IMG/VR virus record: IMGVR_UViG_3300032214_000986
Coordinates: 56,085-120,084 of that record
Direction: 5' to 3' (one strand)
Length of the DNA stretch: 64,000 bases
Source: a virus
Shown here: positions 1 through 64,000 of the stretch, piece after piece
Position numbering within the stretch: position 1 is the stretch's first letter
Layout of the letters: the number at the start of each line of letters is the position of its first letter
Translations under genes and position numbers: made by a program
The notes under the pieces: generated by a model
Seen by the model: only the letters and a program-made list of their open reading frames with translations
What the model was told of the DNA's origin: nothing
Databases searched by the model: none

Positions 1-929
1 CTACCAATATTTAATGTTCTTGACGATGGCCCTGAATAATAATTTCCTTGATTTGCGTTACCGCTCCCACCCCCTCTTAATGTTGTTGTAGAAGCAACAC
101 CATTTATGTACCATTGACCTACTTTATCCGGATTTTGACAAGTAAATGTACAATGTGTCCATTCGGTACCAATCGTATTATCGTTTGTTGACCCGGCAAT
201 TAGACGATAATTTAAAATAGAGCCCGTAACTTGGAATCTTATACAATTATCCCCATATCCCGAAATACCATACTCAGCAATAATAAAAAACCCTTTTTCG
301 GCGTTAGTTAAAGTATTACCCGCAACTACATATCTGGTATTATTTGCAAATTTTTTAATCCAAAACGAAACTGAAAACGTTCCAGCTGAAAAAATATAGT
401 TATAATCACTAGTCGTACCAATATCATTAATATAATCATCGACACCATCAAATGCAATACTACCACCGTTTGTTGTACTAAATGTAGGGCTATTCGTTAA
501 AGTTCCATTATTGGTTCTAGCGATATCATACCAAGTAGTGTTAGTCGTTGGGTATGACGGTGTAAATCCCGCATCCATTAATAAATCTAACCCCGATGTT
601 TTAATAGCATCATAATCAATATTTAAAACCATTTTATCAGTTTGTGTCATGAACCAACTTAGACATTCGGCAACCGTCGTATAATTTTGAGATGCAATTC
701 TATTAGTAAGAATTATAAGTTCAGAATCAGAATTAGCTGCGTAAATGGCAGGTCCATTAGTTGATTTATTAAGATACACTGCGTAACCACCTCTTACGGG
801 TGAAAGTCCATGCCAAAAACCGGTAGTGCTCGTAGGACCTTTACCAACGTCATTTGTCCCGATCCAAAAGTTACCTTTTTTTAATGCCAATGTTTCTGTA
901 CTTGCGTTATATTTAAACGTATTCGCCAT
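1..929 (-). CDS. LamG-domain tail fibre/adhesin, 3' part missing
   Basis: The gene begins with ATG at 929 (MANTFKYNAS...) and stays open to the left edge, so only the first 309 codons are visible. Residues from about 150 onward read as a concanavalin-like LamG jellyroll: a SIAFDGVDDYI strand, an FSVSFWIKK strand, a WTHCTFTC strand and a WYINGV strand in the usual order. LamG domains bind glycans or other surface ligands, and in phages they usually sit in tail fibres. The N-terminal 120 residues are not recognised. A TATTTAT box lies 13 nt before the start. The gene is divergent from the glycan operon. Fibre function is inferred from the domain and from the fibre cluster nearby. Confidence 0.75.
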   Translation of the reverse strand, partial: MANTFKYNASTETLALKKGNFWIGTNDVGKGPTSTTGFWHGLSPVRGGYAVYLNKSTNGPAIYAANSDSELIILTNRIASQNYTTVAECLSWFMTQTDKMVLNIDYDAIKTSGLDLLMDAGFTPSYPTTNTTWYDIARTNNGTLTNSPTFSTTNGGSIAFDGVDDYINDIGTTSDYNYIFSAGTFSVSFWIKKFANNTRYVVAGNTLTNAEKGFFIIAEYGISGYGDNCIRFQVTGSILNYRLIAGSTNDNTIGTEWTHCTFTCQNPDKVGQWYINGVASTTTLRGGGSGNANQGNYYSGPSSRTLNIG

Positions 930-942
930 TAATCTTTATTAG

Positions 943-949
943 ATAAATA
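943..949 (-). promoter_or_regulatory. TATTTAT box (candidate late promoter) for the LamG gene
   Basis: The coding strand reads GTATTTATC, ending 13 nt before the ATG at 929. See the finding on this box. Confidence 0.5.
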
Positions 950-950
950 C

Positions 951-981
951 TTTGTTTTTAAATAACAAATACCTATATTTT
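951..981 (+). promoter_or_regulatory. Host-type promoter of the glycan operon
   Basis: TTTG (951-954), a 19-nt spacer, then TATATTTT (974-981), which matches the Bacteroidota -33/-7 pattern TTTG / TAnnTTTG with one mismatch. The ATG at 986 follows after 4 nt, so the transcript would be leaderless or nearly so. Confidence 0.5.
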
Positions 982-985
982 TACT

Positions 986-3586
986 ATGGAAAAACTGCTT
1001 TTTATTGCCCCTCACTTATCAACAGGGGGGTTACCTCAAGTTTTGGTTAATAAAATTGAGTTATTAAAAAATGATTACATTATTAAATGTGTAGAATGGG
1101 ATTGGACAGGCGATGCATTTGTTATTCAAAAAAACAGAGTTAAAGAACATATTGGTCCTGAGAACCTTATAACTTTAGGTGAAGATAAAACAAAACTTTT
1201 TGATATTATTTCAGATTTTAATCCTGACTTAATTTGTTTGGAGGAGTTTTGTGAACACTTCATACCTGAAGAAATTAATAAAAAACTATTTTCAAAAGAT
1301 AGGTCATATAAATTATTTGAAACGACTCACGATTCAAGCATTCCCGTAACAAACAAAAGATGGTTCCCTGATAAGTTTATTTTTGTCAGCCCATTCAATG
1401 CGTTTAGATACTCTATGTTTGACGTTCCTTATGATATTATCGAATACCCAATAGATGCGGTGACACCAAATAAAGAATGGGCACAAGAACAATTAATGCT
1501 TGACCCCAATTTTAAACATGTAGTCATTGTTGGTTTATTCACCGAAAGAAAAAACCAAGCATATGCATTTGAAATGGCAAGAAGAGTAATTGGTCAAAAT
1601 ATATTATTTCATTTCATTGGGAATCAAGCCGATAATTTCGCACATTACTGGTTACCATTAATGGGTAATAAACCAGGTAACTGTATTGTATGGGGTGAAC
1701 GAAATGACGTGGACACTTTTTTACAGGCATCTGACTTATTTTTATTCCCGTCAAAAGGAGACAGAAATAATAAAGAATTAAACCCGATAGCAATAAAGGA
1801 AGCTATCAAATATGAATTACCGATGATGATGTTCAATTTGGATGTTTATTGTGGTAAGTACAATAATAACCAAAAAATTAAATTTATGAGTGGAGACATC
1901 ACCCAAGACACAAACACATTATTAGGTATGTTAGGTAAAAATGATATTTTATCATTGTTTAGTTTATCGTACGAATCGAATGAAAATAAAATTAATATTC
2001 ATTATAACCACACAGGGTCTAATGATATTAATGTTGTTGTAAAATGTATGACATCAAACGCACCGATGTATTGGTTCAACTTAAATTTTACAGAACCTTT
2101 AACTTATTTCGTTATTCCGATACCGACTAGCGTTATGAAATTTGAAGGTATGAAAAACTTTAGAGGTTTTTCAGTTGAGTTTTATAGTAATGGTGATAAC
2201 ACGTATTTGGGTAAAAAGGAAGTAGTTGTTAATAACGTATACCCTAATATACCAAGATTTAATTTTAAACCGTTCGATTGTAACTATGTAAATTATCACG
2301 AATTCTTTATCGATAAATGTTTTAGTGGTTTAGGGTTGGAAAATTTGGACACTGTTATTGATATTGGTGCTAACGTAGGATTGTTCGCAAAATACATGTA
2401 CTCAATAAATACCAAAAAAGTTATTTTGGTTGAAGCTAACCCTTATTTAAGAGAAAGTATAGAAACATTATTAGACACAGATAATGAAAAATCGGTAATA
2501 TACATGAATCCTATTTATGGCGAAAAGACAACTATTCCATTTAGATTCTCAATGGAAAACACTACTATCGGGTCTAATTATTTTGGTACTGACCACGATA
2601 GTTATAGTCAATTAACAAATGTAATTGATTGTGAAACAATCACATTAGATGAGATTTTAAAAGATAATAATTATGAACGAATCTCATTATTAAAATGTGA
2701 TATTGAGGGTGGTGAGTATCCTTTCTTTGAGTCCGTTACCGATGAACAAATCCAACTTGTTGATAGATTCATGATTGAGTTTCATGGTAATGTTAATCAT
2801 GAAATTGACCCAATATTAGAAAAACTTGAAAGAAATGATTATGAATATGAAATTATTTTATTCGAGATGGGTAGGCAAATCCGTTCACACAAGGGTATCG
2901 AACACGGAGTTATTTTTGCAAAACCAAAAAGTAAAAGAGATAAAAAACCAGGGTCAATTAATGGGTCGGTTTATCAAGTAACTAAAGATTTTGAACAAGC
3001 GCTTTGTGATTATACCGGTGCACCTTACGCAGTCACCGTGGATAACCAAAGTAACGCATTGTTTTTGGCATTAATGTATGAGAAGATTAAAGGGAAAACA
3101 ATTAGAATCCCATCTAGAACATATCCTTCAGTACCTTGTGAAATTATACACGCAGGAGGCAAAGTAGAGTTTGAAGATTTTGGAGGTACAACGTTAAAAG
3201 GAGCATACCAACTACAACCAACCAAAGTTTGGGATAGTGCGTTAAGATTTACTTCAGATATGTACATTCATAATTCACATATGTGTTTATCATTTACCGG
3301 ACCTTATAAACATTTAAAACTTGGTAAGGGTGGTGCTATTCTTACGGATGATTACGAAGCATACAAATGGTTTAAACGAGCAAGATATTCAGGTAGAAAC
3401 GAATGTTCTTACCATGAGGATGAATTAGATATGTTGGGTTGGAATTTTTATATGTTACCGGAATTGGCGTCTCGTGGACTTCTACTTATGAACCAATTCT
3501 ATAAAGTTGACGGATCCCCTAAACATAATGAGGATTTGGAATTACCTTATCCTGACCTATCCAAATTTGACGTATACAAAAAATAA
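986..3586 (+). CDS. Three-domain glycan enzyme: GT4-like + FkbM methyltransferase + DegT-like aminotransferase
   Basis: An 866-residue fusion. Residues about 1-290 resemble a GT-B family 4 glycosyltransferase, with VIVGLFTERKNQ near 180 and a nucleotide-sugar binding region with NPIAIKEA near 265. Residues about 440-645 are an FkbM-type SAM methyltransferase with motif I VIDIGANVGLF near 456 and KCDIEGGE near 570. Residues about 660-866 resemble DegT/DnrJ/EryC1 sugar aminotransferases, including the PLP-lysine context GPYKHLKLGKGGA near 774. This last domain is only about 205 residues against roughly 370 in the family, so parts of the fold are missing and activity is uncertain. It is the first gene of a six-gene operon; the next ATG follows the stop by 1 nt. 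Confidence 0.75.
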   Translation: MEKLLFIAPHLSTGGLPQVLVNKIELLKNDYIIKCVEWDWTGDAFVIQKNRVKEHIGPENLITLGEDKTKLFDIISDFNPDLICLEEFCEHFIPEEINKKLFSKDRSYKLFETTHDSSIPVTNKRWFPDKFIFVSPFNAFRYSMFDVPYDIIEYPIDAVTPNKEWAQEQLMLDPNFKHVVIVGLFTERKNQAYAFEMARRVIGQNILFHFIGNQADNFAHYWLPLMGNKPGNCIVWGERNDVDTFLQASDLFLFPSKGDRNNKELNPIAIKEAIKYELPMMMFNLDVYCGKYNNNQKIKFMSGDITQDTNTLLGMLGKNDILSLFSLSYESNENKINIHYNHTGSNDINVVVKCMTSNAPMYWFNLNFTEPLTYFVIPIPTSVMKFEGMKNFRGFSVEFYSNGDNTYLGKKEVVVNNVYPNIPRFNFKPFDCNYVNYHEFFIDKCFSGLGLENLDTVIDIGANVGLFAKYMYSINTKKVILVEANPYLRESIETLLDTDNEKSVIYMNPIYGEKTTIPFRFSMENTTIGSNYFGTDHDSYSQLTNVIDCETITLDEILKDNNYERISLLKCDIEGGEYPFFESVTDEQIQLVDRFMIEFHGNVNHEIDPILEKLERNDYEYEIILFEMGRQIRSHKGIEHGVIFAKPKSKRDKKPGSINGSVYQVTKDFEQALCDYTGAPYAVTVDNQSNALFLALMYEKIKGKTIRIPSRTYPSVPCEIIHAGGKVEFEDFGGTTLKGAYQLQPTKVWDSALRFTSDMYIHNSHMCLSFTGPYKHLKLGKGGAILTDDYEAYKWFKRARYSGRNECSYHEDELDMLGWNFYMLPELASRGLLLMNQFYKVDGSPKHNEDLELPYPDLSKFDVYKK

Positions 3587-3587
3587 T

Positions 3588-4382
3588 ATGTATAATAACA
3601 AAAAAATTTCATTAGCCATAACATCATCTAAAAGATTTGAGTTACTACAAATGACTATTCGTGGTTTTGTCACATTTTGTAATGATTTAGATATTATCGA
3701 TAATATTATATTTTTTGATGATTCATCGTCAAATATTGATAAAATTAATATGGAACGACTATTACGAGACAAGTTTCCAAATAAAAATATAATAGTAACT
3801 CATTTTTATAAAAATTCTTTTGAGGATGGATACAGACATTCAAGAATTTTAAATGAAATGAGAAAAAAATTAATTGAGACTGAAACTGATTACTTTTTTA
3901 TGTTGGAGGATGATTATCTCTTTGTTAATCATTTTTACATAAAAGAAGCTATAGACATATTAGAAAACAATGAAGAATATGGGTATGTGGGGTTTTCACA
4001 ATCTTATAAAAATTTTCCACCTGAAATCCAACCTAAAATTATTGGTGACTTCTGGGAATGGTATTACGATACCGAAAAACCTATAAACGAACATCTATTT
4101 TTAGATGAGGTTTCTGCCACCCAAACAATGATTCCAAATATTTGGATGATGTATACAAATTGGCCTAGTTTCTCACTTAGACCCGGTATTAACCACACAG
4201 AAAGATTTTTAAGTATCGGTGAATTTTCGACAGACTACGATACAAATGAAATGAGAACCGAGTTGGAGTTTGCAATAAGATGGTCAAAAAAATATAAAAG
4301 TCTTTGTCATAAAAACTTTCATATAATAAATTTAGCGTGGGACTCAACTAAAAGTTCATACAATTTAAATAATAGTAATTAA
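3588..4382 (+). CDS. GT-A type glycosyltransferase
   Basis: 264 residues if started at 3588 (MYNNKKISLAI), right after the upstream stop; a longer in-frame start at 3507 would overlap the previous gene by 80 nt and adds no recognisable sequence. The N-terminus KISLAITSSKR and the later MLEDDY motif (DxD-like, metal and nucleotide-sugar binding) point to a family 2-like transferase. Donor and acceptor cannot be told. The stop TAA shares its last base with the next start (TAATG), so translation is probably coupled. Confidence 0.65.
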   Translation: MYNNKKISLAITSSKRFELLQMTIRGFVTFCNDLDIIDNIIFFDDSSSNIDKINMERLLRDKFPNKNIIVTHFYKNSFEDGYRHSRILNEMRKKLIETETDYFFMLEDDYLFVNHFYIKEAIDILENNEEYGYVGFSQSYKNFPPEIQPKIIGDFWEWYYDTEKPINEHLFLDEVSATQTMIPNIWMMYTNWPSFSLRPGINHTERFLSIGEFSTDYDTNEMRTELEFAIRWSKKYKSLCHKNFHIINLAWDSTKSSYNLNNSN

Positions 4383-5683
4383 TGGATTTTAATAATTTAT
4401 GGGAAAAATGTTTAAGATATAATATTGAACAAAAACCCGAGGAGTTTAAACAATTTTTAGAGGTTTTAGGTAACCAAAAGAATAAAAAATATGCACTAGA
4501 GATTGGGTCAAATTATGGTGGGACTTCATACGCATTATGTCATATATATGATTATGTAATATCTTTAGATATCAAACATCATGAAAATTTTGATAAGATA
4601 AAGGAGGAGTTCCCAAACTACAACTATATAATTTCAGACTCAACATTAAATGATACTGTTAAAATTATTAAAAATTTAGGTATTGTGTTTGATTTTATAT
4701 TCATTGATGGCGACCACTCATATGACGGTGTTAAAAACGATTATGATAAGTATAAACAATTTTTATCCCACGATGGGTTTTTAGGTTTTCATGACATCAT
4801 ACCAAGTGAAGAAACAGAAAAACATAATATTTTTGTACATAAGTTCTTTAAAGAATTAAAAGAAACTTACAACGAAGTGTATGAATTCGTCGCAACAGAA
4901 AAAAACCCAATTTATAGAAAAGATAATTTATTTCATAAAATATTAGAAAATCAACCGTACGACATTTGGGGGGGTATCGGGTTAATAAAAAATAATAAGG
5001 TTTCTATTTTCTCACACAACTACCTAGACAACGATTGGTATAATATACTTAACAACCAACTTTTTAAATTAAAAAATAGTGGCCTTTATAAAAGATCTGA
5101 CAAAATTTATTTAGGGGTTTATTCCACCCAAAAAAATAATATTAAAATTTTTAAAGATATTATTTTAGGATTCGATGAGGATTTAAAAATTGAGGTCGTG
5201 GTTTTTGATAATAATTTGTCAGAATATGGGACGTTAACCCTTTTACAAAATTATTGTAAAATTAACCCGAATTCTACTGTTTTATATTACCATACTAAAG
5301 GGTCGTCTAGAGAAAAAAATTATTATATAGATTCTTGGAGAGAGTGTTTAGAATATTTTTGTATAGAGGAGTGGTTACGGCCGTTAAAAGACATATTAAA
5401 TAAAGAGTGTGACGTGTGCGGGTCACTATACGTTGAGTCATTTAAATTTCTTGATTATCATTTACAAAATTATTTTTCTGGTAATTTTTGGTGGTCATCT
5501 TCTAATCATATTAACACCTTAGAACAAATCACAAAATTACATCACAATAGTAATGGTGAAAGAATTAATTCAGAACTATGGGTAGGTACTAAACCGCATT
5601 ATTGGAAAAGTTACTATAACGAGAATGTTTCGTCGTGGTATGAACATTATTTTGACCCAAAAAAATATAAAATAAATATATGA
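4382..5683 (+). CDS. SAM methyltransferase fused to a glycosyltransferase-like domain
   Basis: 433 residues in two parts. Residues about 30-190 form a class I methyltransferase: motif I ALEIGSNYGGTS near 38 and FIFIDGDHSYDGV near 108, as in Methyltransf_24 / cephalosporin-hydroxylase-like enzymes. Residues about 235-433 carry YYHTKGSS near 302 and a SGNFWW motif near 370, typical of a glycan-transferase-like family found in polysaccharide loci. Its start overlaps the stop before it (TAATG), and its own stop overlaps the next start by 4 nt (ATGA). A two-step sugar transfer and methylation role is an inference. Confidence 0.65.
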   Translation: MDFNNLWEKCLRYNIEQKPEEFKQFLEVLGNQKNKKYALEIGSNYGGTSYALCHIYDYVISLDIKHHENFDKIKEEFPNYNYIISDSTLNDTVKIIKNLGIVFDFIFIDGDHSYDGVKNDYDKYKQFLSHDGFLGFHDIIPSEETEKHNIFVHKFFKELKETYNEVYEFVATEKNPIYRKDNLFHKILENQPYDIWGGIGLIKNNKVSIFSHNYLDNDWYNILNNQLFKLKNSGLYKRSDKIYLGVYSTQKNNIKIFKDIILGFDEDLKIEVVVFDNNLSEYGTLTLLQNYCKINPNSTVLYYHTKGSSREKNYYIDSWRECLEYFCIEEWLRPLKDILNKECDVCGSLYVESFKFLDYHLQNYFSGNFWWSSSNHINTLEQITKLHHNSNGERINSELWVGTKPHYWKSYYNENVSSWYEHYFDPKKYKINI

Positions 5684-6261
5684 AAAGGGCGATAATAGGT
5701 TATGGTGGACACGCAAGAGAGGTGATGTCCCAAATGGGTGAAAAAATACCTTGTTTTGTTGAGGATGAGTTTTATTTTCCACAAAATAATGTCTTTCCAT
5801 TATCAGAATTCAATCATAATGAATATGAAGTAATGGTTGCTATTGCGGATACAAACGTTAGAAAAAGAATCGTTGATAGATTACCAATTGACACTAAATT
5901 TTTTACTTTTATACACCCAAATTCATTAATTGGTGAAAATGTGATAATAGGGGATGGTTCATTTATCGGGGCTTACTCAATATTAACAATTGATATAAAG
6001 ATGGGTAATCACTCAATACTTAATCGATTTAATCAGATAGGTCATGACTCGTTTATTGGTGATTATTTTAGTATGATGCCAGGAGCAATAATTTCAGGTA
6101 ATGTAAAAATAGGGAATAAGGTATATTTGGGTACCAACTCATCAATAAAGGAAAAAATCACCATAACCGATGATGTTATTATCGGATTAAATAGCGGTGT
6201 CGTTAAAGACATAACAGAAATGGGTACTTATGTTGGGGTACCAGTTAAAAAAATTAAATAA
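5680..6261 (+). CDS. NeuD/PglD-family sugar O-/N-acyltransferase
   Basis: 193 residues. The N-terminal MKRAIIGYGGHAREV is the Rossmann-like nucleotide-sugar binding segment of the NeuD/PglD family. From about residue 85 the protein is built from hexapeptide repeats ([LIV]-G-x-x-x-x: LIGENVIIGDGSFIG and onward), which make a left-handed beta helix and bind acyl-CoA. The catalytic histidine of the family probably lies in the QIGHDSFIG stretch. It ends with VGVPVKKIK, the usual family end. It sits inside the operon with coupled starts on both sides and would acylate a sugar made or moved by its neighbours. Confidence 0.85.
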   Translation: MKRAIIGYGGHAREVMSQMGEKIPCFVEDEFYFPQNNVFPLSEFNHNEYEVMVAIADTNVRKRIVDRLPIDTKFFTFIHPNSLIGENVIIGDGSFIGAYSILTIDIKMGNHSILNRFNQIGHDSFIGDYFSMMPGAIISGNVKIGNKVYLGTNSSIKEKITITDDVIIGLNSGVVKDITEMGTYVGVPVKKIK

Positions 6262-7988
6262 TGAAAAAATTATCAGTATTGGTTCCAAGTTATAATTTTG
6301 GTGAATTTATAACCGATTGTGTTGACTCGATATATAATCAAAAAACAAATTTTGATTTTGAAGTTATTGTTAGAGATGATAAATCTAATGATAACACAAA
6401 TGAAAAATTAGAACTTTTAAAAGAAAAATACCCGAGTATCATCATACTTGATGGGTCGGTAAATTTAGGAGCATTTCATAATATAAAATTACTTTATGAA
6501 AGTGCAAACTCGGAGTATGTTGCATATCTTGACGGTGACGATATGTTTGGTGACACGGACAAACTACAAAGACAGGTGGAATTTTTAGATACCCACCCGG
6601 AATATGTTATGCACTTTACAGGTACTCGATACTTGAAACAAGATGGTACTATTTTTCCAAACGATTCGAGATTAATATGTTCTGTTAAAGATATTATAAC
6701 AATTTATGATTTATTAGAATCTAATTATGTTGGGTTTGGTAGAATGTTTAGAAAACTACCCAATATTTTTAAAGAAAAGTATTCCGATTTACCGTATGTT
6801 GATTGGCCAACAAGTTATGAGTTAAGTAAGTACGGATCAATATTCTATGAAGATTTTTTTGGTGGTTTGTATAGGATATCAAGTACAGGTATATACTCAA
6901 CATTAAGTGAAGAAGAAAAACAATCGGGAGCTAACTTAGTTCGTAAAGTGATTAATGATGATTACATGTTAGAAAATATGAAACCAATCACAATCATAGA
7001 TTGTTTTATACACACAAACGAAGTTTTAAATAAACTACGTCTTTCGTTACATAATTTAAAAAAATACGGTAATAAAATACTATTAGTTACCAATACTACC
7101 CCACCACAGGATATAATTGAAAGTGTTGATTTTTTGTTTTACAACACAGAAAATAAACTATTCGAGGAGGAATATGAAAACGTCGGGTTAGTTGATTTGT
7201 GGAAGGCATATGATATGATAGTCATCCACGAAATCACTAAAGACATACAAAGACACGGGTTGTCAGTAATGTGTAACCTTTTTAATAGTTTGGATATTGC
7301 AAAATCCTTAGGTTTTACACACTTCCAAAGAATTGAGGTTGATGACATGTTCACAGATGATGGTTACGATTATATGATGACAGTACCTAATAAATGTGTA
7401 GAACAAAATAAAAAATCATTATTTTATATTAATGAGGGAAGAGATATATCATTTCATTATTTCTTCTCTGAAATTGACTTCTTTTTAAATAATGTGAATA
7501 GGGTTACTGATGAAAAATCATATAGGGATTATGTTAGAAAAAACGGATACGGAAATGATTTTATAAATGTTGAAAAGTATGTTTATAACAACTTACTTAA
7601 AACAGGGTTATCAGACATACTTGTAAGGAACGGTGAGGATGACATGGATTCAGATTTTCCTAACACATTATGGAATAGCATTTCAACTCAATCTAATTTA
7701 CCAACAAAATTTAATGGATGTTCGACTAAAATTTATAGGGTAGAGGGGTCAACGAATCTTTCAGTATTAAGTTTCAATTATAATGATTTTCAATCATTAA
7801 GGAAGATTGTTGTTTGTTTTGAAAATAATGAAATTACAATACACCACAGACTTGATTATGACGGAGCATGGATGTATAATATTTTTGAAGATGAGATTAA
7901 AAAAATAAAAGTATATGACGATAAAACGAATGAGTTTTTATACGAAATAGAAAATAAAGAAATTTGGGATAAAATAGAATTTAAATAA
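6261..7988 (+). CDS. Family 2 glycosyltransferase with a second GT-like domain
   Basis: 575 residues. Residues about 1-220 are a GT2 domain: LSVLVPSYNFGEFI, then VRDDKSNDNT, then AYLDGDDMF near 93 as the DxD motif. Residues about 235-460 look like another GT-A fold (PITIIDCFIHTNE... FQRIEVDDMF with a DD pair), and the last 80 residues may be a beta domain. Start overlaps the previous stop (TAATG). Specificity is not readable from the sequence. Confidence 0.7.
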   Translation: MKKLSVLVPSYNFGEFITDCVDSIYNQKTNFDFEVIVRDDKSNDNTNEKLELLKEKYPSIIILDGSVNLGAFHNIKLLYESANSEYVAYLDGDDMFGDTDKLQRQVEFLDTHPEYVMHFTGTRYLKQDGTIFPNDSRLICSVKDIITIYDLLESNYVGFGRMFRKLPNIFKEKYSDLPYVDWPTSYELSKYGSIFYEDFFGGLYRISSTGIYSTLSEEEKQSGANLVRKVINDDYMLENMKPITIIDCFIHTNEVLNKLRLSLHNLKKYGNKILLVTNTTPPQDIIESVDFLFYNTENKLFEEEYENVGLVDLWKAYDMIVIHEITKDIQRHGLSVMCNLFNSLDIAKSLGFTHFQRIEVDDMFTDDGYDYMMTVPNKCVEQNKKSLFYINEGRDISFHYFFSEIDFFLNNVNRVTDEKSYRDYVRKNGYGNDFINVEKYVYNNLLKTGLSDILVRNGEDDMDSDFPNTLWNSISTQSNLPTKFNGCSTKIYRVEGSTNLSVLSFNYNDFQSLRKIVVCFENNEITIHHRLDYDGAWMYNIFEDEIKKIKVYDDKTNEFLYEIENKEIWDKIEFK

Positions 7989-7989
7989 A

Positions 7990-10110
7990 ATGAAAATAAC
8001 TCACGTAACACCAGGATTAATAACAATTCCACCTAATGGATGGGGAGCAATTGAAAAGGTGATTTGGAATTACCATCTAAACTTACAATGTCAAGGACAT
8101 GAGTCTGAAATTAAATATTTAAGTGAGGTTGATAGGAATTCAGATATTATTCACATTCATGTTGCAAATTTAGCTATCGAGGCACATGAAATGGGGATAC
8201 CGTATATTTTTTCATTACACGACCACCATGTTGTTGAATATGGTAGGGATTCCGAACTGTATCAATTAAATTTAAAAGCAATAAAAAATTCAATTATTTC
8301 GTTTTGCCATGCCGAATTTTTGGTTGATTATTTTATTGAAACTGACAAGTTATTTTATTTATCTCACGGGGTTGATACTGAGTTTTTTGATAACCTAAGT
8401 TCAGAGGGAATACCTAACCATAAAATATTATGTCTCGCAAATAATGGTTTTGCATATAACCAATCAATAGATAGGAAAGGATTTAGATACGCAATAGAAG
8501 CAGCAAGAGAATTAGATTTAGAAATTACGGTGGCAGGGCCTGATAATAATAAAAACTTTTTTGATTCAAACCCTGACCTATTAGAATACGAAAAGTTGAC
8601 CGTGATTTACGGTAACCCTGACGAAGAGTCAATTAAGAGATTATATAACACACATACAATATTTGCTCACCCATCTATTTTAGAGGCGGGACACCCAAAT
8701 TTAACATTATTAGAGGCGATGTCTTGCGGGTTACCAACAGTCGGTACTTACGACGGTGCACCAAAAATAGGAGGTTTAAGAAAGATTGAAAGAAACACTG
8801 ATTCAGTGGTCGATGGTCTTAAGTACGTTATTGAACATTGGGGGAAGTTATTTAATGAAACCAAAGAGACAAGGAATGATTTTGATTGGTCAACAATAAC
8901 AAAAAGGTTAATTAATATTTATAGTTCTGTTGCAATCATAAATAAAAACTATAAATCGGAAGACACTAAAAATCTTTTAGTTGATACCTTAACTAACACA
9001 AAAATACAGTACAGAGAACCAAGAGAAAATGTTTCATTTAGTTTACATTTTGTTGGATCACCAACGATAGAAATAAAAGGATCAGGAGATAAAAAATATA
9101 CTGTAGAATTTTGGGATGGAGACGTTTTAACTTATCGTTCTGAACTATCTCCAAATATGTGGGCAAAATTAAATACTTTATATTATAAACCGTGGACTTG
9201 TAAAATATTTAATGGTGACGAGTTGGTGTATGAACATAAGTTAAACCTTAAAAATAAAAAGGTTTATGTTTCCTTAGAATCAAAATCTTTAGGTGATACA
9301 ATGGCTTGGCTTCCACAATGTGAAGAATTTAGAAAGGTTCACGATTGTGAATTAATAGTGTCTACATTTATGAATGATTTATTTATTGGTCAATACCCAA
9401 ACATTAAATTTGTAAATCCTGGTGATGTTGTACATGACCTTTACGCTATGTATAATATTGGTTGGTTTAATGAAGGTGATAATGTTGATTATAATAGACA
9501 CCCAAACGATTTTAAAAAACAACCTCTACAAAAAACCGCATCAGATATTTTAGGTCTACAACATAAAGAAGTAAGACCATTATTAAATTTACCAAAAGTA
9601 GAAAAACAAAAAAAAGTAGGTCTCGGTATACATTCAACCGCACAGGCAAAATATTGGAATAACCCAAACGGGTGGCAAGAAGTGGTTGACCACTTAAGAA
9701 TGTTAGGTTATGAATGTGTGATATATTCAAATGAAGGTGATGGTTATATGGGTAATTTTTACCCAAAAAACGCAACCGTATTTAAAAGTGGTGACATTAA
9801 AGATGTTATAAATGACTTATCCACTTGTGAATTTTTCATAGGGTTAGGGTCAGGATTAAGTTGGTTGGCATGGGCTTGTGAACTACCCGTAATTTTAATT
9901 TCAGGTTTTAGTGAAAAATGGGCTGAAATGGAATTAGACGTTTATCGAGTAATAAATGAAAATGTATGTCACGGTTGTTTCAATAATGAAAAATTCGATG
10001 CGGGAGATTGGAATTGGTGTCCAAAACTTAAGGGAACCAAAAGACAATTTGAGTGTACGAAAACTATATCATCTGAAATGGTTATTAATAAAATCAATAA
10101 TTTACTTTAA
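7990..10110 (+). CDS. GT4 glycosyltransferase fused to an autotransporter-heptosyltransferase-like domain
   Basis: 706 residues. Residues about 1-315 are a GT-B family 4 transferase (MKITHVTPG, later HPSILEAGHPNLTLLEAMSCGLPTV with the family's E-x7-E region). Residues about 415-706 resemble GT9-type heptosyltransferases of the BAHT group (TibC/Aah), which put heptose on serines of autotransporter adhesins: SLGDTMAWLPQ, KVGLGIHSTAQAKYWN, FIGLGSGLSWLAWA, and a C-terminal four-cysteine finger (C660, C663, C677, C689) like the metal finger of TibC. It is the last gene of the glycan operon, and its stop lies 4 nt from the convergent stop of a Pro-Thr stalk protein. Protein O-glycosylation of the neighbouring Ser-rich fibres is an inference. 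Confidence 0.7.
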   Translation: MKITHVTPGLITIPPNGWGAIEKVIWNYHLNLQCQGHESEIKYLSEVDRNSDIIHIHVANLAIEAHEMGIPYIFSLHDHHVVEYGRDSELYQLNLKAIKNSIISFCHAEFLVDYFIETDKLFYLSHGVDTEFFDNLSSEGIPNHKILCLANNGFAYNQSIDRKGFRYAIEAARELDLEITVAGPDNNKNFFDSNPDLLEYEKLTVIYGNPDEESIKRLYNTHTIFAHPSILEAGHPNLTLLEAMSCGLPTVGTYDGAPKIGGLRKIERNTDSVVDGLKYVIEHWGKLFNETKETRNDFDWSTITKRLINIYSSVAIINKNYKSEDTKNLLVDTLTNTKIQYREPRENVSFSLHFVGSPTIEIKGSGDKKYTVEFWDGDVLTYRSELSPNMWAKLNTLYYKPWTCKIFNGDELVYEHKLNLKNKKVYVSLESKSLGDTMAWLPQCEEFRKVHDCELIVSTFMNDLFIGQYPNIKFVNPGDVVHDLYAMYNIGWFNEGDNVDYNRHPNDFKKQPLQKTASDILGLQHKEVRPLLNLPKVEKQKKVGLGIHSTAQAKYWNNPNGWQEVVDHLRMLGYECVIYSNEGDGYMGNFYPKNATVFKSGDIKDVINDLSTCEFFIGLGSGLSWLAWACELPVILISGFSEKWAEMELDVYRVINENVCHGCFNNEKFDAGDWNWCPKLKGTKRQFECTKTISSEMVINKINNLL

Positions 10111-10114
10111 GATA

Positions 10115-10744
10115 TTAACAAGGACCTTGATAATCTAATCTTGGTATACCTGGATCCCAGTACCAACAATCGGTACCATCGGAATAGAAACCACCTTGTG
10201 CTGGTGTCCTACATGTATCGTCATCATAAATACCGAAGGCATTTGATAAATTACAATCGGCTAATTTACATATTGAAAGGTAAACCATTCGTGGATCGTT
10301 ACATGAACAAGCTTCACTACAATCATTTCCAAAACATAACTCAACAACACAACAATCACGATCACATTCAGTAGGTGTAGGCGTTGGTGTTGGTTCGGCA
10401 GCTGTAGGTGTAGGTGTAGGTGTTGGTGGTACAGGTGTAGGTGTCGGTGTTGGAGTTCTTGTTGGTGTAGGTGTTGGAGGTACAGGTGTAGGTGTTGGCG
10501 TAGGACTAATAGTTGGTGTCGGTGTTGGTGTTCTTGTAGGTGTTGGACTAATTGTCGGTGTAGGTGTTGGCGTAGGTGTTCTTGTTGGTGTTGGAGTCGG
10601 TGTAGGACTAATAGTCGGTGTAGGTGTCGGCGCTACGGGACAAAACGCATTCTCGTCCCAATATTGTATACTGGCTTTCGCCTTATCCGTAACTTTAGAT
10701 ACGCTAACACATAAAACATCATTTATTTTAGTTATTACTCCCAT
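10115..10744 (-). CDS. Pro-Thr stalk protein with Cys-rich C-terminus
   Basis: 209 residues. The N-terminal 40 residues (VITKINDV...[12 protein letters not shown]) resemble the short KIN-x-V...SKV attachment segments seen at the start of phage tail proteins. A (PT)n stalk follows at about 41-125, then a compact C-terminus with about 15 cysteines and the motif CWYWDPGIP near the end. It is the last gene of the fibre operon; the start is 1 nt after the stop of the large repeat protein. A Thr-rich mucin-like stalk would be an obvious target for O-glycosylation, but this is not shown. It is likely a virion surface component. Confidence 0.6.
10371..10634 (-). repeat. Pro-Thr coding repeat
   Basis: Six-base repeat units encode alternating P-T with scattered I-S and R-T breaks. 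Units differ at silent positions. Confidence 0.85.
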
Positions 10745-10745
10745 A

Positions 10746-13700
10746 TTATGCCAATTCTACCCAATCATTTGATGGGTTAAAGTAAAGTTCATCCGCCGCA
10801 ATCGCATAACCAACAACTCTAACAATATCCGCAGTCCCTGTTGGTTGAGTAGATGAAAGACCTCCGGCGGTTACAGACAAATAAACAGGTGCACCAATTG
10901 TAAATGACCAAGATGTATTTTTAAAGTACCCTCTAATTAACATACCTCTATTAAAACCTGCGGCTGTTGTTGCAATAGCTAATAAATTTCTAGATGAGGA
11001 CGCAGCATCCGCATCCGCAGCAATCCATGTTGATGAAGAAGAAAGATAGTAAACATTACCTGCAACAACACCACTACCTATATCCCCAATTGATAATGCC
11101 TCACCATACCATTGACCATTAGTTGTAAGAACCGTAACAGGGTCTGTATTAATTTTCCACGATCCAGCACCTCTTGTAACTTCTAATTCCCCATCAACGG
11201 TTGCGTCCACCGAAACTGTCACATTACCCGTTACCGCTAAAGTGGTCCCATTAAATGTTAAGTTTGGTTCTGAATTTGCCGAATTTGCCGTTCCGTTAGC
11301 GGTTAATACGTTATTATCGGTTGTTGGTGAAATGGTTGTGAACCCTGTACCACTAGAACCCGCACTTCCTGAGGATCCTGAAGAACCTCTAGTACCCGAT
11401 GTCCCACTAGACCCTGACGACCCACTTGACCCTGACGATCCGCTAGAACCTGATGTTCCACTATTACCTGAACTACCACTAGATCCTGAAGTTCCATTCG
11501 CTCCGCTTGTTCCACTTGATCCAGATGTTCCACTATTACCTGAACTACCACTAGATCCTGAAGTTCCCGTATTACCTGAACTACCACTAGATCCTGATGT
11601 ACCTGTGTTTCCTGAAGTTCCGCTCGACCCACTTGTACCCGCAGCTCCCGATGCTCCTGAAGAACCACTAGTCCCTGAAGTACCACTAGATCCTGATGTC
11701 CCCGTATTACCTGACGATCCGCTCGACCCTGACGAACCTCTTGTCCCCGATGTACCACTTGAACCACTATTACCTGACGATCCGGATGTGCCTGTATTTC
11801 CTGATGACCCCGATGTTCCATTCGCACCACTCGTACCTGAACTACCACTTGTCCCACTATTACCTGAAGAACCTGACGTTCCGCTATTTCCTGAAGAACC
11901 ACTAGAACCTGATGTTCCACTATTTCCTGAAGAACCACTACTTCCACTTGTTCCTGAAGAACCCGATGTTCCGCTATTACCCGATGAACCACTTGATCCT
12001 GAAGTACCATTTGCTCCGCTTGTTCCACTAGAACCCGATGTTCCACTATTTCCTGAAGAACCACTTGATCCTGATGTTCCATTTGCTCCGCTTGTTCCTG
12101 AAGAACCTGATGTTCCGCTATTACCTGAACTACCACTACTTCCACTTGTTCCTGAAGAACCTCTTGTACCCGAAGTACCGCTCGAACCTGATGACCCACT
12201 TGAACCTGACGATCCACTTGAACCTGATGTTCCGCTATTACCTGAACTACCACTACTTCCACTTGTTCCTGAAGAACCTGACGTTCCACTATTACCCGAA
12301 GAACCGCTAGACCCCGAAGTACCATTTGCGCCACTCGTTCCTGAGCTCCCTGATGTTCCACTATTACCTGATGAACCACTTGAACCTGATGTTCCACTAT
12401 TACCTGATGAACCACTCGTACCACTCGTTCCTGAAGAGCCTGATGTTCCACTATTACCCGATGACCCTGAAGTACCTGCAGAACCACTTGATCCTGAAGT
12501 ACCATTTGCGCCGCTCGTACCACTAGAACCTGAAGTTCCACTATTTCCTGAAGAACCGCTAGACCCCGATGTTCCATTTGCTCCTGAAGTACCGCTAGTA
12601 CCGGACGAACCTCTTGTTCCTGAGGTACCACTCGATCCCGAACTACCTGATGATCCTGACGACCCACTAGATCCGGACGTTCCGCTATTTCCTGAAGAAC
12701 CTGAAGTCCCACTTGTACCGCTAGAACCTGAAGTTCCACTATTTCCCGAAGAACCGCTAGAACCTGAAGTCCCACTATTACCTGAAGAACCACTACTACC
12801 TGCAGACCCTGAACTACCACTGGTTCCTGACGTACCTGAAGACCCGCTCGTACCGCTATTACCCGATGAACCTGAAGACCCCGCACTTCCGCTAGATCCA
12901 GATGTTCCTGAGCTACCTGATGTTCCGCTATTTCCGCTTGAACCTGAAGACCCCGCACTTCCGCTAGATCCACTCGTACCCGAACTTCCTGAAGTACCGC
13001 TATTTCCACTTGAACCTGAAGAACCGCTAGATCCGTTTGTTCCACTAGTACCTGATGTACCTGACGAACCTCTAGTACCTGAGGTACCACTTGATCCGGA
13101 CGAACCTGATGAACCACTCGAACCTGCAGAACCGGATGTACCCGATGTTCCGCTTGAACCTGAAGTCCCACTATTTCCTGATGATCCGCTCGTCCCTGAA
13201 GAACCTGATGTTCCACTATTTCCTGAAGATCCGCTAGATCCCGCACTACCGCTAGACCCTGACGTACCACTTGTTCCTGAAGAACCCGAAGTTCCACTAT
13301 TACCTGAACTACCACTTGAACCTGATGTACCACTAGAACCATTTGTCCCACTAGTTCCTGATGTGCCTGATGATCCTCTTGTTCCTGATGTACCGCTTGA
13401 ACCAGCAGACCCTGAACTACCTGAAGAACCCGCAGAACCAGATGACCCACTTGTTCCTGACGTTCCGCTAGTACCACTAGAACCAGATGTACCACTATTT
13501 CCTGAAGAACCGCTTGATCCTGATGTTCCGCTATTACCACTTGAACCTGAGCTTCCTGATGTACCACTTGTGCCTGAGCTTCCTGATGTACCACTTGAAC
13601 CGGCAGACCCTGAACTACCTGAAGAACCGGATGTTCCACTATTTCCTGAAGACCCACTTGAGCCTGATGTACCGCTTGTTCCTGAAGAACCAGATGTTCC

Positions 13701-14735
13701 ACTATTTCCACTTGAACCTGAACTACCACTTGATCCTGCAGAACCCGAAGTACCACTATTACCCGAACTACCACTACTTCCACTTGAACCACTAGTTCCT
13801 GATGTACCGCTTGAACCAGCAGACCCTGAACTACCTGAAGAACCACTTGTTCCCGCACTTCCACTAGCCCCTGATGTTCCACTCGTACCTGAACTTCCTG
13901 ATGACCCTGCACTTCCGCTAGATCCCGAACTACCTGATGTCCCGCTCGACCCGTTTGTTCCACTTGTTCCTGAAGTACCTGATGAACCACTTGAACCCGC
14001 ACTTCCGCTAGATCCTGAAGTACCACTATTTCCACTTGAACCTGAGGACCCTGCAGAACCTGAAGTTCCACTTGACCCTGATGTTCCACTATTTCCACTT
14101 GAACCTCCCGTACCACTACTACCTGAGCTTCCGGCAGATCCTGATGTTCCACTCGTTCCTGAACTTCCTGATGTCCCGCTATTTCCACTTGACCCTGACG
14201 TTCCGCTCGTACCACTAGACCCCGAAGTTCCACTATTACCTGAAGACCCACTTGACCCTGCACTACCCGCAGAACCTGAACTTCCTGATGAACCCGCACT
14301 ACCGCTAGTTCCGGATGTACCACTACTTCCTGAAGACCCTGATGTGCCGCTAGTCCCACTATTTCCTGAAGAACCTGAAGAACCACTACTACCCGCAGAA
14401 CCGGATGTTCCGCTTGGACCTACAATGTCCCAATTGGTGTTATCACTTTGGATATATAATGAACCGTATTGTAATAATGTTTTTGTTGATGACCCGTCAA
14501 TAGTTTGACCTCCTGTTGTTGCAACAGTTATTGTTCCTGAACCACTATTTTTAATTACGAAAACTTGACCTTGTATCCCTACCGCAGTTGGTAAGGTTAC
14601 GGTAAATGTTCCTGAAACACAATCAACTAAATAGTTTTCTGTATTTACAGTGTATGTTGCACTCACCGCAGAATACGGTAAAATGACACCTCCTAAAGAT
14701 TTTAGGCCGTTACGGGCTACAAATTTATTACTCAT
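10746..14735 (-). CDS. Giant Gly-x-Ser 'collagen-like' fibre protein
   Basis: 1329 residues. Residues 1-105 form a beta-rich head ([14 protein letters not shown]... GQTIDGS... NWDIVGPSG). Residues about 106-1130 are an almost unbroken G-x-y array in which x is S, T, N or A and y is mostly S, rarely A, N or R; proline is practically absent. The last 200 residues contain a DNNVLTANG...[11 protein letters not shown] linker and a beta-rich tip ([19 protein letters not shown]... [10 protein letters not shown]). The architecture is that of a long trimeric or filament-like fibre with a receptor tip. Without proline a classical collagen helix is doubtful; a polyglycine-II type bundle is another option. 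A TATTTAT box lies 55 nt before the ATG. Confidence 0.75.
11345..14420 (-). repeat. Gly-x-Ser triplet repeat, about 1,025 residues
   Basis: Nine-base periodic coding repeat. The repeats are not identical at DNA level because codons vary freely. The composition opens very long frames on the opposite strand that read P-L-x-P; these are not genes. Confidence 0.9.
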
Positions 14736-14790
14736 ATAGTTTTTCTTTTTTCCCTATCCAAAAGAAAAGTCGTATTTATGTTTTTATTTA

Positions 14791-14797
14791 ATAAATA
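14791..14797 (-). promoter_or_regulatory. TATTTAT box for the 1329-residue fibre gene
   Basis: Coding strand GTATTTATTAAATAAA; the box ends 55 nt before the ATG at 14735, further than usual. Confidence 0.4.
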
Positions 14798-14840
14798 CTA
14801 GATAAGTAAACTTTATACCTTTTTATTTAAAAATATACTT

Positions 14841-17800
14841 TTAGTTAGATAGTAGTATCCTAACATGGACTAATATATCCCATGTCCCACCACCAATCGA
14901 AGCGTCGAAATAAAGTGTAGATGCCGATACAGTTACCTTCCAAATGAAGTCATTAGTTGTCCCGTTTAAATCAGGAGATGAGACATCTGTAGAATCCGCA
15001 CTACTACCATCCCAAACAACATATACTTGTCCCATTCTTTTAGCACCATTATCTCTTGTGACACAATATTCAAAAAATGCCGCACAACCTAAATCAGTAC
15101 TAAACGATAATATATTTTGACTGGCAGAAACATTATTATCGGTCGTTGTATTAACTAAATGATATCCTAATTGTCTAAAATCACCATTATCGGTTAACAT
15201 TGAACCATCAAATGTTAAGTTAGGTTCGGCAACAATGCCACCCGCACCATCAGAGGTTAATACTTCATTATCACTTCCAGGTACCGTTGGGGAAACTCCT
15301 GAAGTACCGCTTGAACCTGAAGTACCACTAGTACCTGATGAACCTCTAGTACCAGAAGTACCTGAAGAACCACTAGACCCTGAACTACCACTTGTCCCTG
15401 ATGTTCCACTTGTACCTGAACTACCACTTGTCCCTGATGTTCCGCTAGTTCCTGAAGACCCACTCGTCCCATTTGCTCCTGAGGTACCACTAGACCCTGA
15501 CGATCCACTTGAACCTGAATTACCACTTGTTCCTGATGTTCCGCTAGTTCCTGAAGACCCACTTGATCCCGAACTACCTGATGAACCTGAACTTCCAGCG
15601 GTACCACTAGTACCTGAAGAACCACTTGTTCCACTAGCACCTGATGTTCCTGAACTACCACTTGTTCCTGCAGACCCTGATGTTCCACTTATACCTGAAG
15701 TTCCGCTAGAACCACTTGATCCTGAACTACCGCTCGTACCCGAAGTTCCGCTAGTTCCTGAAGTACCACTTGTCCCTGAAGAACCTGCACTTCCACTTGA
15801 CCCCGAGGAACCTGACGTTCCACTCGTACCTGTTGAACCCGAACTACCTGACGTTCCACTAGATCCCGATGTCCCGCTACTTCCTGAGGAACCTGACGAC
15901 CCACTAGATCCAGAAGACCCACTTAAACCTGAAGTTCCTGATGTACCTGAAGATCCACTTGACCCTGCAGACCCTGAAGAACCACTTGACCCCGCAGATC
16001 CAGATGTTCCTGAACTACCTGACGATCCGGTACTTCCGCTAGAACCTGATGTTCCACTTATACCTGAAGTTCCGCTAGAACCACTTGAACCAGCCGAACC
16101 ACTACTACCACTTGATCCTGAAGTTCCGCTAGACCCTGAAGACCCCGTACTACCACTTGAACCTGACGTTCCGCTAGTACCTGAAGACCCTCGAGTTCCA
16201 CTCGTACCGGAACTACCTGAAGACCCTGCACTTCCACTTGATCCTGATGAACCTGAAGTTCCACTTGTTCCTGATAAACCCGCACTCCCACTACTTCCTG
16301 ATGAACCATTTGTACCACTAGTTCCTGATGTACCTGAAGAACCCGAACTACCTACTAAGTAAAAATCTAAACAATAGACAACCCCCGGATTTGGTACAAA
16401 CCCTATTCCTGAAATATGAGATACTCCAAAGGTATGATAAGTACCTGAATCTGTATTCGATGTTATACTAAAGAAAAATGGTCCGTTGGATCCATCTAAC
16501 CTCACTATTGTACCAACAGTGATAGAATCTAAATACGAATCCAAATCCGTACCACTATTTGTTTGGTCACTTACGTATAAAGTATTTGTTGATGGTCCTA
16601 ATCCAACACTACCATTTGTAATTAATGTTCCTAAACCTGGTGGGATACCCTCACCCCAATACCAACATCCTACGGCAGATGAGTTACCGCTAGTTCCTGA
16701 TGAACCACTAGACCCTGACGTACCACTTGTTCCTGAAGTTCCGCTAGATCCTGAAGACCCGGCACTACCACTCGATCCCGACGAACCTGAACTACCACTT
16801 GTTCCGGAAGAACCACTTGAACCCGCAGAACCTGAACTTCCTGATGTTCCACTTGTTCCTGAAGTTCCACTTGTTCCTGAAGAACCTGCAGACCCACTTG
16901 AACCTGCAGTTCCCGATGTGCCACTTGTTCCTGAAGAACCGCCAGTACCACTTGTTCCTGAAGAACCGCCAGTACCACTTGTTCCCGCACTACCTGACGA
17001 ACCTGAACTACCACTTAATCCACTAGTTCCACTTGAACCCGAACTACCTGATGAACCACTTGAACCCGAACTACCTGACGTTCCGCTAGTGCCCGATGAC
17101 CCTGATGTGCCACTAGATCCCGATGACCCTGACGCTCCTGAAGAACCTGATGTCCCACTCGAACCGTTGGTTCCGTTTAAACCACTAACTCCTGAAGTTC
17201 CTGCAGTACCTGATGTTCCACTTGTTCCTGATGTCCCACTAGATCCACCACTACCCGATGTCCCCGAACTACCTGAAGAACCACTCGATCCTGAACTTCC
17301 TGAAGAACCACTCGACCCTGAACTTCCTGATGTGCCGCTCGTTCCTGATGTACCTGAACTTCCGCTTGAACCCGCAGAACCTGAACTTCCGCTAGTTCCT
17401 GATGTTCCGCTAGTTCCTGATGTTCCGCTCGAACCACTTGTTCCTGACAAACCTGATGACCCACTTGATCCCGCACTACCTGACGTACCACTACTACCTG
17501 ACGTACCACTTGATCCCGAACTACCACTTGAACCCGAGCTACCACTACTACCACTTGAACCCGCAGAACCTGCACTTCCACTTGATCCTGATGTTCCTGC
17601 ACTACCACTACTACCACTTGAACCTGCAGAACCCGATGTTCCCGCACTCCCGCTAGTACCTGATGTGCCACTTGTACCCGATGTGCCTGAATTACCGCTT
17701 GAACCCGCAGAACCTGAACTTCCGCTTGAACCCGCAGAACCTGAACTACCACTAGACCCTGATGTACCTGACGTTCCACTTGTTCCTGTTGAACCTGAAG

Positions 17801-19982
17801 AACCACTTGAACCTGATGTTCCGCTAGTACCTGAACTACCATTAGCACCTGAAGTCCCACTCGTACCCGAAGACCCTGAAGTCCCTGAGGTACCGCTAGA
17901 CCCTGTTGACCCACTAGACCCCGATGTACCACTTGTTCCACTTGTACCCGATGTACCACTTGTTCCAGAAGACCCGTTAATACCGCTTGTTCCTGAAGAA
18001 CCTGAAGAACCTGAAGAACCTGAAGAACCCGAAGATCCTGACGTACCTGATGTCCCACTCGTTCCTGATGAACCACTAGTACCACTAGTACCACTATTAC
18101 CACTCGTTCCAGAAGACCCGTTAATACCACTCGTTCCTGATGAACCTGATGATCCTGAGCTTCCACTTGAACCTGAGCTTCCGGTTGAACCTGAGGTTCC
18201 TGATGTCCCTGATGTTCCACTTGTTCCTGTTGAACCACTAGACCCCGAAGTACCTGAATTTCCACTAGACCCACTTGAACCGCTAGAACCTGATGTCCCT
18301 GATGTCCCACTTGTTCCTGTTGAACCTGAGCTCCCTGAAGTACCTGATGTTCCACTTGTTCCTGTTGAACCTGAGCTCCCTGAAGTACCTGAATTTCCAC
18401 TAGACCCACTTGAACCGGTAGAACCTGACGACCCTGAAGTCCCGCTTGTTCCTGAAGTCCCGCTTGTTCCTGAAGTTCCACTTGATCCTGACGAACCTGA
18501 ACTTCCACTCAACCCGCTTGTTCCTGACGAACCTGAACTTCCACTTGAACCTGCAGAACCCGATGTTCCACTTAATCCTGAAGTTCCACTTGATCCTGAT
18601 GAACCTGAGCTTCCACTTAATCCTGACGAACCTGAACTTCCACTCAACCCGCTTGAACCCGCAGAACCTGAACTTCCGCTTGAACCCGCAGAACCTGAAC
18701 TTCCTGACGTTCCTGATGTTCCTGAGGTACCGCTTGAACCTGCAGACCCGCTTGATCCCGACGAACCTGAACTACCACTTAAACCTGATGTGCCTGAACT
18801 ACCTGATGAACCACTTGACCCCGAAGACCCCGAAGACCCACTTGTCCCTGATGAACCATTTGTTCCATCGACACCACTTAAACCTGAACTTCCGCTAGAA
18901 CCGGCATTACCACTCGTTCCGGAACTACCACTTGACCCTGAGGAACCTGAAGAACCACTACTACCTGATGAACCAGATGTCCCTGAACTACCACTTGAAC
19001 CTGAGGAACCTGAACTTCCACTAGACCCACTCGTTCCGCTAGAACCTGATGAACCACTACTCCCATTTGAAGTTATTCCAGTAATTGAAACAACTCCGTT
19101 ATCTGTTCTGTATAACTCGATAGTACTACTTGCCGAGAAGTAAGTCCCGCCGGTTACGTAAATGTCTGTAAACCCCGTTAAAAACCCGTTTACGTTAAAT
19201 GTACCACCTGTATTATTTGTAAATGTTGCAACACCGTTATTTGGATTATACGTACCACCTGTAACGAATATTTCAGGAGGTAACCCTAAATAAGTCGTAG
19301 CTGAAAATGTACCATTAACCGTTAATCCGGTCATGGTATTTATTGTGGCATTATATGTACCACCGGTAACATCTAATATTGTGAACGTATTATTTAAATA
19401 AGTAAAACCACTTATTCCTGTACCCGTACCTGAACCCGCACATGTTCTAAACTTTCTCCAAGTCGAGGTTTCGTCACCTCCGTTGTAACCTTCAATTGTA
19501 TTACCCGTCCACATATTAACGAATGCGGCTCCTGCAACACTATTACTTTTAACGGTAGTACCAAAATCAGAAAAAACTACACTTGGTCCACCAGGACCCG
19601 ATGCTGCAACGGCATTATTCCAAACGGTTTGATAATTTTGTAAATGAAATTGGTATACACAATCAGTTTCATGAACATAGGCAAGCATACCTAATCTTCT
19701 TCTACCTGAAGAAATATTATCAGAACCTAAAGTTATAACATTAGGTGAAAATATACTACCGGAACCAACTTGTAATTGTATTGGAATTGTATTACCTGAG
19801 TTCTCAATATATCCCGTAGTTCCTGAAGGGACAGTGAAGAATAAATCAGATAAATTATACACCTCCATAAAACCACCAACACCCAACACACTAATATTAG
19901 TGCCGTAAGTGCTTGTTCGTAAAACCGAAGGAGCACCTAATACGTTAATGGGGGTTATTGGATTTTTATATATTCCTGACAT
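14841..19982 (-). CDS. Giant two-segment Gly-x-Ser fibre protein
   Basis: 1713 residues. Residues 1-305 are a non-repetitive head with several ...VTGGTY... beta units (FVTGGTYNPNNG, IYVTGGTYFSAS). A G-x-S repeat runs from about 306 to 1097, is broken by a folded insert of about 110 residues (CWYWGEGIPPGLG... VYCLDFYLVG), and resumes from about 1211 to 1561. The tip begins with SDNEVLTSDGAGG and EPNLTFDG, matching the linker of the next fibre gene, and ends in a beta-rich domain of about 110 residues. The insert shares CWYW--GIP with the Pro-Thr stalk protein downstream. Occasional GLS triplets differ from the sister protein. It follows the Pro-Thr baseplate-like gene by 15 nt. Confidence 0.75.
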   Translation of the reverse strand: MSGIYKNPITPINVLGAPSVLRTSTYGTNISVLGVGGFMEVYNLSDLFFTVPSGTTGYIENSGNTIPIQLQVGSGSIFSPNVITLGSDNISSGRRRLGMLAYVHETDCVYQFHLQNYQTVWNNAVAASGPGGPSVVFSDFGTTVKSNSVAGAAFVNMWTGNTIEGYNGGDETSTWRKFRTCAGSGTGTGISGFTYLNNTFTILDVTGGTYNATINTMTGLTVNGTFSATTYLGLPPEIFVTGGTYNPNNGVATFTNNTGGTFNVNGFLTGFTDIYVTGGTYFSASSTIELYRTDNGVVSITGITSNGSSGSSGSSGTSGSSGSSGSSGSSGSSGTSGSSGSSGSSGSSGSSGSSGTSGNAGSSGSSGLSGVDGTNGSSGTSGSSGSSGSSGSSGSSGTSGLSGSSGSSGSSGSAGSSGTSGTSGTSGSSGSAGSSGSSGSAGSSGLSGSSGSSGLSGSSGSSGSSGTSGLSGTSGSAGSSGSSGSSGTSGLSGSSGSSGSSGTSGTSGTSGTSGTSGSSGSTGSSGSSGNSGTSGSSGSTGTSGTSGTSGSSGSTGTSGTSGTSGSSGSSGSSGNSGTSGSSGSTGTSGTSGTSGTSGSTGSSGSSGSSGSSGSSGTSGINGSSGTSGNSGTSGTSGSSGTSGTSGTSGSSGSSGSSGSSGSSGTSGINGSSGTSGTSGTSGTSGTSGSSGSTGSSGTSGTSGSSGTSGTSGANGSSGTSGTSGSSGSSGSTGTSGTSGTSGSSGSSGSAGSSGSSGSAGSSGNSGTSGTSGTSGTSGSAGTSGSAGSSGSSGSAGTSGSSGSAGSAGSSGSSGSSGSSGSSGSSGTSGSSGTSGSAGSSGSSGLSGTSGSSGTSGTSGTSGTSGSSGSAGSSGSSGTSGTSGTSGSSGSSGSSGSSGSSGSSGSSGTSGSGGSSGTSGTSGTSGTAGTSGVSGLNGTNGSSGTSGSSGASGSSGSSGTSGSSGTSGTSGSSGSSGSSGSSGSSGTSGLSGSSGSSGSAGTSGTGGSSGTSGTGGSSGTSGTSGTAGSSGSAGSSGTSGTSGTSGTSGSSGSAGSSGSSGTSGSSGSSGSSGSAGSSGSSGTSGTSGTSGSSGSSGTSGNSSAVGCWYWGEGIPPGLGTLITNGSVGLGPSTNTLYVSDQTNSGTDLDSYLDSITVGTIVRLDGSNGPFFFSITSNTDSGTYHTFGVSHISGIGFVPNPGVVYCLDFYLVGSSGSSGTSGTSGTNGSSGSSGSAGLSGTSGTSGSSGSSGSAGSSGSSGTSGTRGSSGTSGTSGSSGSTGSSGSSGTSGSSGSSGSAGSSGSSGTSGISGTSGSSGSTGSSGSSGTSGSAGSSGSSGSAGSSGSSGTSGTSGLSGSSGSSGSSGSSGSSGTSGSSGTSGSSGSTGTSGTSGSSGSSGSAGSSGTSGTSGTSGTSGTSGSSGSSGSSGTSGISGTSGSAGTSGSSGTSGASGTSGSSGTSGTAGSSGSSGSSGSSGSSGTSGTSGTSGNSGSSGSSGSSGTSGANGTSGSSGTSGTSGTSGSSGTSGTSGTSGSSGSSGSSGTSGTRGSSGTSGTSGSSGTSGVSPTVPGSDNEVLTSDGAGGIVAEPNLTFDGSMLTDNGDFRQLGYHLVNTTTDNNVSASQNILSFSTDLGCAAFFEYCVTRDNGAKRMGQVYVVWDGSSADSTDVSSPDLNGTTNDFIWKVTVSASTLYFDASIGGGTWDILVHVRILLSN
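15300..16350 (-). repeat. Gly-x-Ser repeat, second segment
   Basis: About 350 residues of G-x-y coding repeat after the folded insert. Confidence 0.9.
16690..19066 (-). repeat. Gly-x-Ser repeat, first segment
   Basis: About 790 residues of G-x-y coding repeat before the folded insert. Confidence 0.9.
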
Positions 19983-19997
19983 AGTCTGTTAATTTTA

Positions 19998-21077
19998 TTA
20001 TTGTGTATCATTACCTCTGAAATAAATAGCATTTGTATTTAATATTTTGAATATCTGATAAGGGAATGTTGTATAAACTTTATACGTACCAGAAGGAATT
20101 GTTGACCCTGTGTACGTGAATGTGTAAGAGTAAATTGTTGACTCAGTATTAACTTCAGTTAACACGTTAGGGTCACCGTTAGTACTAATATCTATTTTAA
20201 CTTGAGTTTCGCCATTAGTTGCAATTAATGGTATCATCCAAGTGTACCATGCTTGACCACTAACTGTATTTGCAGAAACCTGAGTTGTTAAGAAGTTGTA
20301 AGCATTAATTGGGTTACCATAATCGTCAACTCCTCCAGATACTTGAGGAACTGTTTGTGTGATAATCTCAGGGAATTCATTATTAGTCCATCCTGCATAA
20401 TCAACATACAAGTTCATATCAATATTAAATTGTGTTTGGTCTTGAGCCGGTTGAGAAGAGTTAGAGAATCCGAAGAAATTCGATCCTTCATCATACATCC
20501 AAGTACCAATATCTTCTGAACCACTTAATGGTTCGATGAATAAATATGCAAAATTGTTCACGAACGGAGTTGGTGTTGGGGTTGGTGTTGGACTTGTAGT
20601 CGGTGTTGGTGTTGGACTTGTAGTCGGTGTTGGTGTTGGAGTGGCTGTAGGTCTTGGTGTTGCCGATGCGGTTGGAGTAGGTGTTGGGTTAGGGATTGGT
20701 ATTGGTAATGGACTTCTTCCTGATCCACAACATAAAGAATTATCAACAAAGGATTCTAAAATTGTTATAAACAATTCATCCCTTAAAGGTAAAATCACCG
20801 AACCCTGAGAAGTCTCAATACTAAACTCACCTTTAAATCTTCCAACTTTTAATGTATTTTTTTCGCTAAACTGATAATATATTGAATTATTCTCCAATGA
20901 GTATATACAAGGAGCACTTGCGATACGATATATCCCCGTATCAACATTAATCATAGAAAAATATATGGTAGCCCCCGTTAAATCACTATAAACGTAATTG
21001 TAATCTAATTTTCCGTCTTTAATTAAGTCTATTTCGAGATAGGGTAGCGTACTTTTCTTGCGAATAAAAAATTCCAT
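19998..21077 (-). CDS. Baseplate/tail-like protein with Pro-Thr linker
   Basis: 359 residues from the ATG at 21077 ([10 protein letters not shown]). An ATG at 21095 would place the TATTTAT box inside the gene, so the second start is preferred. Residues about 15-110 ([23 protein letters not shown]) resemble the N-terminal domain of phage upper-baseplate proteins (BppU-like). [11 protein letters not shown]-type linker follows at about 125-175, then a C-terminal beta domain ([14 protein letters not shown]...). It is the first gene of the fibre operon and may anchor the fibres. Confidence 0.6.
20572..20703 (-). repeat. Pro-Thr coding repeat
   Basis: Six-base units for P-T with S-P and A-T breaks, inside the baseplate-like gene. 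Confidence 0.8.
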
Positions 21078-21081
21078 ACAG

Positions 21082-21088
21082 ATAAATA
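21082..21088 (-). promoter_or_regulatory. TATTTAT box of the fibre operon
   Basis: Coding strand GTATTTATCTGT then ATG (21077): gap of 4 nt. It decides the start of this gene. Confidence 0.55.
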
Positions 21089-21096
21089 CTTCCAAA

Positions 21097-21127
21097 AAGA
21101 AAAGGTGTCCGTAAAGAACACCTTTCT
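21097..21127 (-). terminator. Terminator after the MORN-repeat gene
   Basis: Perfect arms AAAGGTGT / ACACCTTT followed on the minus strand by a T-rich run; it lies just before the fibre promoter. Confidence 0.65.
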
Positions 21128-21232
21128 TAGATTCTAGAACACCCCCCTTTCTTTAAAGGTTTATGAAAACTCAATACTACTTTTGTTTTCAGATTGTTAT
21201 TGTATTATCCGACAACAACAAAACGGATATCT

Positions 21233-23005
21233 TTAATTTTTTAATTTTGTCATTATCTCATGAAATGAATTTGAAACTAAATGTCTATTATACCCATTAC
21301 TCACCAAAGATTCTTTCTCATCTCGTAAGTAATTTTCCAATATTTTTTTATCTGATTTTTTTGATGTGTCGAAACCTTCTAAAATAAAATTAAATCTATT
21401 GTTGATGATTAAAGACTCACTTAAATTTTGTGATTTCTTTTGGTTATGTTCTAACACAACTTTTTTTATTGTAGTTGATAGTCCCATAAGTTTTTTATTA
21501 TAAATATCTTGATTATTTAATTCTTCATTCAAATTAAGTTGATAATTTAACAAACGTCCGTTTGGATTACGCATAAGTAGAATATTTTCTTTACCTATTT
21601 TTCTAACAAACTTCTTATCGTCTTTAAATTTAGACCAACAATATTCCAAACTTTTTTTAGTCGGTTCTAATTGTGATCTCGTTTTTAGTATTTCACTTTT
21701 TAATTCGTCTTGGTGTAATTTTACTAGGTCTTTACCATAGTCAACGAATTGGTCAGTACAGAATTCTTCCATACTAACTTTACCTTTCATTTGTTCTAAT
21801 CTTCCACTTAATAAATCACTAATAGTTTTATTATACTCACTATTTTTAATACCATTAACAAACATATTATAGTACCAAGCATTGTTATATTTTTTATCGG
21901 CAATATTCATACTATTAAATTCAATAGTTTCTGTTTCACTACCTTTAAGGGTTTTATTAGGATTTAATGTTAAATTTAATTTAGTATTCGGTCCATTAAC
22001 CTCAAACTCATCAATTTTAAAAGTATATGCTTGGTCATCGGTATCACCATAAAAGGCAAACAATGAGTACTTCCCATAAATTACATCATCAAAAGTAAAC
22101 TCCCCTTGGTTATCTGAGAATGTTTCAAAAAACTGTTTACTGTTTTCTTTACTTATAATTTGTATAAATGCCTTTGGTAACACCCCAGAAAATTCTTTAG
22201 TCTTACCATCAAATTCTATGGTTGATTCGTAATATGTTGTACCAATGACATTTCCGCCTTTTTTAATCCCTAAAGACGTGTCAGTATCTACTTCAGTTTT
22301 GTTTCCTGATTTTGTTTTATTGTATTCAATTACGTTATCTATTTTCTCGCCACTTTCTAATGTTACACTAATAACACCTAATGCCGTTTGCTTAAATTCA
22401 CCCTTTAAAACTAAACCTGTTTTAGTAAATGTTATAACACCTTTACCTTGTATGTTCCCATTATAAAACGTACCTTTATAACCCATACCCATAGATTTGG
22501 AATAGACTTGCCCTTGACCTCCAATCATACCGTCAATAAATTCACCCTGATAAACCCAATCATCGGGAAGACTAACAAAATACCCTTTAGCATTTGTTAA
22601 GGTACCTTTCATAAACTTATTTCCCTTTTCCTCGTCACCTTTGAAGTATCTTGGTATTGTAAGTGGAGGTATTTCACTATAATAACTACCCTTGAAATCA
22701 CCCCTATCTCCGGTTTCACCAGTGTCAGTCTCAATCATTTTAAACTTATCAAAACAACCATTAACTGTGACATTATAACCATCTACGTTTCCGGCAAAAG
22801 TTGCCCAACCAAATTCAGGAATTTCACTTAAGGTACCAAACTTTTTTAGATTAACATAAGACCCATTACCACCACATCCTTTCCATGTACTTCGGTATTT
22901 TTCTAATTCCTCCGCAACATTAGGATCAACACTTTCAGTGACAAGATTATATCTTGATCGTATATGTTTTTTTTCCTCCTCAGTTAAATTGAATAGTTTT
23001 TTCAT
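21233..23005 (-). CDS. Leader-bearing protein with MORN repeats and a carboxypeptidase-regulatory-like domain
   Basis: 590 residues. The N-terminal leader has a helix (LTEEEKKHIRSRY) and ends NLVTE at residue 24. MORN-type repeats are visible at about 150-205 (YQGEFIDGMIGGQGQV, YKGTFYNGNIQGKGV, LKGEFKQ). A beta-sandwich like carboxypeptidase-regulatory domains follows at about 265-335 (FSDNQGEFTFDDVIYGKYSLFAF). The C-terminal 200 residues are helical and charged, and unknown. MORN repeats often bind lipid or form elongated sheets. Own TATTTAT box 6 nt before ATG. Confidence 0.6.
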   Translation of the reverse strand: MKKLFNLTEEEKKHIRSRYNLVTESVDPNVAEELEKYRSTWKGCGGNGSYVNLKKFGTLSEIPEFGWATFAGNVDGYNVTVNGCFDKFKMIETDTGETGDRGDFKGSYYSEIPPLTIPRYFKGDEEKGNKFMKGTLTNAKGYFVSLPDDWVYQGEFIDGMIGGQGQVYSKSMGMGYKGTFYNGNIQGKGVITFTKTGLVLKGEFKQTALGVISVTLESGEKIDNVIEYNKTKSGNKTEVDTDTSLGIKKGGNVIGTTYYESTIEFDGKTKEFSGVLPKAFIQIISKENSKQFFETFSDNQGEFTFDDVIYGKYSLFAFYGDTDDQAYTFKIDEFEVNGPNTKLNLTLNPNKTLKGSETETIEFNSMNIADKKYNNAWYYNMFVNGIKNSEYNKTISDLLSGRLEQMKGKVSMEEFCTDQFVDYGKDLVKLHQDELKSEILKTRSQLEPTKKSLEYCWSKFKDDKKFVRKIGKENILLMRNPNGRLLNYQLNLNEELNNQDIYNKKLMGLSTTIKKVVLEHNQKKSQNLSESLIINNRFNFILEGFDTSKKSDKKILENYLRDEKESLVSNGYNRHLVSNSFHEIMTKLKN

Positions 23006-23011
23006 TTTCTG

Positions 23012-23018
23012 ATAAATA
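23012..23018 (-). promoter_or_regulatory. TATTTAT box for the MORN-repeat gene
   Basis: Coding strand CTATTTATCAGAAA then ATG at 23005; gap 6 nt. Confidence 0.55.
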
Positions 23019-23037
23019 GTTTGGATAAGTATTAATT

Positions 23038-23898
23038 TTAGAATCTATTGTAAATCCCTAACTTACCTTTATATTTTTTTTCACATTTATCCAAAACATA
23101 ATCAACAATATTTTGGTGGTCGTCAGAAATATCAGAATCAGATTTAGCCAAATAAATCGAACGACAAAAACCTCTTTGTAGACTTACTTTAGGTGAGTTA
23201 TCAACCAAAGAATCAAAAAACTCTTTAGTTGGTTTTAATTTATAGATTATAATCTTATCGTTAAAAACGGAGTTTATTTCGCTTTCTGTGTAAAAATCCT
23301 TAAAAAACGGGTACGGGGTTTCAGGTGACCATCCTTGTGTCATCTTTTCTCTAACCTTACTTTTAATTTTTACTGGTAAGTTTTCTAAACCTAAAACCTC
23401 ATTTGTCTTCAGTTTTTGGACTGCGGTTTCCTCTTTTTTTTTTAATCCTGTTTCAGGATTTTCTTTAGTTTCAGGTTCTTTATCAGCGGGAACTTTTTTA
23501 GTTAGATTCATATTAGCAAGTTCTTTTTTACTAAAAGTACCCTTAACTAAAAACCAGTTACCATCGGCAGGACGAGCTACGGACCATATTTCCATCTCTC
23601 CTCTACCTTCTCTAAGTGACTGTAAAACTTTCGCCAATCCATCGACAGTAATAGATTCTGTTAGATGGGCTAAATCTTTAGTGAACATAATTTTAACAAC
23701 GTCTTCATGGGTGTCGATTACCGCACGAACAAAAGCATCATCTTCATCATATTTTTTTCTGTAATGGTCAATTCTGTCCATTACATCTTCCATGTTAATT
23801 TTAACATCTTTGTATTCTGCAGTTTCATCATTGTATGATTGAAACTTGAAAGTATCCTTCCAGTGCTTATAGTTATCTTCGTCGAATCTTTTACTCAT
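23038..23898 (-). CDS. Unknown protein of the leader-protein operon
   Basis: 286 residues, no family recognised. It is charged and largely helical, with a Lys/Glu-rich linker around 130-165 and a conserved-looking C-terminal half (GWSPETPYPFFKDFYTESE; LQRGFCRSIYLAKSD). It has no leader and no TATTTAT box, and starts 5 nt after the stop of the 848-residue protein, so it is probably translated from the same message. Confidence 0.55.
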   Translation of the reverse strand: MSKRFDEDNYKHWKDTFKFQSYNDETAEYKDVKINMEDVMDRIDHYRKKYDEDDAFVRAVIDTHEDVVKIMFTKDLAHLTESITVDGLAKVLQSLREGRGEMEIWSVARPADGNWFLVKGTFSKKELANMNLTKKVPADKEPETKENPETGLKKKEETAVQKLKTNEVLGLENLPVKIKSKVREKMTQGWSPETPYPFFKDFYTESEINSVFNDKIIIYKLKPTKEFFDSLVDNSPKVSLQRGFCRSIYLAKSDSDISDDHQNIVDYVLDKCEKKYKGKLGIYNRF

Positions 23899-23903
23899 AT
23901 CTG

Positions 23904-26450
23904 TTATTTTTTATATTTTTCAACAAATGTTGAAAGGTTATTATATTCTCTATCTGTATTTGTATTTAAATCTGAGAACTTAGGTGTTACCCAAACAATT
24001 TCTCCATTGTCTTTTATAGTTTCTAATACCGCACTTGTGGTTGATGGGTATTTTGTTAATGCAATTAAAACTAAATAATCCCCATCTTTAGATGTTAACA
24101 CTATTGACCCAACATCACTTTTTGGTATGTTGTTTTCGTTTACGCCACTATCTAATTTACCATATAATTGGTCTAAACTATTTAATTGAGTTAAACCTTC
24201 CGTACCCATTCTAGTCAATTCTTTTTGTTTTTCTCTTACTAATTCTAAAAAATCTTTAGGTACCTTAGGTATGTATTTTAAACTATTTTTAAGGAATACC
24301 GCATCATCTTCTGTGATATCTCCACTAGTTACCAAGCCGTCTATTCTGTTTTTAAATAACGTCATGTTATTTAAATCATTATTCTCAATTTTATTAACAA
24401 AAACCGGTTGCAACCCCCTCTTTTTTAATCTCTCATCTTTTAATTTTGCTTGGTTATAGTCCTCTTCCAAATCTTTGTTTATACTATCTGTTGTTTTTTC
24501 ATTGGCGATACGAGTAGCCATTTCCTCTTTTGTCTCACCATCACTTTTATTAGTATAACCCCATAGAGTTATTAAATCGTAAATCGTGTCATCGGCTAAC
24601 CCTGGTTGGGCTAATAGTGCCGCTTCCCACCATTCGTCGGATCCACCAATTCCAGTAACTAAAGAAATGACTCCCTTACCCATTATATGGTCTAAGACTC
24701 TCGGTCCAACATATTCACCTAAAACATTAAGTAATGGGTTGTCAGAATAAACCTTGTCTCCTTTTAGACCCTTACTTTTTATAAAACCGTCGTAAGCTGC
24801 TTCCATAAGACCCGCAGCCGTAGGTAATAAAACATAAGATATAAACATAACACCAGAAACGTATTTAGCGGTCGACGCACTAGTAAATCCTTTAGTCACT
24901 AAATACCTTTCAACATCTTTAGGTGTTCTAAAAGTACCACTAACAAATAAAGAGAAAAGCCTATCTCTATTTTTCAAAGTATTTTTTAAAATTGATTCAA
25001 ATGTTGAATTTGTAACATTGTCCAATTTTGGTGCGATTGTGGCTTCAGTTTCTTTAATACTAGCATATACATCTTTAGGTGTTTTTGTTCCTGTTGCCTT
25101 TGCACCTGCATTAAATAACTCATCTATCGATGAATAAAAATAAGTTGACTCCTGGTCTTCAATTGCCTTAACAAATAATTTAAATTGTTCTAGTTCAACA
25201 CCAGTTAATTTTGTTTCCGCATTTTTAACAAAAAGTTCCCATAGTTCTTTTAAACTCATTTCAAACCCTGTCTTAGGACTAAGAGGTGTTGATGAGTTTT
25301 TAAGTTTAACTAACTTATCTTTAATTTCTCTAATATATGTTTTATTGGCTTTACCACCTGAATTAACAAATTGACCAAAACCTGTATTGACTGCATCTTG
25401 GAATTTGTTGGAATAAAAATTAAACGTCGGGGTTAAATCACCAGTTTTTATTAAATTCTGTAATTTATATACTTGAGCCTCAAACGCGGCAATCCACCAT
25501 CTATAAAGAGGTCGATAAACATTTATATAAAATTTATCAAACCAATTATATTTTTTTGAAATTTGTTGTATGTCTTTACCAAAATCTCTTAAACTTTTAT
25601 CGTATTCTTTAAATGGATTCTTTTTACTTCCTGTATCAGAAAGTTGTTGAGGTAAGTCTAATGGTTCACGTAACTTCGGTGGTGTAATAACTCCCGCAGC
25701 ATCATCTATTCTACCTGAACTTCTAAATTGCTCAATTAGACTTTTAATCTCAGGTTCATTCTTAAATCTACCATCAAAAAAGTCTATAAATTCTTTAGCC
25801 ATGTCGTCAGTGAAGTTCGTACCTTGTCTCCCTAACGCCTTTGTACAGTAATCGTACGCCCACATTATTTGTGAGTTATTAAAATCGGTTAAATTCAGAA
25901 TTACATTAGGATTTCTAAAATTATTCTCTAATTGAGACTTCCAAAAAGCTAAAACCGCATCATAACCTCTTTGAGCGTTCGGTAATGAACCTTCCTTAAA
26001 CATTTTACTGATAACTCCCTGTGTTAATTTTTGTATTTGAGCCTCAGGAATCGTTTTCATTGCTTCCACAAATTTAGCAACATTTGGCTGTCCGCTATTC
26101 GCCACAATGTCATCTATTTTTCTACTAATTGCCAAATCATCAGCTAACTGAATTACGTTATTATCAAAATTAGTCTTAGTATATTTAGTTCTAATCGAAC
26201 TCATTAAATCACTGTTTGACTTTAAAGTTCTGATAGCATCGTCAGCTTCTTGTCTAGTCATTTTACCTTGGGCTACTAATATATCTGCAGCATCATCGAA
26301 CACATTATCTACACTTGAAGCCGTGGTTTTTATTAAATTTTTAATTAAATTAACCATAAGACCTTGTTCAGAGATAATAGGTTTAACCCCCATTAAATCT
26401 TGTATTCTAGCGACCTCATTTAATATATTAGATTTTTTCATCTTTTGCAT
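23904..26450 (-). CDS. Large leader-bearing protein, possible inner virion protein
   Basis: 848 residues from ATG 26450, or 845 from ATG 26441, which restores the usual leader length. The leader (ILNEVARIQDLMGV...PIISE) ends at E25 of the shorter form. The body is helical; a hydrophobic stretch at about 560-580 (YVSGVMFISYVLLPTAAGLM) could cross a membrane. No enzyme motif was recognised. Size, a single membrane segment and the leader would suit an injected or inner-capsid protein, but that is inference. TATTTAT box 6 nt before the first ATG. Confidence 0.55.
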   Translation of the reverse strand: MQKMKKSNILNEVARIQDLMGVKPIISEQGLMVNLIKNLIKTTASSVDNVFDDAADILVAQGKMTRQEADDAIRTLKSNSDLMSSIRTKYTKTNFDNNVIQLADDLAISRKIDDIVANSGQPNVAKFVEAMKTIPEAQIQKLTQGVISKMFKEGSLPNAQRGYDAVLAFWKSQLENNFRNPNVILNLTDFNNSQIMWAYDYCTKALGRQGTNFTDDMAKEFIDFFDGRFKNEPEIKSLIEQFRSSGRIDDAAGVITPPKLREPLDLPQQLSDTGSKKNPFKEYDKSLRDFGKDIQQISKKYNWFDKFYINVYRPLYRWWIAAFEAQVYKLQNLIKTGDLTPTFNFYSNKFQDAVNTGFGQFVNSGGKANKTYIREIKDKLVKLKNSSTPLSPKTGFEMSLKELWELFVKNAETKLTGVELEQFKLFVKAIEDQESTYFYSSIDELFNAGAKATGTKTPKDVYASIKETEATIAPKLDNVTNSTFESILKNTLKNRDRLFSLFVSGTFRTPKDVERYLVTKGFTSASTAKYVSGVMFISYVLLPTAAGLMEAAYDGFIKSKGLKGDKVYSDNPLLNVLGEYVGPRVLDHIMGKGVISLVTGIGGSDEWWEAALLAQPGLADDTIYDLITLWGYTNKSDGETKEEMATRIANEKTTDSINKDLEEDYNQAKLKDERLKKRGLQPVFVNKIENNDLNNMTLFKNRIDGLVTSGDITEDDAVFLKNSLKYIPKVPKDFLELVREKQKELTRMGTEGLTQLNSLDQLYGKLDSGVNENNIPKSDVGSIVLTSKDGDYLVLIALTKYPSTTSAVLETIKDNGEIVWVTPKFSDLNTNTDREYNNLSTFVEKYKK

Positions 26451-26456
26451 TTTAAT

Positions 26457-26463
26457 ATAAATA
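26457..26463 (-). promoter_or_regulatory. TATTTAT box for the 848-residue protein
   Basis: Coding strand TATATTTATATTAAA; gap 6 nt to the ATG at 26450, 15 nt to the ATG at 26441. Confidence 0.5.
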
Positions 26464-26476
26464 TAAACTACTTTAG

Positions 26477-28570
26477 TTAGTACGTCATTTTGTACTTACC
26501 AAATATTTCATTAAATTCTTCCTCTGACATATCATCAGTATTTTTTAAACTATTAGTTACGTCTTTAACTAGTTTATCTCTATTCGTTTTATCTTGTTCA
26601 AGAGCATCCTCAACTAATTTTTCGTCTAATAATAATTTATCTTTTTCTTTTAGGTATTTATCATATGCAGACTTAACTTCAGCAATCCTTAATTCATCAA
26701 AGTTTTCACCTGTAATATTTTTAATTGTGCCGTATTTTTTACTTTTCAAATCATTTATTAATTGGGTAAGTGTATCTGAACCAACGACACCGTCTACTTT
26801 TAAACCGTTTTGTTTTTGATATAACTTAACAAGTTCTTCAGTTGCTTTATCGAAGGTACCGTAGTTTACTGACCCTATTTTTCCAAAACCAAATGCTCCT
26901 GATTTTGTAATATCTTTACCAACAAATAATTTAACATTATGTGTTGTTTGGTCAAACATAGTAACTCTCATTATTACAACACTTTTTAAATTACCAAAAT
27001 TATATGTAAGAACTTTTGAGTTATTACTATTACTTATGGTTTTAATTAATTTACCTGTTGACGTATACAATGAAATATTATTAATATTTTCAGAATTATT
27101 AATAGTTAATACGTTATTTTTAATATTATAATTAGGAACTTTTAAGTTTGTGTCTAATTTTGCAGCAATTAAGATAAATTGGATTATCAATACGTCCGTA
27201 TTGTAATAACCATATTTAGTACTATATGATTTATTTTCGTTTTTTGCTTTTCGTAACTGTTGAATAAATAACGAGTTGTCTGTCTTAACTGATTCTAATT
27301 TGTCTTTTACTGCGGCAATTTCACAAGGACTGGTGAATGGTTGTACATACTTACCTGCCTCCCCAACCGCTTTTAATATTTTCCAATCAGACTGAGTTAA
27401 CGCTTCTAAAGGTATCGTATTACATATACCCATATGTTTAGCAATTGCATCCCATGTATAAAATGAACCACCAATTTGTAAACCTAACCTTGTGGTAAAA
27501 TTGGCACTTAATCGTCCCGTTTTTATTAATTTTAATATGAACTTTAAAATATCGCTAGATTTTGCAGATTTACTTATTAATTGTTTGGTAAACTGTCTAG
27601 CCATACCTATCTTAGAAAGTCTAGTGTACTTACCTCCGTTAGCGGTAACATTTGCTGCTAACTCAAGTTCACCTTTACTAAAGTTAGTTTGTTTTAGTGC
27701 GATTTTTTTGATTAATGATGGTCCATATTTAGCAACTAACATTTCCAAACCACTGTCTAAAGGACCCGCAAATGCAAATATTAATGCCAATCCAGCCGCG
27801 TAATCATTTTCGTCAGCATATTTGTAAATCGCAGCATCCAAAGACTCAATACCAAATGATAATGCCGACCTAAGTAACCACGTCCCAATACCCACACCAG
27901 GTATAAATGATGTCGCAATAGACACAAGAGGTAAAACAATATGTGCCACTTCTCTTGTAAAAGGTGGAAGGATTTCTTTAGCTGTTGAGTCGAAAGGGAC
28001 CTCAAAATCGTAAGTCTCATTAGGATTAAATTTTTGTAACACCTTTTGGTACTCCTCCAACCAATAATCATTAAATTGCCATTGCATTTCTTGACCAAGA
28101 CCTGTTGGTGAGTTTCTTTTCCACTCGGACCCCCAAGAACCTAATGAAAATTCCTGACCTTGTATAAATTGTAGAACGGTTTTACCTTGTTCTTGTGGGT
28201 AACACCCATATATAAAAACAAGTAATATTACGTAGGCTTCTTTTGATTTTATTAATTTTAAGGCGTCTAAGATAATATCTTCTTTAGTCCCATTAGTATC
28301 GATTTGTCCTTTTAAGATTAAAAATACTTTCTTTGCTGTTTTTTCAAAATCTTTAGTAAGTGGTGCATTTAAAAGTGCTTTACAATTCTGTTCTATTTTT
28401 TTTTCAGTTTCTCTTTTTTCCCTATCAGCCTTTATCTCTGCATCGCTTTTACCAGGTGTTGTGCCGAAGTTTGGTGCACCAATAACAGATTGTTCAGATA
28501 ATGTCTTAGATCTCTCATAACTGATTAATCTAATTTGTTTTAATATGTCTTCACTTATTAATTTATCCAT
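26477..28570 (-). CDS. Leader-bearing protein with hydrophobic region and peptidoglycan-binding domain
   Basis: 697 residues. The leader ends RSKTLSE at residue 26. Residues about 205-285 are strongly hydrophobic and glycine-rich (IVLPLVSIATSFIPGVGIG; LALIFAFAGPLDSG), possibly two or more membrane segments. A PG_binding_1-like helical domain sits at about 580-635 (VKLYQKQNGLKVDGVVGSDTLTQL). The last 60 residues are charged coils. Its start overlaps the preceding stop (TAATG). Membrane plus wall-binding parts suggest a role in crossing the envelope, which is inference. Confidence 0.55.
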   Translation of the reverse strand: MDKLISEDILKQIRLISYERSKTLSEQSVIGAPNFGTTPGKSDAEIKADREKRETEKKIEQNCKALLNAPLTKDFEKTAKKVFLILKGQIDTNGTKEDIILDALKLIKSKEAYVILLVFIYGCYPQEQGKTVLQFIQGQEFSLGSWGSEWKRNSPTGLGQEMQWQFNDYWLEEYQKVLQKFNPNETYDFEVPFDSTAKEILPPFTREVAHIVLPLVSIATSFIPGVGIGTWLLRSALSFGIESLDAAIYKYADENDYAAGLALIFAFAGPLDSGLEMLVAKYGPSLIKKIALKQTNFSKGELELAANVTANGGKYTRLSKIGMARQFTKQLISKSAKSSDILKFILKLIKTGRLSANFTTRLGLQIGGSFYTWDAIAKHMGICNTIPLEALTQSDWKILKAVGEAGKYVQPFTSPCEIAAVKDKLESVKTDNSLFIQQLRKAKNENKSYSTKYGYYNTDVLIIQFILIAAKLDTNLKVPNYNIKNNVLTINNSENINNISLYTSTGKLIKTISNSNNSKVLTYNFGNLKSVVIMRVTMFDQTTHNVKLFVGKDITKSGAFGFGKIGSVNYGTFDKATEELVKLYQKQNGLKVDGVVGSDTLTQLINDLKSKKYGTIKNITGENFDELRIAEVKSAYDKYLKEKDKLLLDEKLVEDALEQDKTNRDKLVKDVTNSLKNTDDMSEEEFNEIFGKYKMTY

Positions 28571-28968
28571 TACTTGTAATTTTTTCCTGTTGGTCCCATT
28601 GTTCTACCCGACGCCCATTTTGTTGGACCTATTGGGTTACCTTTACCTCTCGTTGTTTTATCTTCACGTTTTGCACTTGTAATTGGATTTCCAGGACCTC
28701 TAACCGCACCGGTTTCCCATGGAGTCATAGAGCTACCTGTATCCGATGAGGTATCAGTAGTTGTGTCAGTTGTTTCTGGTGTGTCTTCTTGCTCAACTAT
28801 TTCCTCATCCATACCGTCCACAGCATTATCGTCATCCGTAGGACCTGTTTGTTTGATTTGTTGGTCACTACCTGTTTTAGCCCTATTTAATTGAACGTCA
28901 ATGTTAGGTGCCTCGTTTAGAAACATTATATTTCTAATACGCATGATATTTTCTTGTAGGTTTTTCAC
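28570..28968 (-). CDS. Short leader-bearing disordered protein, GTG start
   Basis: 132 residues. It starts with GTG at 28968; no ATG fits, and the box lies 5 nt upstream. The leader (NIMRIRNIMFLNE) ends at residue 19. The rest is low-complexity: an acidic and Thr-rich segment, then GNPI/GPT-type repeats rich in Gly, Pro and Lys (RGPGNPIT, RGKGNPIG). No fold is expected for most of it. Translation is coupled to the 697-residue gene through TAATG. Confidence 0.55.
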   Translation of the reverse strand: MKNLQENIMRIRNIMFLNEAPNIDVQLNRAKTGSDQQIKQTGPTDDDNAVDGMDEEIVEQEDTPETTDTTTDTSSDTGSSMTPWETGAVRGPGNPITSAKREDKTTRGKGNPIGPTKWASGRTMGPTGKNYK

Positions 28969-28973
28969 TTATT

Positions 28974-28980
28974 ATAAATA
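28974..28980 (-). promoter_or_regulatory. TATTTAT box for the GTG-start gene
   Basis: Coding strand CTATTTATAATAA then GTG; gap 5 nt. It supports the GTG start. Confidence 0.55.
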
Positions 28981-29000
28981 GTTTTAATTATAAAAAAGGT

Positions 29001-30368
29001 TTAACCTTTATATTGTAAATGGAAATGGGGGCCTGTAGACGCATCTGAAGGATTCAGATACTCATCAATATATCCAAATCCCGAATATAGATCTTTATAG
29101 TTGTCCATTAGTTTTTTAAATCCGGAATGAAACTGTGAACCTAAAGTTAAATCCAACGCTCTACCTTTTGTATGTAAACTCTCATACTCCAAGTTATGGT
29201 GGAAATTATCATTACCACTTGTAATGTATATGTCCGCATTAGGCTCAATTTCTTGATAATCTTTTAGTAATTCCAAAACAATACCTAAGAAAGTACCATT
29301 AAGTTCACCACCACTATTTACATCTTCACCATTATTTTTTAATCCAAACCCTAATGATTTAATATTCGATTTGAATTCATCTGCCCCGACTGTTTTTGCA
29401 TCTTTTTCAATCTCATCTTCATTAGGAATTTCACCCATTAAAAATTTAGATAAATCATTATCATCAAAGCCTTTAATTTTTAATTCATAAAAAATAGATT
29501 CTAATGTTTCATCATCGGCAACACCAGTCATGGACAATCCGTTATCTGCTTGGAAATCCCTAACAGCTCTTTCAGTATTTTGGGTGTACCGACCATCAGT
29601 ATTAATATTACTATACCCTAAGAACTTTAAAGCCACTTGTATCATTTCAATATCACCCATATAATCAGAAGACATGTCGGTACTATAGTCATTACCTGAA
29701 TTAACAATATCCTCAAAATTTTCTAAAAATTCATATATGGTATCAAAATCGGCGTCTTCATCAATATCTAAATCAACAAAAACCTCTGGTTTCATTAATG
29801 GTTCATTATCAATAGTTGCGATATCTGACATTGGTGAAATAAATGCATCTATATATGATTTTAAGTTAGATATTACTTTACTACCTTTAATTAGTCTTTC
29901 ATCTCCAATTAAAGGGTAGTCCCCAACAACTTTAACTTTATCTTTTTTAATTAAATTGTAAAATACGATTGCGTTTTCTTCTAACTCTAAAACCTCATCT
30001 TCAGTTAAATCATATTCATCGATATCTATATACCCCTTCATTAAGTATAATTCGGCGTTAGGAAAAACCCTAAACATTTCATTAATTAATGTTGTTATTG
30101 ATGAATCAGGTTCAAACATATCGTTAGTACCAATAGAGAAAAATACCTGATTAATATTTTCATATGGCTCGTGAACTACCAATTTTTCAGTTAGTTCATC
30201 TATTGTCATTTCAGGGTCGATTAATTCAAAAGGACGTAATAAGTCAGAATTATCAAGGAGATATGCAATTTGGTCTCCAATAACTGCCACCGATGGGTTG
30301 TTTTGGAAATCTTCGTTAACCGCCATCATAGTTTTTATCCTACTGATTTGGGAAATAAATTCGTTCAT
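29001..30368 (-). CDS. Leader-bearing SGNH-like / peptidoglycan-binding / M15-like peptidase protein
   Basis: 455 residues in four parts. The leader (ISRIKTMMAVNE) ends at 19. Residues about 25-190 look like an SGNH fold (SVAVIGDQIAYLL, FFSIGTNDMF); the usual GDS block reads GDQ, so the nucleophile serine seems lost. A PG_binding_1 domain lies at about 240-305 (IQVALKFLGYSNINTDGRY). The C-terminal part from about 345 resembles M15/VanY-type D,D-peptidases: SLHTKGRALDL supplies H and D, and GPHFHLQY the second H. A peptidase acting on wall peptides is likely; the SGNH part may only bind. It is the last gene of a five-gene operon. Confidence 0.6.
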   Translation of the reverse strand: MNEFISQISRIKTMMAVNEDFQNNPSVAVIGDQIAYLLDNSDLLRPFELIDPEMTIDELTEKLVVHEPYENINQVFFSIGTNDMFEPDSSITTLINEMFRVFPNAELYLMKGYIDIDEYDLTEDEVLELEENAIVFYNLIKKDKVKVVGDYPLIGDERLIKGSKVISNLKSYIDAFISPMSDIATIDNEPLMKPEVFVDLDIDEDADFDTIYEFLENFEDIVNSGNDYSTDMSSDYMGDIEMIQVALKFLGYSNINTDGRYTQNTERAVRDFQADNGLSMTGVADDETLESIFYELKIKGFDDNDLSKFLMGEIPNEDEIEKDAKTVGADEFKSNIKSLGFGLKNNGEDVNSGGELNGTFLGIVLELLKDYQEIEPNADIYITSGNDNFHHNLEYESLHTKGRALDLTLGSQFHSGFKKLMDNYKDLYSGFGYIDEYLNPSDASTGPHFHLQYKG

Positions 30369-30370
30369 TT

Positions 30371-30676
30371 TTATTTATATTCTGGTTTAGGTAGTTTCTC
30401 CGGGTAAACTACATAATATTCGTTTAAAAAAGTAATTAAAGAATCTTCATTTTCTATATAGTCGTATTCGTCACTTCCCCATTCGTCTTCTTCATCTAAT
30501 ATCTCATCAAAAATTTCAAAGTCCTTAGAGTTATCAAAACCAAATTCCTCGAAGTAAGAATACTCAACGAAATCTTCCCTAATTATATCATCATCGTCCT
30601 CTAATAACCTAAATTCAACATTTATTAAATTCTGACTTTTATCTATATAATGTGAAATAATTTCTACGATTTCCAT
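30371..30676 (-). CDS. Small very acidic protein
   Basis: 101 residues with long D/E runs (DDDDIIREDFVEY, DEILDEEDEWGSDEYDY); no family recognised. Start overlaps the stop before it (TAATG) and its stop lies 2 nt before the next start, so it belongs to the operon that ends in the M15-like protein. Confidence 0.55.
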   Translation of the reverse strand: MEIVEIISHYIDKSQNLINVEFRLLEDDDDIIREDFVEYSYFEEFGFDNSKDFEIFDEILDEEDEWGSDEYDYIENEDSLITFLNEYYVVYPEKLPKPEYK

Positions 30677-31173
30677 TACATAAAGTTTTTAAATCTCCTA
30701 AACATATCTAGTGATTTATTAACACTTTCCGATAACTGCGTTTCTTCTTGGTCTAAAACCGATTCGTCGTCTAATAAATCCTCAAAAGATTTATCTTGAA
30801 AATCCTCTTCATATTCATAAACATCTGATGGTCCTTTTGATACGAATTCATATGGTCTTTCACCCATTCCCATTTGAGTCATGGATTGTTGAGGTCCCTC
30901 AGAATCGAATTCATATGCCGCGTCTATCTCATCGTAATTTAATGGTTTTGCCGTAATTTCATTTACGCTTTCATTAACGTTATGGTTTGTATATGTTTTC
31001 ACATTACCGGTATTATCAACAGTAACACCACCTTTATCACCAGCAGCATCATACACAGTTAATGGTGTCATATTTGATGTTACATTACCTGTCGCATAAC
31101 CATCATAAACGGTTGCGTGTTGTTTTAATATTGTTTGTCTTTCTTCGTCAGACATGATTGAAAATCCTCTCAT
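30676..31173 (-). CDS. Unknown protein with a leader-like N-terminus
   Basis: 165 residues. The N-terminus (MSDEERQTILKQHATVYDG) resembles the helix of some leaders in the window, but lacks the final [ILV]xE, so it may not be cleaved. The rest is Asp/Glu-rich and probably flexible, ending in the helix DMFRRFKNFM. An inner ATG (MSDEER) at 31155 is an alternative start. Coupled on both sides by TAATG. Confidence 0.5.
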   Translation of the reverse strand: MRGFSIMSDEERQTILKQHATVYDGYATGNVTSNMTPLTVYDAAGDKGGVTVDNTGNVKTYTNHNVNESVNEITAKPLNYDEIDAAYEFDSEGPQQSMTQMGMGERPYEFVSKGPSDVYEYEEDFQDKSFEDLLDDESVLDQEETQLSESVNKSLDMFRRFKNFM

Positions 31174-31856
31174 TAGATTTCTTTATTTATAAATTTATGT
31201 GCCTCTTGCATCCAAAACTTTTTTGCGGTATTTGCTAACCTTTGCATTGATCTTTGGATGTTTCTTACACTTACTTCTTTGTTTTCATTTTCTAAAAGTT
31301 TCATTGCCGCTCTGATAAATATATCTTTCGTTTCTTGCGACATCTCTATAATTTTTTCTATAATTTCTTCTTGGTCTTCGTCGAACTCCCTTTCGTAAGA
31401 TTTTAATTTAATATAATCTTTAATATAATCAGGTCCTGACAAAATAAACTTTCCACCTTCAGTGAACATATTATGAGTACCTAATCTTCTTTCTAATTCT
31501 AAAAATTGGTATACCTTATTTAATTCTCCTCGATTAAATAAACCTAAAAATTCACCGATACTAACTAAATCATCAACATCTTTAATATTCATTTCGTGTA
31601 TTGGTTCGATGTCATAATCAGAATCAAGTATCCAAGCATCACTGTCAGGGATAAGTGATAAATTACTCATTACGTTATCATTTTCATCGTACCATTCAAC
31701 ACCATATTGAAATCCAATATCGTTACTTGTAAACTTTGGGGTTTTTTCTATTTTTAGAACTTTACCTTTTATACCAGCACCTAACGACTCCCCATCCATA
31801 TGGACTAAAACAATTCTATCTCCTTCTTTTAGTTCGGGGTTTAACTTTTTTCTCAT
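31173..31856 (-). CDS. Unknown protein with an SH3/KOW-like N-terminus
   Basis: 227 residues from ATG 31856 (MRKKLNPELKEGDRIVLV). An upstream in-frame ATG at 31904 lies beyond the TATTTAT box and overlaps a terminator, so it is rejected. Residues about 8-70 (GDRIVLVHMDGE...GKVLKIEKTP...GVEWYDENDNV) look like a small beta barrel. The C-terminal helices include a basic segment (NIQRSMQRLANTAKKFW). First gene of a five-gene operon; role unknown. Confidence 0.55.
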   Translation of the reverse strand: MRKKLNPELKEGDRIVLVHMDGESLGAGIKGKVLKIEKTPKFTSNDIGFQYGVEWYDENDNVMSNLSLIPDSDAWILDSDYDIEPIHEMNIKDVDDLVSIGEFLGLFNRGELNKVYQFLELERRLGTHNMFTEGGKFILSGPDYIKDYIKLKSYEREFDEDQEEIIEKIIEMSQETKDIFIRAAMKLLENENKEVSVRNIQRSMQRLANTAKKFWMQEAHKFINKEI

Positions 31857-31860
31857 AATT

Positions 31861-31867
31861 ATAAATA
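31861..31867 (-). promoter_or_regulatory. TATTTAT box of the M15-like protein operon
   Basis: Coding strand GTATTTATAATT then ATG at 31856; gap 4 nt. It fixes the start of the first gene. Confidence 0.6.
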
Positions 31868-31894
31868 CTACGTTATTAATAAGATTTAAAAACA

Positions 31895-31919
31895 AAAAAC
31901 TCAACCGAAGTTGAGTTTT
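31895..31919 (-). terminator. Terminator after the CAP-like gene
   Basis: Stem ACTCAAC / GTTGAGT with a four-base loop, followed on the minus strand by a T run. Confidence 0.75.
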
Positions 31920-31925
31920 AATAAT

Positions 31926-32558
31926 TTAATTTTTAAATGTTTCGTAATTACCGATTTTTATTCCGTCCCCTCCGGTTACAACAACAATGGATGCGTTCAC
32001 AAATAGACCCTTTAGTTCAATTTTACAGTCTAATGCTAATGAGTTATAATCGTTTCTATCTAATTGTTCTTTATGTGGTTTAGATTTCATAAAATTCATA
32101 AAAAATTCTTTAGCCAATTTTTCATTTGTCATTCCATCCAAGAAATAATATCCATTAGTAATGACTTCAGCATTAGGTGCAAAATCCTTATTAGTGTTAT
32201 AAAAAATAATTCTATTAGCAAAATTAGGAATGAGGGTATCTTTACCAACATATTTAAACTTGTCAGAACCAACTGTTTCAATTGGAGTTTCTCCGTGAGT
32301 AATAACAGATTTGTTAGTACCTGGGGTTTTATTTACCCACACCATATTAAAAAGATAGTTATTGTGGTGTTCACAACCTAAACTAGCGGTTTGATTAACA
32401 TTTACATCCTTAATCCCATTATGTAGAGTCTTTCTATATTCATTTAAAATTTTAACAAAATAAAACTCAACACTATCTTCAGTTATTTGAGAAAATAAGA
32501 ATGTTGGTAAAAAAAATAGACAAAAAATTAATGTAGATTTCATAGTGTTTGTTTTCAT
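31926..32558 (-). CDS. Secreted CAP/SCP-like protein
   Basis: 210 residues from ATG 32558 (MKTNTMKST), or 205 from the next Met. A signal peptide is clear (LIFCLFFLPTFLFSQ). The mature part follows the CAP pattern: LNEYRKTLH near the start, LGCEHHNNYLF, ITHGE, AKEFFMNFMKSKPHKEQL and a final NASIVVVTGG strand. CAP proteins act outside the cell; their chemistry is often unknown. This looks like a host-derived exported protein. A TATATTAG element 4 nt before the ATG may be its -7 box. It is divergent from the next gene. Confidence 0.6.
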   Translation of the reverse strand: MKTNTMKSTLIFCLFFLPTFLFSQITEDSVEFYFVKILNEYRKTLHNGIKDVNVNQTASLGCEHHNNYLFNMVWVNKTPGTNKSVITHGETPIETVGSDKFKYVGKDTLIPNFANRIIFYNTNKDFAPNAEVITNGYYFLDGMTNEKLAKEFFMNFMKSKPHKEQLDRNDYNSLALDCKIELKGLFVNASIVVVTGGDGIKIGNYETFKN

Positions 32559-32592
32559 ATTGCTAATATACACATTTTTACGATACTTACGA

Positions 32593-32599
32593 TATTTAT
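32593..32599 (+). promoter_or_regulatory. TATTTAT box for the 523-residue protein
   Basis: GATATTTATTTATAAA; gap 16 nt to the ATG at 32616. Confidence 0.5.
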
Positions 32600-32615
32600 T
32601 TATAAAAATATTTCA

Positions 32616-34187
32616 ATGGAAGAAGATAAAAAAATATTAGAAGAAATAACACGAATTAGTTTTTTAACCAATTATGACCCTAAAAAAGTTATAAGTGAAC
32701 AAAAAACTAAGAAGGGCGGTTTTAGTCTTGGTGGTGAATTTGGTAATAAAGAATTTAATTTTAGAGGTAGACAAAGAGATCCAGGAAGAATGAGTCTTGA
32801 TTTTAGTTATGAAAAAGAACTAGATAAAGGTTTAGATACTGTTGGCGATGTGTTAGGTAAAATGAATGCGGAATTAGGGGGTGATACAGAGTTTAAAAAT
32901 CTACCAACTGAAACTAAAAATATGTTAGCAAATGGATTTTATAATGCGATTACATTATTAATTAATGGTCAAAAATTACCTAAAGAAGACAAAGAAGGTC
33001 TTAAAAAAATTAAAAAATTCTTTAAGAAATCACAAAAATGGAAATTTGATATTATTACTCCTGACGATGCAATTTCTACAGTAGACATTAAAGTTAGCGG
33101 TAAGGGTGATATGTCATCTTTAGATACTTTAAATTCTGTGATGACTAGTGAGATAACAAACCTTAATAACAGTAACTCTAATGAAGGGACAATTTTAAGT
33201 AAAACTGCAAGTTATTTTTCATATGATAAAAAATCAGGAGACGTTAATTCTTTACCATTACAAAAATCTGTAATGTCAACATTATTTGCAAGGGCATCAA
33301 GACCATTAAAAACTAAAGAACTTTCACCAGAAAACGTGATTAATGAAACAGGAGAACTTAATGTTGTGATGCCACGTATACCTGGAAAATATGCAAAGGG
33401 GTCATCCGATCCTGGTATGTTTTTTAAAGGTCTTATGGATAGAATTTTAAATGAAATTTATCAATCGGAAGTTACTATTGGTGGTGAAACTAAAACAGTT
33501 AAAGAGATGATTGAGTGTGGGACCGATAACTGTGACTCTCAATACCGTATAAGTGTAACCGATGCAACTATAGTATCATCGGCAAGTAATACGTGGACGA
33601 ATGAGGTTTTAGATTTTACTCACAAAAATAATGGTGATAAAATTAAAGATGTTACCGAAATATCAAGTTCAGGTAAAAACCCTAAAAATCTTAAACTAGC
33701 AAGAGATAGAGCTAATAACTTAATACAGTTAGTTATGCAAGATTTAGGTAAAACCCCTGGGTTAAATTTATCATCGAATTGGGCGAATAGTATTGAAACG
33801 GAACTTAGAATTACAGATACAGGTGGTAAAGTAGATGAAGAAAGAGATAAAACACAATACCCTAATGCGGGACAGTACTCCGAAATATCAATAGGATTTA
33901 TGGTTTATAAAACATCTAAAAGAACTGTTAGCGCAAGTAACCAACTTAGTGGTACAATATCACAAAGAATAATTGTACTTAGATATGTTGGTGGTAAGGC
34001 TGCTAATATTGAACTTGATTTTAATTTTGAAATGCCGACTAAGAACGAATCACTTTATTTAAGGAAAGGTATATTCCATTTAAAAAATCTATCCCCTGGT
34101 ACTACTGAACGTAGAACACAGAAATTATATAATAAAAGAGATAGGGACTTTGAAAGAAATAGAAAGGCAAATAACCCAGGACGTTAA
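32616..34187 (+). CDS. Leader-bearing protein of unknown function
   Basis: 523 residues. The leader (ILEEITRISFL...KVISE) ends at 28, followed by a Gly-rich stretch. The central part is mixed; ARDRANNLIQLVMQ near 370 recalls OmpA-type helices, though the match is weak. The C-terminus is basic (ERRTQKLYNKRDRDFERNRK). It is one of few leader genes on the plus strand, and ends at a shared bidirectional terminator. Probably a virion component. Confidence 0.5.
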   Translation: MEEDKKILEEITRISFLTNYDPKKVISEQKTKKGGFSLGGEFGNKEFNFRGRQRDPGRMSLDFSYEKELDKGLDTVGDVLGKMNAELGGDTEFKNLPTETKNMLANGFYNAITLLINGQKLPKEDKEGLKKIKKFFKKSQKWKFDIITPDDAISTVDIKVSGKGDMSSLDTLNSVMTSEITNLNNSNSNEGTILSKTASYFSYDKKSGDVNSLPLQKSVMSTLFARASRPLKTKELSPENVINETGELNVVMPRIPGKYAKGSSDPGMFFKGLMDRILNEIYQSEVTIGGETKTVKEMIECGTDNCDSQYRISVTDATIVSSASNTWTNEVLDFTHKNNGDKIKDVTEISSSGKNPKNLKLARDRANNLIQLVMQDLGKTPGLNLSSNWANSIETELRITDTGGKVDEERDKTQYPNAGQYSEISIGFMVYKTSKRTVSASNQLSGTISQRIIVLRYVGGKAANIELDFNFEMPTKNESLYLRKGIFHLKNLSPGTTERRTQKLYNKRDRDFERNRKANNPGR

Positions 34188-34191
34188 TAAC

Positions 34192-34219
34192 AAAAAACCC
34201 AACCGAAGTTGGGTTTTTT
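34192..34219. terminator. Bidirectional terminator
   Basis: Stem AACCCAAC / GTTGGGTT, loop CGAA, with A run on the left and T run on the right; it serves the convergent genes on both sides. Confidence 0.85.
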
Positions 34220-35056
34220 TTATTTAAGTAAGTTGTAATATTCTTTAAAATGTTTGATTCTATCAGGTAACCCGATAGTACCTCCATTCACTCTTTTAGT
34301 AACCGCAGTTACAGTGGCGTCGTCAGCGCCCTTGTCACAGATAGCCCATAGCTTATTTGAATCAAAGAAGAAAGCCGCAGACGCCAATGGATATTTAGTT
34401 GCAACTAAATCCGGATTAGCAATACAATCTTCACCGATGAATTTAGTAAAATTAGTATAGTTCGCCTTTCCGGTTAATTGGATGTAACCACGTCCTCTAA
34501 ATTTAAAACCTTCTTTCGATGCTTCGTCACCATTACCCATTCTACTTGCATAAACGCGAGCGGCGATTTTTTCAGGTTGTCTAGCATACGACTCATTTAA
34601 ATTACCTGGGAAGTATTTTCCAAATATTTTCTTTAAACCGTCAGCAGAATAATTTAAATTCTCAGATACTGCTTTAAAACCACCTGATTCATGACCACAT
34701 TGAGCCAAAAAGTGAGCTAAACGTAGGTTGTTTGTAATATTAAACTTTTTAGCGGTATCAGGAATCTGAGCAATTACAGCATCAGGAATATGTCCCTTTA
34801 ATTTTTCAATATTTAAAGCCCCACCTGAAGGGATAATAACATCTTCCTTAATCACATCAGTAACAGGTGCCGATTCACCAAACAATTTTGCCCAAGTTGC
34901 ATCCCCAACGATACCATCATCCTTAAGACCATTTGCCTTTTGCCACTCTTTAACAGCCGCTTCCGTTTTAGGTCCGAATTTACCTATAGCTTCCACACCT
35001 AATTTCTCTTGGAGTTTTTTTACGTCAGCCCCTTCTGAACCATTTTTTAATAACAT
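34220..35056 (-). CDS. Endolysin: peptidoglycan-binding domain + GH19 lysozyme/chitinase fold
   Basis: 278 residues. Residues about 1-60 form a PG_binding_1 domain (GSEGADVKKLQEKLGVEAIG; GIVGDATWAKLF). From about 85 it is a GH19 glycosidase: LAHFLAQCGHESGGF holds the catalytic Glu, then ENLNYSADGLKKIFGKYF, then FRGRGYIQLTGKANY. Phages use such enzymes to cut peptidoglycan for lysis. It has no leader, unlike the other wall enzymes here, which fits a free lysis enzyme. No signal peptide; a holin was not identified nearby. TATTTAT box 38 nt before ATG. Confidence 0.88.
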   Translation of the reverse strand: MLLKNGSEGADVKKLQEKLGVEAIGKFGPKTEAAVKEWQKANGLKDDGIVGDATWAKLFGESAPVTDVIKEDVIIPSGGALNIEKLKGHIPDAVIAQIPDTAKKFNITNNLRLAHFLAQCGHESGGFKAVSENLNYSADGLKKIFGKYFPGNLNESYARQPEKIAARVYASRMGNGDEASKEGFKFRGRGYIQLTGKANYTNFTKFIGEDCIANPDLVATKYPLASAAFFFDSNKLWAICDKGADDATVTAVTKRVNGGTIGLPDRIKHFKEYYNLLK

Positions 35057-35094
35057 ATGTATTAGTTTAATTAATTATGCGTTTTACACATTTA

Positions 35095-35101
35095 ATAAAT
35101 A
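35095..35101 (-). promoter_or_regulatory. TATTTAT box for the endolysin
   Basis: Coding strand ATATTTATTAAATG; gap 38 nt to the ATG at 35056. Confidence 0.4.
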
Positions 35102-35107
35102 TGTCAT

Positions 35108-37339
35108 TTATCGGGTGATTATCAAGTTACCTTTGATTTCTTTTCTTAAACCTGTTTTAGGATGACCAAAAGAGACTACCCAATTATATGAACCGTCAGG
35201 ACACATTACATTATTGTATGTACCGTCCCAATATGAGGTGTGACTATAGGTCTCCCATATTATTTCACCCCATCTATTATAAATTTTCATATTGAAGTCA
35301 TTAGGGTCAAATCCTGCAGTGAATACCATTCTGAAAGTTTGATTATGTTCGTCACCATTGGGTGTAAATGTATTAGGTATGTAAATTAGTTCTTCAGGAC
35401 AAAGGTCTATGGTTACGTTAAAATCTTCAGGGAATGACACACAACCATTTTCCCATCTTACGACTTCAAATTCAAACATACCTTCTTCGTCCCAAGTGAT
35501 ATTAATTGTTGGTCCTTGTAATGTATCGCCAAAGACATACCATTCATTATAACCACCATTAGGGGAAATTGCTTCATATAAATCAATGATACTATCACCC
35601 TCACATAATTCGTGATATTCATACGAAACATTAGGTCTTCCATCGATAACAGGGGTTAACGATGGTCGTGGGTAAACTTGTACGTTTATATTTGTGTCGA
35701 ATATACATCCCGATTGTGAATAAACATAATTAATATTATCGAGACCAACAAAACCATTATCAGGACAATATTGGTCATTCCAAACATTGTTACCCGATAA
35801 CACACCACCTGAAGGAGTTACAGTTATCGGTAAACATCCATCATACTCACAGTAAGGACCCATAGGGTCTATTATTGGTAGTATGTTTAAAACGTCAATC
35901 GTAAATGTTTCCGTTTGACTTAAACACCCATTAATATTCTCACCATAAACTGATAGCATATTATTGTAGTTCCCACCAACAACTCCAGTCACATCTAAAT
36001 TAATAGTATCATTACCTTGACCCGATGTTATATTACCATTTGTCGTTGACCAATTATATACTAGGTTAGGTATTGGACTTGATATATTAAATTGATTCGT
36101 TGTAGAATTAAAACATAATATACTTGTACCAATAATTGGATTAATAATAACAGGTTGTGGGTCTACTAATGTTGCAACGGAAGTTACTGTACATCCAGCA
36201 CCGTCTGTTATTGTAAATGGGTATGAACCTTCACATAACCCCATTTGATTAAATGATGGAGGTTGACCACCATTCCAAGAGATTGTTTGAACACCAGTAC
36301 CCCCTTGTGGGATTATGTCAACAATACCATCACAGTAGTTATCACACGTCGGATTTACAAGATTTATAATTGGTGGTGGTAAGTTCGGTGGTCCAGGCAA
36401 TACAAATACCGTATCGGGACCTAATCCCGCACTTGCATTACAAGTCGACCATCCCGTATTACAAATAGGATAAACAAAATGACAGGTATAATTTGCACCT
36501 GCCGCTGGTGGGGTTACTGTTATGGTCGGACCGGTACCAATTGGGTTTGGATTACCAACCTGATACCATGTTAGGGTAGGGGTAACCACAGGACCACTCG
36601 GTGTCCATCTATACGCTTCGTTTTGTGTTGTCCAAGCAGTTGAGTTTCTTCCTGGCGAAGCAATACCAATAGTACCTAACGAATTATGTATACCCTGCGT
36701 TGCAGTCCCACCTTGCCATTGTAAACAAGCCGGTTTATTTTGAATGTGGTTTTCAATATAATTTGTTGATTCGTAAATTACAATATGAAATGTTCCAAAA
36801 TTAGAAGTACAAGAGAACATTGGCATGTTTGTCCAACTAACAACTAACTTTCTACACGGAGCAACCCCTTGTACTTGATATCTGATTTGTCCACCTAAAC
36901 CAGGGTGCCAATCTTGCCAAGGCCCCATAATACAGTTTTTAGGTACCAAAGCATTTCCTGTTGGGATTGGTTGTGATGTAAATGTTGTTGGTTGTCCTGC
37001 TGAGAATGAAATCCAACCATTTGAACCTATATAGAATTGCGTATATGTTGTCCCAAAAAAACAAAAGTTAAACCCTATTTGAAAAGGTCCCTGTTGTGAA
37101 TCATCAGTCATGAATAACTGATTACCCGTATTGGTCTGATTTACGAATGGAATATTTGTAACACCGTAATTTGTTGTTTGATTGGGGTTAGGACCTCCAG
37201 GACCACACTGACTTAAGTCAGCAGTTAGGGTAGTAGACCCCACACCACAAGGTAATAATTGATTGGGTCCTAGATATGGACAATATTGAGAATAACTATA
37301 AAAAGTTATTAAAATAAAAAGATAACGTAGTAATTTCAT
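35108..37339 (-). CDS. Secreted protein with SprB-like repeat and gliding-motility/T9SS C-terminal domain
   Basis: 743 residues. A signal peptide starts it (LLRYLFILITFYSYSQ). A SprB-like repeat is visible around 340-400 (CDGIVDIIPQGGTG... GLCEGSYPFTITDGAGC). The last 90 residues are a textbook gliding motility-associated C-terminal domain: YIPNTFTPNGDEHNQTF, IYNRWGEIIWET, WDGTYNN and a final GNLIITR. In Bacteroidota this domain directs export by the type IX secretion system and cell-surface attachment. In a phage it could be a virion decoration, or a protein expressed on the infected host. TATTTAT box 14 nt before ATG suggests late expression. Confidence 0.8.
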   Translation of the reverse strand: MKLLRYLFILITFYSYSQYCPYLGPNQLLPCGVGSTTLTADLSQCGPGGPNPNQTTNYGVTNIPFVNQTNTGNQLFMTDDSQQGPFQIGFNFCFFGTTYTQFYIGSNGWISFSAGQPTTFTSQPIPTGNALVPKNCIMGPWQDWHPGLGGQIRYQVQGVAPCRKLVVSWTNMPMFSCTSNFGTFHIVIYESTNYIENHIQNKPACLQWQGGTATQGIHNSLGTIGIASPGRNSTAWTTQNEAYRWTPSGPVVTPTLTWYQVGNPNPIGTGPTITVTPPAAGANYTCHFVYPICNTGWSTCNASAGLGPDTVFVLPGPPNLPPPIINLVNPTCDNYCDGIVDIIPQGGTGVQTISWNGGQPPSFNQMGLCEGSYPFTITDGAGCTVTSVATLVDPQPVIINPIIGTSILCFNSTTNQFNISSPIPNLVYNWSTTNGNITSGQGNDTINLDVTGVVGGNYNNMLSVYGENINGCLSQTETFTIDVLNILPIIDPMGPYCEYDGCLPITVTPSGGVLSGNNVWNDQYCPDNGFVGLDNINYVYSQSGCIFDTNINVQVYPRPSLTPVIDGRPNVSYEYHELCEGDSIIDLYEAISPNGGYNEWYVFGDTLQGPTINITWDEEGMFEFEVVRWENGCVSFPEDFNVTIDLCPEELIYIPNTFTPNGDEHNQTFRMVFTAGFDPNDFNMKIYNRWGEIIWETYSHTSYWDGTYNNVMCPDGSYNWVVSFGHPKTGLRKEIKGNLIITR

Positions 37340-37353
37340 ATGATTTTTTATTA

Positions 37354-37360
37354 ATAAATA
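37354..37360 (-). promoter_or_regulatory. TATTTAT box for the gliding-type protein
   Basis: Coding strand CTATTTATTAATAAA; gap 14 nt to the ATG at 37339. Confidence 0.5.
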
Positions 37361-37438
37361 GTAAAAATATATGATATATCAAACCACCAGGATAGTATAA
37401 TTTTCAAAGGGGGTTGTTTAATTATTATTAAACCATGA

Positions 37439-37445
37439 TATTTAT
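37439..37445 (+). promoter_or_regulatory. TATTTAT box for the NlpC/P60 gene
   Basis: ATATTTATTATT then ATG at 37450; gap 4 nt. It shows that the ATG at 37435, inside the element, is not the start. Confidence 0.6.
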
Positions 37446-37449
37446 TATT

Positions 37450-38022
37450 ATGTCTAAAATATCACTGTTAAAAAATCTATCAGACTTACTTGTAGAACAA
37501 GGAGGTAAGTATGGTGAAATGATTGATCCGTCAACAGGAAAAAAGGTTGGAGATGCTATCGGGTCTTTAGATTTAACAGACCCATCAAATGTAACTAAAA
37601 GAACACCTAAAAATTTAAAATATAGTGAGACGGGTCAGTCAATAGTGGATGCTGCCGTAACCCAATTAGGTAAACCTTATAGTTGGGGTGATGAAACACC
37701 TGAAGAAGGATTTGATTGTAGTGGGTTAGTTACTTGGGCTTATAATCAGGCAGGTGTAACCATACCAAGAGGAACGGCAGAAAGTTTACGAAACCAAGCA
37801 AAGGTTGTTGATAAAAGCGAAGTTGTTCCAGGTGATATGATATTTTTTGATAATGGACCGAGTAGGGCAGGTGCTGACCACATAGGTATAGTCCACTCAA
37901 TTGATGGTGAAAAAATAAATATGATACACTCAGAAAGTACCGCAACGGGAGTTAAGATAACTAACGATATTTTAAACGGTTATTATGGCGGTACGTTTAT
38001 GAATTTCGGAAGAATAGAGTAA
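37450..38022 (+). CDS. Leader-bearing NlpC/P60 peptidase
   Basis: 190 residues from ATG 37450. The leader (SLLKNLSDLLVE) ends at 16. The NlpC/P60 domain covers about 65-190: GKPYSWG, EEGFDCSGLVTWAYNQAG with catalytic Cys90, VVPGDMIFF, and DHIGIVHSI with catalytic His144. These enzymes cut the D-Glu / diamino acid bond of wall peptides. With a leader it could be virion-borne and help local wall opening during infection; this is inference. Confidence 0.85.
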   Translation: MSKISLLKNLSDLLVEQGGKYGEMIDPSTGKKVGDAIGSLDLTDPSNVTKRTPKNLKYSETGQSIVDAAVTQLGKPYSWGDETPEEGFDCSGLVTWAYNQAGVTIPRGTAESLRNQAKVVDKSEVVPGDMIFFDNGPSRAGADHIGIVHSIDGEKINMIHSESTATGVKITNDILNGYYGGTFMNFGRIE

Positions 38023-38025
38023 AAA

Positions 38026-38051
38026 AAACCTAATCTTCGGATGGGGGTTTT
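38026..38051 (+). terminator. Terminator after the NlpC/P60 gene
   Basis: AACCTAATC TTCG GATGGGGGTT stem (imperfect) followed by T residues. Confidence 0.5.
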
Positions 38052-38103
38052 TATGTGGTAAAATTATAGATTAGTGTTGTATGAATATTATATTTTAGAG
38101 CAT

Positions 38104-38132
38104 AAAAAAACCGTGACTTACGCCACGGTTCA
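38104..38132 (-). terminator. Terminator after the 154-residue leader gene
   Basis: Arms AACCGTG / CACGGTT, followed on the minus strand by seven T. Confidence 0.75.
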
Positions 38133-38151
38133 TCGCTCAGGTGATACGCCT

Positions 38152-38616
38152 TTATTTTAAAAAACGTAATTTATATAATGTTGAGTTTATTAATTCACAA
38201 ACAGTATCAATTTGGTTTTGAATGTATGAGTCATCACAACAATCCCTTAAATCCTCAACTTTACCACAAAGATCTTGTAAATATTTAATAGTTGATTCAG
38301 TACTTTTATATCCCTCAATGTCGTAAGATTTGTATCCATTTAAAATTCCGTATTTTCCTTGGAATGATTCAACTAACCCATCAATGATATCTCCTATACC
38401 GTTGTAATACCCATTTAATGCCATGTGTTCAGGGTATGAATTTGTTTGTAAATGTAATGTATGTACTTGTGTTCTTGAATGAAGTAGTAATGACATCATT
38501 TCTGTAAATTTACCATTTCCTGATGGTTTTTTATCCATCTCTTTTTCTTCTTCTTGTTCGGAGACCAATGAAGATGAACTGAAACCTTTTTTAATTAATT
38601 CTTTTTTAGTTATCAT
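38152..38616 (-). CDS. Leader-bearing helical protein
   Basis: 154 residues. The leader (ELIKKGFSSSSLVSE) ends at 20. The rest looks like a four-helix bundle with His and Cys (LLLHSRTQVHTLHLQTNSY, EHMALNGYYNGIGD, DLCGKVEDLRDCCDD). The His/Asp-containing helices with a GYY segment recall Dps/ferritin-like or DNA-protection bundles, but this is only a resemblance. TATTTAT box 18 nt upstream. Confidence 0.5.
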   Translation of the reverse strand: MITKKELIKKGFSSSSLVSEQEEEKEMDKKPSGNGKFTEMMSLLLHSRTQVHTLHLQTNSYPEHMALNGYYNGIGDIIDGLVESFQGKYGILNGYKSYDIEGYKSTESTIKYLQDLCGKVEDLRDCCDDSYIQNQIDTVCELINSTLYKLRFLK

Positions 38617-38634
38617 CTTTTTATTTTTTAATAT

Positions 38635-38641
38635 ATAAATA
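38635..38641 (-). promoter_or_regulatory. TATTTAT box for the helical leader gene
   Basis: Coding strand ATATTTATATATTAAA; gap 18 nt to the ATG at 38616. Confidence 0.5.
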
Positions 38642-38643
38642 TC

Positions 38644-39198
38644 TTAATTATCGCTTAATTCAGGAATAATCACTTCTTCAACAAAATAATCAACCTCATC
38701 TTCTAAATTACCAAGTTCACTATTTAGATATCTATGTGTTTTTGGTTCGAATTTAGATGAAATCTGCGTGTTATCATAAGTTTCGTAATCACCAGTATCC
38801 TCAACAAAGTCTAAAAGAGCTAAAGAACCATCTTTTTCAGCAACAATACAACCAACCCATTCAGTATCATTCCATTTAACCACACCGAAGTATAATTCTA
38901 CATCATTTTCTATCTCTTCATAGTCAAATTGGAAAGTAAACTCACTACCATCTTGTAATGTACGGGTCCATTTTTCACCTGTTTTACCCTCAAAATCGGT
39001 GTTTTTAGGGGTGTTTTGGGGGGTAAATTCACCCTTTTTACCACTATTTAACCATTCAGAATACGATTTTAGGGTCATTTTTTCCTCATTTTCAAGGTTT
39101 TCGTACCCAATTTCGTTCATTTTATCCAAAATTTGGTCTATTTCTTGGGTATTTTCAACCAAAAAACGGTATTGTGACTCTGTAATTATGATTTTCAT
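38644..39198 (-). CDS. Leader-bearing protein, IITESQ type
   Basis: 184 residues. The leader IITESQYRFLVE ends at 15. A helical, Lys/Glu-rich segment follows, then a beta-rich part (SEFTFQFDYEEIENDVELYFGVVKWND) and an acidic end. No family recognised. Box 4 nt before the ATG; divergent from the UvrC-like gene. Confidence 0.5.
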   Translation of the reverse strand: MKIIITESQYRFLVENTQEIDQILDKMNEIGYENLENEEKMTLKSYSEWLNSGKKGEFTPQNTPKNTDFEGKTGEKWTRTLQDGSEFTFQFDYEEIENDVELYFGVVKWNDTEWVGCIVAEKDGSLALLDFVEDTGDYETYDNTQISSKFEPKTHRYLNSELGNLEDEVDYFVEEVIIPELSDN

Positions 39199-39202
39199 AC
39201 TA

Positions 39203-39209
39203 ATAAATA
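39203..39209 (-). promoter_or_regulatory. TATTTAT box for the IITESQ gene
   Basis: Coding strand CTATTTATTAGT then ATG at 39198; gap 4 nt. Confidence 0.55.
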
Positions 39210-39219
39210 GTCTTTTTTG

Positions 39220-39250
39220 TTGGTTTTTACTGTAAAAATGAGTATTTTAG
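39220..39250 (+). promoter_or_regulatory. Host-type promoter of the UvrC-like gene
   Basis: TTG (39220-39222), 20-nt spacer, TATTTTAG (39243-39250), one mismatch from TAnnTTTG; the ATG follows after 5 nt. Confidence 0.4.
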
Positions 39251-39255
39251 CTTAA

Positions 39256-40530
39256 ATGTTAGTAGAAAAACTCAAAAATATCCCAAAAAGTAGTGGTTGT
39301 TACCTTTTTAAAGACAAAAAAGGTCAAATTATCTATGTTGGTAAGTCAAAATACCTCCCAAATAGGGTAAAATCGTACTTTTCTAACAAAAATCACTCAA
39401 CAAAGACCAAAATATTGGTAGAAAACGTTGTAGATGTTGATTTTTTGACCACTTTAGACGAAAATTCAGCATTAATTCTTGAAAATGACCTTATTAAGAC
39501 CCATAATCCTAAATTTAACATCAAATTAAAGGACGATCGGTCAAAAAAATGGTATTTAACCCTTACAAATGACAATTTTCCTCGTTTAGTGGTAAAAAAT
39601 GACACAACTTTAGACTCTGAACCATTAATTGAGGTACCAAGTAGTAGTTTATGTCATGAAATGTATGATTTATTACACGATATATTCAATTTACGGTCCT
39701 GTTCTTATGAATTAACCCCCGAAAACATTGAAAATGATAAGTTTAAGGTCTGTTTAGAGTATCATATGGGTAGGTGTGATGCTCCTTGTGTGTCAAATAT
39801 TAACAAATTTATCTATCGTGAGGTTATATCTGACCTAAAACAGGTAATTTTATTCAATTTTGACCAACTTAGGGGTAAATTAACCCGTAAAATGAACGCA
39901 TTTAGTAAAAATATGGAGTTTGAACAGGCAAATACCATTAAATTTAGGTTAAATGCTCTTGATAAGTATGAAAAATGTGTAGAATCGTCAAGAATTGGTG
40001 GTTATTTAGTGATTGCGGACGAGTTTAAGACCACTTATGGGTTAAAAAACACCCCAATTGACATAGAAATGTACGATAATTCACATATTATGGGTGATTG
40101 TCAGGTATCTGCCCTTGTTAGGTACACAAATGGTAAGAAAAACACATCAGAATACCGTAAATTTAACATTAAAACGGTAGATGGTCCTGACGATTATGCG
40201 TCTTTTGATGAGGTTTTACGTAGAAGGTTTACAAGATTATTAAAAGAACGTAAAAAACTACCTGATATGGTAGTGATTGATGGCGGTAAAGGACAATTAG
40301 GGGTAGTAAAGAAGGTTTTTGAGGAACTTTCACTACTTAATAGGGTAGATTTGTTATCAATTGGTAAAAATTCGTCTCACAAGTCAGATATTATCCATTT
40401 TTGTGACGGAAATAGTGTAAAATTTGAAAAATCTAAGTTTTTTAACCTACTTGGGTCTATTCAAGACGAGGTTCACAGGTTTGTTATTACATTTCACCGT
40501 AAAAAACGTTCAAAATCAATGTTTTTATAA
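39256..40530 (+). CDS. UvrC-like nuclease without the C-terminal HhH domain
   Basis: 424 residues against about 600 for bacterial UvrC. The GIY-YIG domain is at 10-90 (GCYLFKDKKGQIIYVGKSKYL; catalytic Tyr, Arg and ENDLIKTHNPKFNI with the Glu/Asn region). CRxxY-like Cys (MGRCDAPC) near 175 matches the cysteine cluster. A UVR/UvrB-binding motif spans about 205-245 (FSKNMEFEQANTIKFRLNAL). The RNase H-like endonuclease part has MYDNSH, MVVIDGGKGQL and DEVHRFVITFHR. All catalytic blocks seem present, only the HhH pair is missing. It could make incisions with host UvrB, or degrade host DNA; neither is shown. Ends at a bidirectional terminator. Confidence 0.85.
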   Translation: MLVEKLKNIPKSSGCYLFKDKKGQIIYVGKSKYLPNRVKSYFSNKNHSTKTKILVENVVDVDFLTTLDENSALILENDLIKTHNPKFNIKLKDDRSKKWYLTLTNDNFPRLVVKNDTTLDSEPLIEVPSSSLCHEMYDLLHDIFNLRSCSYELTPENIENDKFKVCLEYHMGRCDAPCVSNINKFIYREVISDLKQVILFNFDQLRGKLTRKMNAFSKNMEFEQANTIKFRLNALDKYEKCVESSRIGGYLVIADEFKTTYGLKNTPIDIEMYDNSHIMGDCQVSALVRYTNGKKNTSEYRKFNIKTVDGPDDYASFDEVLRRRFTRLLKERKKLPDMVVIDGGKGQLGVVKKVFEELSLLNRVDLLSIGKNSSHKSDIIHFCDGNSVKFEKSKFFNLLGSIQDEVHRFVITFHRKKRSKSMFL

Positions 40531-40534
40531 TAAA

Positions 40535-40564
40535 AAACCCCATATGATTAATTCAAATGGGGTT
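40535..40564. terminator. Bidirectional terminator
   Basis: Arms AAACCCCAT / ATGGGGTTT between convergent genes. Confidence 0.8.
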
Positions 40565-40585
40565 TCAGTTAGATTTATTGATGTA

Positions 40586-40879
40586 TTAGTCTTCAGGAAA
40601 GATACTACTTTTAACTCTGACACCTTTTGGTAATTCAAAATCAGTTCTTCTTGTTCTTTCTTGTCTTTTATATCTTTCAACAGGGAATTCACTATTTAAT
40701 TTGTTTAATTCAACAATATAGTCTGTCCCATGTTCATTTATTCTATTAATTACGTCATCAACCAACTCAGTTCTTTCAGATGCTGATATTCCGGTTACGA
40801 AATCTTCATTTTCATTAACAATATTTTTAACAATTCTGTTAATTTCCGTTTCTGTGATTCTTTTTATCATTTTTTTCAT
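40586..40879 (-). CDS. Leader-bearing small protein, LTESEL type
   Basis: 97 residues. The leader (RITETEINRIVKNIVNE) ends at 23. The remaining 74 residues contain a helix (SERTELVDDVINRINEHG) and a basic, Arg-rich segment (RYKRQERTRRTDF). Unknown. It starts 2 nt after the stop of the 426-residue gene. Confidence 0.5.
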   Translation of the reverse strand: MKKMIKRITETEINRIVKNIVNENEDFVTGISASERTELVDDVINRINEHGTDYIVELNKLNSEFPVERYKRQERTRRTDFELPKGVRVKSSIFPED

Positions 40880-40881
40880 TT

Positions 40882-42162
40882 TTATAATCCTAAATCCGAT
40901 AAATCGATGTCGTCATAATTATCATCATCTTCATCTGGTAATGCTTCTTTGTAAGCTTGTTTTTTTAAGTCATTTATGATACCATCAACCAATCTTTCAA
41001 TGAATTGTCTACCTTTAGGGTCATCATTCATTATTAATTGTGCAATTTTAAAGAATTCTTTAGCGTCAAGTGCCGAAAATCGCATAAACAAGTAGTGTTG
41101 GATGTGTTTTTTATCTTCATCAAACAATTCCATAGGATAGGTAGACGTAAACTTCTCCCAAAAGATAGGACCAAGTCTTGAATCCCATATTTCCGCTGGT
41201 AATGTATCTTCAGCATTTAAAATCATCTCTTGTTGTTTTGGATCATCAGGTAAACCGTGAGTTCCAAAGATTTCATACACACCTTTAACTAATTCGTGAA
41301 CCAATAATGGGAATGTTACCGCCTTTGCCTTAACTGTTGGTGGGTCTGTTTCTTCATCAACCTCTGATTGACCCATTTGACCACCGCCACCACCGGCCAT
41401 ACCTTCCATATCAGGGAAAATCCAATAAGCATGTTCCATTAATGCTTGTGATACACCATAAAGATTCAATAATCTTGGGTCCATATCGTTAAGTTCGTTA
41501 GAAACTAAAACATACATATGTCCTCCCTTAAACGCGGCCCCTTGGATGAGTGAATTAATGAATCTTCTTTTAGATCTTTCTAAATTAAAAGTTTCCATGT
41601 CACCCATAAACTCCTCAACTTCTTCTTCTGATGGTAATTCAGGTTCAGATTGCATCCCTTCGGCAGCACCCATCGGTTGCATTACAAGTTCAGCTTTGAA
41701 TTGCATCGCACCTTCAGGAATACCCATCTCTTCTTGAACAAGTTTAATCGCTAGTTGCTCCAATTCTTCTTTGTGTCTCATTTGAATACCGACAATTTGT
41801 TGCATAGACTGCATAACAGTCATCATCAATTGCATAAGTGGGTTACCCCCTTGAATAACTTGTGTGTTACCCATGTATCTTCTTACTTTCTCTACTGAAT
41901 CTTTAAATCTTTTAGATGAAATCAATTCAATAAAGTCTCTATCCATTTTTGGGATAGCAGGGAAGTTATGGTAAGGAGTTTCTTTACCTGTGATTTTTCT
42001 TTCGATACCCGGTTCCATTCTTTCAGGTCCTTCATAATCTATAGGAGCTTCATTAAGTTTGGAATTAATGGTTGCCAATCTGTCCATCTCATTATCTGAC
42101 AGACCTTCAAGAACAAGTTTTGCTCTTAATAGATTTTTTTCTTCTAATAGATGTTTTTTCAT
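40882..42162 (-). CDS. Leader-bearing protein, likely abundant structural protein
   Basis: 426 residues. The N-terminal helix is longer than in other leaders; the best [ILV]xE end is NSKLNE at 38. The core has Met-rich helices (LMQLMMTVMQSMQQIVGIQM), an acidic linker (ELPSEEEVEEFMGDMETF), then FNLERSKRRFINSLIQGAAFKGGHMYVLVSNEL and a Gly-rich loop (MAGGGGGQMGQ). The C-terminus is acidic (DEDDDNYDDIDLSDLGL). No family recognised; a capsid or connector-associated role is possible. Coupled to the gene before it by TAATG. Confidence 0.5.
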   Translation of the reverse strand: MKKHLLEEKNLLRAKLVLEGLSDNEMDRLATINSKLNEAPIDYEGPERMEPGIERKITGKETPYHNFPAIPKMDRDFIELISSKRFKDSVEKVRRYMGNTQVIQGGNPLMQLMMTVMQSMQQIVGIQMRHKEELEQLAIKLVQEEMGIPEGAMQFKAELVMQPMGAAEGMQSEPELPSEEEVEEFMGDMETFNLERSKRRFINSLIQGAAFKGGHMYVLVSNELNDMDPRLLNLYGVSQALMEHAYWIFPDMEGMAGGGGGQMGQSEVDEETDPPTVKAKAVTFPLLVHELVKGVYEIFGTHGLPDDPKQQEMILNAEDTLPAEIWDSRLGPIFWEKFTSTYPMELFDEDKKHIQHYLFMRFSALDAKEFFKIAQLIMNDDPKGRQFIERLVDGIINDLKKQAYKEALPDEDDDNYDDIDLSDLGL

Positions 42163-42524
42163 TATTCCTCTCCCATTTCAATTCCTAATTCATCAAAAGA
42201 TAACCAATTAGGTAATCCACTTTCATCCTCAGCTTTAGGGTTCTTCTTAGGTCCTGGTTTTGGACTATAAGGTGTACCAGGTTTTTTAGGTTTTGTTGGT
42301 GTATCGACATCAGGTCTTACTTGTGGTTTTATAGTGGTATCACCAAATTCCACATCATCCATATCCTCAATGTCTAATACGTCCATATCTGCATCCGTAT
42401 TTAAGTCTATCATATCCATGTCTTCTTCGACAGGTCTATTCTCTTGTTCTGAAATAACTTTCCCAGCCTTATAACCAAAAAGGTACTTCATTTCTTGTAA
42501 TTCTTGTTTAATCTTGTTGTCCAT
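42162..42524 (-). CDS. Leader-bearing disordered protein
   Basis: 120 residues. The leader (ELQEMKYLFGYKAGKVISE) ends at 26. Next come an acidic region (EDMDMIDLNTDADMDVLDIED) and a Pro/Lys-rich linker (TPTKPKKPGTPYSPKPGPKK). First gene of a three-gene operon with TAATG coupling to the 426-residue protein; it may work with it. Confidence 0.5.
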   Translation of the reverse strand: MDNKIKQELQEMKYLFGYKAGKVISEQENRPVEEDMDMIDLNTDADMDVLDIEDMDDVEFGDTTIKPQVRPDVDTPTKPKKPGTPYSPKPGPKKNPKAEDESGLPNWLSFDELGIEMGEE

Positions 42525-42537
42525 AATAATTTATTTA

Positions 42538-42544
42538 ATAAATA
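42538..42544 (-). promoter_or_regulatory. TATTTAT box of the three-gene structural operon
   Basis: Coding strand ATATTTATTAAATAAA; gap 13 nt to the ATG at 42524. Confidence 0.5.
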
Positions 42545-42549
42545 TCTGT

Positions 42550-43713
42550 TTATAATTTTAAATCATCAAGAGATGTCAAATCATTAGACACCCCATCTAT
42601 CTTTGATAACGTTTCAATACTATCTTTAATGTAATTTGTTTTAGGGTCCTTAGATGCTTTCAACACAACCACAGTAGGGTAGGTATCAATATTCAAAGGT
42701 TCCGATGCCGCCATATAATGGTCTTCGTTACTTCTATCAACTTGGTAATATAATGGTAAGTATTTGGACGAATTTAATACATCAACGTTATTCTTTGATG
42801 AGTTTAATTTGTTTAACGTTTCTTTGGTGTTGTCATCACTATTTAAACCTACTAATAAAAATATATTTCTATCAAAATCCCAAGACCTTTGTAATGCCTC
42901 CTTAAAAGGGATATCTTCAAATTCAATTTTACTTTCAGTTTCTGGTGTGATTTCGTTATTCGACATCATCAAATCTAAAATAAATTTTTCAAATCCTTCT
43001 TTAGTAATTTTAACAACAACATAATTATTGTTCATAATATTTTTATTACAAACTATTTCATAATCCAATTTATTTTTAATATCAGCAACTGCGTCCGTAA
43101 TTTCTTCAAGATTGGCATTTACATCTTCATTAGTTTTAAAGTATTCTAAAACTGCGGACTGTAATGCCATAATTACCGGTTTGGATAATGTCAAATTGTT
43201 AGGGTCCCACGATGAAACATCCATAGGTCCTTCTCCATATCCATAATATTCGTCTTCGGTAGATTTAAAATCCCCACATGGGTTAAGTTCAGATGAGGTT
43301 GGTTTATTAATAACTTCATCTTTAGGTGTTAACACCAAATCTCCCACATTGGTTTCAACGTTAAGTTTAATTGTTTTTAATTTTTTTTCTAATTTCTTAA
43401 AAGACCCAAATTCAGGAATAGTAATTAAAATGTTTGATGTAACATTTAAATTTCCAAATTTAAATTTACCTTCCGAATCTGTTTTTGTGGTATTTTGTTC
43501 CTTCACTAAATACCCGTTCTCTATTGTTGATAGTATAACCTCAACATCCTCTACAGGGGTTTTACTCTCACTATAATTAAGGATATCCGCAGACATAACA
43601 TAATCAGAAACCACCTTACCAACAATTGACGTTGTGGTTTCCTCATTAATTAAACCATACAAAGATAAAATTCTTTGTTTATCATTTTCCGTTATAATAA
43701 ATTGTCTACCCAT
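42550..43713 (-). CDS. Leader-bearing protein with a carboxypeptidase-regulatory-like and a thioredoxin-like part
   Basis: 387 residues. The leader (IITENDKQRILSLYGLINE) ends at 24. Residues about 30-125 look like a regulatory beta-sandwich (VEDVEVILSTIENGYLV... TDSEGKFKFGNLNV). The last 130 residues (NIFLLVGLNSDDNTKETLNKLNSS... DTYPTVVVLKAS) follow a thioredoxin-like plan with cis-Pro context YPTVVVL, but no CxxC is visible, so redox activity is unlikely. It starts 2 nt after the stop of the gene before it. Confidence 0.5.
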   Translation of the reverse strand: MGRQFIITENDKQRILSLYGLINEETTTSIVGKVVSDYVMSADILNYSESKTPVEDVEVILSTIENGYLVKEQNTTKTDSEGKFKFGNLNVTSNILITIPEFGSFKKLEKKLKTIKLNVETNVGDLVLTPKDEVINKPTSSELNPCGDFKSTEDEYYGYGEGPMDVSSWDPNNLTLSKPVIMALQSAVLEYFKTNEDVNANLEEITDAVADIKNKLDYEIVCNKNIMNNNYVVVKITKEGFEKFILDLMMSNNEITPETESKIEFEDIPFKEALQRSWDFDRNIFLLVGLNSDDNTKETLNKLNSSKNNVDVLNSSKYLPLYYQVDRSNEDHYMAASEPLNIDTYPTVVVLKASKDPKTNYIKDSIETLSKIDGVSNDLTSLDDLKL

Positions 43714-43715
43714 TT

Positions 43716-44195
43716 CTATTTAATCAGTTGTATATCATCTATGTTATCTTCATTTACTTCACTGTCATAGATATCTTCACCAATAATTCTACCATCCCAA
43801 TAATCATATTCACCAGTATTTCTCATACTATAAATGATGTTTTCCGTTAATGGTATATATGATGAAATTTCATTAAGATATTTAGTGGTTTTATAAATTA
43901 CCATATCTTCTGAATGTATAACATTATATTTTTTTAATTCAGGTTTAACAAGTCTAACATCCATATTAGAATAATCAGGATTATCTAAATATAATGAAAT
44001 AAAAAATCCCCATTCTTCAGATCCCGCATTATCAATACCAAAGTATTTTAAAATATCGTTAATAATTTCAACAACATCACCTTCATAAAGATCATAACTA
44101 TCTAAGTCTATTTCAATATCATTCTCTTCAAATCTTTCATGCATAGATGTTAATACCATTCTTAACACCCCATCTGATAAATTATTAAACAACAT
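43716..44195 (-). CDS. Unknown acidic protein
   Basis: 159 residues, Asp/Glu-rich, no leader and no recognised family. Helix LSDGVLRMVLTSMHERFEE begins it; the middle (EEWGFFISLYLDNPDYSNMDVRLV) looks beta-rich. TATTTAT box 17 nt upstream; cotranscribed with the 387-residue gene. Confidence 0.5.
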   Translation of the reverse strand: MLFNNLSDGVLRMVLTSMHERFEENDIEIDLDSYDLYEGDVVEIINDILKYFGIDNAGSEEWGFFISLYLDNPDYSNMDVRLVKPELKKYNVIHSEDMVIYKTTKYLNEISSYIPLTENIIYSMRNTGEYDYWDGRIIGEDIYDSEVNEDNIDDIQLIK

Positions 44196-44212
44196 TTTTA
44201 AAGACTTTATTT

Positions 44213-44219
44213 ATAAATA
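44213..44219 (-). promoter_or_regulatory. TATTTAT box for the 159-residue gene
   Basis: Coding strand GTATTTATAAATAAA; gap 17 nt to the ATG at 44195. Confidence 0.5.
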
Positions 44220-44224
44220 CTTCG

Positions 44225-44518
44225 TTAAACTAAATCTTTATCCACCAAATAATATTGGTACCCTAACGAATAATACATAAAGCTTCCCTTTGATTTTAAA
44301 ATTCGATTGATTCTTTCTTTTTCAGATACTTTCACACCCACAATGGTTTTACCTTGAGGTAATTTTCTACCCTGATGAGTATTTAAAACGTCTTGAACTG
44401 GGTCCAAATAATACTTAAGGTTTTTTATTAAGGTTTTTTTATCTCCAATAACACCAATTCCGTATTTTTTACACAAAGATTTGATTTCGGGTAATTCTAA
44501 TGTTTCTATTTTTTTCAT
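44225..44518 (-). CDS. Small SAP-domain-like protein
   Basis: 97 residues. The N-terminal 35 residues (LELPEIKSLCKKYGIGVIG, DKKTLIKNLKYYL) follow the SAP helix-turn-helix pattern for DNA binding. The rest (GRKLPQGKTIVGVKVSEKERI) is unknown. It comes 22 nt after the stop of the gene before it, likely in the same message. DNA or RNA binding is inferred. Confidence 0.55.
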   Translation of the reverse strand: MKKIETLELPEIKSLCKKYGIGVIGDKKTLIKNLKYYLDPVQDVLNTHQGRKLPQGKTIVGVKVSEKERINRILKSKGSFMYYSLGYQYYLVDKDLV

Positions 44519-44540
44519 TTTGTAAAGATAATAAAAAATA

Positions 44541-44858
44541 TTATTTAAACAAAGAGGATTTAGTTCTTATCATATCGTCAACAGCCAATTGAGCATCTTT
44601 TTGGTTAGTATAAATTTTAGTAATCGATTCAAATTTTGGGTCTTGGAATATCTCGGCCTCTCTAGCATCCTTAGGTATTGTTACACCTTTAGACTTCCAA
44701 GTATATTTAATTTTATATTTACCAAATCCTTCAGGTGTTACTTGAAATTCAGGTAATTGATTTTCTTCCTCTTCTTTCAATGAGAATTTTTGATTAAGGT
44801 ATCTTTCTTCAGCAATTAAATTAGTACTTTGAATTGTTTGTTGTTTTCTACTCCACAT
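44541..44858 (-). CDS. Unknown small protein
   Basis: 105 residues. The N-terminus contains NLIAE but the rest of the leader pattern is not convincing. The body (FGKYKIKYTWKSKGVTIPKD... FESITKIYTNQKDAQLAVDDM) is a mixed alpha/beta small domain. Box 11 nt before the ATG. Confidence 0.5.
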   Translation of the reverse strand: MWSRKQQTIQSTNLIAEERYLNQKFSLKEEEENQLPEFQVTPEGFGKYKIKYTWKSKGVTIPKDAREAEIFQDPKFESITKIYTNQKDAQLAVDDMIRTKSSLFK

Positions 44859-44869
44859 AGTTTTTTTTA

Positions 44870-44876
44870 ATAAATA
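44870..44876 (-). promoter_or_regulatory. TATTTAT box for the 105-residue gene
   Basis: Coding strand CTATTTATTAAAAAAAACT then ATG at 44858; gap 11 nt. Confidence 0.5.
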
Positions 44877-44896
44877 GTTTTACTATATAAATAATA

Positions 44897-45349
44897 ATGA
44901 TTAAAATTAAAAAAACAAAAATGATGAAGAAAGTATTAAACAACAGTACCGTGACTGTTAACTACACGGGGAAATTAGAAGATGGGACAATTTTTGACAC
45001 ATCAATGGTTGAAGGTCGTGAACCACTTAACGCAAAATTAGGAGAAGGTCAACTTATTAAAGGTTTTGAAGACGGTCTATTGGATATGGCTGAAGGAGAA
45101 ACAAAAACAATTGAAATCGAATGTGGAGAAGCGTACGGTGAGTATATTGAAGATGTGATTCAAGAAGTTCCTAAAGACCAAATGCCAGGTGAAGTTGAGG
45201 TTGGTATGCAAATTCAAGCACAAACTGAGATGGGTCCTATTATTTTTACCGTTAAAGAAGTAAAAGAGGATAGTGTTGTTTTAGACCCTAACCACGCATT
45301 AGCAGGTAAAAAACTTATCTTCGATTTAGAAGTAGTTTCTATCGACTAA
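44897..45349 (+). CDS. SlyD-like FKBP peptidyl-prolyl isomerase
   Basis: 150 residues; ATG 44897 is used, with Met codons at 44921 and 44924 as alternatives. The FKBP core is split as in SlyD: VNYTGKLEDGTIFDTS, then LIKGFEDGLLDMAEGE, an insert-in-flap chaperone part at about 80-135 (YIEDVIQEVPKDQMPGE... GPIIFTVKEVKED), and NHALAGKKLIFDLEVV to close the fold. The metal-binding His tail of E. coli SlyD is absent. It likely helps fold phage proteins in the cytoplasm. It ends at a shared terminator. Confidence 0.88.
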   Translation: MIKIKKTKMMKKVLNNSTVTVNYTGKLEDGTIFDTSMVEGREPLNAKLGEGQLIKGFEDGLLDMAEGETKTIEIECGEAYGEYIEDVIQEVPKDQMPGEVEVGMQIQAQTEMGPIIFTVKEVKEDSVVLDPNHALAGKKLIFDLEVVSID

Positions 45350-45355
45350 AAAAAA

Positions 45356-45391
45356 CAAACCCCCATTGGTAGCGACACTGATGGGGGTTTT
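45356..45391. terminator. Bidirectional terminator
   Basis: Arms AAACCCCCAT / ATGGGGGTTT. Two further small hairpins follow up to 45422 (TATAGC-GCTATA; TCGG-CCGA). Confidence 0.8.
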
Positions 45392-45430
45392 ATATAGCCG
45401 TTGCTATATCGGTCCTAAGCCGACCTTTTG

Positions 45431-45880
45431 TTATTTTTCAATAACAGTATTTTGTATTTCCTCAACTAGTTTATCGGATAGATAAACGTCTCTCATACTA
45501 CTACGTGTATAATCACCCGTATGGTAATATCCTAAAAGATCATCAATTTCTTCATTAACCTTTCTAAGAATATAACTATCTTTTTTGAACCAATATTCTA
45601 ATCTTTCTTTCATCGTCCCCTCAAGTTTATTTTGATAAAAGATATCAAGGACAATTGATAAGTATTTTTTTAGTGTGTCTGAGACATCTAAAATCGTTAT
45701 ATCATAAAATGCATAATCATAATACTCACCGACTGAAATCATTTTTCTTATCCCAACAATTTCAAATGAAAAAGTTAATGTATGGTTTTCTACCGAATCA
45801 GGATATAAACCAACTTGAGTTTCAAATTCTTGATTCTCCAAACTTTTATTAATTTTTTTTATTTCTTCTTCAGTAAACAT
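45431..45880 (-). CDS. Unknown protein
   Basis: 149 residues, no family recognised. N-terminal EEEIKKINKSLENQEFETQ helix, a beta segment (NHTLTFSFEIVGIRKMISV), then helices with aromatic residues. Its start overlaps the stop of the GNAT gene (TAATG), so it depends on that message. Confidence 0.5.
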   Translation of the reverse strand: MFTEEEIKKINKSLENQEFETQVGLYPDSVENHTLTFSFEIVGIRKMISVGEYYDYAFYDITILDVSDTLKKYLSIVLDIFYQNKLEGTMKERLEYWFKKDSYILRKVNEEIDDLLGYYHTGDYTRSSMRDVYLSDKLVEEIQNTVIEK

Positions 45881-46296
45881 TATAATTCGTAATAGTATAG
45901 GTCTCGAATATCATTACCACGTAATCTTTTATATTCTAATTTATTCATTAATTTTTGTGAACCAACATTATCTCTTCTAACAATATTTGTTATATAACTA
46001 TATCCTGATTCCCAAGCAATTTTGTGACACTCTAATTTTAATTTTTCTCCCCACCCTTGTTTTTGAAAATCCTCAAATACTTTTAAACCAAATTGGTAAA
46101 CCGTATTTTCATTATTAAAAAATTTAGGTTTGTTACCCAATAATTCTACGTACGATTCCGATCTTTCTTTTCCATAATCTAATGTAGTCATGTTTGTTTC
46201 ACCAATAAAACTATCATTTAAATTTAATATCATAATACACAAACCATCATGTGATTGAATATCACCGATACATTGTATTATGTAATCTCTTCTCAT
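45880..46296 (-). CDS. GNAT-family N-acetyltransferase
   Basis: 138 residues, the usual length. YQFGLKVFEDFQKQGWGEKLKL carries the acetyl-CoA loop (Q-x-x-G-x-G/A: KQGWGEK), followed by CHKIAWESGYSYITNIVRRDN and SQKLMNKLEYKRLRG, the C-terminal half of the fold. The substrate is unknown. Middle gene of an operon with the zinc-finger protein upstream. Confidence 0.8.
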   Translation of the reverse strand: MRRDYIIQCIGDIQSHDGLCIMILNLNDSFIGETNMTTLDYGKERSESYVELLGNKPKFFNNENTVYQFGLKVFEDFQKQGWGEKLKLECHKIAWESGYSYITNIVRRDNVGSQKLMNKLEYKRLRGNDIRDLYYYEL

Positions 46297-46311
46297 CCGT
46301 ACGTCATTTCA

Positions 46312-47145
46312 TTACCAAGCCCATGGATAATCATCCATTTTACCCTCACTTTCAAAAATATAATAGTCGTCCATCTCTATTCTATACTTTTGATATAAAG
46401 AATATTCAGTTTCAGTTTTACCATAAAAATGTCTGATGATAATCCCTGAGTGGTCAAGTCCCCTTTGGATTTTTTCATAATCATCAAGATCCATTACTTC
46501 ATTCAGTTCTATTTCAGGAGTATCACTTTTTTTAACGTAGGCAACCAACAGTATTTCTTCATCGTATGCCAACTCATTACCCTCAACTTCACCCCTACCA
46601 CGACAAGTTTGACACTCAAAATCACCGTCACCATCACAAGCACCACATGTTACTCGACCATCCCCATTACATGAATAGCAAGATTCTTCCCCTGAACCGT
46701 CACATCTGTAACATGTTTCACCATCAGATTCTTCACCACTACCATCACAACTAGAACACTCTAACTGACCCGTACCTTCACATTCATCACATTCAACATC
46801 ACCATCCCCCTGACAACTATCGCAATCCTCCCTACCGTGACCACTACAATCATCACAAGACTCTTCTTCATATTCAGGTTCATTATAAACCTTTAACTCA
46901 TAATACCTTAAATTATTAATGATGTTTTTAACTTCAATCTCACTAAAATCTTTAAGTAAATAATAAGTAGCGTATGCTACTTTTACTTTATCACCATTAC
47001 TTAATTTAGATAAAAATAATGTTACCATATCATCTTTTTTTAAAATGATAATAAAAGTAGTGATATTATGGGTGTGGTAATCTTCCCCCTCTAAAAAAGT
47101 TTTTAGTCTTTGTGCGTACGTTATTATTTTTTCTATTTGTAACAT
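46312..47145 (-). CDS. Protein with eight DnaJ-type zinc-finger CxxCxGxG motifs
   Basis: 277 residues. Residues about 97-190 hold eight CxxCxGxG motifs in a row (CDDCSGHG, CDSCQGDG, CDECEGTG, CSSCDGSG, CYRCDGSG, CYSCNGDG, CGACDGDG, CQTCRGRG), where DnaJ has four. There is no J domain and no DnaJ C-terminal domain. Flanking parts are unrecognised: an N-terminal helix and a C-terminal acidic segment. Four zinc sites would be possible. It may bind unfolded proteins or be a chaperone co-factor, which is inference. Box 6 nt before the ATG; cotranscribed with the GNAT. Confidence 0.7.
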   Translation of the reverse strand: MLQIEKIITYAQRLKTFLEGEDYHTHNITTFIIILKKDDMVTLFLSKLSNGDKVKVAYATYYLLKDFSEIEVKNIINNLRYYELKVYNEPEYEEESCDDCSGHGREDCDSCQGDGDVECDECEGTGQLECSSCDGSGEESDGETCYRCDGSGEESCYSCNGDGRVTCGACDGDGDFECQTCRGRGEVEGNELAYDEEILLVAYVKKSDTPEIELNEVMDLDDYEKIQRGLDHSGIIIRHFYGKTETEYSLYQKYRIEMDDYYIFESEGKMDDYPWAW

Positions 47146-47151
47146 ATTTTA

Positions 47152-47158
47152 ATAAATA
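47152..47158 (-). promoter_or_regulatory. TATTTAT box of the zinc-finger/GNAT operon
   Basis: Coding strand CTATTTATTAAAAT then ATG at 47145; gap 6 nt. Confidence 0.55.
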
Positions 47159-47173
47159 GTTTATAAACTAAAA

Positions 47174-47197
47174 AACCCCACCGATAGGGTGGGGGTT
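47174..47197 (-). terminator. Terminator after the LysM gene
   Basis: ACCCCACC GATA GGTGGGGT-type stem followed on the minus strand by six T. Confidence 0.8.
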
Positions 47198-47215
47198 CAA
47201 TTATATTTTACAATA

Positions 47216-47485
47216 TTAATAAATTTTATTAACTACTCTTAATTTTTGTCCCACATTTAAGTAACTATTAGTCAATCCATTTAACTTTTGGATGTCCGTA
47301 ATAGTAACTCCGAATGCTTTAGCGATTAATAACATTTCATCTCCACTTTTCACTGTGTAATATCCTGTCTTTTTACCTTTCGCTATTTCCTCAGGTGTTG
47401 GCTTTCTTCTGGTGTTTTGTTCACTTATAACATTTTTAACCAAATCGATTAATTCTGTTTCTGTCAATCTAATAATGTTTTCCAT
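47216..47485 (-). CDS. Leader-bearing LysM protein
   Basis: 89 residues. The leader (IIRLTETELIDLVKNVISE) ends at 22. A single LysM domain fills residues about 42-87: GYYTVKSGDEMLLIAKAFGV, then ITDIQKLNGL and LNVGQKLRVV. LysM binds peptidoglycan. With the leader removed, the product is little more than a wall-binding module. Box 13 nt upstream. Confidence 0.8.
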   Translation of the reverse strand: MENIIRLTETELIDLVKNVISEQNTRRKPTPEEIAKGKKTGYYTVKSGDEMLLIAKAFGVTITDIQKLNGLTNSYLNVGQKLRVVNKIY

Positions 47486-47498
47486 AATAATTTTTTAA

Positions 47499-47505
47499 AT
47501 AAATA
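47499..47505 (-). promoter_or_regulatory. TATTTAT box for the LysM gene
   Basis: Coding strand ATATTTATTTAAAA; gap 13 nt to the ATG at 47485. It overlaps the end of the next gene upstream. Confidence 0.5.
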
Positions 47506-47507
47506 TA

Positions 47508-47627
47508 TTAAGAAAGTGATTTCTTATATTCTGCAATTAGAATATTATTTTTTTCAATCATCCTAAGAGTTTTCAAAATACTTTTTCTACTCTTTTTCTT
47601 TTTTCCTTCTTTTTTTGCGTTTGCCAT
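47508..47627 (-). CDS. Very small basic protein
   Basis: 39 residues: a Lys-rich N-terminus (KKEGKKKKSRKS) and a short helix (ILKTLRMIEKNNILIAEYKK). A TATTTAT box 17 nt before the ATG supports a real gene. It could bind nucleic acid; no family recognised. Confidence 0.5.
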   Translation of the reverse strand: MANAKKEGKKKKSRKSILKTLRMIEKNNILIAEYKKSLS

Positions 47628-47644
47628 GGTTAATTGGTTTACTT

Positions 47645-47651
47645 ATAAATA
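47645..47651 (-). promoter_or_regulatory. TATTTAT box for the 39-residue basic protein
   Basis: Coding strand ATATTTATAAGT; gap 17 nt to the ATG at 47627. Confidence 0.5.
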
Positions 47652-47673
47652 TACCATCTAACCATAAAAAAAA

Positions 47674-47853
47674 TTATAATTTAGATAACCTATTCATGAT
47701 ATCCCTAACCTTAGATTCTATCACTCTAATTCTTTGTAATTGTTCCATATTTAATTCGAAACTCTCACCTTTAATTGCATTAATTTGATTGGATAGTTTT
47801 GTATGTTCAAACATTAGTTGATTATACACTTGGGCTTTTTGTTCATTTGTCAT
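47674..47853 (-). CDS. Small coiled-coil protein
   Basis: 59 residues, almost entirely helical (YNQLMFEHTKLSNQINAIKG; MEQLQRIRVIESKVRDIMNR) with heptad spacing. Upstream reads TTTTTAAATAAAAAACC, a weak relative of the box, and TATATTAT just before the ATG. Unknown role. Confidence 0.5.
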   Translation of the reverse strand: MTNEQKAQVYNQLMFEHTKLSNQINAIKGESFELNMEQLQRIRVIESKVRDIMNRLSKL

Positions 47854-47882
47854 AATATAATATAGGTTTTTTATTTAAAAAG

Positions 47883-47911
47883 AAAACCCCACCGATAAGG
47901 TAGGGTTTCAC
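47883..47911 (-). terminator. Terminator after the Cys-rich gene
   Basis: AAACCC-CACC / GGT-AGGGTTT stem with one mismatch position, followed by T on the minus strand. Confidence 0.65.
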
Positions 47912-47928
47912 TTTTATTTTTTTTATGC

Positions 47929-49041
47929 TTAGCAATTAGCGTCGGAGATTTTCATATCTTCTAATATACCATTAATCACTTTTAACACTTCAGCCGATAA
48001 CATACCATTAGCCAAATCTAACAACATTTGGTTCATATCAACAATACCTGCTGTGATATAGTTAATGTCCATACCAAGAGCATAAACTAATTGTGTTAGT
48101 GCGTTTGAATCGTAGATATTAGTCGGAATCTGAATTGTTAAAGAGTCCAATTGTAAATAATATCCTGATTTATCTGTACCATCACAAACAACAGTTAAAG
48201 TACCTTTACCTGTACCTTTAACACCTGAAGCAACAACAGGAAGGTCTCCCTCAACAGCAGGAATTGGATCTTGCCATAATTTATAATGGGAATTAGCAAT
48301 TACTTGAGGAATATTTAAATCCATGGTAACACTAAACACGTTTGTTTGATTTTCTTTAGCAACAACATCATAAACGTTAGTCACTTGAATGGTACCAACA
48401 CCTTTAATATTTAATAATCTAAATGAATATCCACCTGTTATTGTTAAATAACCACAAGCGTCAACACATCCATTATACATTGAGTCGGCACCTGCTTTAC
48501 AATCAGATGACATCTTGTTACAACTATCCGTACAACTTTGGTAAGGGAAAGCCGAATTACATCCTGACTTACAAGATGAAGAAGCAGAATCACATCCTTT
48601 AGAACAGCAACCTCCACAAGTCCAGTCAACGGTAGAACATGCACCTTTACAAGCTTGTCTTGTCACATCACAAGCACTAATACATCCGTCATAACCCACT
48701 TTAACCGCATCACATCCGGTATTACAAGTTTGTCTAGTTGCATCACAAACTCCGTAAGCAGCATCTTTAGTTGCCTTACAAGCTTGGATACAGGCGTCGT
48801 TTAATGTTTGTTCTTCATAACTGTCATGTACGTAAACCTCATCACAAAATTCAATGTCATTAATGACAGAAGTTTTATCACAACTTGAAGAAACTTTAAA
48901 CTCTAAGCTTTGAATTGTGTCGGATTGAATAATGGTATTCAGGGCCGTTAAGATTTTACCTTCTAACGATTCAGGGGTAGGGGCAACATAACCCTTTTTA
49001 CCAAATAGTTTTTTAAATAATTTTTTTAATAGCTTTTTCAT
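47929..49041 (-). CDS. Cysteine-rich protein with basic amphipathic N-terminus
   Basis: 370 residues. The N-terminus KKLLKKLFKKLFGKKG is a basic amphipathic helix. Residues about 75-195 contain about 20 cysteines, many as C-x3-C pairs (CIQACKAT, CNTGCDAV, CISACDVT, CKGACSTV, CKSGCNS). The last 170 residues are a beta-rich domain (GGYSFRLLNIKGVGTIQVTNVYDV) followed by helices with DMNQMLLDLANGML. No family recognised. The pattern would suit a disulphide-rich rod once outside the cytoplasm, or a metal binder. Box 17 nt before the ATG. Confidence 0.6.
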   Translation of the reverse strand: MKKLLKKLFKKLFGKKGYVAPTPESLEGKILTALNTIIQSDTIQSLEFKVSSSCDKTSVINDIEFCDEVYVHDSYEEQTLNDACIQACKATKDAAYGVCDATRQTCNTGCDAVKVGYDGCISACDVTRQACKGACSTVDWTCGGCCSKGCDSASSSCKSGCNSAFPYQSCTDSCNKMSSDCKAGADSMYNGCVDACGYLTITGGYSFRLLNIKGVGTIQVTNVYDVVAKENQTNVFSVTMDLNIPQVIANSHYKLWQDPIPAVEGDLPVVASGVKGTGKGTLTVVCDGTDKSGYYLQLDSLTIQIPTNIYDSNALTQLVYALGMDINYITAGIVDMNQMLLDLANGMLSAEVLKVINGILEDMKISDANC

Positions 49042-49058
49042 AGTATATATTTTTTATT

Positions 49059-49065
49059 ATAAATA
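49059..49065 (-). promoter_or_regulatory. TATTTAT box for the Cys-rich gene
   Basis: Coding strand ATATTTATAATAAAAAA; gap 17 nt to the ATG at 49041. Confidence 0.5.
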
Positions 49066-49071
49066 TGTCGA

Positions 49072-49719
49072 TTAATCGAACTTAAACTTGGTATCATAAT
49101 AAGTCGCAACCCAATCGGCGTTTAGTAGTGGGTATTTAGTTATTATAGAATCCAGTTCTTGATACATATTCTCACTTTCCCAATAAGTTTCAACACCTTG
49201 TAAAAACTCATCATAATATCCAACCACCTCTTTAATATCCGCAACTTCACCATCGCACGTTGCCTTGGTTGGTTTAAAAATATTATTTATTGAAAACATA
49301 TCAGGTTCCCAATTGGTGGTGATATCAAGATTCTTACCATATATCCTGTAATCAACAGGACCTTCACTACTTTGGATTTGAAAATATATAAACGGTAAAT
49401 CATCGAAGACCTTTTTAGTTTCCTTTAAAAATTTACTATTTAAAATTAACCCTTCTTTAACATCGTCATCAAATTCAATAAAAAAACCTTCATTGACGTA
49501 CTCCCCAAAAGAATCAACAATATCGTTTAATTCGTCAGCAACTATAGTAGTGAAATATGGTATTTTATTTGGATTAAATATATCAAAATACATCACATTT
49601 TGTTCTTCATCTTTTTTAAATCTTTTACCAATTGAGGTTAAGGTTATTTTTAAACCATGGAGGTCTATTACGTCACCTGCGAATAGTTTAAATAACTTAT
49701 ATATTTTTTCTTGTTCCAT
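49072..49719 (-). CDS. Unknown protein
   Basis: 215 residues, no family recognised, acidic. Begins EQEKIYKLFKLFAGDVIDL; a beta-rich middle (GLKITLTSIGKRFKKDEEQ); the C-terminus is helical (QLDSIITKYPLLNADW-like). No leader. Box 5 nt before the ATG. Confidence 0.5.
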   Translation of the reverse strand: MEQEKIYKLFKLFAGDVIDLHGLKITLTSIGKRFKKDEEQNVMYFDIFNPNKIPYFTTIVADELNDIVDSFGEYVNEGFFIEFDDDVKEGLILNSKFLKETKKVFDDLPFIYFQIQSSEGPVDYRIYGKNLDITTNWEPDMFSINNIFKPTKATCDGEVADIKEVVGYYDEFLQGVETYWESENMYQELDSIITKYPLLNADWVATYYDTKFKFD

Positions 49720-49724
49720 TTATT

Positions 49725-49731
49725 ATAAATA
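49725..49731 (-). promoter_or_regulatory. TATTTAT box for the 215-residue gene
   Basis: Coding strand ATATTTATAATAA then ATG at 49719; gap 5 nt. Confidence 0.55.
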
Positions 49732-49743
49732 TAATAGAAATAA

Positions 49744-49770
49744 AAATCCCCACTGATGAGGTGGGGATTA
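49744..49770 (-). terminator. Terminator after the 84-residue gene
   Basis: Perfect arms AATCCCCAC / GTGGGGATT followed on the minus strand by T residues. Confidence 0.8.
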
Positions 49771-49772
49771 AA

Positions 49773-50027
49773 CTATTTAAATGATTTAGCATCAGAGAAG
49801 GAATCAGGATTAATAAACTCGGACTCCAAATAGTCGATGACATCCCTTAGTGCCTTTGCCTGATTTTTAGGACCATCTTCAACCCTAATAGATAAGGCAA
49901 CTCCTCCGACCAGCACAGAACGAATCATATCAGTATCCAAAGAGTTAGGGGCAGAAATATCAAATACATAATTATTATCCCCTTCGATAGTTACCTCAAC
50001 TGTGACCTTTAGTTTATTCTCTTCCAT
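49773..50027 (-). CDS. Small unknown protein
   Basis: 84 residues: a beta hairpin (KLKVTVEVTIEGDNNYVFDI) and a helix (NQAKALRDVIDYLESEFI). Starts 7 nt after the stop of the gene before it; same message. Confidence 0.5.
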   Translation of the reverse strand: MEENKLKVTVEVTIEGDNNYVFDISAPNSLDTDMIRSVLVGGVALSIRVEDGPKNQAKALRDVIDYLESEFINPDSFSDAKSFK

Positions 50028-50034
50028 AATTTAA

Positions 50035-50298
50035 TTATTCTCCGTCAAAGATAATTCCCATTTCTTCGTTGTTGGTTTTATCTCTACGAATATCGCTCGC
50101 CATTAATTCTTCCTCCAAGTTCTCATACCATTCTCCGTTAACCGCTTTCATCTCGTAAGCGTTAGATCGTATATATTCTTTCATTTCCTCTTCACTCATT
50201 CCTTCTAACTCAGGATAGTTATCGGTATCAACCTCAACTGGTTCTCTACAGATCCAACTACAATAGGACTCCGTCCCGTAAACATTAATTTTCGCCAT
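50035..50298 (-). CDS. Small acidic unknown protein
   Basis: 87 residues. KINVYGTESYCSWICREPVEV at the start carries two Cys; the rest is Glu-rich (ELEGMSEEEMKEYIRSNAYE). Upstream CTATTATTAAATAAA is one base longer than a normal box. Confidence 0.5.
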   Translation of the reverse strand: MAKINVYGTESYCSWICREPVEVDTDNYPELEGMSEEEMKEYIRSNAYEMKAVNGEWYENLEEELMASDIRRDKTNNEEMGIIFDGE

Positions 50299-50332
50299 AA
50301 TATATTTTTTTTATTTAATAATAGAAAATAAA

Positions 50333-50358
50333 AAACCCCCAATCAATAGAGAGGGGGT
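50333..50358 (-). terminator. Terminator after the 161-residue leader gene
   Basis: Arms ACCCCC / GGGGGT followed on the minus strand by T residues. Confidence 0.6.
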
Positions 50359-50382
50359 CAAATATTTTGTATGTGGTATTTT

Positions 50383-50868
50383 TTATTTAATTTTTGTTCT
50401 ACTTACGTTAGAAATTAACCCACCCGCAACTGTCGCAGTACCTGCAGCCATTGCCAATGCCATTTCTAAAATATCTTCAGCACCAAGACCACCCGCCATT
50501 GGGATTGCCATAATTGCTCCCGCAAGTGCTCCAAGACCTAAAGTAGTCAACTTTCTTCTCCAATACTCGTTTTTAGAAATTTCTTTTGGTTGAGCGTCAG
50601 TATAATCTTTGTATTCGTAATCTTCATTCAAACTACCATCAAGTTCTTGACCCAACTCATTAGCCAATTCTGGATTATTTTCAAAAAATCTAACAATTCT
50701 TTGAAAGTGTTTATCGTTTGCTATTTCTTGAGGGATTTCCATTTTAGAAAAATCCGTCTCATCTTCCATTTCTCGTGAATCATCAACCCATTGGTCTTCA
50801 TCTTCTTTGATTAGAGTTTCTACCAAGTTTATTAACTCACTTTCTGTTAGTCTAATTAATCTTTCCAT
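50383..50868 (-). CDS. Leader-bearing protein with a hydrophobic C-terminal region
   Basis: 161 residues. The leader (LIRLTESELINLVETLIKE) ends at 22. An acidic middle is followed by two hydrophobic, Gly/Ala-rich segments at about 108-130 (LTTLGLGALAGAIMAIPMAGG) and 133-152 (DILEMALAMAAGTATVAGGL), which could form a membrane hairpin. Holin-like topology is possible but the leader argues for a virion or injected protein. Box 18 nt upstream. Confidence 0.55.
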   Translation of the reverse strand: MERLIRLTESELINLVETLIKEDEDQWVDDSREMEDETDFSKMEIPQEIANDKHFQRIVRFFENNPELANELGQELDGSLNEDYEYKDYTDAQPKEISKNEYWRRKLTTLGLGALAGAIMAIPMAGGLGAEDILEMALAMAAGTATVAGGLISNVSRTKIK

Positions 50869-50886
50869 AGTAATTTTTTTTATTTT

Positions 50887-50893
50887 ATAAATA
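50887..50893 (-). promoter_or_regulatory. TATTTAT box for the 161-residue gene
   Basis: Coding strand ATATTTATAAAATAAAA; gap 18 nt to the ATG at 50868. Confidence 0.5.
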
Positions 50894-50907
50894 TTATATA
50901 TTTTTAT

Positions 50908-51216
50908 TTATTCTGCAAGTGACATGAAATAATCTTTCATTTTAGAATAGTAATTAGTCTCGACATACCTTTGGATTTGGTTTCTCAATGTGACCTTTTC
51001 ATCGTTATCTAAAAATGATTCATTATTAATAATGGTGGAGGCCAATTTATAAGCAACAATTTGTTTAAAATCGGCAAAGTTTCTTTTATCCAATGGAAAA
51101 CTTTGTTCCCCTTGAATAAATTTATAAACAGAATCCATAATAGGTTCAACCATAGAATCAATTTGGGATGATCTACGAATTAAACGATATTGATTTTCTG
51201 TAATTATAATTTTCAT
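50908..51216 (-). CDS. Small helical protein with IITENQ N-terminus
   Basis: 102 residues. It starts IIITENQYRLIRRSSQ, the same opening as two other leader genes, but lacks a clear [ILV]xE end. The body (DFKQIVAYKLASTIINNESF... TLRNQIQRYVETNYY) is homologous to part of its upstream neighbour (SYVTLRNQIIQFVKNHFYEE), so the two are tandem paralogues. Overlaps the neighbour's stop by 4 nt (ATGA). Confidence 0.6.
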   Translation of the reverse strand: MKIIITENQYRLIRRSSQIDSMVEPIMDSVYKFIQGEQSFPLDKRNFADFKQIVAYKLASTIINNESFLDNDEKVTLRNQIQRYVETNYYSKMKDYFMSLAE

Positions 51217-51854
51217 ATATTATCCTCCTCATTAAAATACATGTCAATAATATCAGAAAAAGTTAAACCCATTACATCAATACCGAGTTCTTCAATTATT
51301 TCATTATCAACATAATCAAATCCTTCTTCATCAATAAACCACTCAAATTCACCTCTGTCTTGATAAAGGAATTTCTTACCATTGATATTAACAAGATACA
51401 TCGGACCCCAATGGTTCAAAAACCTTCTAATCGATTCAGGACCAATACCCTCGTCAAATGACATTGGGACATCATACGATGAGGTTATTTGTTCAATACC
51501 ATTTGTAAAATCAATATTAAGTTCGTCTTTTAAAAACCTTTTGCTTTTTTCCTTTGGTGATACATTTTCAGAAATACGGTTTGTTCGTCTTTCCCACCAT
51601 TCTTTATATTCTTCATAAAAATGATTTTTAACGAACTGAATAATTTGGTTTCTAAGAGTAACATATGAATCTTGATCCATCTTTGTTCTATCTATCATAT
51701 CAACAGCAATGTCCCAACACAATCCTTGAAAGAAGCTTTCAAAAGTATCAAATGCAGTAATATTATGTACCAACAAGTAGTTATCAAAAAGTTCCTTGAT
51801 TCTTCCGTATCTTCTAAGAATGGCGTTTTGTGATTCCGTTATAATTACTCTCAT
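51213..51854 (-). CDS. Leader-bearing protein, paralogue of the 102-residue protein
   Basis: 213 residues. The leader (VIITESQNAILRRYGRIKE) ends at 21. Residues about 25-90 match the smaller neighbour downstream (TLRNQIIQFVKNHFYEEYKEW). The C-terminal half (GPESIRRFLNHWGPMYLVNI; GKKFLYQDRGEFEWFIDEEG) is extra. No function recognised. Confidence 0.6.
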   Translation of the reverse strand: MRVIITESQNAILRRYGRIKELFDNYLLVHNITAFDTFESFFQGLCWDIAVDMIDRTKMDQDSYVTLRNQIIQFVKNHFYEEYKEWWERRTNRISENVSPKEKSKRFLKDELNIDFTNGIEQITSSYDVPMSFDEGIGPESIRRFLNHWGPMYLVNINGKKFLYQDRGEFEWFIDEEGFDYVDNEIIEELGIDVMGLTFSDIIDMYFNEEDNI

Positions 51855-51858
51855 ATAA

Positions 51859-51865
51859 ATAAATA
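51859..51865 (-). promoter_or_regulatory. TATTTAT box of the paralogue pair
   Basis: Coding strand ATATTTATTTAT then ATG at 51854; gap 4 nt (a second overlapping copy abuts the ATG). Confidence 0.5.
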
Positions 51866-51869
51866 TATC

Positions 51870-52253
51870 TTACGTTATCTTTTCATCATGCCCATAGAAA
51901 GTAACATATATTGAGAATGGGATTAAATCAAAATACTCACTAATAATTATTTCTTCCAATTCAGACATATACCACGTATTTGAACTATATTCATCCAATC
52001 TCCAATTGGAATAAAAATCTTCACCGTTTCTTGTGATAGAAGAAATGATTACTTGGATGTCACCAACAGCTCCCGTACCTTCACCAACAACAGCTCCAAC
52101 CTTCATTGTATAACGGAACACATATTCGTCATCAACATACATTTCAGAATTTACATCATCAAAATATAATTCCTCGTCAATGATGGTCGACTCATATTGT
52201 TTATTTTCAAATAATCCTTTAAGTAGGTCCTTAAGTTTTTGGTTCGTTCTCAT
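51870..52253 (-). CDS. Unknown protein
   Basis: 127 residues from ATG 52253 (MRTNQKLKDLLKGLF). An ATG at 52283 lies beyond the box and is rejected. The N-terminus is a helix without an [ILV]xE end; the rest is beta-rich (MYVDDEYVFRYTMKVGAVVG; IQVIISSITRNG) and acidic. No family recognised. Confidence 0.5.
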   Translation of the reverse strand: MRTNQKLKDLLKGLFENKQYESTIIDEELYFDDVNSEMYVDDEYVFRYTMKVGAVVGEGTGAVGDIQVIISSITRNGEDFYSNWRLDEYSSNTWYMSELEEIIISEYFDLIPFSIYVTFYGHDEKIT

Positions 52254-52258
52254 GTAAA

Positions 52259-52265
52259 ATAAATA
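52259..52265 (-). promoter_or_regulatory. TATTTAT box for the 127-residue gene
   Basis: Coding strand ATATTTATTTTAC then ATG at 52253; gap 5 nt. Confidence 0.55.
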
Positions 52266-52290
52266 TACAAATAAACCAAACAAAAAACAA

Positions 52291-52313
52291 GGAGGGGGCG
52301 GGGGGGAGGTTCG
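52291..52313 (+). other. G-rich tract
   Basis: GGAGGGGGCGGGGGGGAGG in very AT-rich DNA between genes; could form a quadruplex. Confidence 0.4.
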
Positions 52314-52357
52314 GTGTAAAAAAATTTTTCCAGAAAATACACCTCACCATAAACAAA

Positions 52358-52384
52358 AAACCCCATCCGTTAAGATGAGGTTTC
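52358..52384 (-). terminator. Terminator after the 79-residue leader gene
   Basis: Stem AACCCCATC / GATGAGGTT with one mismatch, followed by T on the minus strand. Confidence 0.7.
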
Positions 52385-52404
52385 AAATATTTTTACATTT
52401 AGTA

Positions 52405-52644
52405 TTAATCTTTCAATCTATAATCTCTAAAACGAGATACCGCATCACGTTTTACTCTTCTATCTGATGTCATTTCATCGGCAATGTTTCTTAAAATACT
52501 AACGGCTTCTTCGTGACTTGCATTAGAGTTTCTTATAACGTCCATAATATCGGAGTATAAAGTATTATCTTCCATCTCCTCACTAACAATACGGTTAACA
52601 AGATTTGTTAATTCTGATTCGGTTAATTTAATTACTTTTTTCAT
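52405..52644 (-). CDS. Leader-bearing small protein, LTESEL type
   Basis: 79 residues. The leader (VIKLTESELTNLVNRIVSE) ends at 22. The remaining 57 residues are one or two helices (ASHEEAVSILRNIADEMTSD) with a basic end (RRVKRDAVSRFRDYRLKD). Unknown. Confidence 0.55.
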   Translation of the reverse strand: MKKVIKLTESELTNLVNRIVSEEMEDNTLYSDIMDVIRNSNASHEEAVSILRNIADEMTSDRRVKRDAVSRFRDYRLKD

Positions 52645-52661
52645 AATATTATTTTTTATAT

Positions 52662-52668
52662 ATAAATA
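52662..52668 (-). promoter_or_regulatory. TATTTAT box for the 79-residue gene
   Basis: Coding strand GTATTTATATATAAAA; gap 17 nt to the ATG at 52644. Confidence 0.5.
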
Positions 52669-52677
52669 CTACAACAA

Positions 52678-53199
52678 TTAAAAGTAATCGTACCCTCTAG
52701 ACATTTCTCTTCTTCTACTGTCCGACATAAAATATTGTCTCCAACATTCAAAAGAAGGGATGTCCGTCAGGTTCATCGAAAAATCATTACAACGAAAAAA
52801 AGATATTAAAAGATGTTTATTAATATCAGGAATATATGAATTAATATCATAATATAATCTCTCACCGCTAATATATTCCTGACAATGTGGGGTTCGATAC
52901 GAAGGTTCAAACGTATTAGGATTATAAACGGGGGAGGCAATCATATCAAATACAATAAGTTCCATATATGTATGACCATACCAATCAGGTCTACGTTCTT
53001 TAGGATCTCTATTTCTAATATGAATATCAAATTTTAAACCAGGGTACATCATTTCAATAAACTCCCCCAACATTTTTAAATACTTTGTATGGATGAGGTA
53101 TCTTAATTCAGATTCCTCACGAATAGACTTATATTCGTTGTATGTGGAATATGTCTGAGGGAACGTATAATCTTCGGGACGTATTTTATTAAGGTCCAT
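52678..53199 (-). CDS. Unknown protein
   Basis: 173 residues, no leader and no family recognised. Contains LKFDIHIRNRDPKERRPDWY and a Tyr-rich beta segment (SGERLYYDINSYIPDI), ending in an Arg-rich tail. It starts 1 nt after the stop of the next gene upstream; part of a short operon with a host-type promoter. Confidence 0.5.
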   Translation of the reverse strand: MDLNKIRPEDYTFPQTYSTYNEYKSIREESELRYLIHTKYLKMLGEFIEMMYPGLKFDIHIRNRDPKERRPDWYGHTYMELIVFDMIASPVYNPNTFEPSYRTPHCQEYISGERLYYDINSYIPDINKHLLISFFRCNDFSMNLTDIPSFECWRQYFMSDSRRREMSRGYDYF

Positions 53200-53200
53200 A

Positions 53201-53767
53201 TTAAATAGGGAATTTAAATATTTCTAAATTGGATGATTTGCCGTTGCTATCAAGATGGTCATAGACCTCAAGAGGTTTCCCCTTATATAAAATCTCATCA
53301 ATAACTTGCCAATAATTATCAGAGGGGGTTTCAATTATTCCAACAGTATATTTGAAATCATCAATATTTGGGATATCCTCAGTTTCAAATACATATGAAC
53401 AGATTCCACCTTTATTCTCATCAACACTAAAATATACATCAGAATCTTTCGTTGGAAATACATTATATTCGTTGGTATTCTCATTTGCTTTGATGTCATC
53501 AATACTGAACCTTAAAACGGTATCCTCTCCACCTTCACCAATTAATTCAAAGTGAGTATATCCGTTATCCAATGATTTGTTGATATGTAATAAATCTCCA
53601 TCCCACATATCAAAGTCCATATTGTCCTCAATCTCAAATCTTATCTCAGATAACTCATCAACCTCACGTTCTTTCATAAGGTTTTCAATTTGTTCTGTCT
53701 CTTCTTTGGTGATGGATTTACCGATGAATTCAGCTGACCATCCATAAGTGTTTAATGTATATTTCAT
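53201..53767 (-). CDS. Unknown acidic protein
   Basis: 188 residues, beta-rich and acidic (NTYGWSAEFIGKSITKEE; FELIGEGGEDTVLRFSIDDI). No family recognised. Follows the small membrane protein by 2 nt. Confidence 0.5.
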   Translation of the reverse strand: MKYTLNTYGWSAEFIGKSITKEETEQIENLMKEREVDELSEIRFEIEDNMDFDMWDGDLLHINKSLDNGYTHFELIGEGGEDTVLRFSIDDIKANENTNEYNVFPTKDSDVYFSVDENKGGICSYVFETEDIPNIDDFKYTVGIIETPSDNYWQVIDEILYKGKPLEVYDHLDSNGKSSNLEIFKFPI

Positions 53768-53769
53768 TT

Positions 53770-53850
53770 TTATTTTTTTGATAAGTAATCATTTAACGCC
53801 AATAGTCCATATACAATTATAAAGCAAATAATTAATAGTGGATTTCCCAT
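53770..53850 (-). CDS. Tiny single-pass membrane protein
   Basis: 26 residues: MGNPLLIICFIIVYGLLALN followed by a short polar end (DYLSKK). One membrane helix fills it. A well-formed host-type promoter 7 nt before its ATG makes it the first gene of this operon and is the main argument that it is real. Confidence 0.45.
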   Translation of the reverse strand: MGNPLLIICFIIVYGLLALNDYLSKK

Positions 53851-53857
53851 AGTAGAG

Positions 53858-53889
53858 TAAAGATAAAAAATAAGTTAGATTTTGTCAAA
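53858..53889 (-). promoter_or_regulatory. Host-type promoter of the small-membrane-protein operon
   Basis: Coding strand TTTG, 20-nt spacer, TATCTTTA (one mismatch), then 7 nt to the ATG at 53850. Confidence 0.5.
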
Positions 53890-53892
53890 CAA

Positions 53893-53912
53893 AAAACCCC
53901 ATTCGTTGGGGG
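53893..53912 (-). terminator. Terminator after the 123-residue leader gene
   Basis: ACCCC / GGGGGT hairpin around ATTCGTT followed by T on the minus strand. Confidence 0.6.
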
Positions 53913-53916
53913 TAAT

Positions 53917-54288
53917 CTATTTAAGTCGGGATTTATTAATCCTTAATAAGAACTTTTCAGCTTCCTCTACATGAATATCCTCCAAGTAGTCTTCCAATTC
54001 TTCGGTGTCCCCAATATAAGACATAATAGGTATTGTTGTTTCCATTGGTAGAGTCATAAACTTAAATTCAAGTTCCCCATCTTCATCAATCTCCCAATAA
54101 CAATTAGATGTTCCAGCAAGAGGAGTCATATCATCATCGTAGTTCTTTGGAAAGAATGTGACATAGGTTTGAAATTGATTATCTCCACGATATGTGGAAC
54201 CCTCCCCTTCAATATCATAGTACTTGGAAATAAGTCTAACCGACTTATTGGTCTCTTCTTTTAAAATATGTTTGATGAGGTTTTTCAT
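53917..54288 (-). CDS. Leader-bearing protein, short (I/R)xILKE type
   Basis: 123 residues. The leader NLIKHILKE ends at 11. The rest includes YDIEGEGSTYRGDNQFQTYV and a beta segment (NCYWEIDEDGELEFKFMTLP), then the helix VEEAEKFLLRINKSRLK. Unknown. Box 6 nt before the ATG. Confidence 0.55.
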   Translation of the reverse strand: MKNLIKHILKEETNKSVRLISKYYDIEGEGSTYRGDNQFQTYVTFFPKNYDDDMTPLAGTSNCYWEIDEDGELEFKFMTLPMETTIPIMSYIGDTEELEDYLEDIHVEEAEKFLLRINKSRLK

Positions 54289-54294
54289 ATAAGA

Positions 54295-54301
54295 ATAAAT
54301 A
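54295..54301 (-). promoter_or_regulatory. TATTTAT box for the 123-residue gene
   Basis: Coding strand GTATTTATTCTTAT then ATG at 54288; gap 6 nt. Confidence 0.55.
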
Positions 54302-54466
54302 CCCCGATTTTCCTAAAATTTTTCTGGAATTTTTTTTTCGTATATAGGGGGTATTCCGATTTTTAAAGATTTTTTCCCAAAATATTTTTTAAGACCATAT
54401 TACCTTTTTTAAAACTTATACTCTGCAAGGGGGATTGACCCCCTTTTTGACCCTGTCAAAGTGTCA

Positions 54467-54533
54467 TATAAGAGGGGGGATACGGGGGAGGGGGCCCCCA
54501 ATATATGAGGAGGAGGGGGTATGCCAAAGTATA
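54467..54533 (+). other. G-rich tracts with quadruplex potential
   Basis: Runs of G6, G5, G5, then GAGGAGGAGGGGG, interrupted by CCCCC, in AT-rich DNA. Confidence 0.4.
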
Positions 54534-54559
54534 GGTCCCCCTATGTAGGGAACCATAAG

Positions 54560-54568
54560 TTATCCACA
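54560..54568 (+). other. DnaA-box-like site
   Basis: Exact TTATCCACA. A single box, so weak evidence of an origin. Confidence 0.3.
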
Positions 54569-54611
54569 ACAATTGTTTGTAACTATATCTGAAATAAATG
54601 TGGGGGATTGT

Positions 54612-54642
54612 TTTGTGGTGTCGATTATTATCCGTACCTTTA
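54612..54642 (+). promoter_or_regulatory. Host-type promoter, unit A
   Basis: TTTG (54612-54615), 19-nt spacer, TACCTTTA (54635-54642). Confidence 0.5.
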
Positions 54643-54647
54643 TGGTG

Positions 54648-54745
54648 TAACCTTTTTAATCGAGGGGGACCGAGTAGACTCCACCCTGCCTTATATTTTT
54701 TTATATAGGCATAAAAAAATTCCCCTCCTTCTACAGGGGGAATCA
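54648..54745 (+). ncRNA. Candidate small RNA, unit A
   Basis: The stretch after promoter A holds a 21-nt block (54674-54694) that matches unit B at 19 of 21 positions (GTAGACTCCA-CCTG-CTTAT), then a T run. The hairpin ATTCCCC-GGGGAAT that follows has its T tract on the minus strand, so the plus-strand end is unclear. It may be an RNA or a leader; a weakly started 67-residue frame also covers it. Confidence 0.35.
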
Positions 54746-54880
54746 CAAAGAATGTATGTTGAACAAATTCATCTTGAACTTTACGGACCGACTTGGTTCC
54801 TGAACAACTAACTCCCTACTGTGGGGGGAACGAATTCATAATATAAATATACGATTAATTTAAAAAAACTAAATGGTTTG

Positions 54881-54912
54881 TTTGGTAGTGTCAATTACAT
54901 TCACTATCTTTG
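54881..54912 (+). promoter_or_regulatory. Host-type promoter, unit B
   Basis: TTTG (54881-54884), 20-nt spacer, TATCTTTG (54905-54912): an exact match to TTTG / TAnnTTTG. Confidence 0.6.
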
Positions 54913-54913
54913 T

Positions 54914-54988
54914 ATGGACAATGTGAGAGAGATGTCGGGCTGGGGGAACAACACCCCTTGGAGTGTAGACTCCAACCTGTCTTATTAA
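54914..54988 (+). ncRNA. Candidate small RNA or 24-residue peptide gene, unit B
   Basis: One base after the -7 box an ATG opens a 24-codon frame (MDNVREMSGWG... SNLSY, stop TAA at 54986). The end of the frame is the 21-nt block shared with unit A (54965-54985), read as VDSNLSY here and VDSTLPY there. A GGAGT-ACTCC hairpin lies inside. Whether RNA or peptide matters cannot be decided. Confidence 0.35.
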
Positions 54989-55025
54989 AAAAAATAAAGG
55001 TCCCCATTATTTGTGAGGGAAGGTC

Positions 55026-55056
55026 TTGTCAGTCTCAGATATTCTTCTTATACTTG
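55026..55056 (+). promoter_or_regulatory. Host-type promoter of the small membrane gene
   Basis: TTG, 20-nt spacer, TATACTTG (55049-55056), 5 nt before the ATG at 55062; a leaderless mRNA would result. Confidence 0.5.
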
Positions 55057-55061
55057 TACAT

Positions 55062-55229
55062 ATGAAAACTATCCTACTAATCAATCTTATCATCGGGTAT
55101 GTAACACTCTTTGGTGTTCTACTCATTGGGGGTTCCATGATGACCCTTAACTATTTCCCCACTTCTAAAGTGTCTTCTTTCATTCGTCGTCATTTGATTA
55201 CTGATGAAGACATTGAACCTATGGACTAA
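55062..55229 (+). CDS. Small membrane protein
   Basis: 55 residues from ATG 55062. One or two hydrophobic segments (TILLINLIIGYVTLFGVLLI) followed by a polar, basic tail (SSFIRRHLITDEDIEPMD). An alternative start at 55026 falls inside the promoter. Convergent with the next gene, with stops overlapping by 4 nt. Confidence 0.5.
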   Translation: MKTILLINLIIGYVTLFGVLLIGGSMMTLNYFPTSKVSSFIRRHLITDEDIEPMD

Positions 55230-55540
55230 GAATAGAAAGTATCCATCTTATCTATTGCCAAGTTAATGATTGATGTTCTTACTTGGTGGTAATCCTCTTC
55301 AGATAAATTATAGTACTGATTTAAAAACTGTAACACATCCCCCATGTTAGCATCGACAATTACATATTGTCTTTTATTAACAATGGGTTTCTTTGACCAT
55401 CCCCTCTTTGAGAATTCAAAATAGACAACTCCGTCATCGGTCAATCCTTCGTTATGTTTGAATATACATTTCATCCCCATACTGTCCTCAGTGATCGTTG
55501 GGGTATAATGTTTTGTTATAAAATTAATCATTGGGTCCAT
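55226..55540 (-). CDS. Unknown small protein
   Basis: 104 residues from ATG 55540 (MDPMINFITKHY); the upstream ATG at 55585 is on the far side of the box. Contains FKHNEGLTDDGVVYFEFSKRGW and a helical end (LSEEDYHQVRTSIINLAI). No family recognised. Confidence 0.5.
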   Translation of the reverse strand: MDPMINFITKHYTPTITEDSMGMKCIFKHNEGLTDDGVVYFEFSKRGWSKKPIVNKRQYVIVDANMGDVLQFLNQYYNLSEEDYHQVRTSIINLAIDKMDTFYS

Positions 55541-55556
55541 ATGTACATTAATGTTA

Positions 55557-55563
55557 ATAAATA
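55557..55563 (-). promoter_or_regulatory. TATTTAT box for the 104-residue gene
   Basis: Coding strand ATATTTATTAACATT; gap 16 nt to the ATG at 55540. Confidence 0.45.
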
Positions 55564-55691
55564 TTAACCTATTTGTGAATAACAAATTGGGGATGACATA
55601 CTGTCAGGGGGGATTGTTGATAACTATTTTTACCATTTTGCTTGATTTTGTCAAAATGTCAGTCAGCGAACGCTCACGGCACAATCCCTTT

Positions 55692-55743
55692 TACCACTTT
55701 CTACCACATGGTCTTACCACTAATTACCACCCCTTTTTACCGC
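55692..55743 (+). repeat. Iteron-like TACCAC repeats
   Basis: Four exact TACCAC and one TACCGC with alternating 10/13-nt spacing. Confidence 0.6.
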
Positions 55744-55965
55744 TGGTCATATCAGGAGGGTAAAAAATCCCCCCTAGTGGTGGTGATAGAAGGGTTTTTT
55801 TATATATAGACGTTTTCCAGCTAAAAAATGTCCCTATGATGTAGTAGCCGCGGAGACGAAGTCCTATAGTTCTTCCAACGTATAGGGAACCGAAAATATC
55901 CCCTTCAACGTGTCATTAAGTCATGTCCCCAACGATAGATAACAACCATAAAGACCACCATATTA

Positions 55966-55981
55966 GTGGTAGAAAGTGGTA
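55966..55981 (-). repeat. Inverted copy of the 16-nt repeat arm
   Basis: GTGGTAGAAAGTGGTA is the exact reverse complement of 55692-55707. Confidence 0.75.
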
Positions 55982-56105
55982 GTTATTATTCATATCAGAT
56001 ATATCAGGTTTCACCTGACAATAATGATATAAGATAAAACTATCATCAGTAAAGAACTTATATAACTTACCATATAATCATACCATACTGTTCATTATTT
56101 TCTAT

Positions 56106-56124
56106 TGTTCAGTGTCACTGAACA
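56106..56124. repeat. Perfect palindrome
   Basis: TGTTCAGTG T CACTGAACA: 9-bp arms with a one-base centre, in the form of an operator site. Confidence 0.6.
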
Positions 56125-56229
56125 TACCCTTTTAGTGAACACCATATACATGATAAAATAAAGTTACTATAAAGGTCACCATAATGTTACGTTCATATAT
56201 GGGGGACCCATTGTAAATGGGGGAAATGA

Positions 56230-56280
56230 TTTATATGATAATAATCATATAAACGAAAATATATGACAATAATCATATAT
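56230..56280. repeat. Two adjacent perfect inverted repeats
   Basis: TTTATATGAT-ATCATATAAA (10-bp arms) and ATATATGA-TCATATAT (8-bp arms). Confidence 0.6.
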
Positions 56281-56454
56281 TATCTTAACGTAATATACAT
56301 TACTGTAATGACCATTACAATAAGGTTTAAGATATGTCCTAATAATTACCACATATATTATATAGAAATGTAAACGGTAGAACTATATCGTCTATATAAC
56401 CGATAACTTATAATATCGTTTAATTAACCGATAATAATACAATACATTTATGAA

Positions 56455-56486
56455 CGAAAAAGGAGACCCGTATGGAGTCTCCCTTT
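56455..56486 (-). terminator. Terminator after the small paralogue pair
   Basis: GGAGAC / GTCTCC stem followed by T residues on the minus strand. Confidence 0.65.
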
Positions 56487-56507
56487 GTAGTGAGTGAATG
56501 GAATGTA

Positions 56508-56738
56508 TTAATATCGTGATACATTAATATTAATCAAGTAATTAATAGTCCCTTCAGGAATGTATCTATTAATTACGTTATCTACCTCCGCTTTAATTAA
56601 ATTTCTAACTATTTCGTTATCGTATCTAAGGTCTTTAATACTAAACACGATGAAATAAGTCTCATTCATAAAACTAACCGTTAATGGGATATTTAATTCC
56701 TGTAAAATTAAATCAATATATTCAGTTAGGTCTTTCAT
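56508..56738 (-). CDS. Small paralogous protein, MKDLTEYI type
   Basis: 76 residues. N-terminus KDLTEYIDLILQELNIPLTV, beta strands (YFIVFSIKDLRY), a helix and a final beta strand (TINYLININVSRY). The same plan occurs in four other genes here (56741, 59232, 60718 N-half, 61997), so this is a local family. Function unknown. It starts 2 nt after the stop of its paralogue. Confidence 0.55.
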   Translation of the reverse strand: MKDLTEYIDLILQELNIPLTVSFMNETYFIVFSIKDLRYDNEIVRNLIKAEVDNVINRYIPEGTINYLININVSRY

Positions 56739-56740
56739 CT

Positions 56741-57103
56741 TTACAATTGATTTGTATTGTCTAAATAACCCATAGGATTATAATCTACCACATAACTTGA
56801 AATCCCCTCTAAATCTATTTCTGACGATACAGTAAAAGTCACATTAATAGTTTGGTATTCGATCGGTATGTTAATACGGTTAACACTAACTTTAAACATA
56901 GTCTCAGGTAGATATGTTGCTAACATCGCTTCTGTTTTAGTAACCAAGCTTTTTATTAAGAAATCACCAAAACGATATAGATTTACATTATTTCCGTAGT
57001 CATATACAATATCCACATAATATACATTATCCACATATTTTACTTCACACGGGTTTTTTATCCCATCAAGGAGTGATTCTACATATTTAGTTAGATCTTT
57101 CAT
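56741..57103 (-). CDS. Small paralogous protein, MKDLTKYV type
   Basis: 120 residues from ATG 57103 (MKDLTKYVESLLDG), aligned with the start of its paralogue; an ATG at 57130 is not preferred. Beta strands (VYYVDIVYDYGNN), helix (FLIKSLVTKTEAMLATYLPE), strand (TMFKVSVNRINI), then an extra tail. TATATTAG lies 4 nt before the ATG, as at the CAP-like gene. Confidence 0.55.
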   Translation of the reverse strand: MKDLTKYVESLLDGIKNPCEVKYVDNVYYVDIVYDYGNNVNLYRFGDFLIKSLVTKTEAMLATYLPETMFKVSVNRINIPIEYQTINVTFTVSSEIDLEGISSYVVDYNPMGYLDNTNQL

Positions 57104-57116
57104 AATGCTAATATAT

Positions 57117-57148
57117 AAAAAATCCCCCATTCTACAATGGAGGATTCT
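57117..57148 (-). terminator. Terminator after the SprB-like gene
   Basis: AATCCCCCAT / ATGGAGGATT with one mismatch, followed by T on the minus strand. Confidence 0.7.
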
Positions 57149-57169
57149 AATTACTTTATGTGAAATATA

Positions 57170-58165
57170 TTATTCGTTAATATACTTTATCTCTTTAGAT
57201 CCATCACTGTATGTGTAGATTAACATCTTGTTTGGTTGTATCTTAACTTCTCTACCCATTAAATCTGAAACACGAATAAGTTGTTTACTGTTACCTGATA
57301 GTTCGTCAATCCCTACGAATCCTACATACTCATTCTGATTTAAAACGATAGTCTTATAGTTCATTGTTTTATTATAACAATATACAACTAATTGGAAGTT
57401 ATAACATCCTGTTGAGTCTATCATTGGGTAGTTCACCATATATGTTTGGTATGTACCTGTTGTATCAATAACATACCACACACATAAAATACTATCTAAA
57501 CCACTATTAATAGGACTATTTATTGTCATATATGTAGTGTCAACTGTATTATAATTAATCGTACAATCCTCTATTGTTGAGGTAAAAGTACTTAAAGGAT
57601 TATTACATGTACCTGCGTTGTTTATAATTAACGTATCACCCATTGATTGTGTTACGATTGAATCACATAATGTAGTGTTACATCCGTTTGCGTCCATTAC
57701 ATAACAACAGTATCCACCTACAGGTAAATTATTGATTGTCTGAAGCATATTACCATTACTCCACTGATATGTGTATGGTGCCGTTCCGTTTATTACATTT
57801 ACCGTCATTGATCCATCATTAATCGTAGAGTCAATTGTAGTAATATACCCACCGAAGTTTAGACATGGGTTAAATGTTCCTGCCGTGATAACAAACGTTA
57901 ATGTCACAGGTGTGTTGTTGGTTACAAATGTAACGCTGTATGATCCAGGACATAGGTTTGTTACATAGTAACTTCCCTGACCGATAACCATACCCATTCC
58001 TTGCCATACGATATTTGATGTTGTGACAACTGTACTGTCTAACGCTGCCGTCCCATCACATACGTTTGGTCCTGATGTTTGTGTTGTGTAAACTTGTGTC
58101 TGTGAGAACAAGTTAAAAGATAATACGCTTAGTAACGTAAGTAATAATAATTTTAAATTTTTCAT
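57170..58165 (-). CDS. Secreted protein with SprB-like repeats
   Basis: 331 residues. Signal peptide (LKLLLLTLLSVLSFNLFSQ). Two SprB/PKD-like units: one around 30-95 (VCDGTAALDSTVV... NLCPGSYSVTFVTNN), one around 105-170 (NDGSMTVNVINGTAPYTYQW... NNLPVGGYCCYVMDANGC). The C-terminus (LIRVSDLMGREVKIQPNKML, then YTYSDGSKEIKYI) resembles Bacteroidota T9SS sorting-type ends. Host-type promoter upstream, so it may act during infection rather than in the virion. Confidence 0.7.
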   Translation of the reverse strand: MKNLKLLLLTLLSVLSFNLFSQTQVYTTQTSGPNVCDGTAALDSTVVTTSNIVWQGMGMVIGQGSYYVTNLCPGSYSVTFVTNNTPVTLTFVITAGTFNPCLNFGGYITTIDSTINDGSMTVNVINGTAPYTYQWSNGNMLQTINNLPVGGYCCYVMDANGCNTTLCDSIVTQSMGDTLIINNAGTCNNPLSTFTSTIEDCTINYNTVDTTYMTINSPINSGLDSILCVWYVIDTTGTYQTYMVNYPMIDSTGCYNFQLVVYCYNKTMNYKTIVLNQNEYVGFVGIDELSGNSKQLIRVSDLMGREVKIQPNKMLIYTYSDGSKEIKYINE

Positions 58166-58183
58166 ATGTTTTTGTTTTTTTGA

Positions 58184-58214
58184 TAAAGATAGGTAAATCC
58201 CCTCGTAAAATCAA
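58184..58214 (-). promoter_or_regulatory. Host-type promoter of the SprB-like gene
   Basis: Coding strand TTG, 20-nt spacer, TATCTTTA. Confidence 0.45.
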
Positions 58215-58303
58215 TACAAAGAGTGTAGGATTAATCTTATGAACGAAAAACGTAGTGAATGAAATGAACGGTAGAGATGAGTGAGTAAGTTAAACCTATA
58301 CTC

Positions 58304-58984
58304 TTATTGGTAATCAGGATTATCTAACATTGTTTTGTAATATGGTGTACCATCGAAATCTTTTTTACGAGGTTCTGTCGGTAAATCAGTTTTGGTATCA
58401 TCTACCTTTGTTGGTTCTTCTACCTTTTCTTCTAATGTGGGATATTCGTTAAGTGTATATTTGTAGAATATCTGTTTAACTCTACATCCTGTCTTAGGAT
58501 TATGAATTAATATCTTTACAGGAACCATTTCATCTACTGTCCCCCTCTTTTTAATGTAGTTAGATGTCTTAGATTGTTCTATGCTCGCATGTCCTGAAGT
58601 CGTACTAATACTATCAGGGTATGCACCAGGTTTTGATTTTGCACCACCACCTCTACTATATATTCCTATCCACGCATTACCATCTTCACTTTTATTAATT
58701 GTGACAGACCATTTTACTTCCATAGTATTACTATTCATAACAACATCTACTGCTGTGATATCAGGGTTAAAACCTTTTTTATAAACATCCATTAATACTT
58801 CATTAACCTTTCTGTTCATTCCCCCGATTTCTTTTTTTCCGTTGTCATTAAACGAATGGAAACTATCGCAATCGTCTTTCCCTACTTTGTAGTTACCACT
58901 AACAGTTATTGGGAATGTAACCTCATCTTCTGTGATTACTCCCATCATTGATTTAATTCTTAATACTTCTTCGTGCAATTTCAT
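58304..58984 (-). CDS. Leader-bearing protein, RIKSMMG type
   Basis: 226 residues. The leader (EEVLRIKSMMGVITE) ends at 19 and closely resembles that of the M15-like protein (SRIKTMMAVNE). The body is mostly beta (FPITVSGNYKVGKDDCDSF; MEVKWSVTINKSEDGNAWIG), with two Cys; the C-terminus is a Lys/Pro-rich linker. Unknown. Box 4 nt before the ATG. Confidence 0.55.
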   Translation of the reverse strand: MKLHEEVLRIKSMMGVITEDEVTFPITVSGNYKVGKDDCDSFHSFNDNGKKEIGGMNRKVNEVLMDVYKKGFNPDITAVDVVMNSNTMEVKWSVTINKSEDGNAWIGIYSRGGGAKSKPGAYPDSISTTSGHASIEQSKTSNYIKKRGTVDEMVPVKILIHNPKTGCRVKQIFYKYTLNEYPTLEEKVEEPTKVDDTKTDLPTEPRKKDFDGTPYYKTMLDNPDYQ

Positions 58985-58988
58985 ATTA

Positions 58989-58995
58989 ATAAATA
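58989..58995 (-). promoter_or_regulatory. TATTTAT box for the RIKSMMG gene
   Basis: Coding strand ATATTTATTAAT then ATG at 58984; gap 4 nt. Confidence 0.55.
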
Positions 58996-58999
58996 TATC

Positions 59000-59299
59000 C
59001 TAATTCGTATATGATACAACAGCGTTTACAATAAAACTATATGGAAACATATTACCCATATCTCTTTCTATTGCGTGTTCTTGTTTAATACCTAGATATG
59101 TTCTTTCCCATGTATCATATATCAAATAAATCTCCACGAGTGAATCTTTATCATGGAGTTTTATATTGAAGTCATCGAACGGAACCTCAGCTATAAATTT
59201 AAGATACTCACCCATAACACGTATTAACCTTTCATCCTTGGTAAGTTTGGGTACGGGAAATAGGTAGGATAATATTAGATGTTTCAGTCTGTTGTACAT
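59000..59299 (-). CDS. Small protein, matches the C-half of the 233-residue paralogue
   Basis: 99 residues. PKLTKDERLIRVMGEYLKFI aligns with KPLTKDDRLVNVLVKFIEEY in the gene at 60718-61419. The start lies inside the preceding gene (68-nt overlap, different frame), so it is either coupled or joined by frameshifting. Confidence 0.5.
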   Translation of the reverse strand: MYNRLKHLILSYLFPVPKLTKDERLIRVMGEYLKFIAEVPFDDFNIKLHDKDSLVEIYLIYDTWERTYLGIKQEHAIERDMGNMFPYSFIVNAVVSYTN

Positions 59300-59537
59300 T
59301 GGGTTCGATTACTTTAGCTGTTATATGATATAAATTGTCAGGTAAAAACGTTTCTAACCTGCGTCTTATTGCCATTCTTCCCATATCACGTATTAATGGT
59401 AAAAAATCCATAAATTCTTCCCTGTAACTCATATCCACAACGAGCGTTATAACATATACCCCATTTTCATTATGTACTTCGTAGTTGTCCACAACACCAT
59501 CAAGAAATGAACTAATATATGGTTCTAAATTTTTCAT
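59232..59537 (-). CDS. Small paralogous protein, MKNLEPYI type
   Basis: 101 residues from ATG 59537 (MKNLEPYISSFLDGVV). Same plan as the MKDLT proteins (VYVITLVVDMSYR; helix with AIRRRLETFLPDN; LYHITAKVIEP). Its start overlaps the stop of the gene before it by 4 nt (ATGA). Confidence 0.55.
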   Translation of the reverse strand: MKNLEPYISSFLDGVVDNYEVHNENGVYVITLVVDMSYREEFMDFLPLIRDMGRMAIRRRLETFLPDNLYHITAKVIEPNVQQTETSNIILPISRTQTYQG

Positions 59538-60010
59538 ACCATTTCTGTTTGGTACCATTCAGGTATATCTCTATTTTTCCAATTAGCAAAACCTTTTTTG
59601 GCTTCACGATAGTAGTTTCTGTATGACTCAATCACATCGTTACCGATCTTAAACTCATCACCCATAGCCAACGGTGGTGCAGTAAAATCAACGTCATGAA
59701 TATCAGGTTTGTTTATTAAACACCATTCGATAACATCTTGAGACTTGTGTCTTTTACCATATCGATATGTATATTCCTTACATAACTCCAAACCGAGGTC
59801 ACACAAATAAAGATAATTGGATAACGATGCTCTTGTCCAAATTGCACATGGGTGGTTTTTGTGTGATAACTTATAAGGTGCGGTCCCACCTATAACATGA
59901 TGGGTACCACACAAAAGTTGTGCAGTTTCAAGAATCATTTTAACAACGTGCTTATCACAATGGTATTTTGCACATTTATTGGTGTCAAAGTCTAAAAAGA
60001 AAATATTCAT
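59534..60010 (-). CDS. Conserved phage protein of the HCDKHVVKM family
   Basis: 158 residues. The start IFFLDFDTNKCAKYHCDKHV followed by VKMILETAQLLCG is typical of a family I recall from many marine and T4-like phages. It is sometimes named a pyrimidine-dimer glycosylase or endonuclease-like protein in annotation, which I cannot confirm. His- and Cys-rich motifs (YHCDKHV, HKNHPCAIW) would suit a metal site. Host-type promoter with exact -7 box upstream. Confidence 0.65.
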   Translation of the reverse strand: MNIFFLDFDTNKCAKYHCDKHVVKMILETAQLLCGTHHVIGGTAPYKLSHKNHPCAIWTRASLSNYLYLCDLGLELCKEYTYRYGKRHKSQDVIEWCLINKPDIHDVDFTAPPLAMGDEFKIGNDVIESYRNYYREAKKGFANWKNRDIPEWYQTEMV

Positions 60011-60014
60011 GTAA

Positions 60015-60046
60015 CAAATATAATGATTAATAATGAACCCACCAAA
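60015..60046 (-). promoter_or_regulatory. Host-type promoter, exact match
   Basis: Coding strand TTTG, 20-nt spacer, TATATTTG, then TTAC and the ATG at 60010. Confidence 0.6.
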
Positions 60047-60062
60047 AGATTATATAACAAAA

Positions 60063-60668
60063 TTATAACTCCCTTAACGATTCTCTTGTCTCCTTAACTT
60101 TAAATTGTGTTACCTGATTGGTCCCACTATTTCCTCGTTTACCCGTTAAGAACTTAAGTAAACCACTGTTGTAGAACTTATTTGGTGTGTCGAATGTTTC
60201 ATTATTGAAATGTAACACTCCCTTTGAATCAAGCAACACGTCATAGTCTATACCTTTGTATGTTCGAATCAACATTGTATCTTTACCAAATGAGTCGGCA
60301 ATCTTTACCAATCTCTCATCCCCACTTAGTGCACTCTGTTCTTCTTTGATTTGTACCATATCCATTGTGGTTGCACCATAGATATTCATAAAGTTAATAA
60401 ACTCACCCGTTAGAGTATCTTCTTCATCTCTAAACCATTCACCAACAAGTCTACGGCTATCAAGGATTGCGTGTAAGAGTTTTTCTACCTTATCCATATC
60501 ATCTACCATATACGCAGAGATAATCTTGTATCCTATCGGAGATTTTGTCCTGTTAAGCTGATACTCCCTTTGAGTTAAAGAGATAGTTTTCCCGATCTTC
60601 TTGTCGGTTGTGTCGAGTTCTCTCCCGAGAACGTCATAGTATTCGCCCAAATAGATATATCCTTCCAT
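60063..60668 (-). CDS. GIY-YIG-like (T5 orf172 / MUG113 type) protein
   Basis: 201 residues. YIYLGEYYDVLGRELDTTDKKIGKT holds the GIY-YIG-like hairpin and helix start (Y-x-Y... KIGKT), followed by YMVDDMDKVEKLLHAIL and GEWFRDEEDTL, where H and E fit the T5orf172/MUG113 pattern. The C-terminal 80 residues are unrecognised. A DNA-binding or nuclease role is likely by family. Confidence 0.75.
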   Translation of the reverse strand: MEGYIYLGEYYDVLGRELDTTDKKIGKTISLTQREYQLNRTKSPIGYKIISAYMVDDMDKVEKLLHAILDSRRLVGEWFRDEEDTLTGEFINFMNIYGATTMDMVQIKEEQSALSGDERLVKIADSFGKDTMLIRTYKGIDYDVLLDSKGVLHFNNETFDTPNKFYNSGLLKFLTGKRGNSGTNQVTQFKVKETRESLREL

Positions 60669-60672
60669 ATGG

Positions 60673-60703
60673 CAAATATAATAAAAGTTTTTTGATTTTA
60701 CAA
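60673..60703 (-). promoter_or_regulatory. Host-type promoter of the GIY-YIG-like gene
   Basis: Coding strand TTG, 20-nt spacer, TATATTTG, then CCAT and the ATG at 60668. Confidence 0.6.
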
Positions 60704-60717
60704 GTGGAGGATTAAAT

Positions 60718-61419
60718 TTATACTCGACTATATCCGTTTACTTTATCGACTTTCTTATTGAACATCTTTTCAAATATTTTACCCATCATTTCACTATCAC
60801 GATGCAATAATCTATCATCACCAATCACATTATAAATATCTTCAGCAAAAAACCTGCTATACTCTAATCTTTTATACTTAGGATAATATTTCATAATTGG
60901 GGTGTTCCACACACCTGTATAATCCGTTTCATAATAAGTTATTTCACCATAATCATTCGAAGCAAAATCTATTGAATAATATTCTTCAATAAACTTAACT
61001 AAAACATTCACTAACCTATCGTCTTTGGTTAATGGTTTTTTACCAAACATGTTTTTAAATTTGTCAAGTATTTTTGACTCTTTTAAGTTTCTATAATCTG
61101 AACATTTAGGTGTATCACTAAAAGTAACAAAGAAGGGTATTGGAAAATAATCGTAAACTTCCTCTTTAATTTTTCTTCTTAATTGATTAATGTAATTTCT
61201 AATTCGAAAATCGGTACCATTAAACTTGTTATCTAAATCTTTATTACCAACCTTAACATTAATTAAATATGTATCTTCATCAGGTTTATAACTTATTTTG
61301 ATATCGCAAACACAATCTTCGTTTTTGTATACTTCGGTTAAATCCTCTAACGCATTGGTGTATTTACCTTGATTGGTCTCTTCTTTTAATATCTTTCTTA
61401 TTTGTTCTTGTAGATTCAT
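60718..61419 (-). CDS. Leader-bearing protein, fusion form of the small paralogue pair
   Basis: 233 residues from ATG 61419 (MNLQEQIRKILKE), which overlaps the preceding stop (TAATG). The leader ends at 13. The N-half (CDIKISYKPDEDTYLINVKV; RRKIKEEVYDYFPIPFFVTF) follows the MKDLT-type plan. The C-half (PLTKDDRLVNVLVKFIEEYY) matches the separate protein at 59000-59299. Function unknown. Confidence 0.6.
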   Translation of the reverse strand: MNLQEQIRKILKEETNQGKYTNALEDLTEVYKNEDCVCDIKISYKPDEDTYLINVKVGNKDLDNKFNGTDFRIRNYINQLRRKIKEEVYDYFPIPFFVTFSDTPKCSDYRNLKESKILDKFKNMFGKKPLTKDDRLVNVLVKFIEEYYSIDFASNDYGEITYYETDYTGVWNTPIMKYYPKYKRLEYSRFFAEDIYNVIGDDRLLHRDSEMMGKIFEKMFNKKVDKVNGYSRV

Positions 61420-61985
61420 TACTTTGTCTTCTTCACACAATTGGGATATCGTTTACCGAACATTGTCTTCATACCTTTTTGGGTATATCCTTTCCAACAT
61501 TTTTCCGTTAGTTCTTCCTCTTTCACTTCACTCTTTTTACGTCTACCCGCACAGTGAGCTTTCTGACTAAAACCTTTTGGATTACTACAGTTAATGGATT
61601 TTTTATATTTTTCAGACCATTTTTCAGATAGTTCACCTTCTTCATCAATATCTTCTCCAAAATTATCGATATATCTATCTTTAATCTCATTGTGAAAGTG
61701 TTTTGAAAGGAATTTATAAACCTCATCATATGGGAAATCGTTTGACCCTCCATTCGATAAGACATCATGATAATCATCCATAAGATAATCAATGGCCCGA
61801 TTTTTAAAATCTTTAAATGTAAAAACAACACCAGCATTACGTCTGTTTAAAAATAGATTGGTAACGAAATTTAAATTCTCATAGAACTCTTTTTCCATTA
61901 AACGTAAGTCAACTCTTCTACGAAAGAATGTTGATTCATTGACCGTTTCTCTTAATACCTTTCTTATATGATCTTGTAGGTTCAT
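61419..61985 (-). CDS. Leader-bearing protein with CWKGY-type C-terminal motif
   Basis: 188 residues. The leader NLQDHIRKVLRE ends at 13. The C-terminus has NCSNPKGFSQKAHCAGRRKK and EKCWKGYTQKGMKTMFGKR followed by PNCVK, a Cys-containing motif I recall from proteins of large and T4-like marine phages. The middle is helical. Likely a structural protein; the Cys pairs may bind metal. Box 4 nt before the ATG; first gene of the pair. Confidence 0.6.
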   Translation of the reverse strand: MNLQDHIRKVLRETVNESTFFRRRVDLRLMEKEFYENLNFVTNLFLNRRNAGVVFTFKDFKNRAIDYLMDDYHDVLSNGGSNDFPYDEVYKFLSKHFHNEIKDRYIDNFGEDIDEEGELSEKWSEKYKKSINCSNPKGFSQKAHCAGRRKKSEVKEEELTEKCWKGYTQKGMKTMFGKRYPNCVKKTK

Positions 61986-61989
61986 AGTA

Positions 61990-61996
61990 ATAAATA
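61990..61996 (-). promoter_or_regulatory. TATTTAT box for the CWKGY gene
   Basis: Coding strand ATATTTATTACT then ATG at 61985; gap 4 nt. Confidence 0.55.
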
Positions 61997-62263
61997 TTAC
62001 TCAGTTTGGTATTCGCTAACTTGAGTGTAAATCATACATCTATCCCAATCCAAATTAAAATAACCTTTAATTCCATTCATTAAATCACCTCTGTCGATAC
62101 CTTTGTTGATTGTGGCGTAAAGTCCGTCGGTTGGTTTTACATATATGAATATGTGGACTTTATATCTTGTTGGTGATTTTATTACTTGCACCAAAATATC
62201 GTCTCTGTGTGATAGATGGTTATACACATATTGTTCTATTACTTTTGATAAATCCTTTTCCAT
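61997..62263 (-). CDS. Small paralogous protein, MEKDLSKV type
   Basis: 88 residues with the helix-strand-helix-strand plan of the local family (KDLSKVIEQYVYNHLSH; YKVHIFIYVKPTDG; RCMIYTQVSEYQ). Preceded by an exact host-type -7 box. Confidence 0.55.
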   Translation of the reverse strand: MEKDLSKVIEQYVYNHLSHRDDILVQVIKSPTRYKVHIFIYVKPTDGLYATINKGIDRGDLMNGIKGYFNLDWDRCMIYTQVSEYQTE

Positions 62264-62271
62264 ATCAAAAG

Positions 62272-62304
62272 CAAAGATAATAAAATTATTTGATTAATCC
62301 CAAA
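62272..62304 (-). promoter_or_regulatory. Host-type promoter of the MEKDLSKV gene
   Basis: Coding strand TTTG, 21-nt spacer, TATCTTTG, then 8 nt to the ATG at 62263. Confidence 0.55.
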
Positions 62305-63847
62305 AACCCCCTTCAATTACTTCCATCATCCAAGAAATAATTGATAGTAACTCGTCATTAGTTAGGTTGTTAATCGTTGTTAGATATTGGTCTTTTTGTT
62401 CTCTATGTCCATATTCATCAAGATGATATTCCCACATCTCAATGGCAATAGAATCTTCATCATGTACTAATATGTCCTCAACATATTTGGTATCGCTCAA
62501 TGGTATTTGAACGGCAAAAATAGAACCATAATTTTCACCATTAGACCCACCCTTTTCTAAAACAAATTCTCTAATATATTGTTTTAGTAGTTCTTTGGGG
62601 TTACCCATTTTATTTAAGATTGATTTTACTTGATTAAAATCTAACCCTGACATCTTTATAAAATCATATAAACCGTATTGATATATAAGTTTTTGTAATG
62701 ATTGTTCTTTATTTTCTGTTTCATATAATCTTCTACCTCGACACTTATTTATCCAAAGTTCTAAAGTTTCATTGTAGTACCTATCTTTAATATAGTTTTC
62801 AATATAAGGTATTGATTCCTCCCACTCTTCATAAGTTACAGTTTCATAGAACCAAGCATGATACAAGTCTTCTAATGTACGTTCAAGAAGATAATTCATA
62901 AGGTGATCAGGATGTCTAAAAGAACAATAGTTTATATTTTTTCTTTTACCTTTGAAGAACATATCAAAATACTCATTTCTTCGTCTAACTTGTGCGGGTA
63001 CAGATTCATTCATGAACTTAACCTCATCCTCACAATTATCAACATACCACGGTGTATAAATATAAACTCTAATTCCCATAGAACTTATTGAAGAATTCAA
63101 AGACTCTAATTCTTCTTCGATTTTAAAAATTGAAGGTCCTAAGTCATTTGATGTAACAGTTTTTGATCGTATATCATATTCCTTATCATCAGGATTGTAT
63201 TCTACCCATATATCACAAAGTCCGTCCCAACTAACTAAAGATAACAATACATTTATTGCCCTTAAATTTTTGTCGATTTCATTATTATCACTTTCATTTA
63301 AACTTTCAGACTCACCATAAAGTTTATCGTGTAAATATTCGATATCATCTTGATCAAAAGAAATAACCTCATCTATTGAATCAATGTCTTCACCATTTAA
63401 CTTTTTAACGGTAAGATAATTTACATTGAATAATCTACTATCTTCAAACTTACTTATAAATCCACTATGTTGTGCCTCATCAACTAAATACTTAATCATC
63501 TGTTTGAATGTATCATTTTCTTCAGGATCTAATTTGTTCTCATCATAAAAAACATTTATATCAGGCCAATGGTTGGTATTATGAACATTACTATGTCTAT
63601 TAATTATTTCATACTTTAAAGGAAATTCTATATCATCGTTATACCCAAAAGAATAATAAAAAGTAATTGTCCCTGTTAGTTTATCGAATAAAGAACTCAG
63701 TTCAGGATCATCTTTGAATATACTTTTAAGATTACTCATTCCTCCAACTAAATCGGCCGCCTTAAATATATTATCATCCTCAATAATTTTTTTTAATGAT
63801 TGTTGGATGTTATTCTCTTTTAAGATATGTCTAATTAGTTCTCTCAC
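62294..63847 (-). CDS. Large leader-bearing protein, GTG start
   Basis: 517 residues. It starts with GTG at 63847, which overlaps the stop of the preceding gene (GTGA). The leader RELIRHILKE ends at 11. The body is helical and acidic, with SMGIRVYIYTPWYVDNCEDE and a segment RTLEDLYHAWFYETVTYEEW; no family recognised. No TATTTAT box, so it depends on upstream transcription. Confidence 0.55.
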   Translation of the reverse strand: MRELIRHILKENNIQQSLKKIIEDDNIFKAADLVGGMSNLKSIFKDDPELSSLFDKLTGTITFYYSFGYNDDIEFPLKYEIINRHSNVHNTNHWPDINVFYDENKLDPEENDTFKQMIKYLVDEAQHSGFISKFEDSRLFNVNYLTVKKLNGEDIDSIDEVISFDQDDIEYLHDKLYGESESLNESDNNEIDKNLRAINVLLSLVSWDGLCDIWVEYNPDDKEYDIRSKTVTSNDLGPSIFKIEEELESLNSSISSMGIRVYIYTPWYVDNCEDEVKFMNESVPAQVRRRNEYFDMFFKGKRKNINYCSFRHPDHLMNYLLERTLEDLYHAWFYETVTYEEWEESIPYIENYIKDRYYNETLELWINKCRGRRLYETENKEQSLQKLIYQYGLYDFIKMSGLDFNQVKSILNKMGNPKELLKQYIREFVLEKGGSNGENYGSIFAVQIPLSDTKYVEDILVHDEDSIAIEMWEYHLDEYGHREQKDQYLTTINNLTNDELLSIISWMMEVIEGGFWD

Positions 63848-64000
63848 AGGTACTTTTGTAAATCGTATTTATCTATTATTTGGTTAAATATTTGGGTCCT
63901 TGCTCTTTTTCCTAACGTATTTTTTTTTGTTATATAAGAATACCCAAATCCATAATCCCCTGATTGCCCAACAACTCTCCATATTTTTTGACCTGAGTTA
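63844..64000 (-). CDS. C-terminal end of a gene cut by the window edge
   Basis: 51 codons and a TGA stop: ...GQKIWRVVGQSGDYGFGYSY, then a basic helix (KRARTQIFNQIIDKYDLQKYL). Too short for identification. The stop overlaps the next GTG start by 4 nt, indicating an operon. Confidence 0.55.
   Translation of the reverse strand, partial: NSGQKIWRVVGQSGDYGFGYSYITKKNTLGKRARTQIFNQIIDKYDLQKYL

Follow-up and report, generated by a model that had tools for sequence, protein, structure and literature searches.

Capsid-targeting sequences have been described for T4, P1 and giant phages. The T4 tag is a short N-terminal propeptide that a gp21-family protease cuts off after L/I-x-E and that can be moved to foreign proteins; the T4 capsid protein itself loses 65 residues, with gp21 again cutting after L/I-x-E (PMC9026906). 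In the jumbo phages phiKZ, 201phi2-1 and SPN3US a gp21-like protease cuts many head proteins after glutamate; phiKZ and 201phi2-1 have at least 19 such proteins (PMC10052503). The cleavage motif is A-x-E in SPN3US and S-x-E in phiKZ, and the propeptides, often longer than 100 residues, have not been presented as tags common to several proteins (PMC5694885). The N-terminal 30 residues of P1 DarB are enough to bring a reporter to the capsid (PMC9024508); DarB differs from the proteins discussed here in being a single protein with another assembly pathway and, as far as the accessible part of that source goes, no reported [ILV]-x-E end. Flavobacterium phage immuto (NC_055915), a cultured relative with gp23, gp20 and gp21 homologs, has leaders of its own that end in IxE, many of them encoded close to the head genes (e.g., MENFDLKKFLVENKLTTNSKILKE/NS and MKKQILSEQFRRMQKLAGIITE/SQ, where the slash, here and below, marks the predicted cut).

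The window analyzed here is a stretch of 64,000 nucleotides (C1:56085-120084 of a 120,084-base IMG/VR virus record); L001-L003 are labels for the remaining 56 kb of the record, outside the window. The record comes from a large, uncultured T4-like phage with hundreds of relatives, which appears to carry removable N-terminal tags on more than 20 unrelated proteins. Its likeness to T4 (IPI, IPII, IPIII, Alt) lies in the leader end and in the presence of gp21, gp23 and gp20 homologs. However, in T4 a handful of proteins are tagged, with what is essentially a single type of tag 10-19 residues long, whereas the 120-kb fragment of this phage encodes about 25 leadered proteins whose leaders fall into several classes and span 8-38 residues, and its 229-kb relative G002 has 24 profile-supported N-termini. 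The original prediction of a number and diversity far larger than in T4 therefore holds against T4, but the number alone is not unprecedented, given the counts in phiKZ and 201phi2-1. Unlike the propeptides of phiKZ and SPN3US, the leaders here are short and shared and have I, L or V at P3. Compared with this phage, immuto has fewer leaders, of different classes, and lacks class A. What is new is the shared, portable tags with their number and diversity, as cleavage as such is already known; the leader sequences were not found described in the literature searched.

The leaders were grouped into class A (MKKxIRLTESDLxxIVKRVIxE/, 22 residues), class B ([IV][ST]ExE+xxILxxH...xxE/, 24-36 residues), class C (xxILxEIxRxxxLMGx...xSE/, 17-28 residues), class D (MxNIExYKxRFxxLMESxxGDVKPLINE/, 28 residues) and the short class E (MxxLIKKILKE/, 10-16 residues). 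IMG/VR was searched for class A, the commonest leader, with a degenerate DNA pattern in which RLTESDL and IVK alone were fixed and the cut-site positions were free. Among the matches listed, 86 of 87 distinct in-frame matches were N-terminal, nearly all starting 5-6 residues after the Met, and E was found at position 17 (70) or 13 (16) in 86/86. In the main form, again among the matches listed, position 15 (P3) was I, L or V in 70/70 and position 17 (P1) was E in 70/70, while position 16 (P2) was free (K, N, S, E, M, R and others); from position 18 onward the top residue never exceeded 30% and conservation was at background. The bodies attached to class A leaders formed at least 64 groups mutually unrelated at E 1e-3. 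Judged from these alignments, the pattern is that of a transplanted tag with a terminal protease site.

Shared residues in class A leaders used identical codons in 58% of cases against 47% expected from codon usage, a scrambling which indicates that the likeness is maintained at the protein level with no recent DNA copying. Recent gene duplication or 5'-end recombination leaving functionless similar N-termini would account for tandem leadered genes such as G002:50164 and 50713, but with codons scrambled and bodies unrelated by BLAST the chance that it explains the leaders is close to nil. The class A profile had no match in T4 or in immuto. Neither did tblastn with a 23-residue leader against cultured phages, although a query so short may be below sensitivity. 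The tags of T4-like phages diverge, and leader homology to T4 tags is not a defining feature; at the sequence level, the lack of T4 homology in class A makes it less likely that the tag as such shares ancestry with that of T4. Class E is the sole class that resembles the short T4 tag, judged by eye.

All ORFs and N-termini of the original prediction were found where it had placed them. Class A leaders begin the proteins at 40586..40879 (-, MKKMIKRITETEINRIVKNIVNE/NE), 47216..47485 (-, MENIIRLTETELIDLVKNVISE/QN, with a LysM domain) and 50383..50868 (-, MERLIRLTESELINLVETLIKE/DE), each supported by the class profile, and at 52405..52644 (-, MKKVIKLTESELTNLVNRIVSE/EM, 45.0 bits). Class B leaders were assigned to 21233..23005 (-, MKKLFNLTEEEKKHIRSRYNLVTE/SV, 23.3 bits), with a body weakly MORN- or CarboxypepD_reg-like, and 42550..43713 (-, MGRQFIITENDKQRILSLYGLINE/ET, 27.3 bits). 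Class C comprises 23904..26450 (-, an 848-aa ORF with MKKSNILNEVARIQDLMGVKPIISE/QG from an internal ATG at 26441, 25.6 bits), 26477..28570 (-, ...YERSKTLSE/QS, PG_binding_1, 23.8 bits), 32616..34187 (+, ...YDPKKVISE/QK, 38.1 bits) and 42162..42524 (-, ...KAGKVISE/QE, 40.2 bits), and in short form 28570..28968 (-, MKNLQENIMRIRNIMFLNE/AP, 12.0 bits; VLE/D in the G002 ortholog), 29001..30368 (-, MNEFISQISRIKTMMAVNE/DF, PG_binding_1, 10.2 bits) and 58304..58984 (-, MKLHEEVLRIKSMMGVITE/DE, 18.4 bits). With the 697-aa protein of 26477 as query, a search for close relatives returned an identical contig and nothing else. The short class E leaders are those of 53917..54288 (-, MKNLIKHILKE/ET, 13.0 bits), 60718..61440 (-, MNLQEQIRKILKE/ET from an internal ATG, MNLQEQ..., 10.6 bits), 61419..61985 (-, MNLQDHIRKVLRE/TV, 9.4 bits) and 62294..63847 (-, GTG start, MRELIRHILKE/NN, 8.7 bits). 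Three further leaders are supported by orthologs that retain a cut site at the corresponding junction with the body: 37435..38022 (+, starting at the internal ATG 37450, MSKISLLKNLSDLLVE/QG), an NlpC/P60 peptidase (Pfam E 6e-20) to which a G002 protein with the leader end IINE/Q is similar; 38152..38616 (-, MITKKELIKKGFSSSSLVSE/QE), with a Dps-like body (DUF5856 / PHROG 858); and 40882..42162 (-, 38 residues, end KLNE/AP). The protein at 38644..39198 (-) has a short leader (MKIIITESQYRFLVE/NT) on a DUF6576 body. The weakest of those listed are 51213..51854 (-, IITES-type, MRVIITESQNAILRRYGRIKE/LF, 7.1 bits) and 50908..51216 (-, IITEN-type, 8.3 bits), the latter without the terminal E, as had been stated, and either degenerate or uncut there.

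Because [ILV]-x-E is a common motif, the set could in principle have been hand-picked from chance occurrences. The bare motif ending at residues 10-38 was indeed mildly enriched, in 67 of 124 proteins against 52.3 +/- 4.7 for random internal windows, and this nearness to background makes single leader calls from the motif alone unreliable. With P1' restricted to QENDSTA, the count was 44 against 24.3 +/- 3.9 internally (0/2000). A motif-free test counted pairs of unrelated bodies with similar first 31 residues (score >= 45) and gave 15 pairs in this genome and 32 in G002, against 0-2 among internal segments in each case. Class HMMs for this genome, built solely from leaders of relatives, recovered 23 N-termini at >= 7 bits (1.7 internal, 0.65 shuffled per set) and 16 at >= 11 bits (0.0 internal, 0.05 shuffled); the reverse profile test found 24 in G002 against 0.0 and 0.6. 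Twenty of the profile-supported N-termini here had been listed in the original prediction, namely 19 of its 22 plus 50908, and its claim of 22 unrelated proteins with such leaders is borne out far above chance. The motif-free tests, the cross-genome tests and the IMG/VR profile refute chance for the set as a whole, leaving it a very slight probability, though single short class E leaders could be chance. Signal peptides, which we considered as an identity for the leaders and rejected, sit on separate ORFs (57170, 35108 and 31926) and are noise in the motif-free test. Rfam gave no match on two GC-rich gene-poor islands.

Leadered genes are concentrated beyond C1:77 kb (22 of 57, against 3 of 75 before it), and two of the three before it flank the capsid gene block; beyond the window and close to the head genes, extra leaders are found at L003:14412-14900, L002:13685-14410 and L002:13227-13688.

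Comparison with relatives showed that orthologs retain the cut site while the leader class changes, and that different leaders on one body all stop before the same body residue. On the 40882 body the leader is 38, 8 or 17 residues long and always stops before AP, and the 38644 body has a 15-residue leader here (IITESQYRFLVE) and leaders of another class, 21-22 residues long, in G001 and G003. The predicted cuts in DUF5856 orthologs are VSE/Q, ILE/Q, VVE/Q, LWE/Q and IYE/Q, again with P2 free. Leaderless DUF5856 homologs that start right at the body occur in MW202520, MW202483, MW202484 and OR003940, and KX815270 has a different short N-terminus before the body; no gp21 was detected in these five small phages. 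Nor was gp21 found in the seven contigs with a leadered DUF5856, which are fragments of 20-153 kb. In a single predicted structure, that of the Dps-like protein 38152, the leader region was mostly of low confidence and did not bear out the helical character that the original prediction gave to the leaders.

The search of the rest of the genome for a gp21-like protease that had been proposed as a check was positive. L002:18276-18983, about 18 kb upstream of the window, encodes a Peptidase_S77 (PF03420, the T4 gp21 family; E 4.4e-24) with HPE and SSRG motifs invariant among relatives. The Gp23 capsid gene (E 6e-72) adjoins it, Portal_T4 (gp20, E 1e-75) is near, and the ORF L002:16344-17915, considered as a candidate for the gp22-type core scaffold and without a Pfam or PHROG match, lies between the protease and capsid genes in T4-like order. 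Aligned to T4 residue 65, the capsid maturation site reads INE/A in this phage, INE in G001, VSE/A in immuto, LME/T in RM378 and LTE65/A in T4. The capsid site is thus itself [ILV]-x-E, and the recognition sequence that it implies for the protease is the motif at which the leaders end. Sequence comparison is enough to show that the leaders exist, that they are modular and end in a fixed cut-site consensus, and that the genome encodes the protease together with a capsid site of matching sequence. The capsid search gave at least 599 relatives. The protease is encoded in 15 of 18 other leader-bearing contigs (95-410 kb), each with 1-14 class A leaders; the three contigs without gp21 (99-214 kb) are also without gp23, so that the head module is missing.

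The leaders might instead be real but uncut by the head protease, serving as localisation, membrane-binding, degradation or host-complex-binding signals with [ILV]-x-E as part of a helix cap. Their basic, amphipathic character would suit such a role, and cleavage itself is deduced. However, invariant P3 and P1 around a free P2, the loss of conservation right after E, the identity of the leader end to the capsid maturation motif and the leaderless homologs of phages without gp21 make this improbable.

Leaders occurring equally on early cytoplasmic proteins, which the original prediction had named as evidence against itself, were not seen in G002, where no leader was found on primase, SbcC/D-like, DnaB, RecA-like, exonuclease, sigma-70 or DnaJ proteins or on DNA methylases. 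Phage-nucleus import signals were rejected as an explanation, given the T4-like head lineage and the replication proteins without leaders. The S77 protease, the capsid INE site and the leader-free replication and transcription proteins all support the proposed reading as T4-like capsid-targeting propeptides. From the sequences and these analyses together, we consider it likely that the leaders, which about 25 proteins carry here, are T4-type capsid-targeting propeptides expanded into several classes.

Most leadered proteins have no known domain. For the 38152 DUF5856 body, PHROG 858 (a starvation-inducible regulator) was matched at E 1.4e-24; a sequence search against solved structures gave no match, but fold comparison of the body's predicted four-helix bundle did, with Dps proteins as the best, though modest, PDB matches (E 0.01-0.1, TM ~0.5-0.7). 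Cell-wall-type domains were found on 37435 (NlpC/P60), 47216 (LysM), and 26477 and 29001 (PG_binding_1), and leadered proteins in relatives include a phage lysozyme (G001:26906), a DHH plus SET protein (G002:216449) and a PAP2 protein (G002:5040). As a counterpoint to a cargo role, the DHH plus SET protein resembles an enzyme able to act anywhere.

Some of these proteins could be structural (core, neck or internal scaffold), with gp21-cleaved propeptides acting in folding, inhibition or assembly and not in targeting, and with little injected. The proteins of 23904, 26477 and 32616 are large and conserved in relatives, as structural parts would be, and gp21 also cuts T4 core proteins (PMC9026906). 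Yet 64 or more unrelated bodies, many of them small and of sporadic occurrence, share one leader, and leader classes are swapped on one body, which an address tag fits better; a structural role for the propeptides therefore seems unlikely.

Under the capsid-targeting interpretation, each leader would bring its protein to the prohead core during head assembly, after which the gp21-family protease would cut after [ILV]-x-E and the leader would be lost. The mature body would remain in the head with the DNA and be ejected with it into the next host. We infer cleavage in vivo, packaging and injection by analogy with T4. Dozens of unrelated proteins have acquired leaders of these classes, among them a Dps-like protein and proteins with peptidoglycan-binding or -cleaving domains.

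On balance, it seems probable that in widespread, uncultured, mostly jumbo T4-like phages a few interchangeable N-terminal tags form a general cargo-loading code for dozens of proteins per virion (a Dps-like DNA protector, peptidoglycan hydrolases, uncharacterized effectors), and that the tag alone may predict the injected proteome. If so, a 22-residue tag would make finding injected phage proteins a sequence search, and new interchangeable packaging tags would be available for loading proteins into phage heads. In a phage group abundant in metagenomes and without a close cultured member, dozens of hypothetical proteins per genome would then be labelled as virion cargo, likely acting in the first minutes of infection, in host takeover, counter-defence, DNA protection or wall digestion.

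The nearest long relatives span 229-294 kb, and the 120-kb source record is therefore probably a fragment. Two window proteins were found at 100% identity on a 78-kb contig, IMGVR_UViG_3300034198_015519 (L118, L120), which, given this identity, probably represents the same virus in a separate assembly.

A leadered protein of 748 aa in the 229-kb relative (L103:1949-4195; G002:216449) contains a SET domain and a DHH phosphoesterase-like region, a combination that is unusual in phage. In another genome, a 609-aa frame (G027:C1:265860-267608) matched the Gp21-like protease in two pieces, and a class A leadered ORF starts 57 bases downstream of it.

The protein at window 30676-31173 has a class B-like N-terminus (16.3 bits) that lacks the terminal [ILV]-x-E, and a clear end site is likewise absent from its orthologs in the related genomes G001 and G003; this N-terminus is possibly a tag that stays on. 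Near the terminase gene, outside the window, the protein at L003:5149-5697 (C1:43149-43697) begins with 38-39 residues ending in RISE, with Q following the predicted cut. The corresponding segment of its G002 ortholog ends in KIVE, again before Q, and these N-termini may constitute an additional leader class. Glycosyltransferase and sugar-nucleotide genes form large arrays at window 986-10110 and, elsewhere in the record, from L001 5585 to L002 6874, and no leaders were found in either array. Two gene-poor islands (window 54400-54800 and 55600-56000; 41-42% GC vs. a 31% background) contained no tRNA, Rfam match or convincing ORF.

The body of the leadered protein at window 38152-38616 is a Dps-like DUF5856 / PHROG 858 domain. 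A leaderless homolog directly follows the portal gene in MW202483 and OR003940, both podovirus-type genomes, a position hinting at a general role of this body with packaged DNA.
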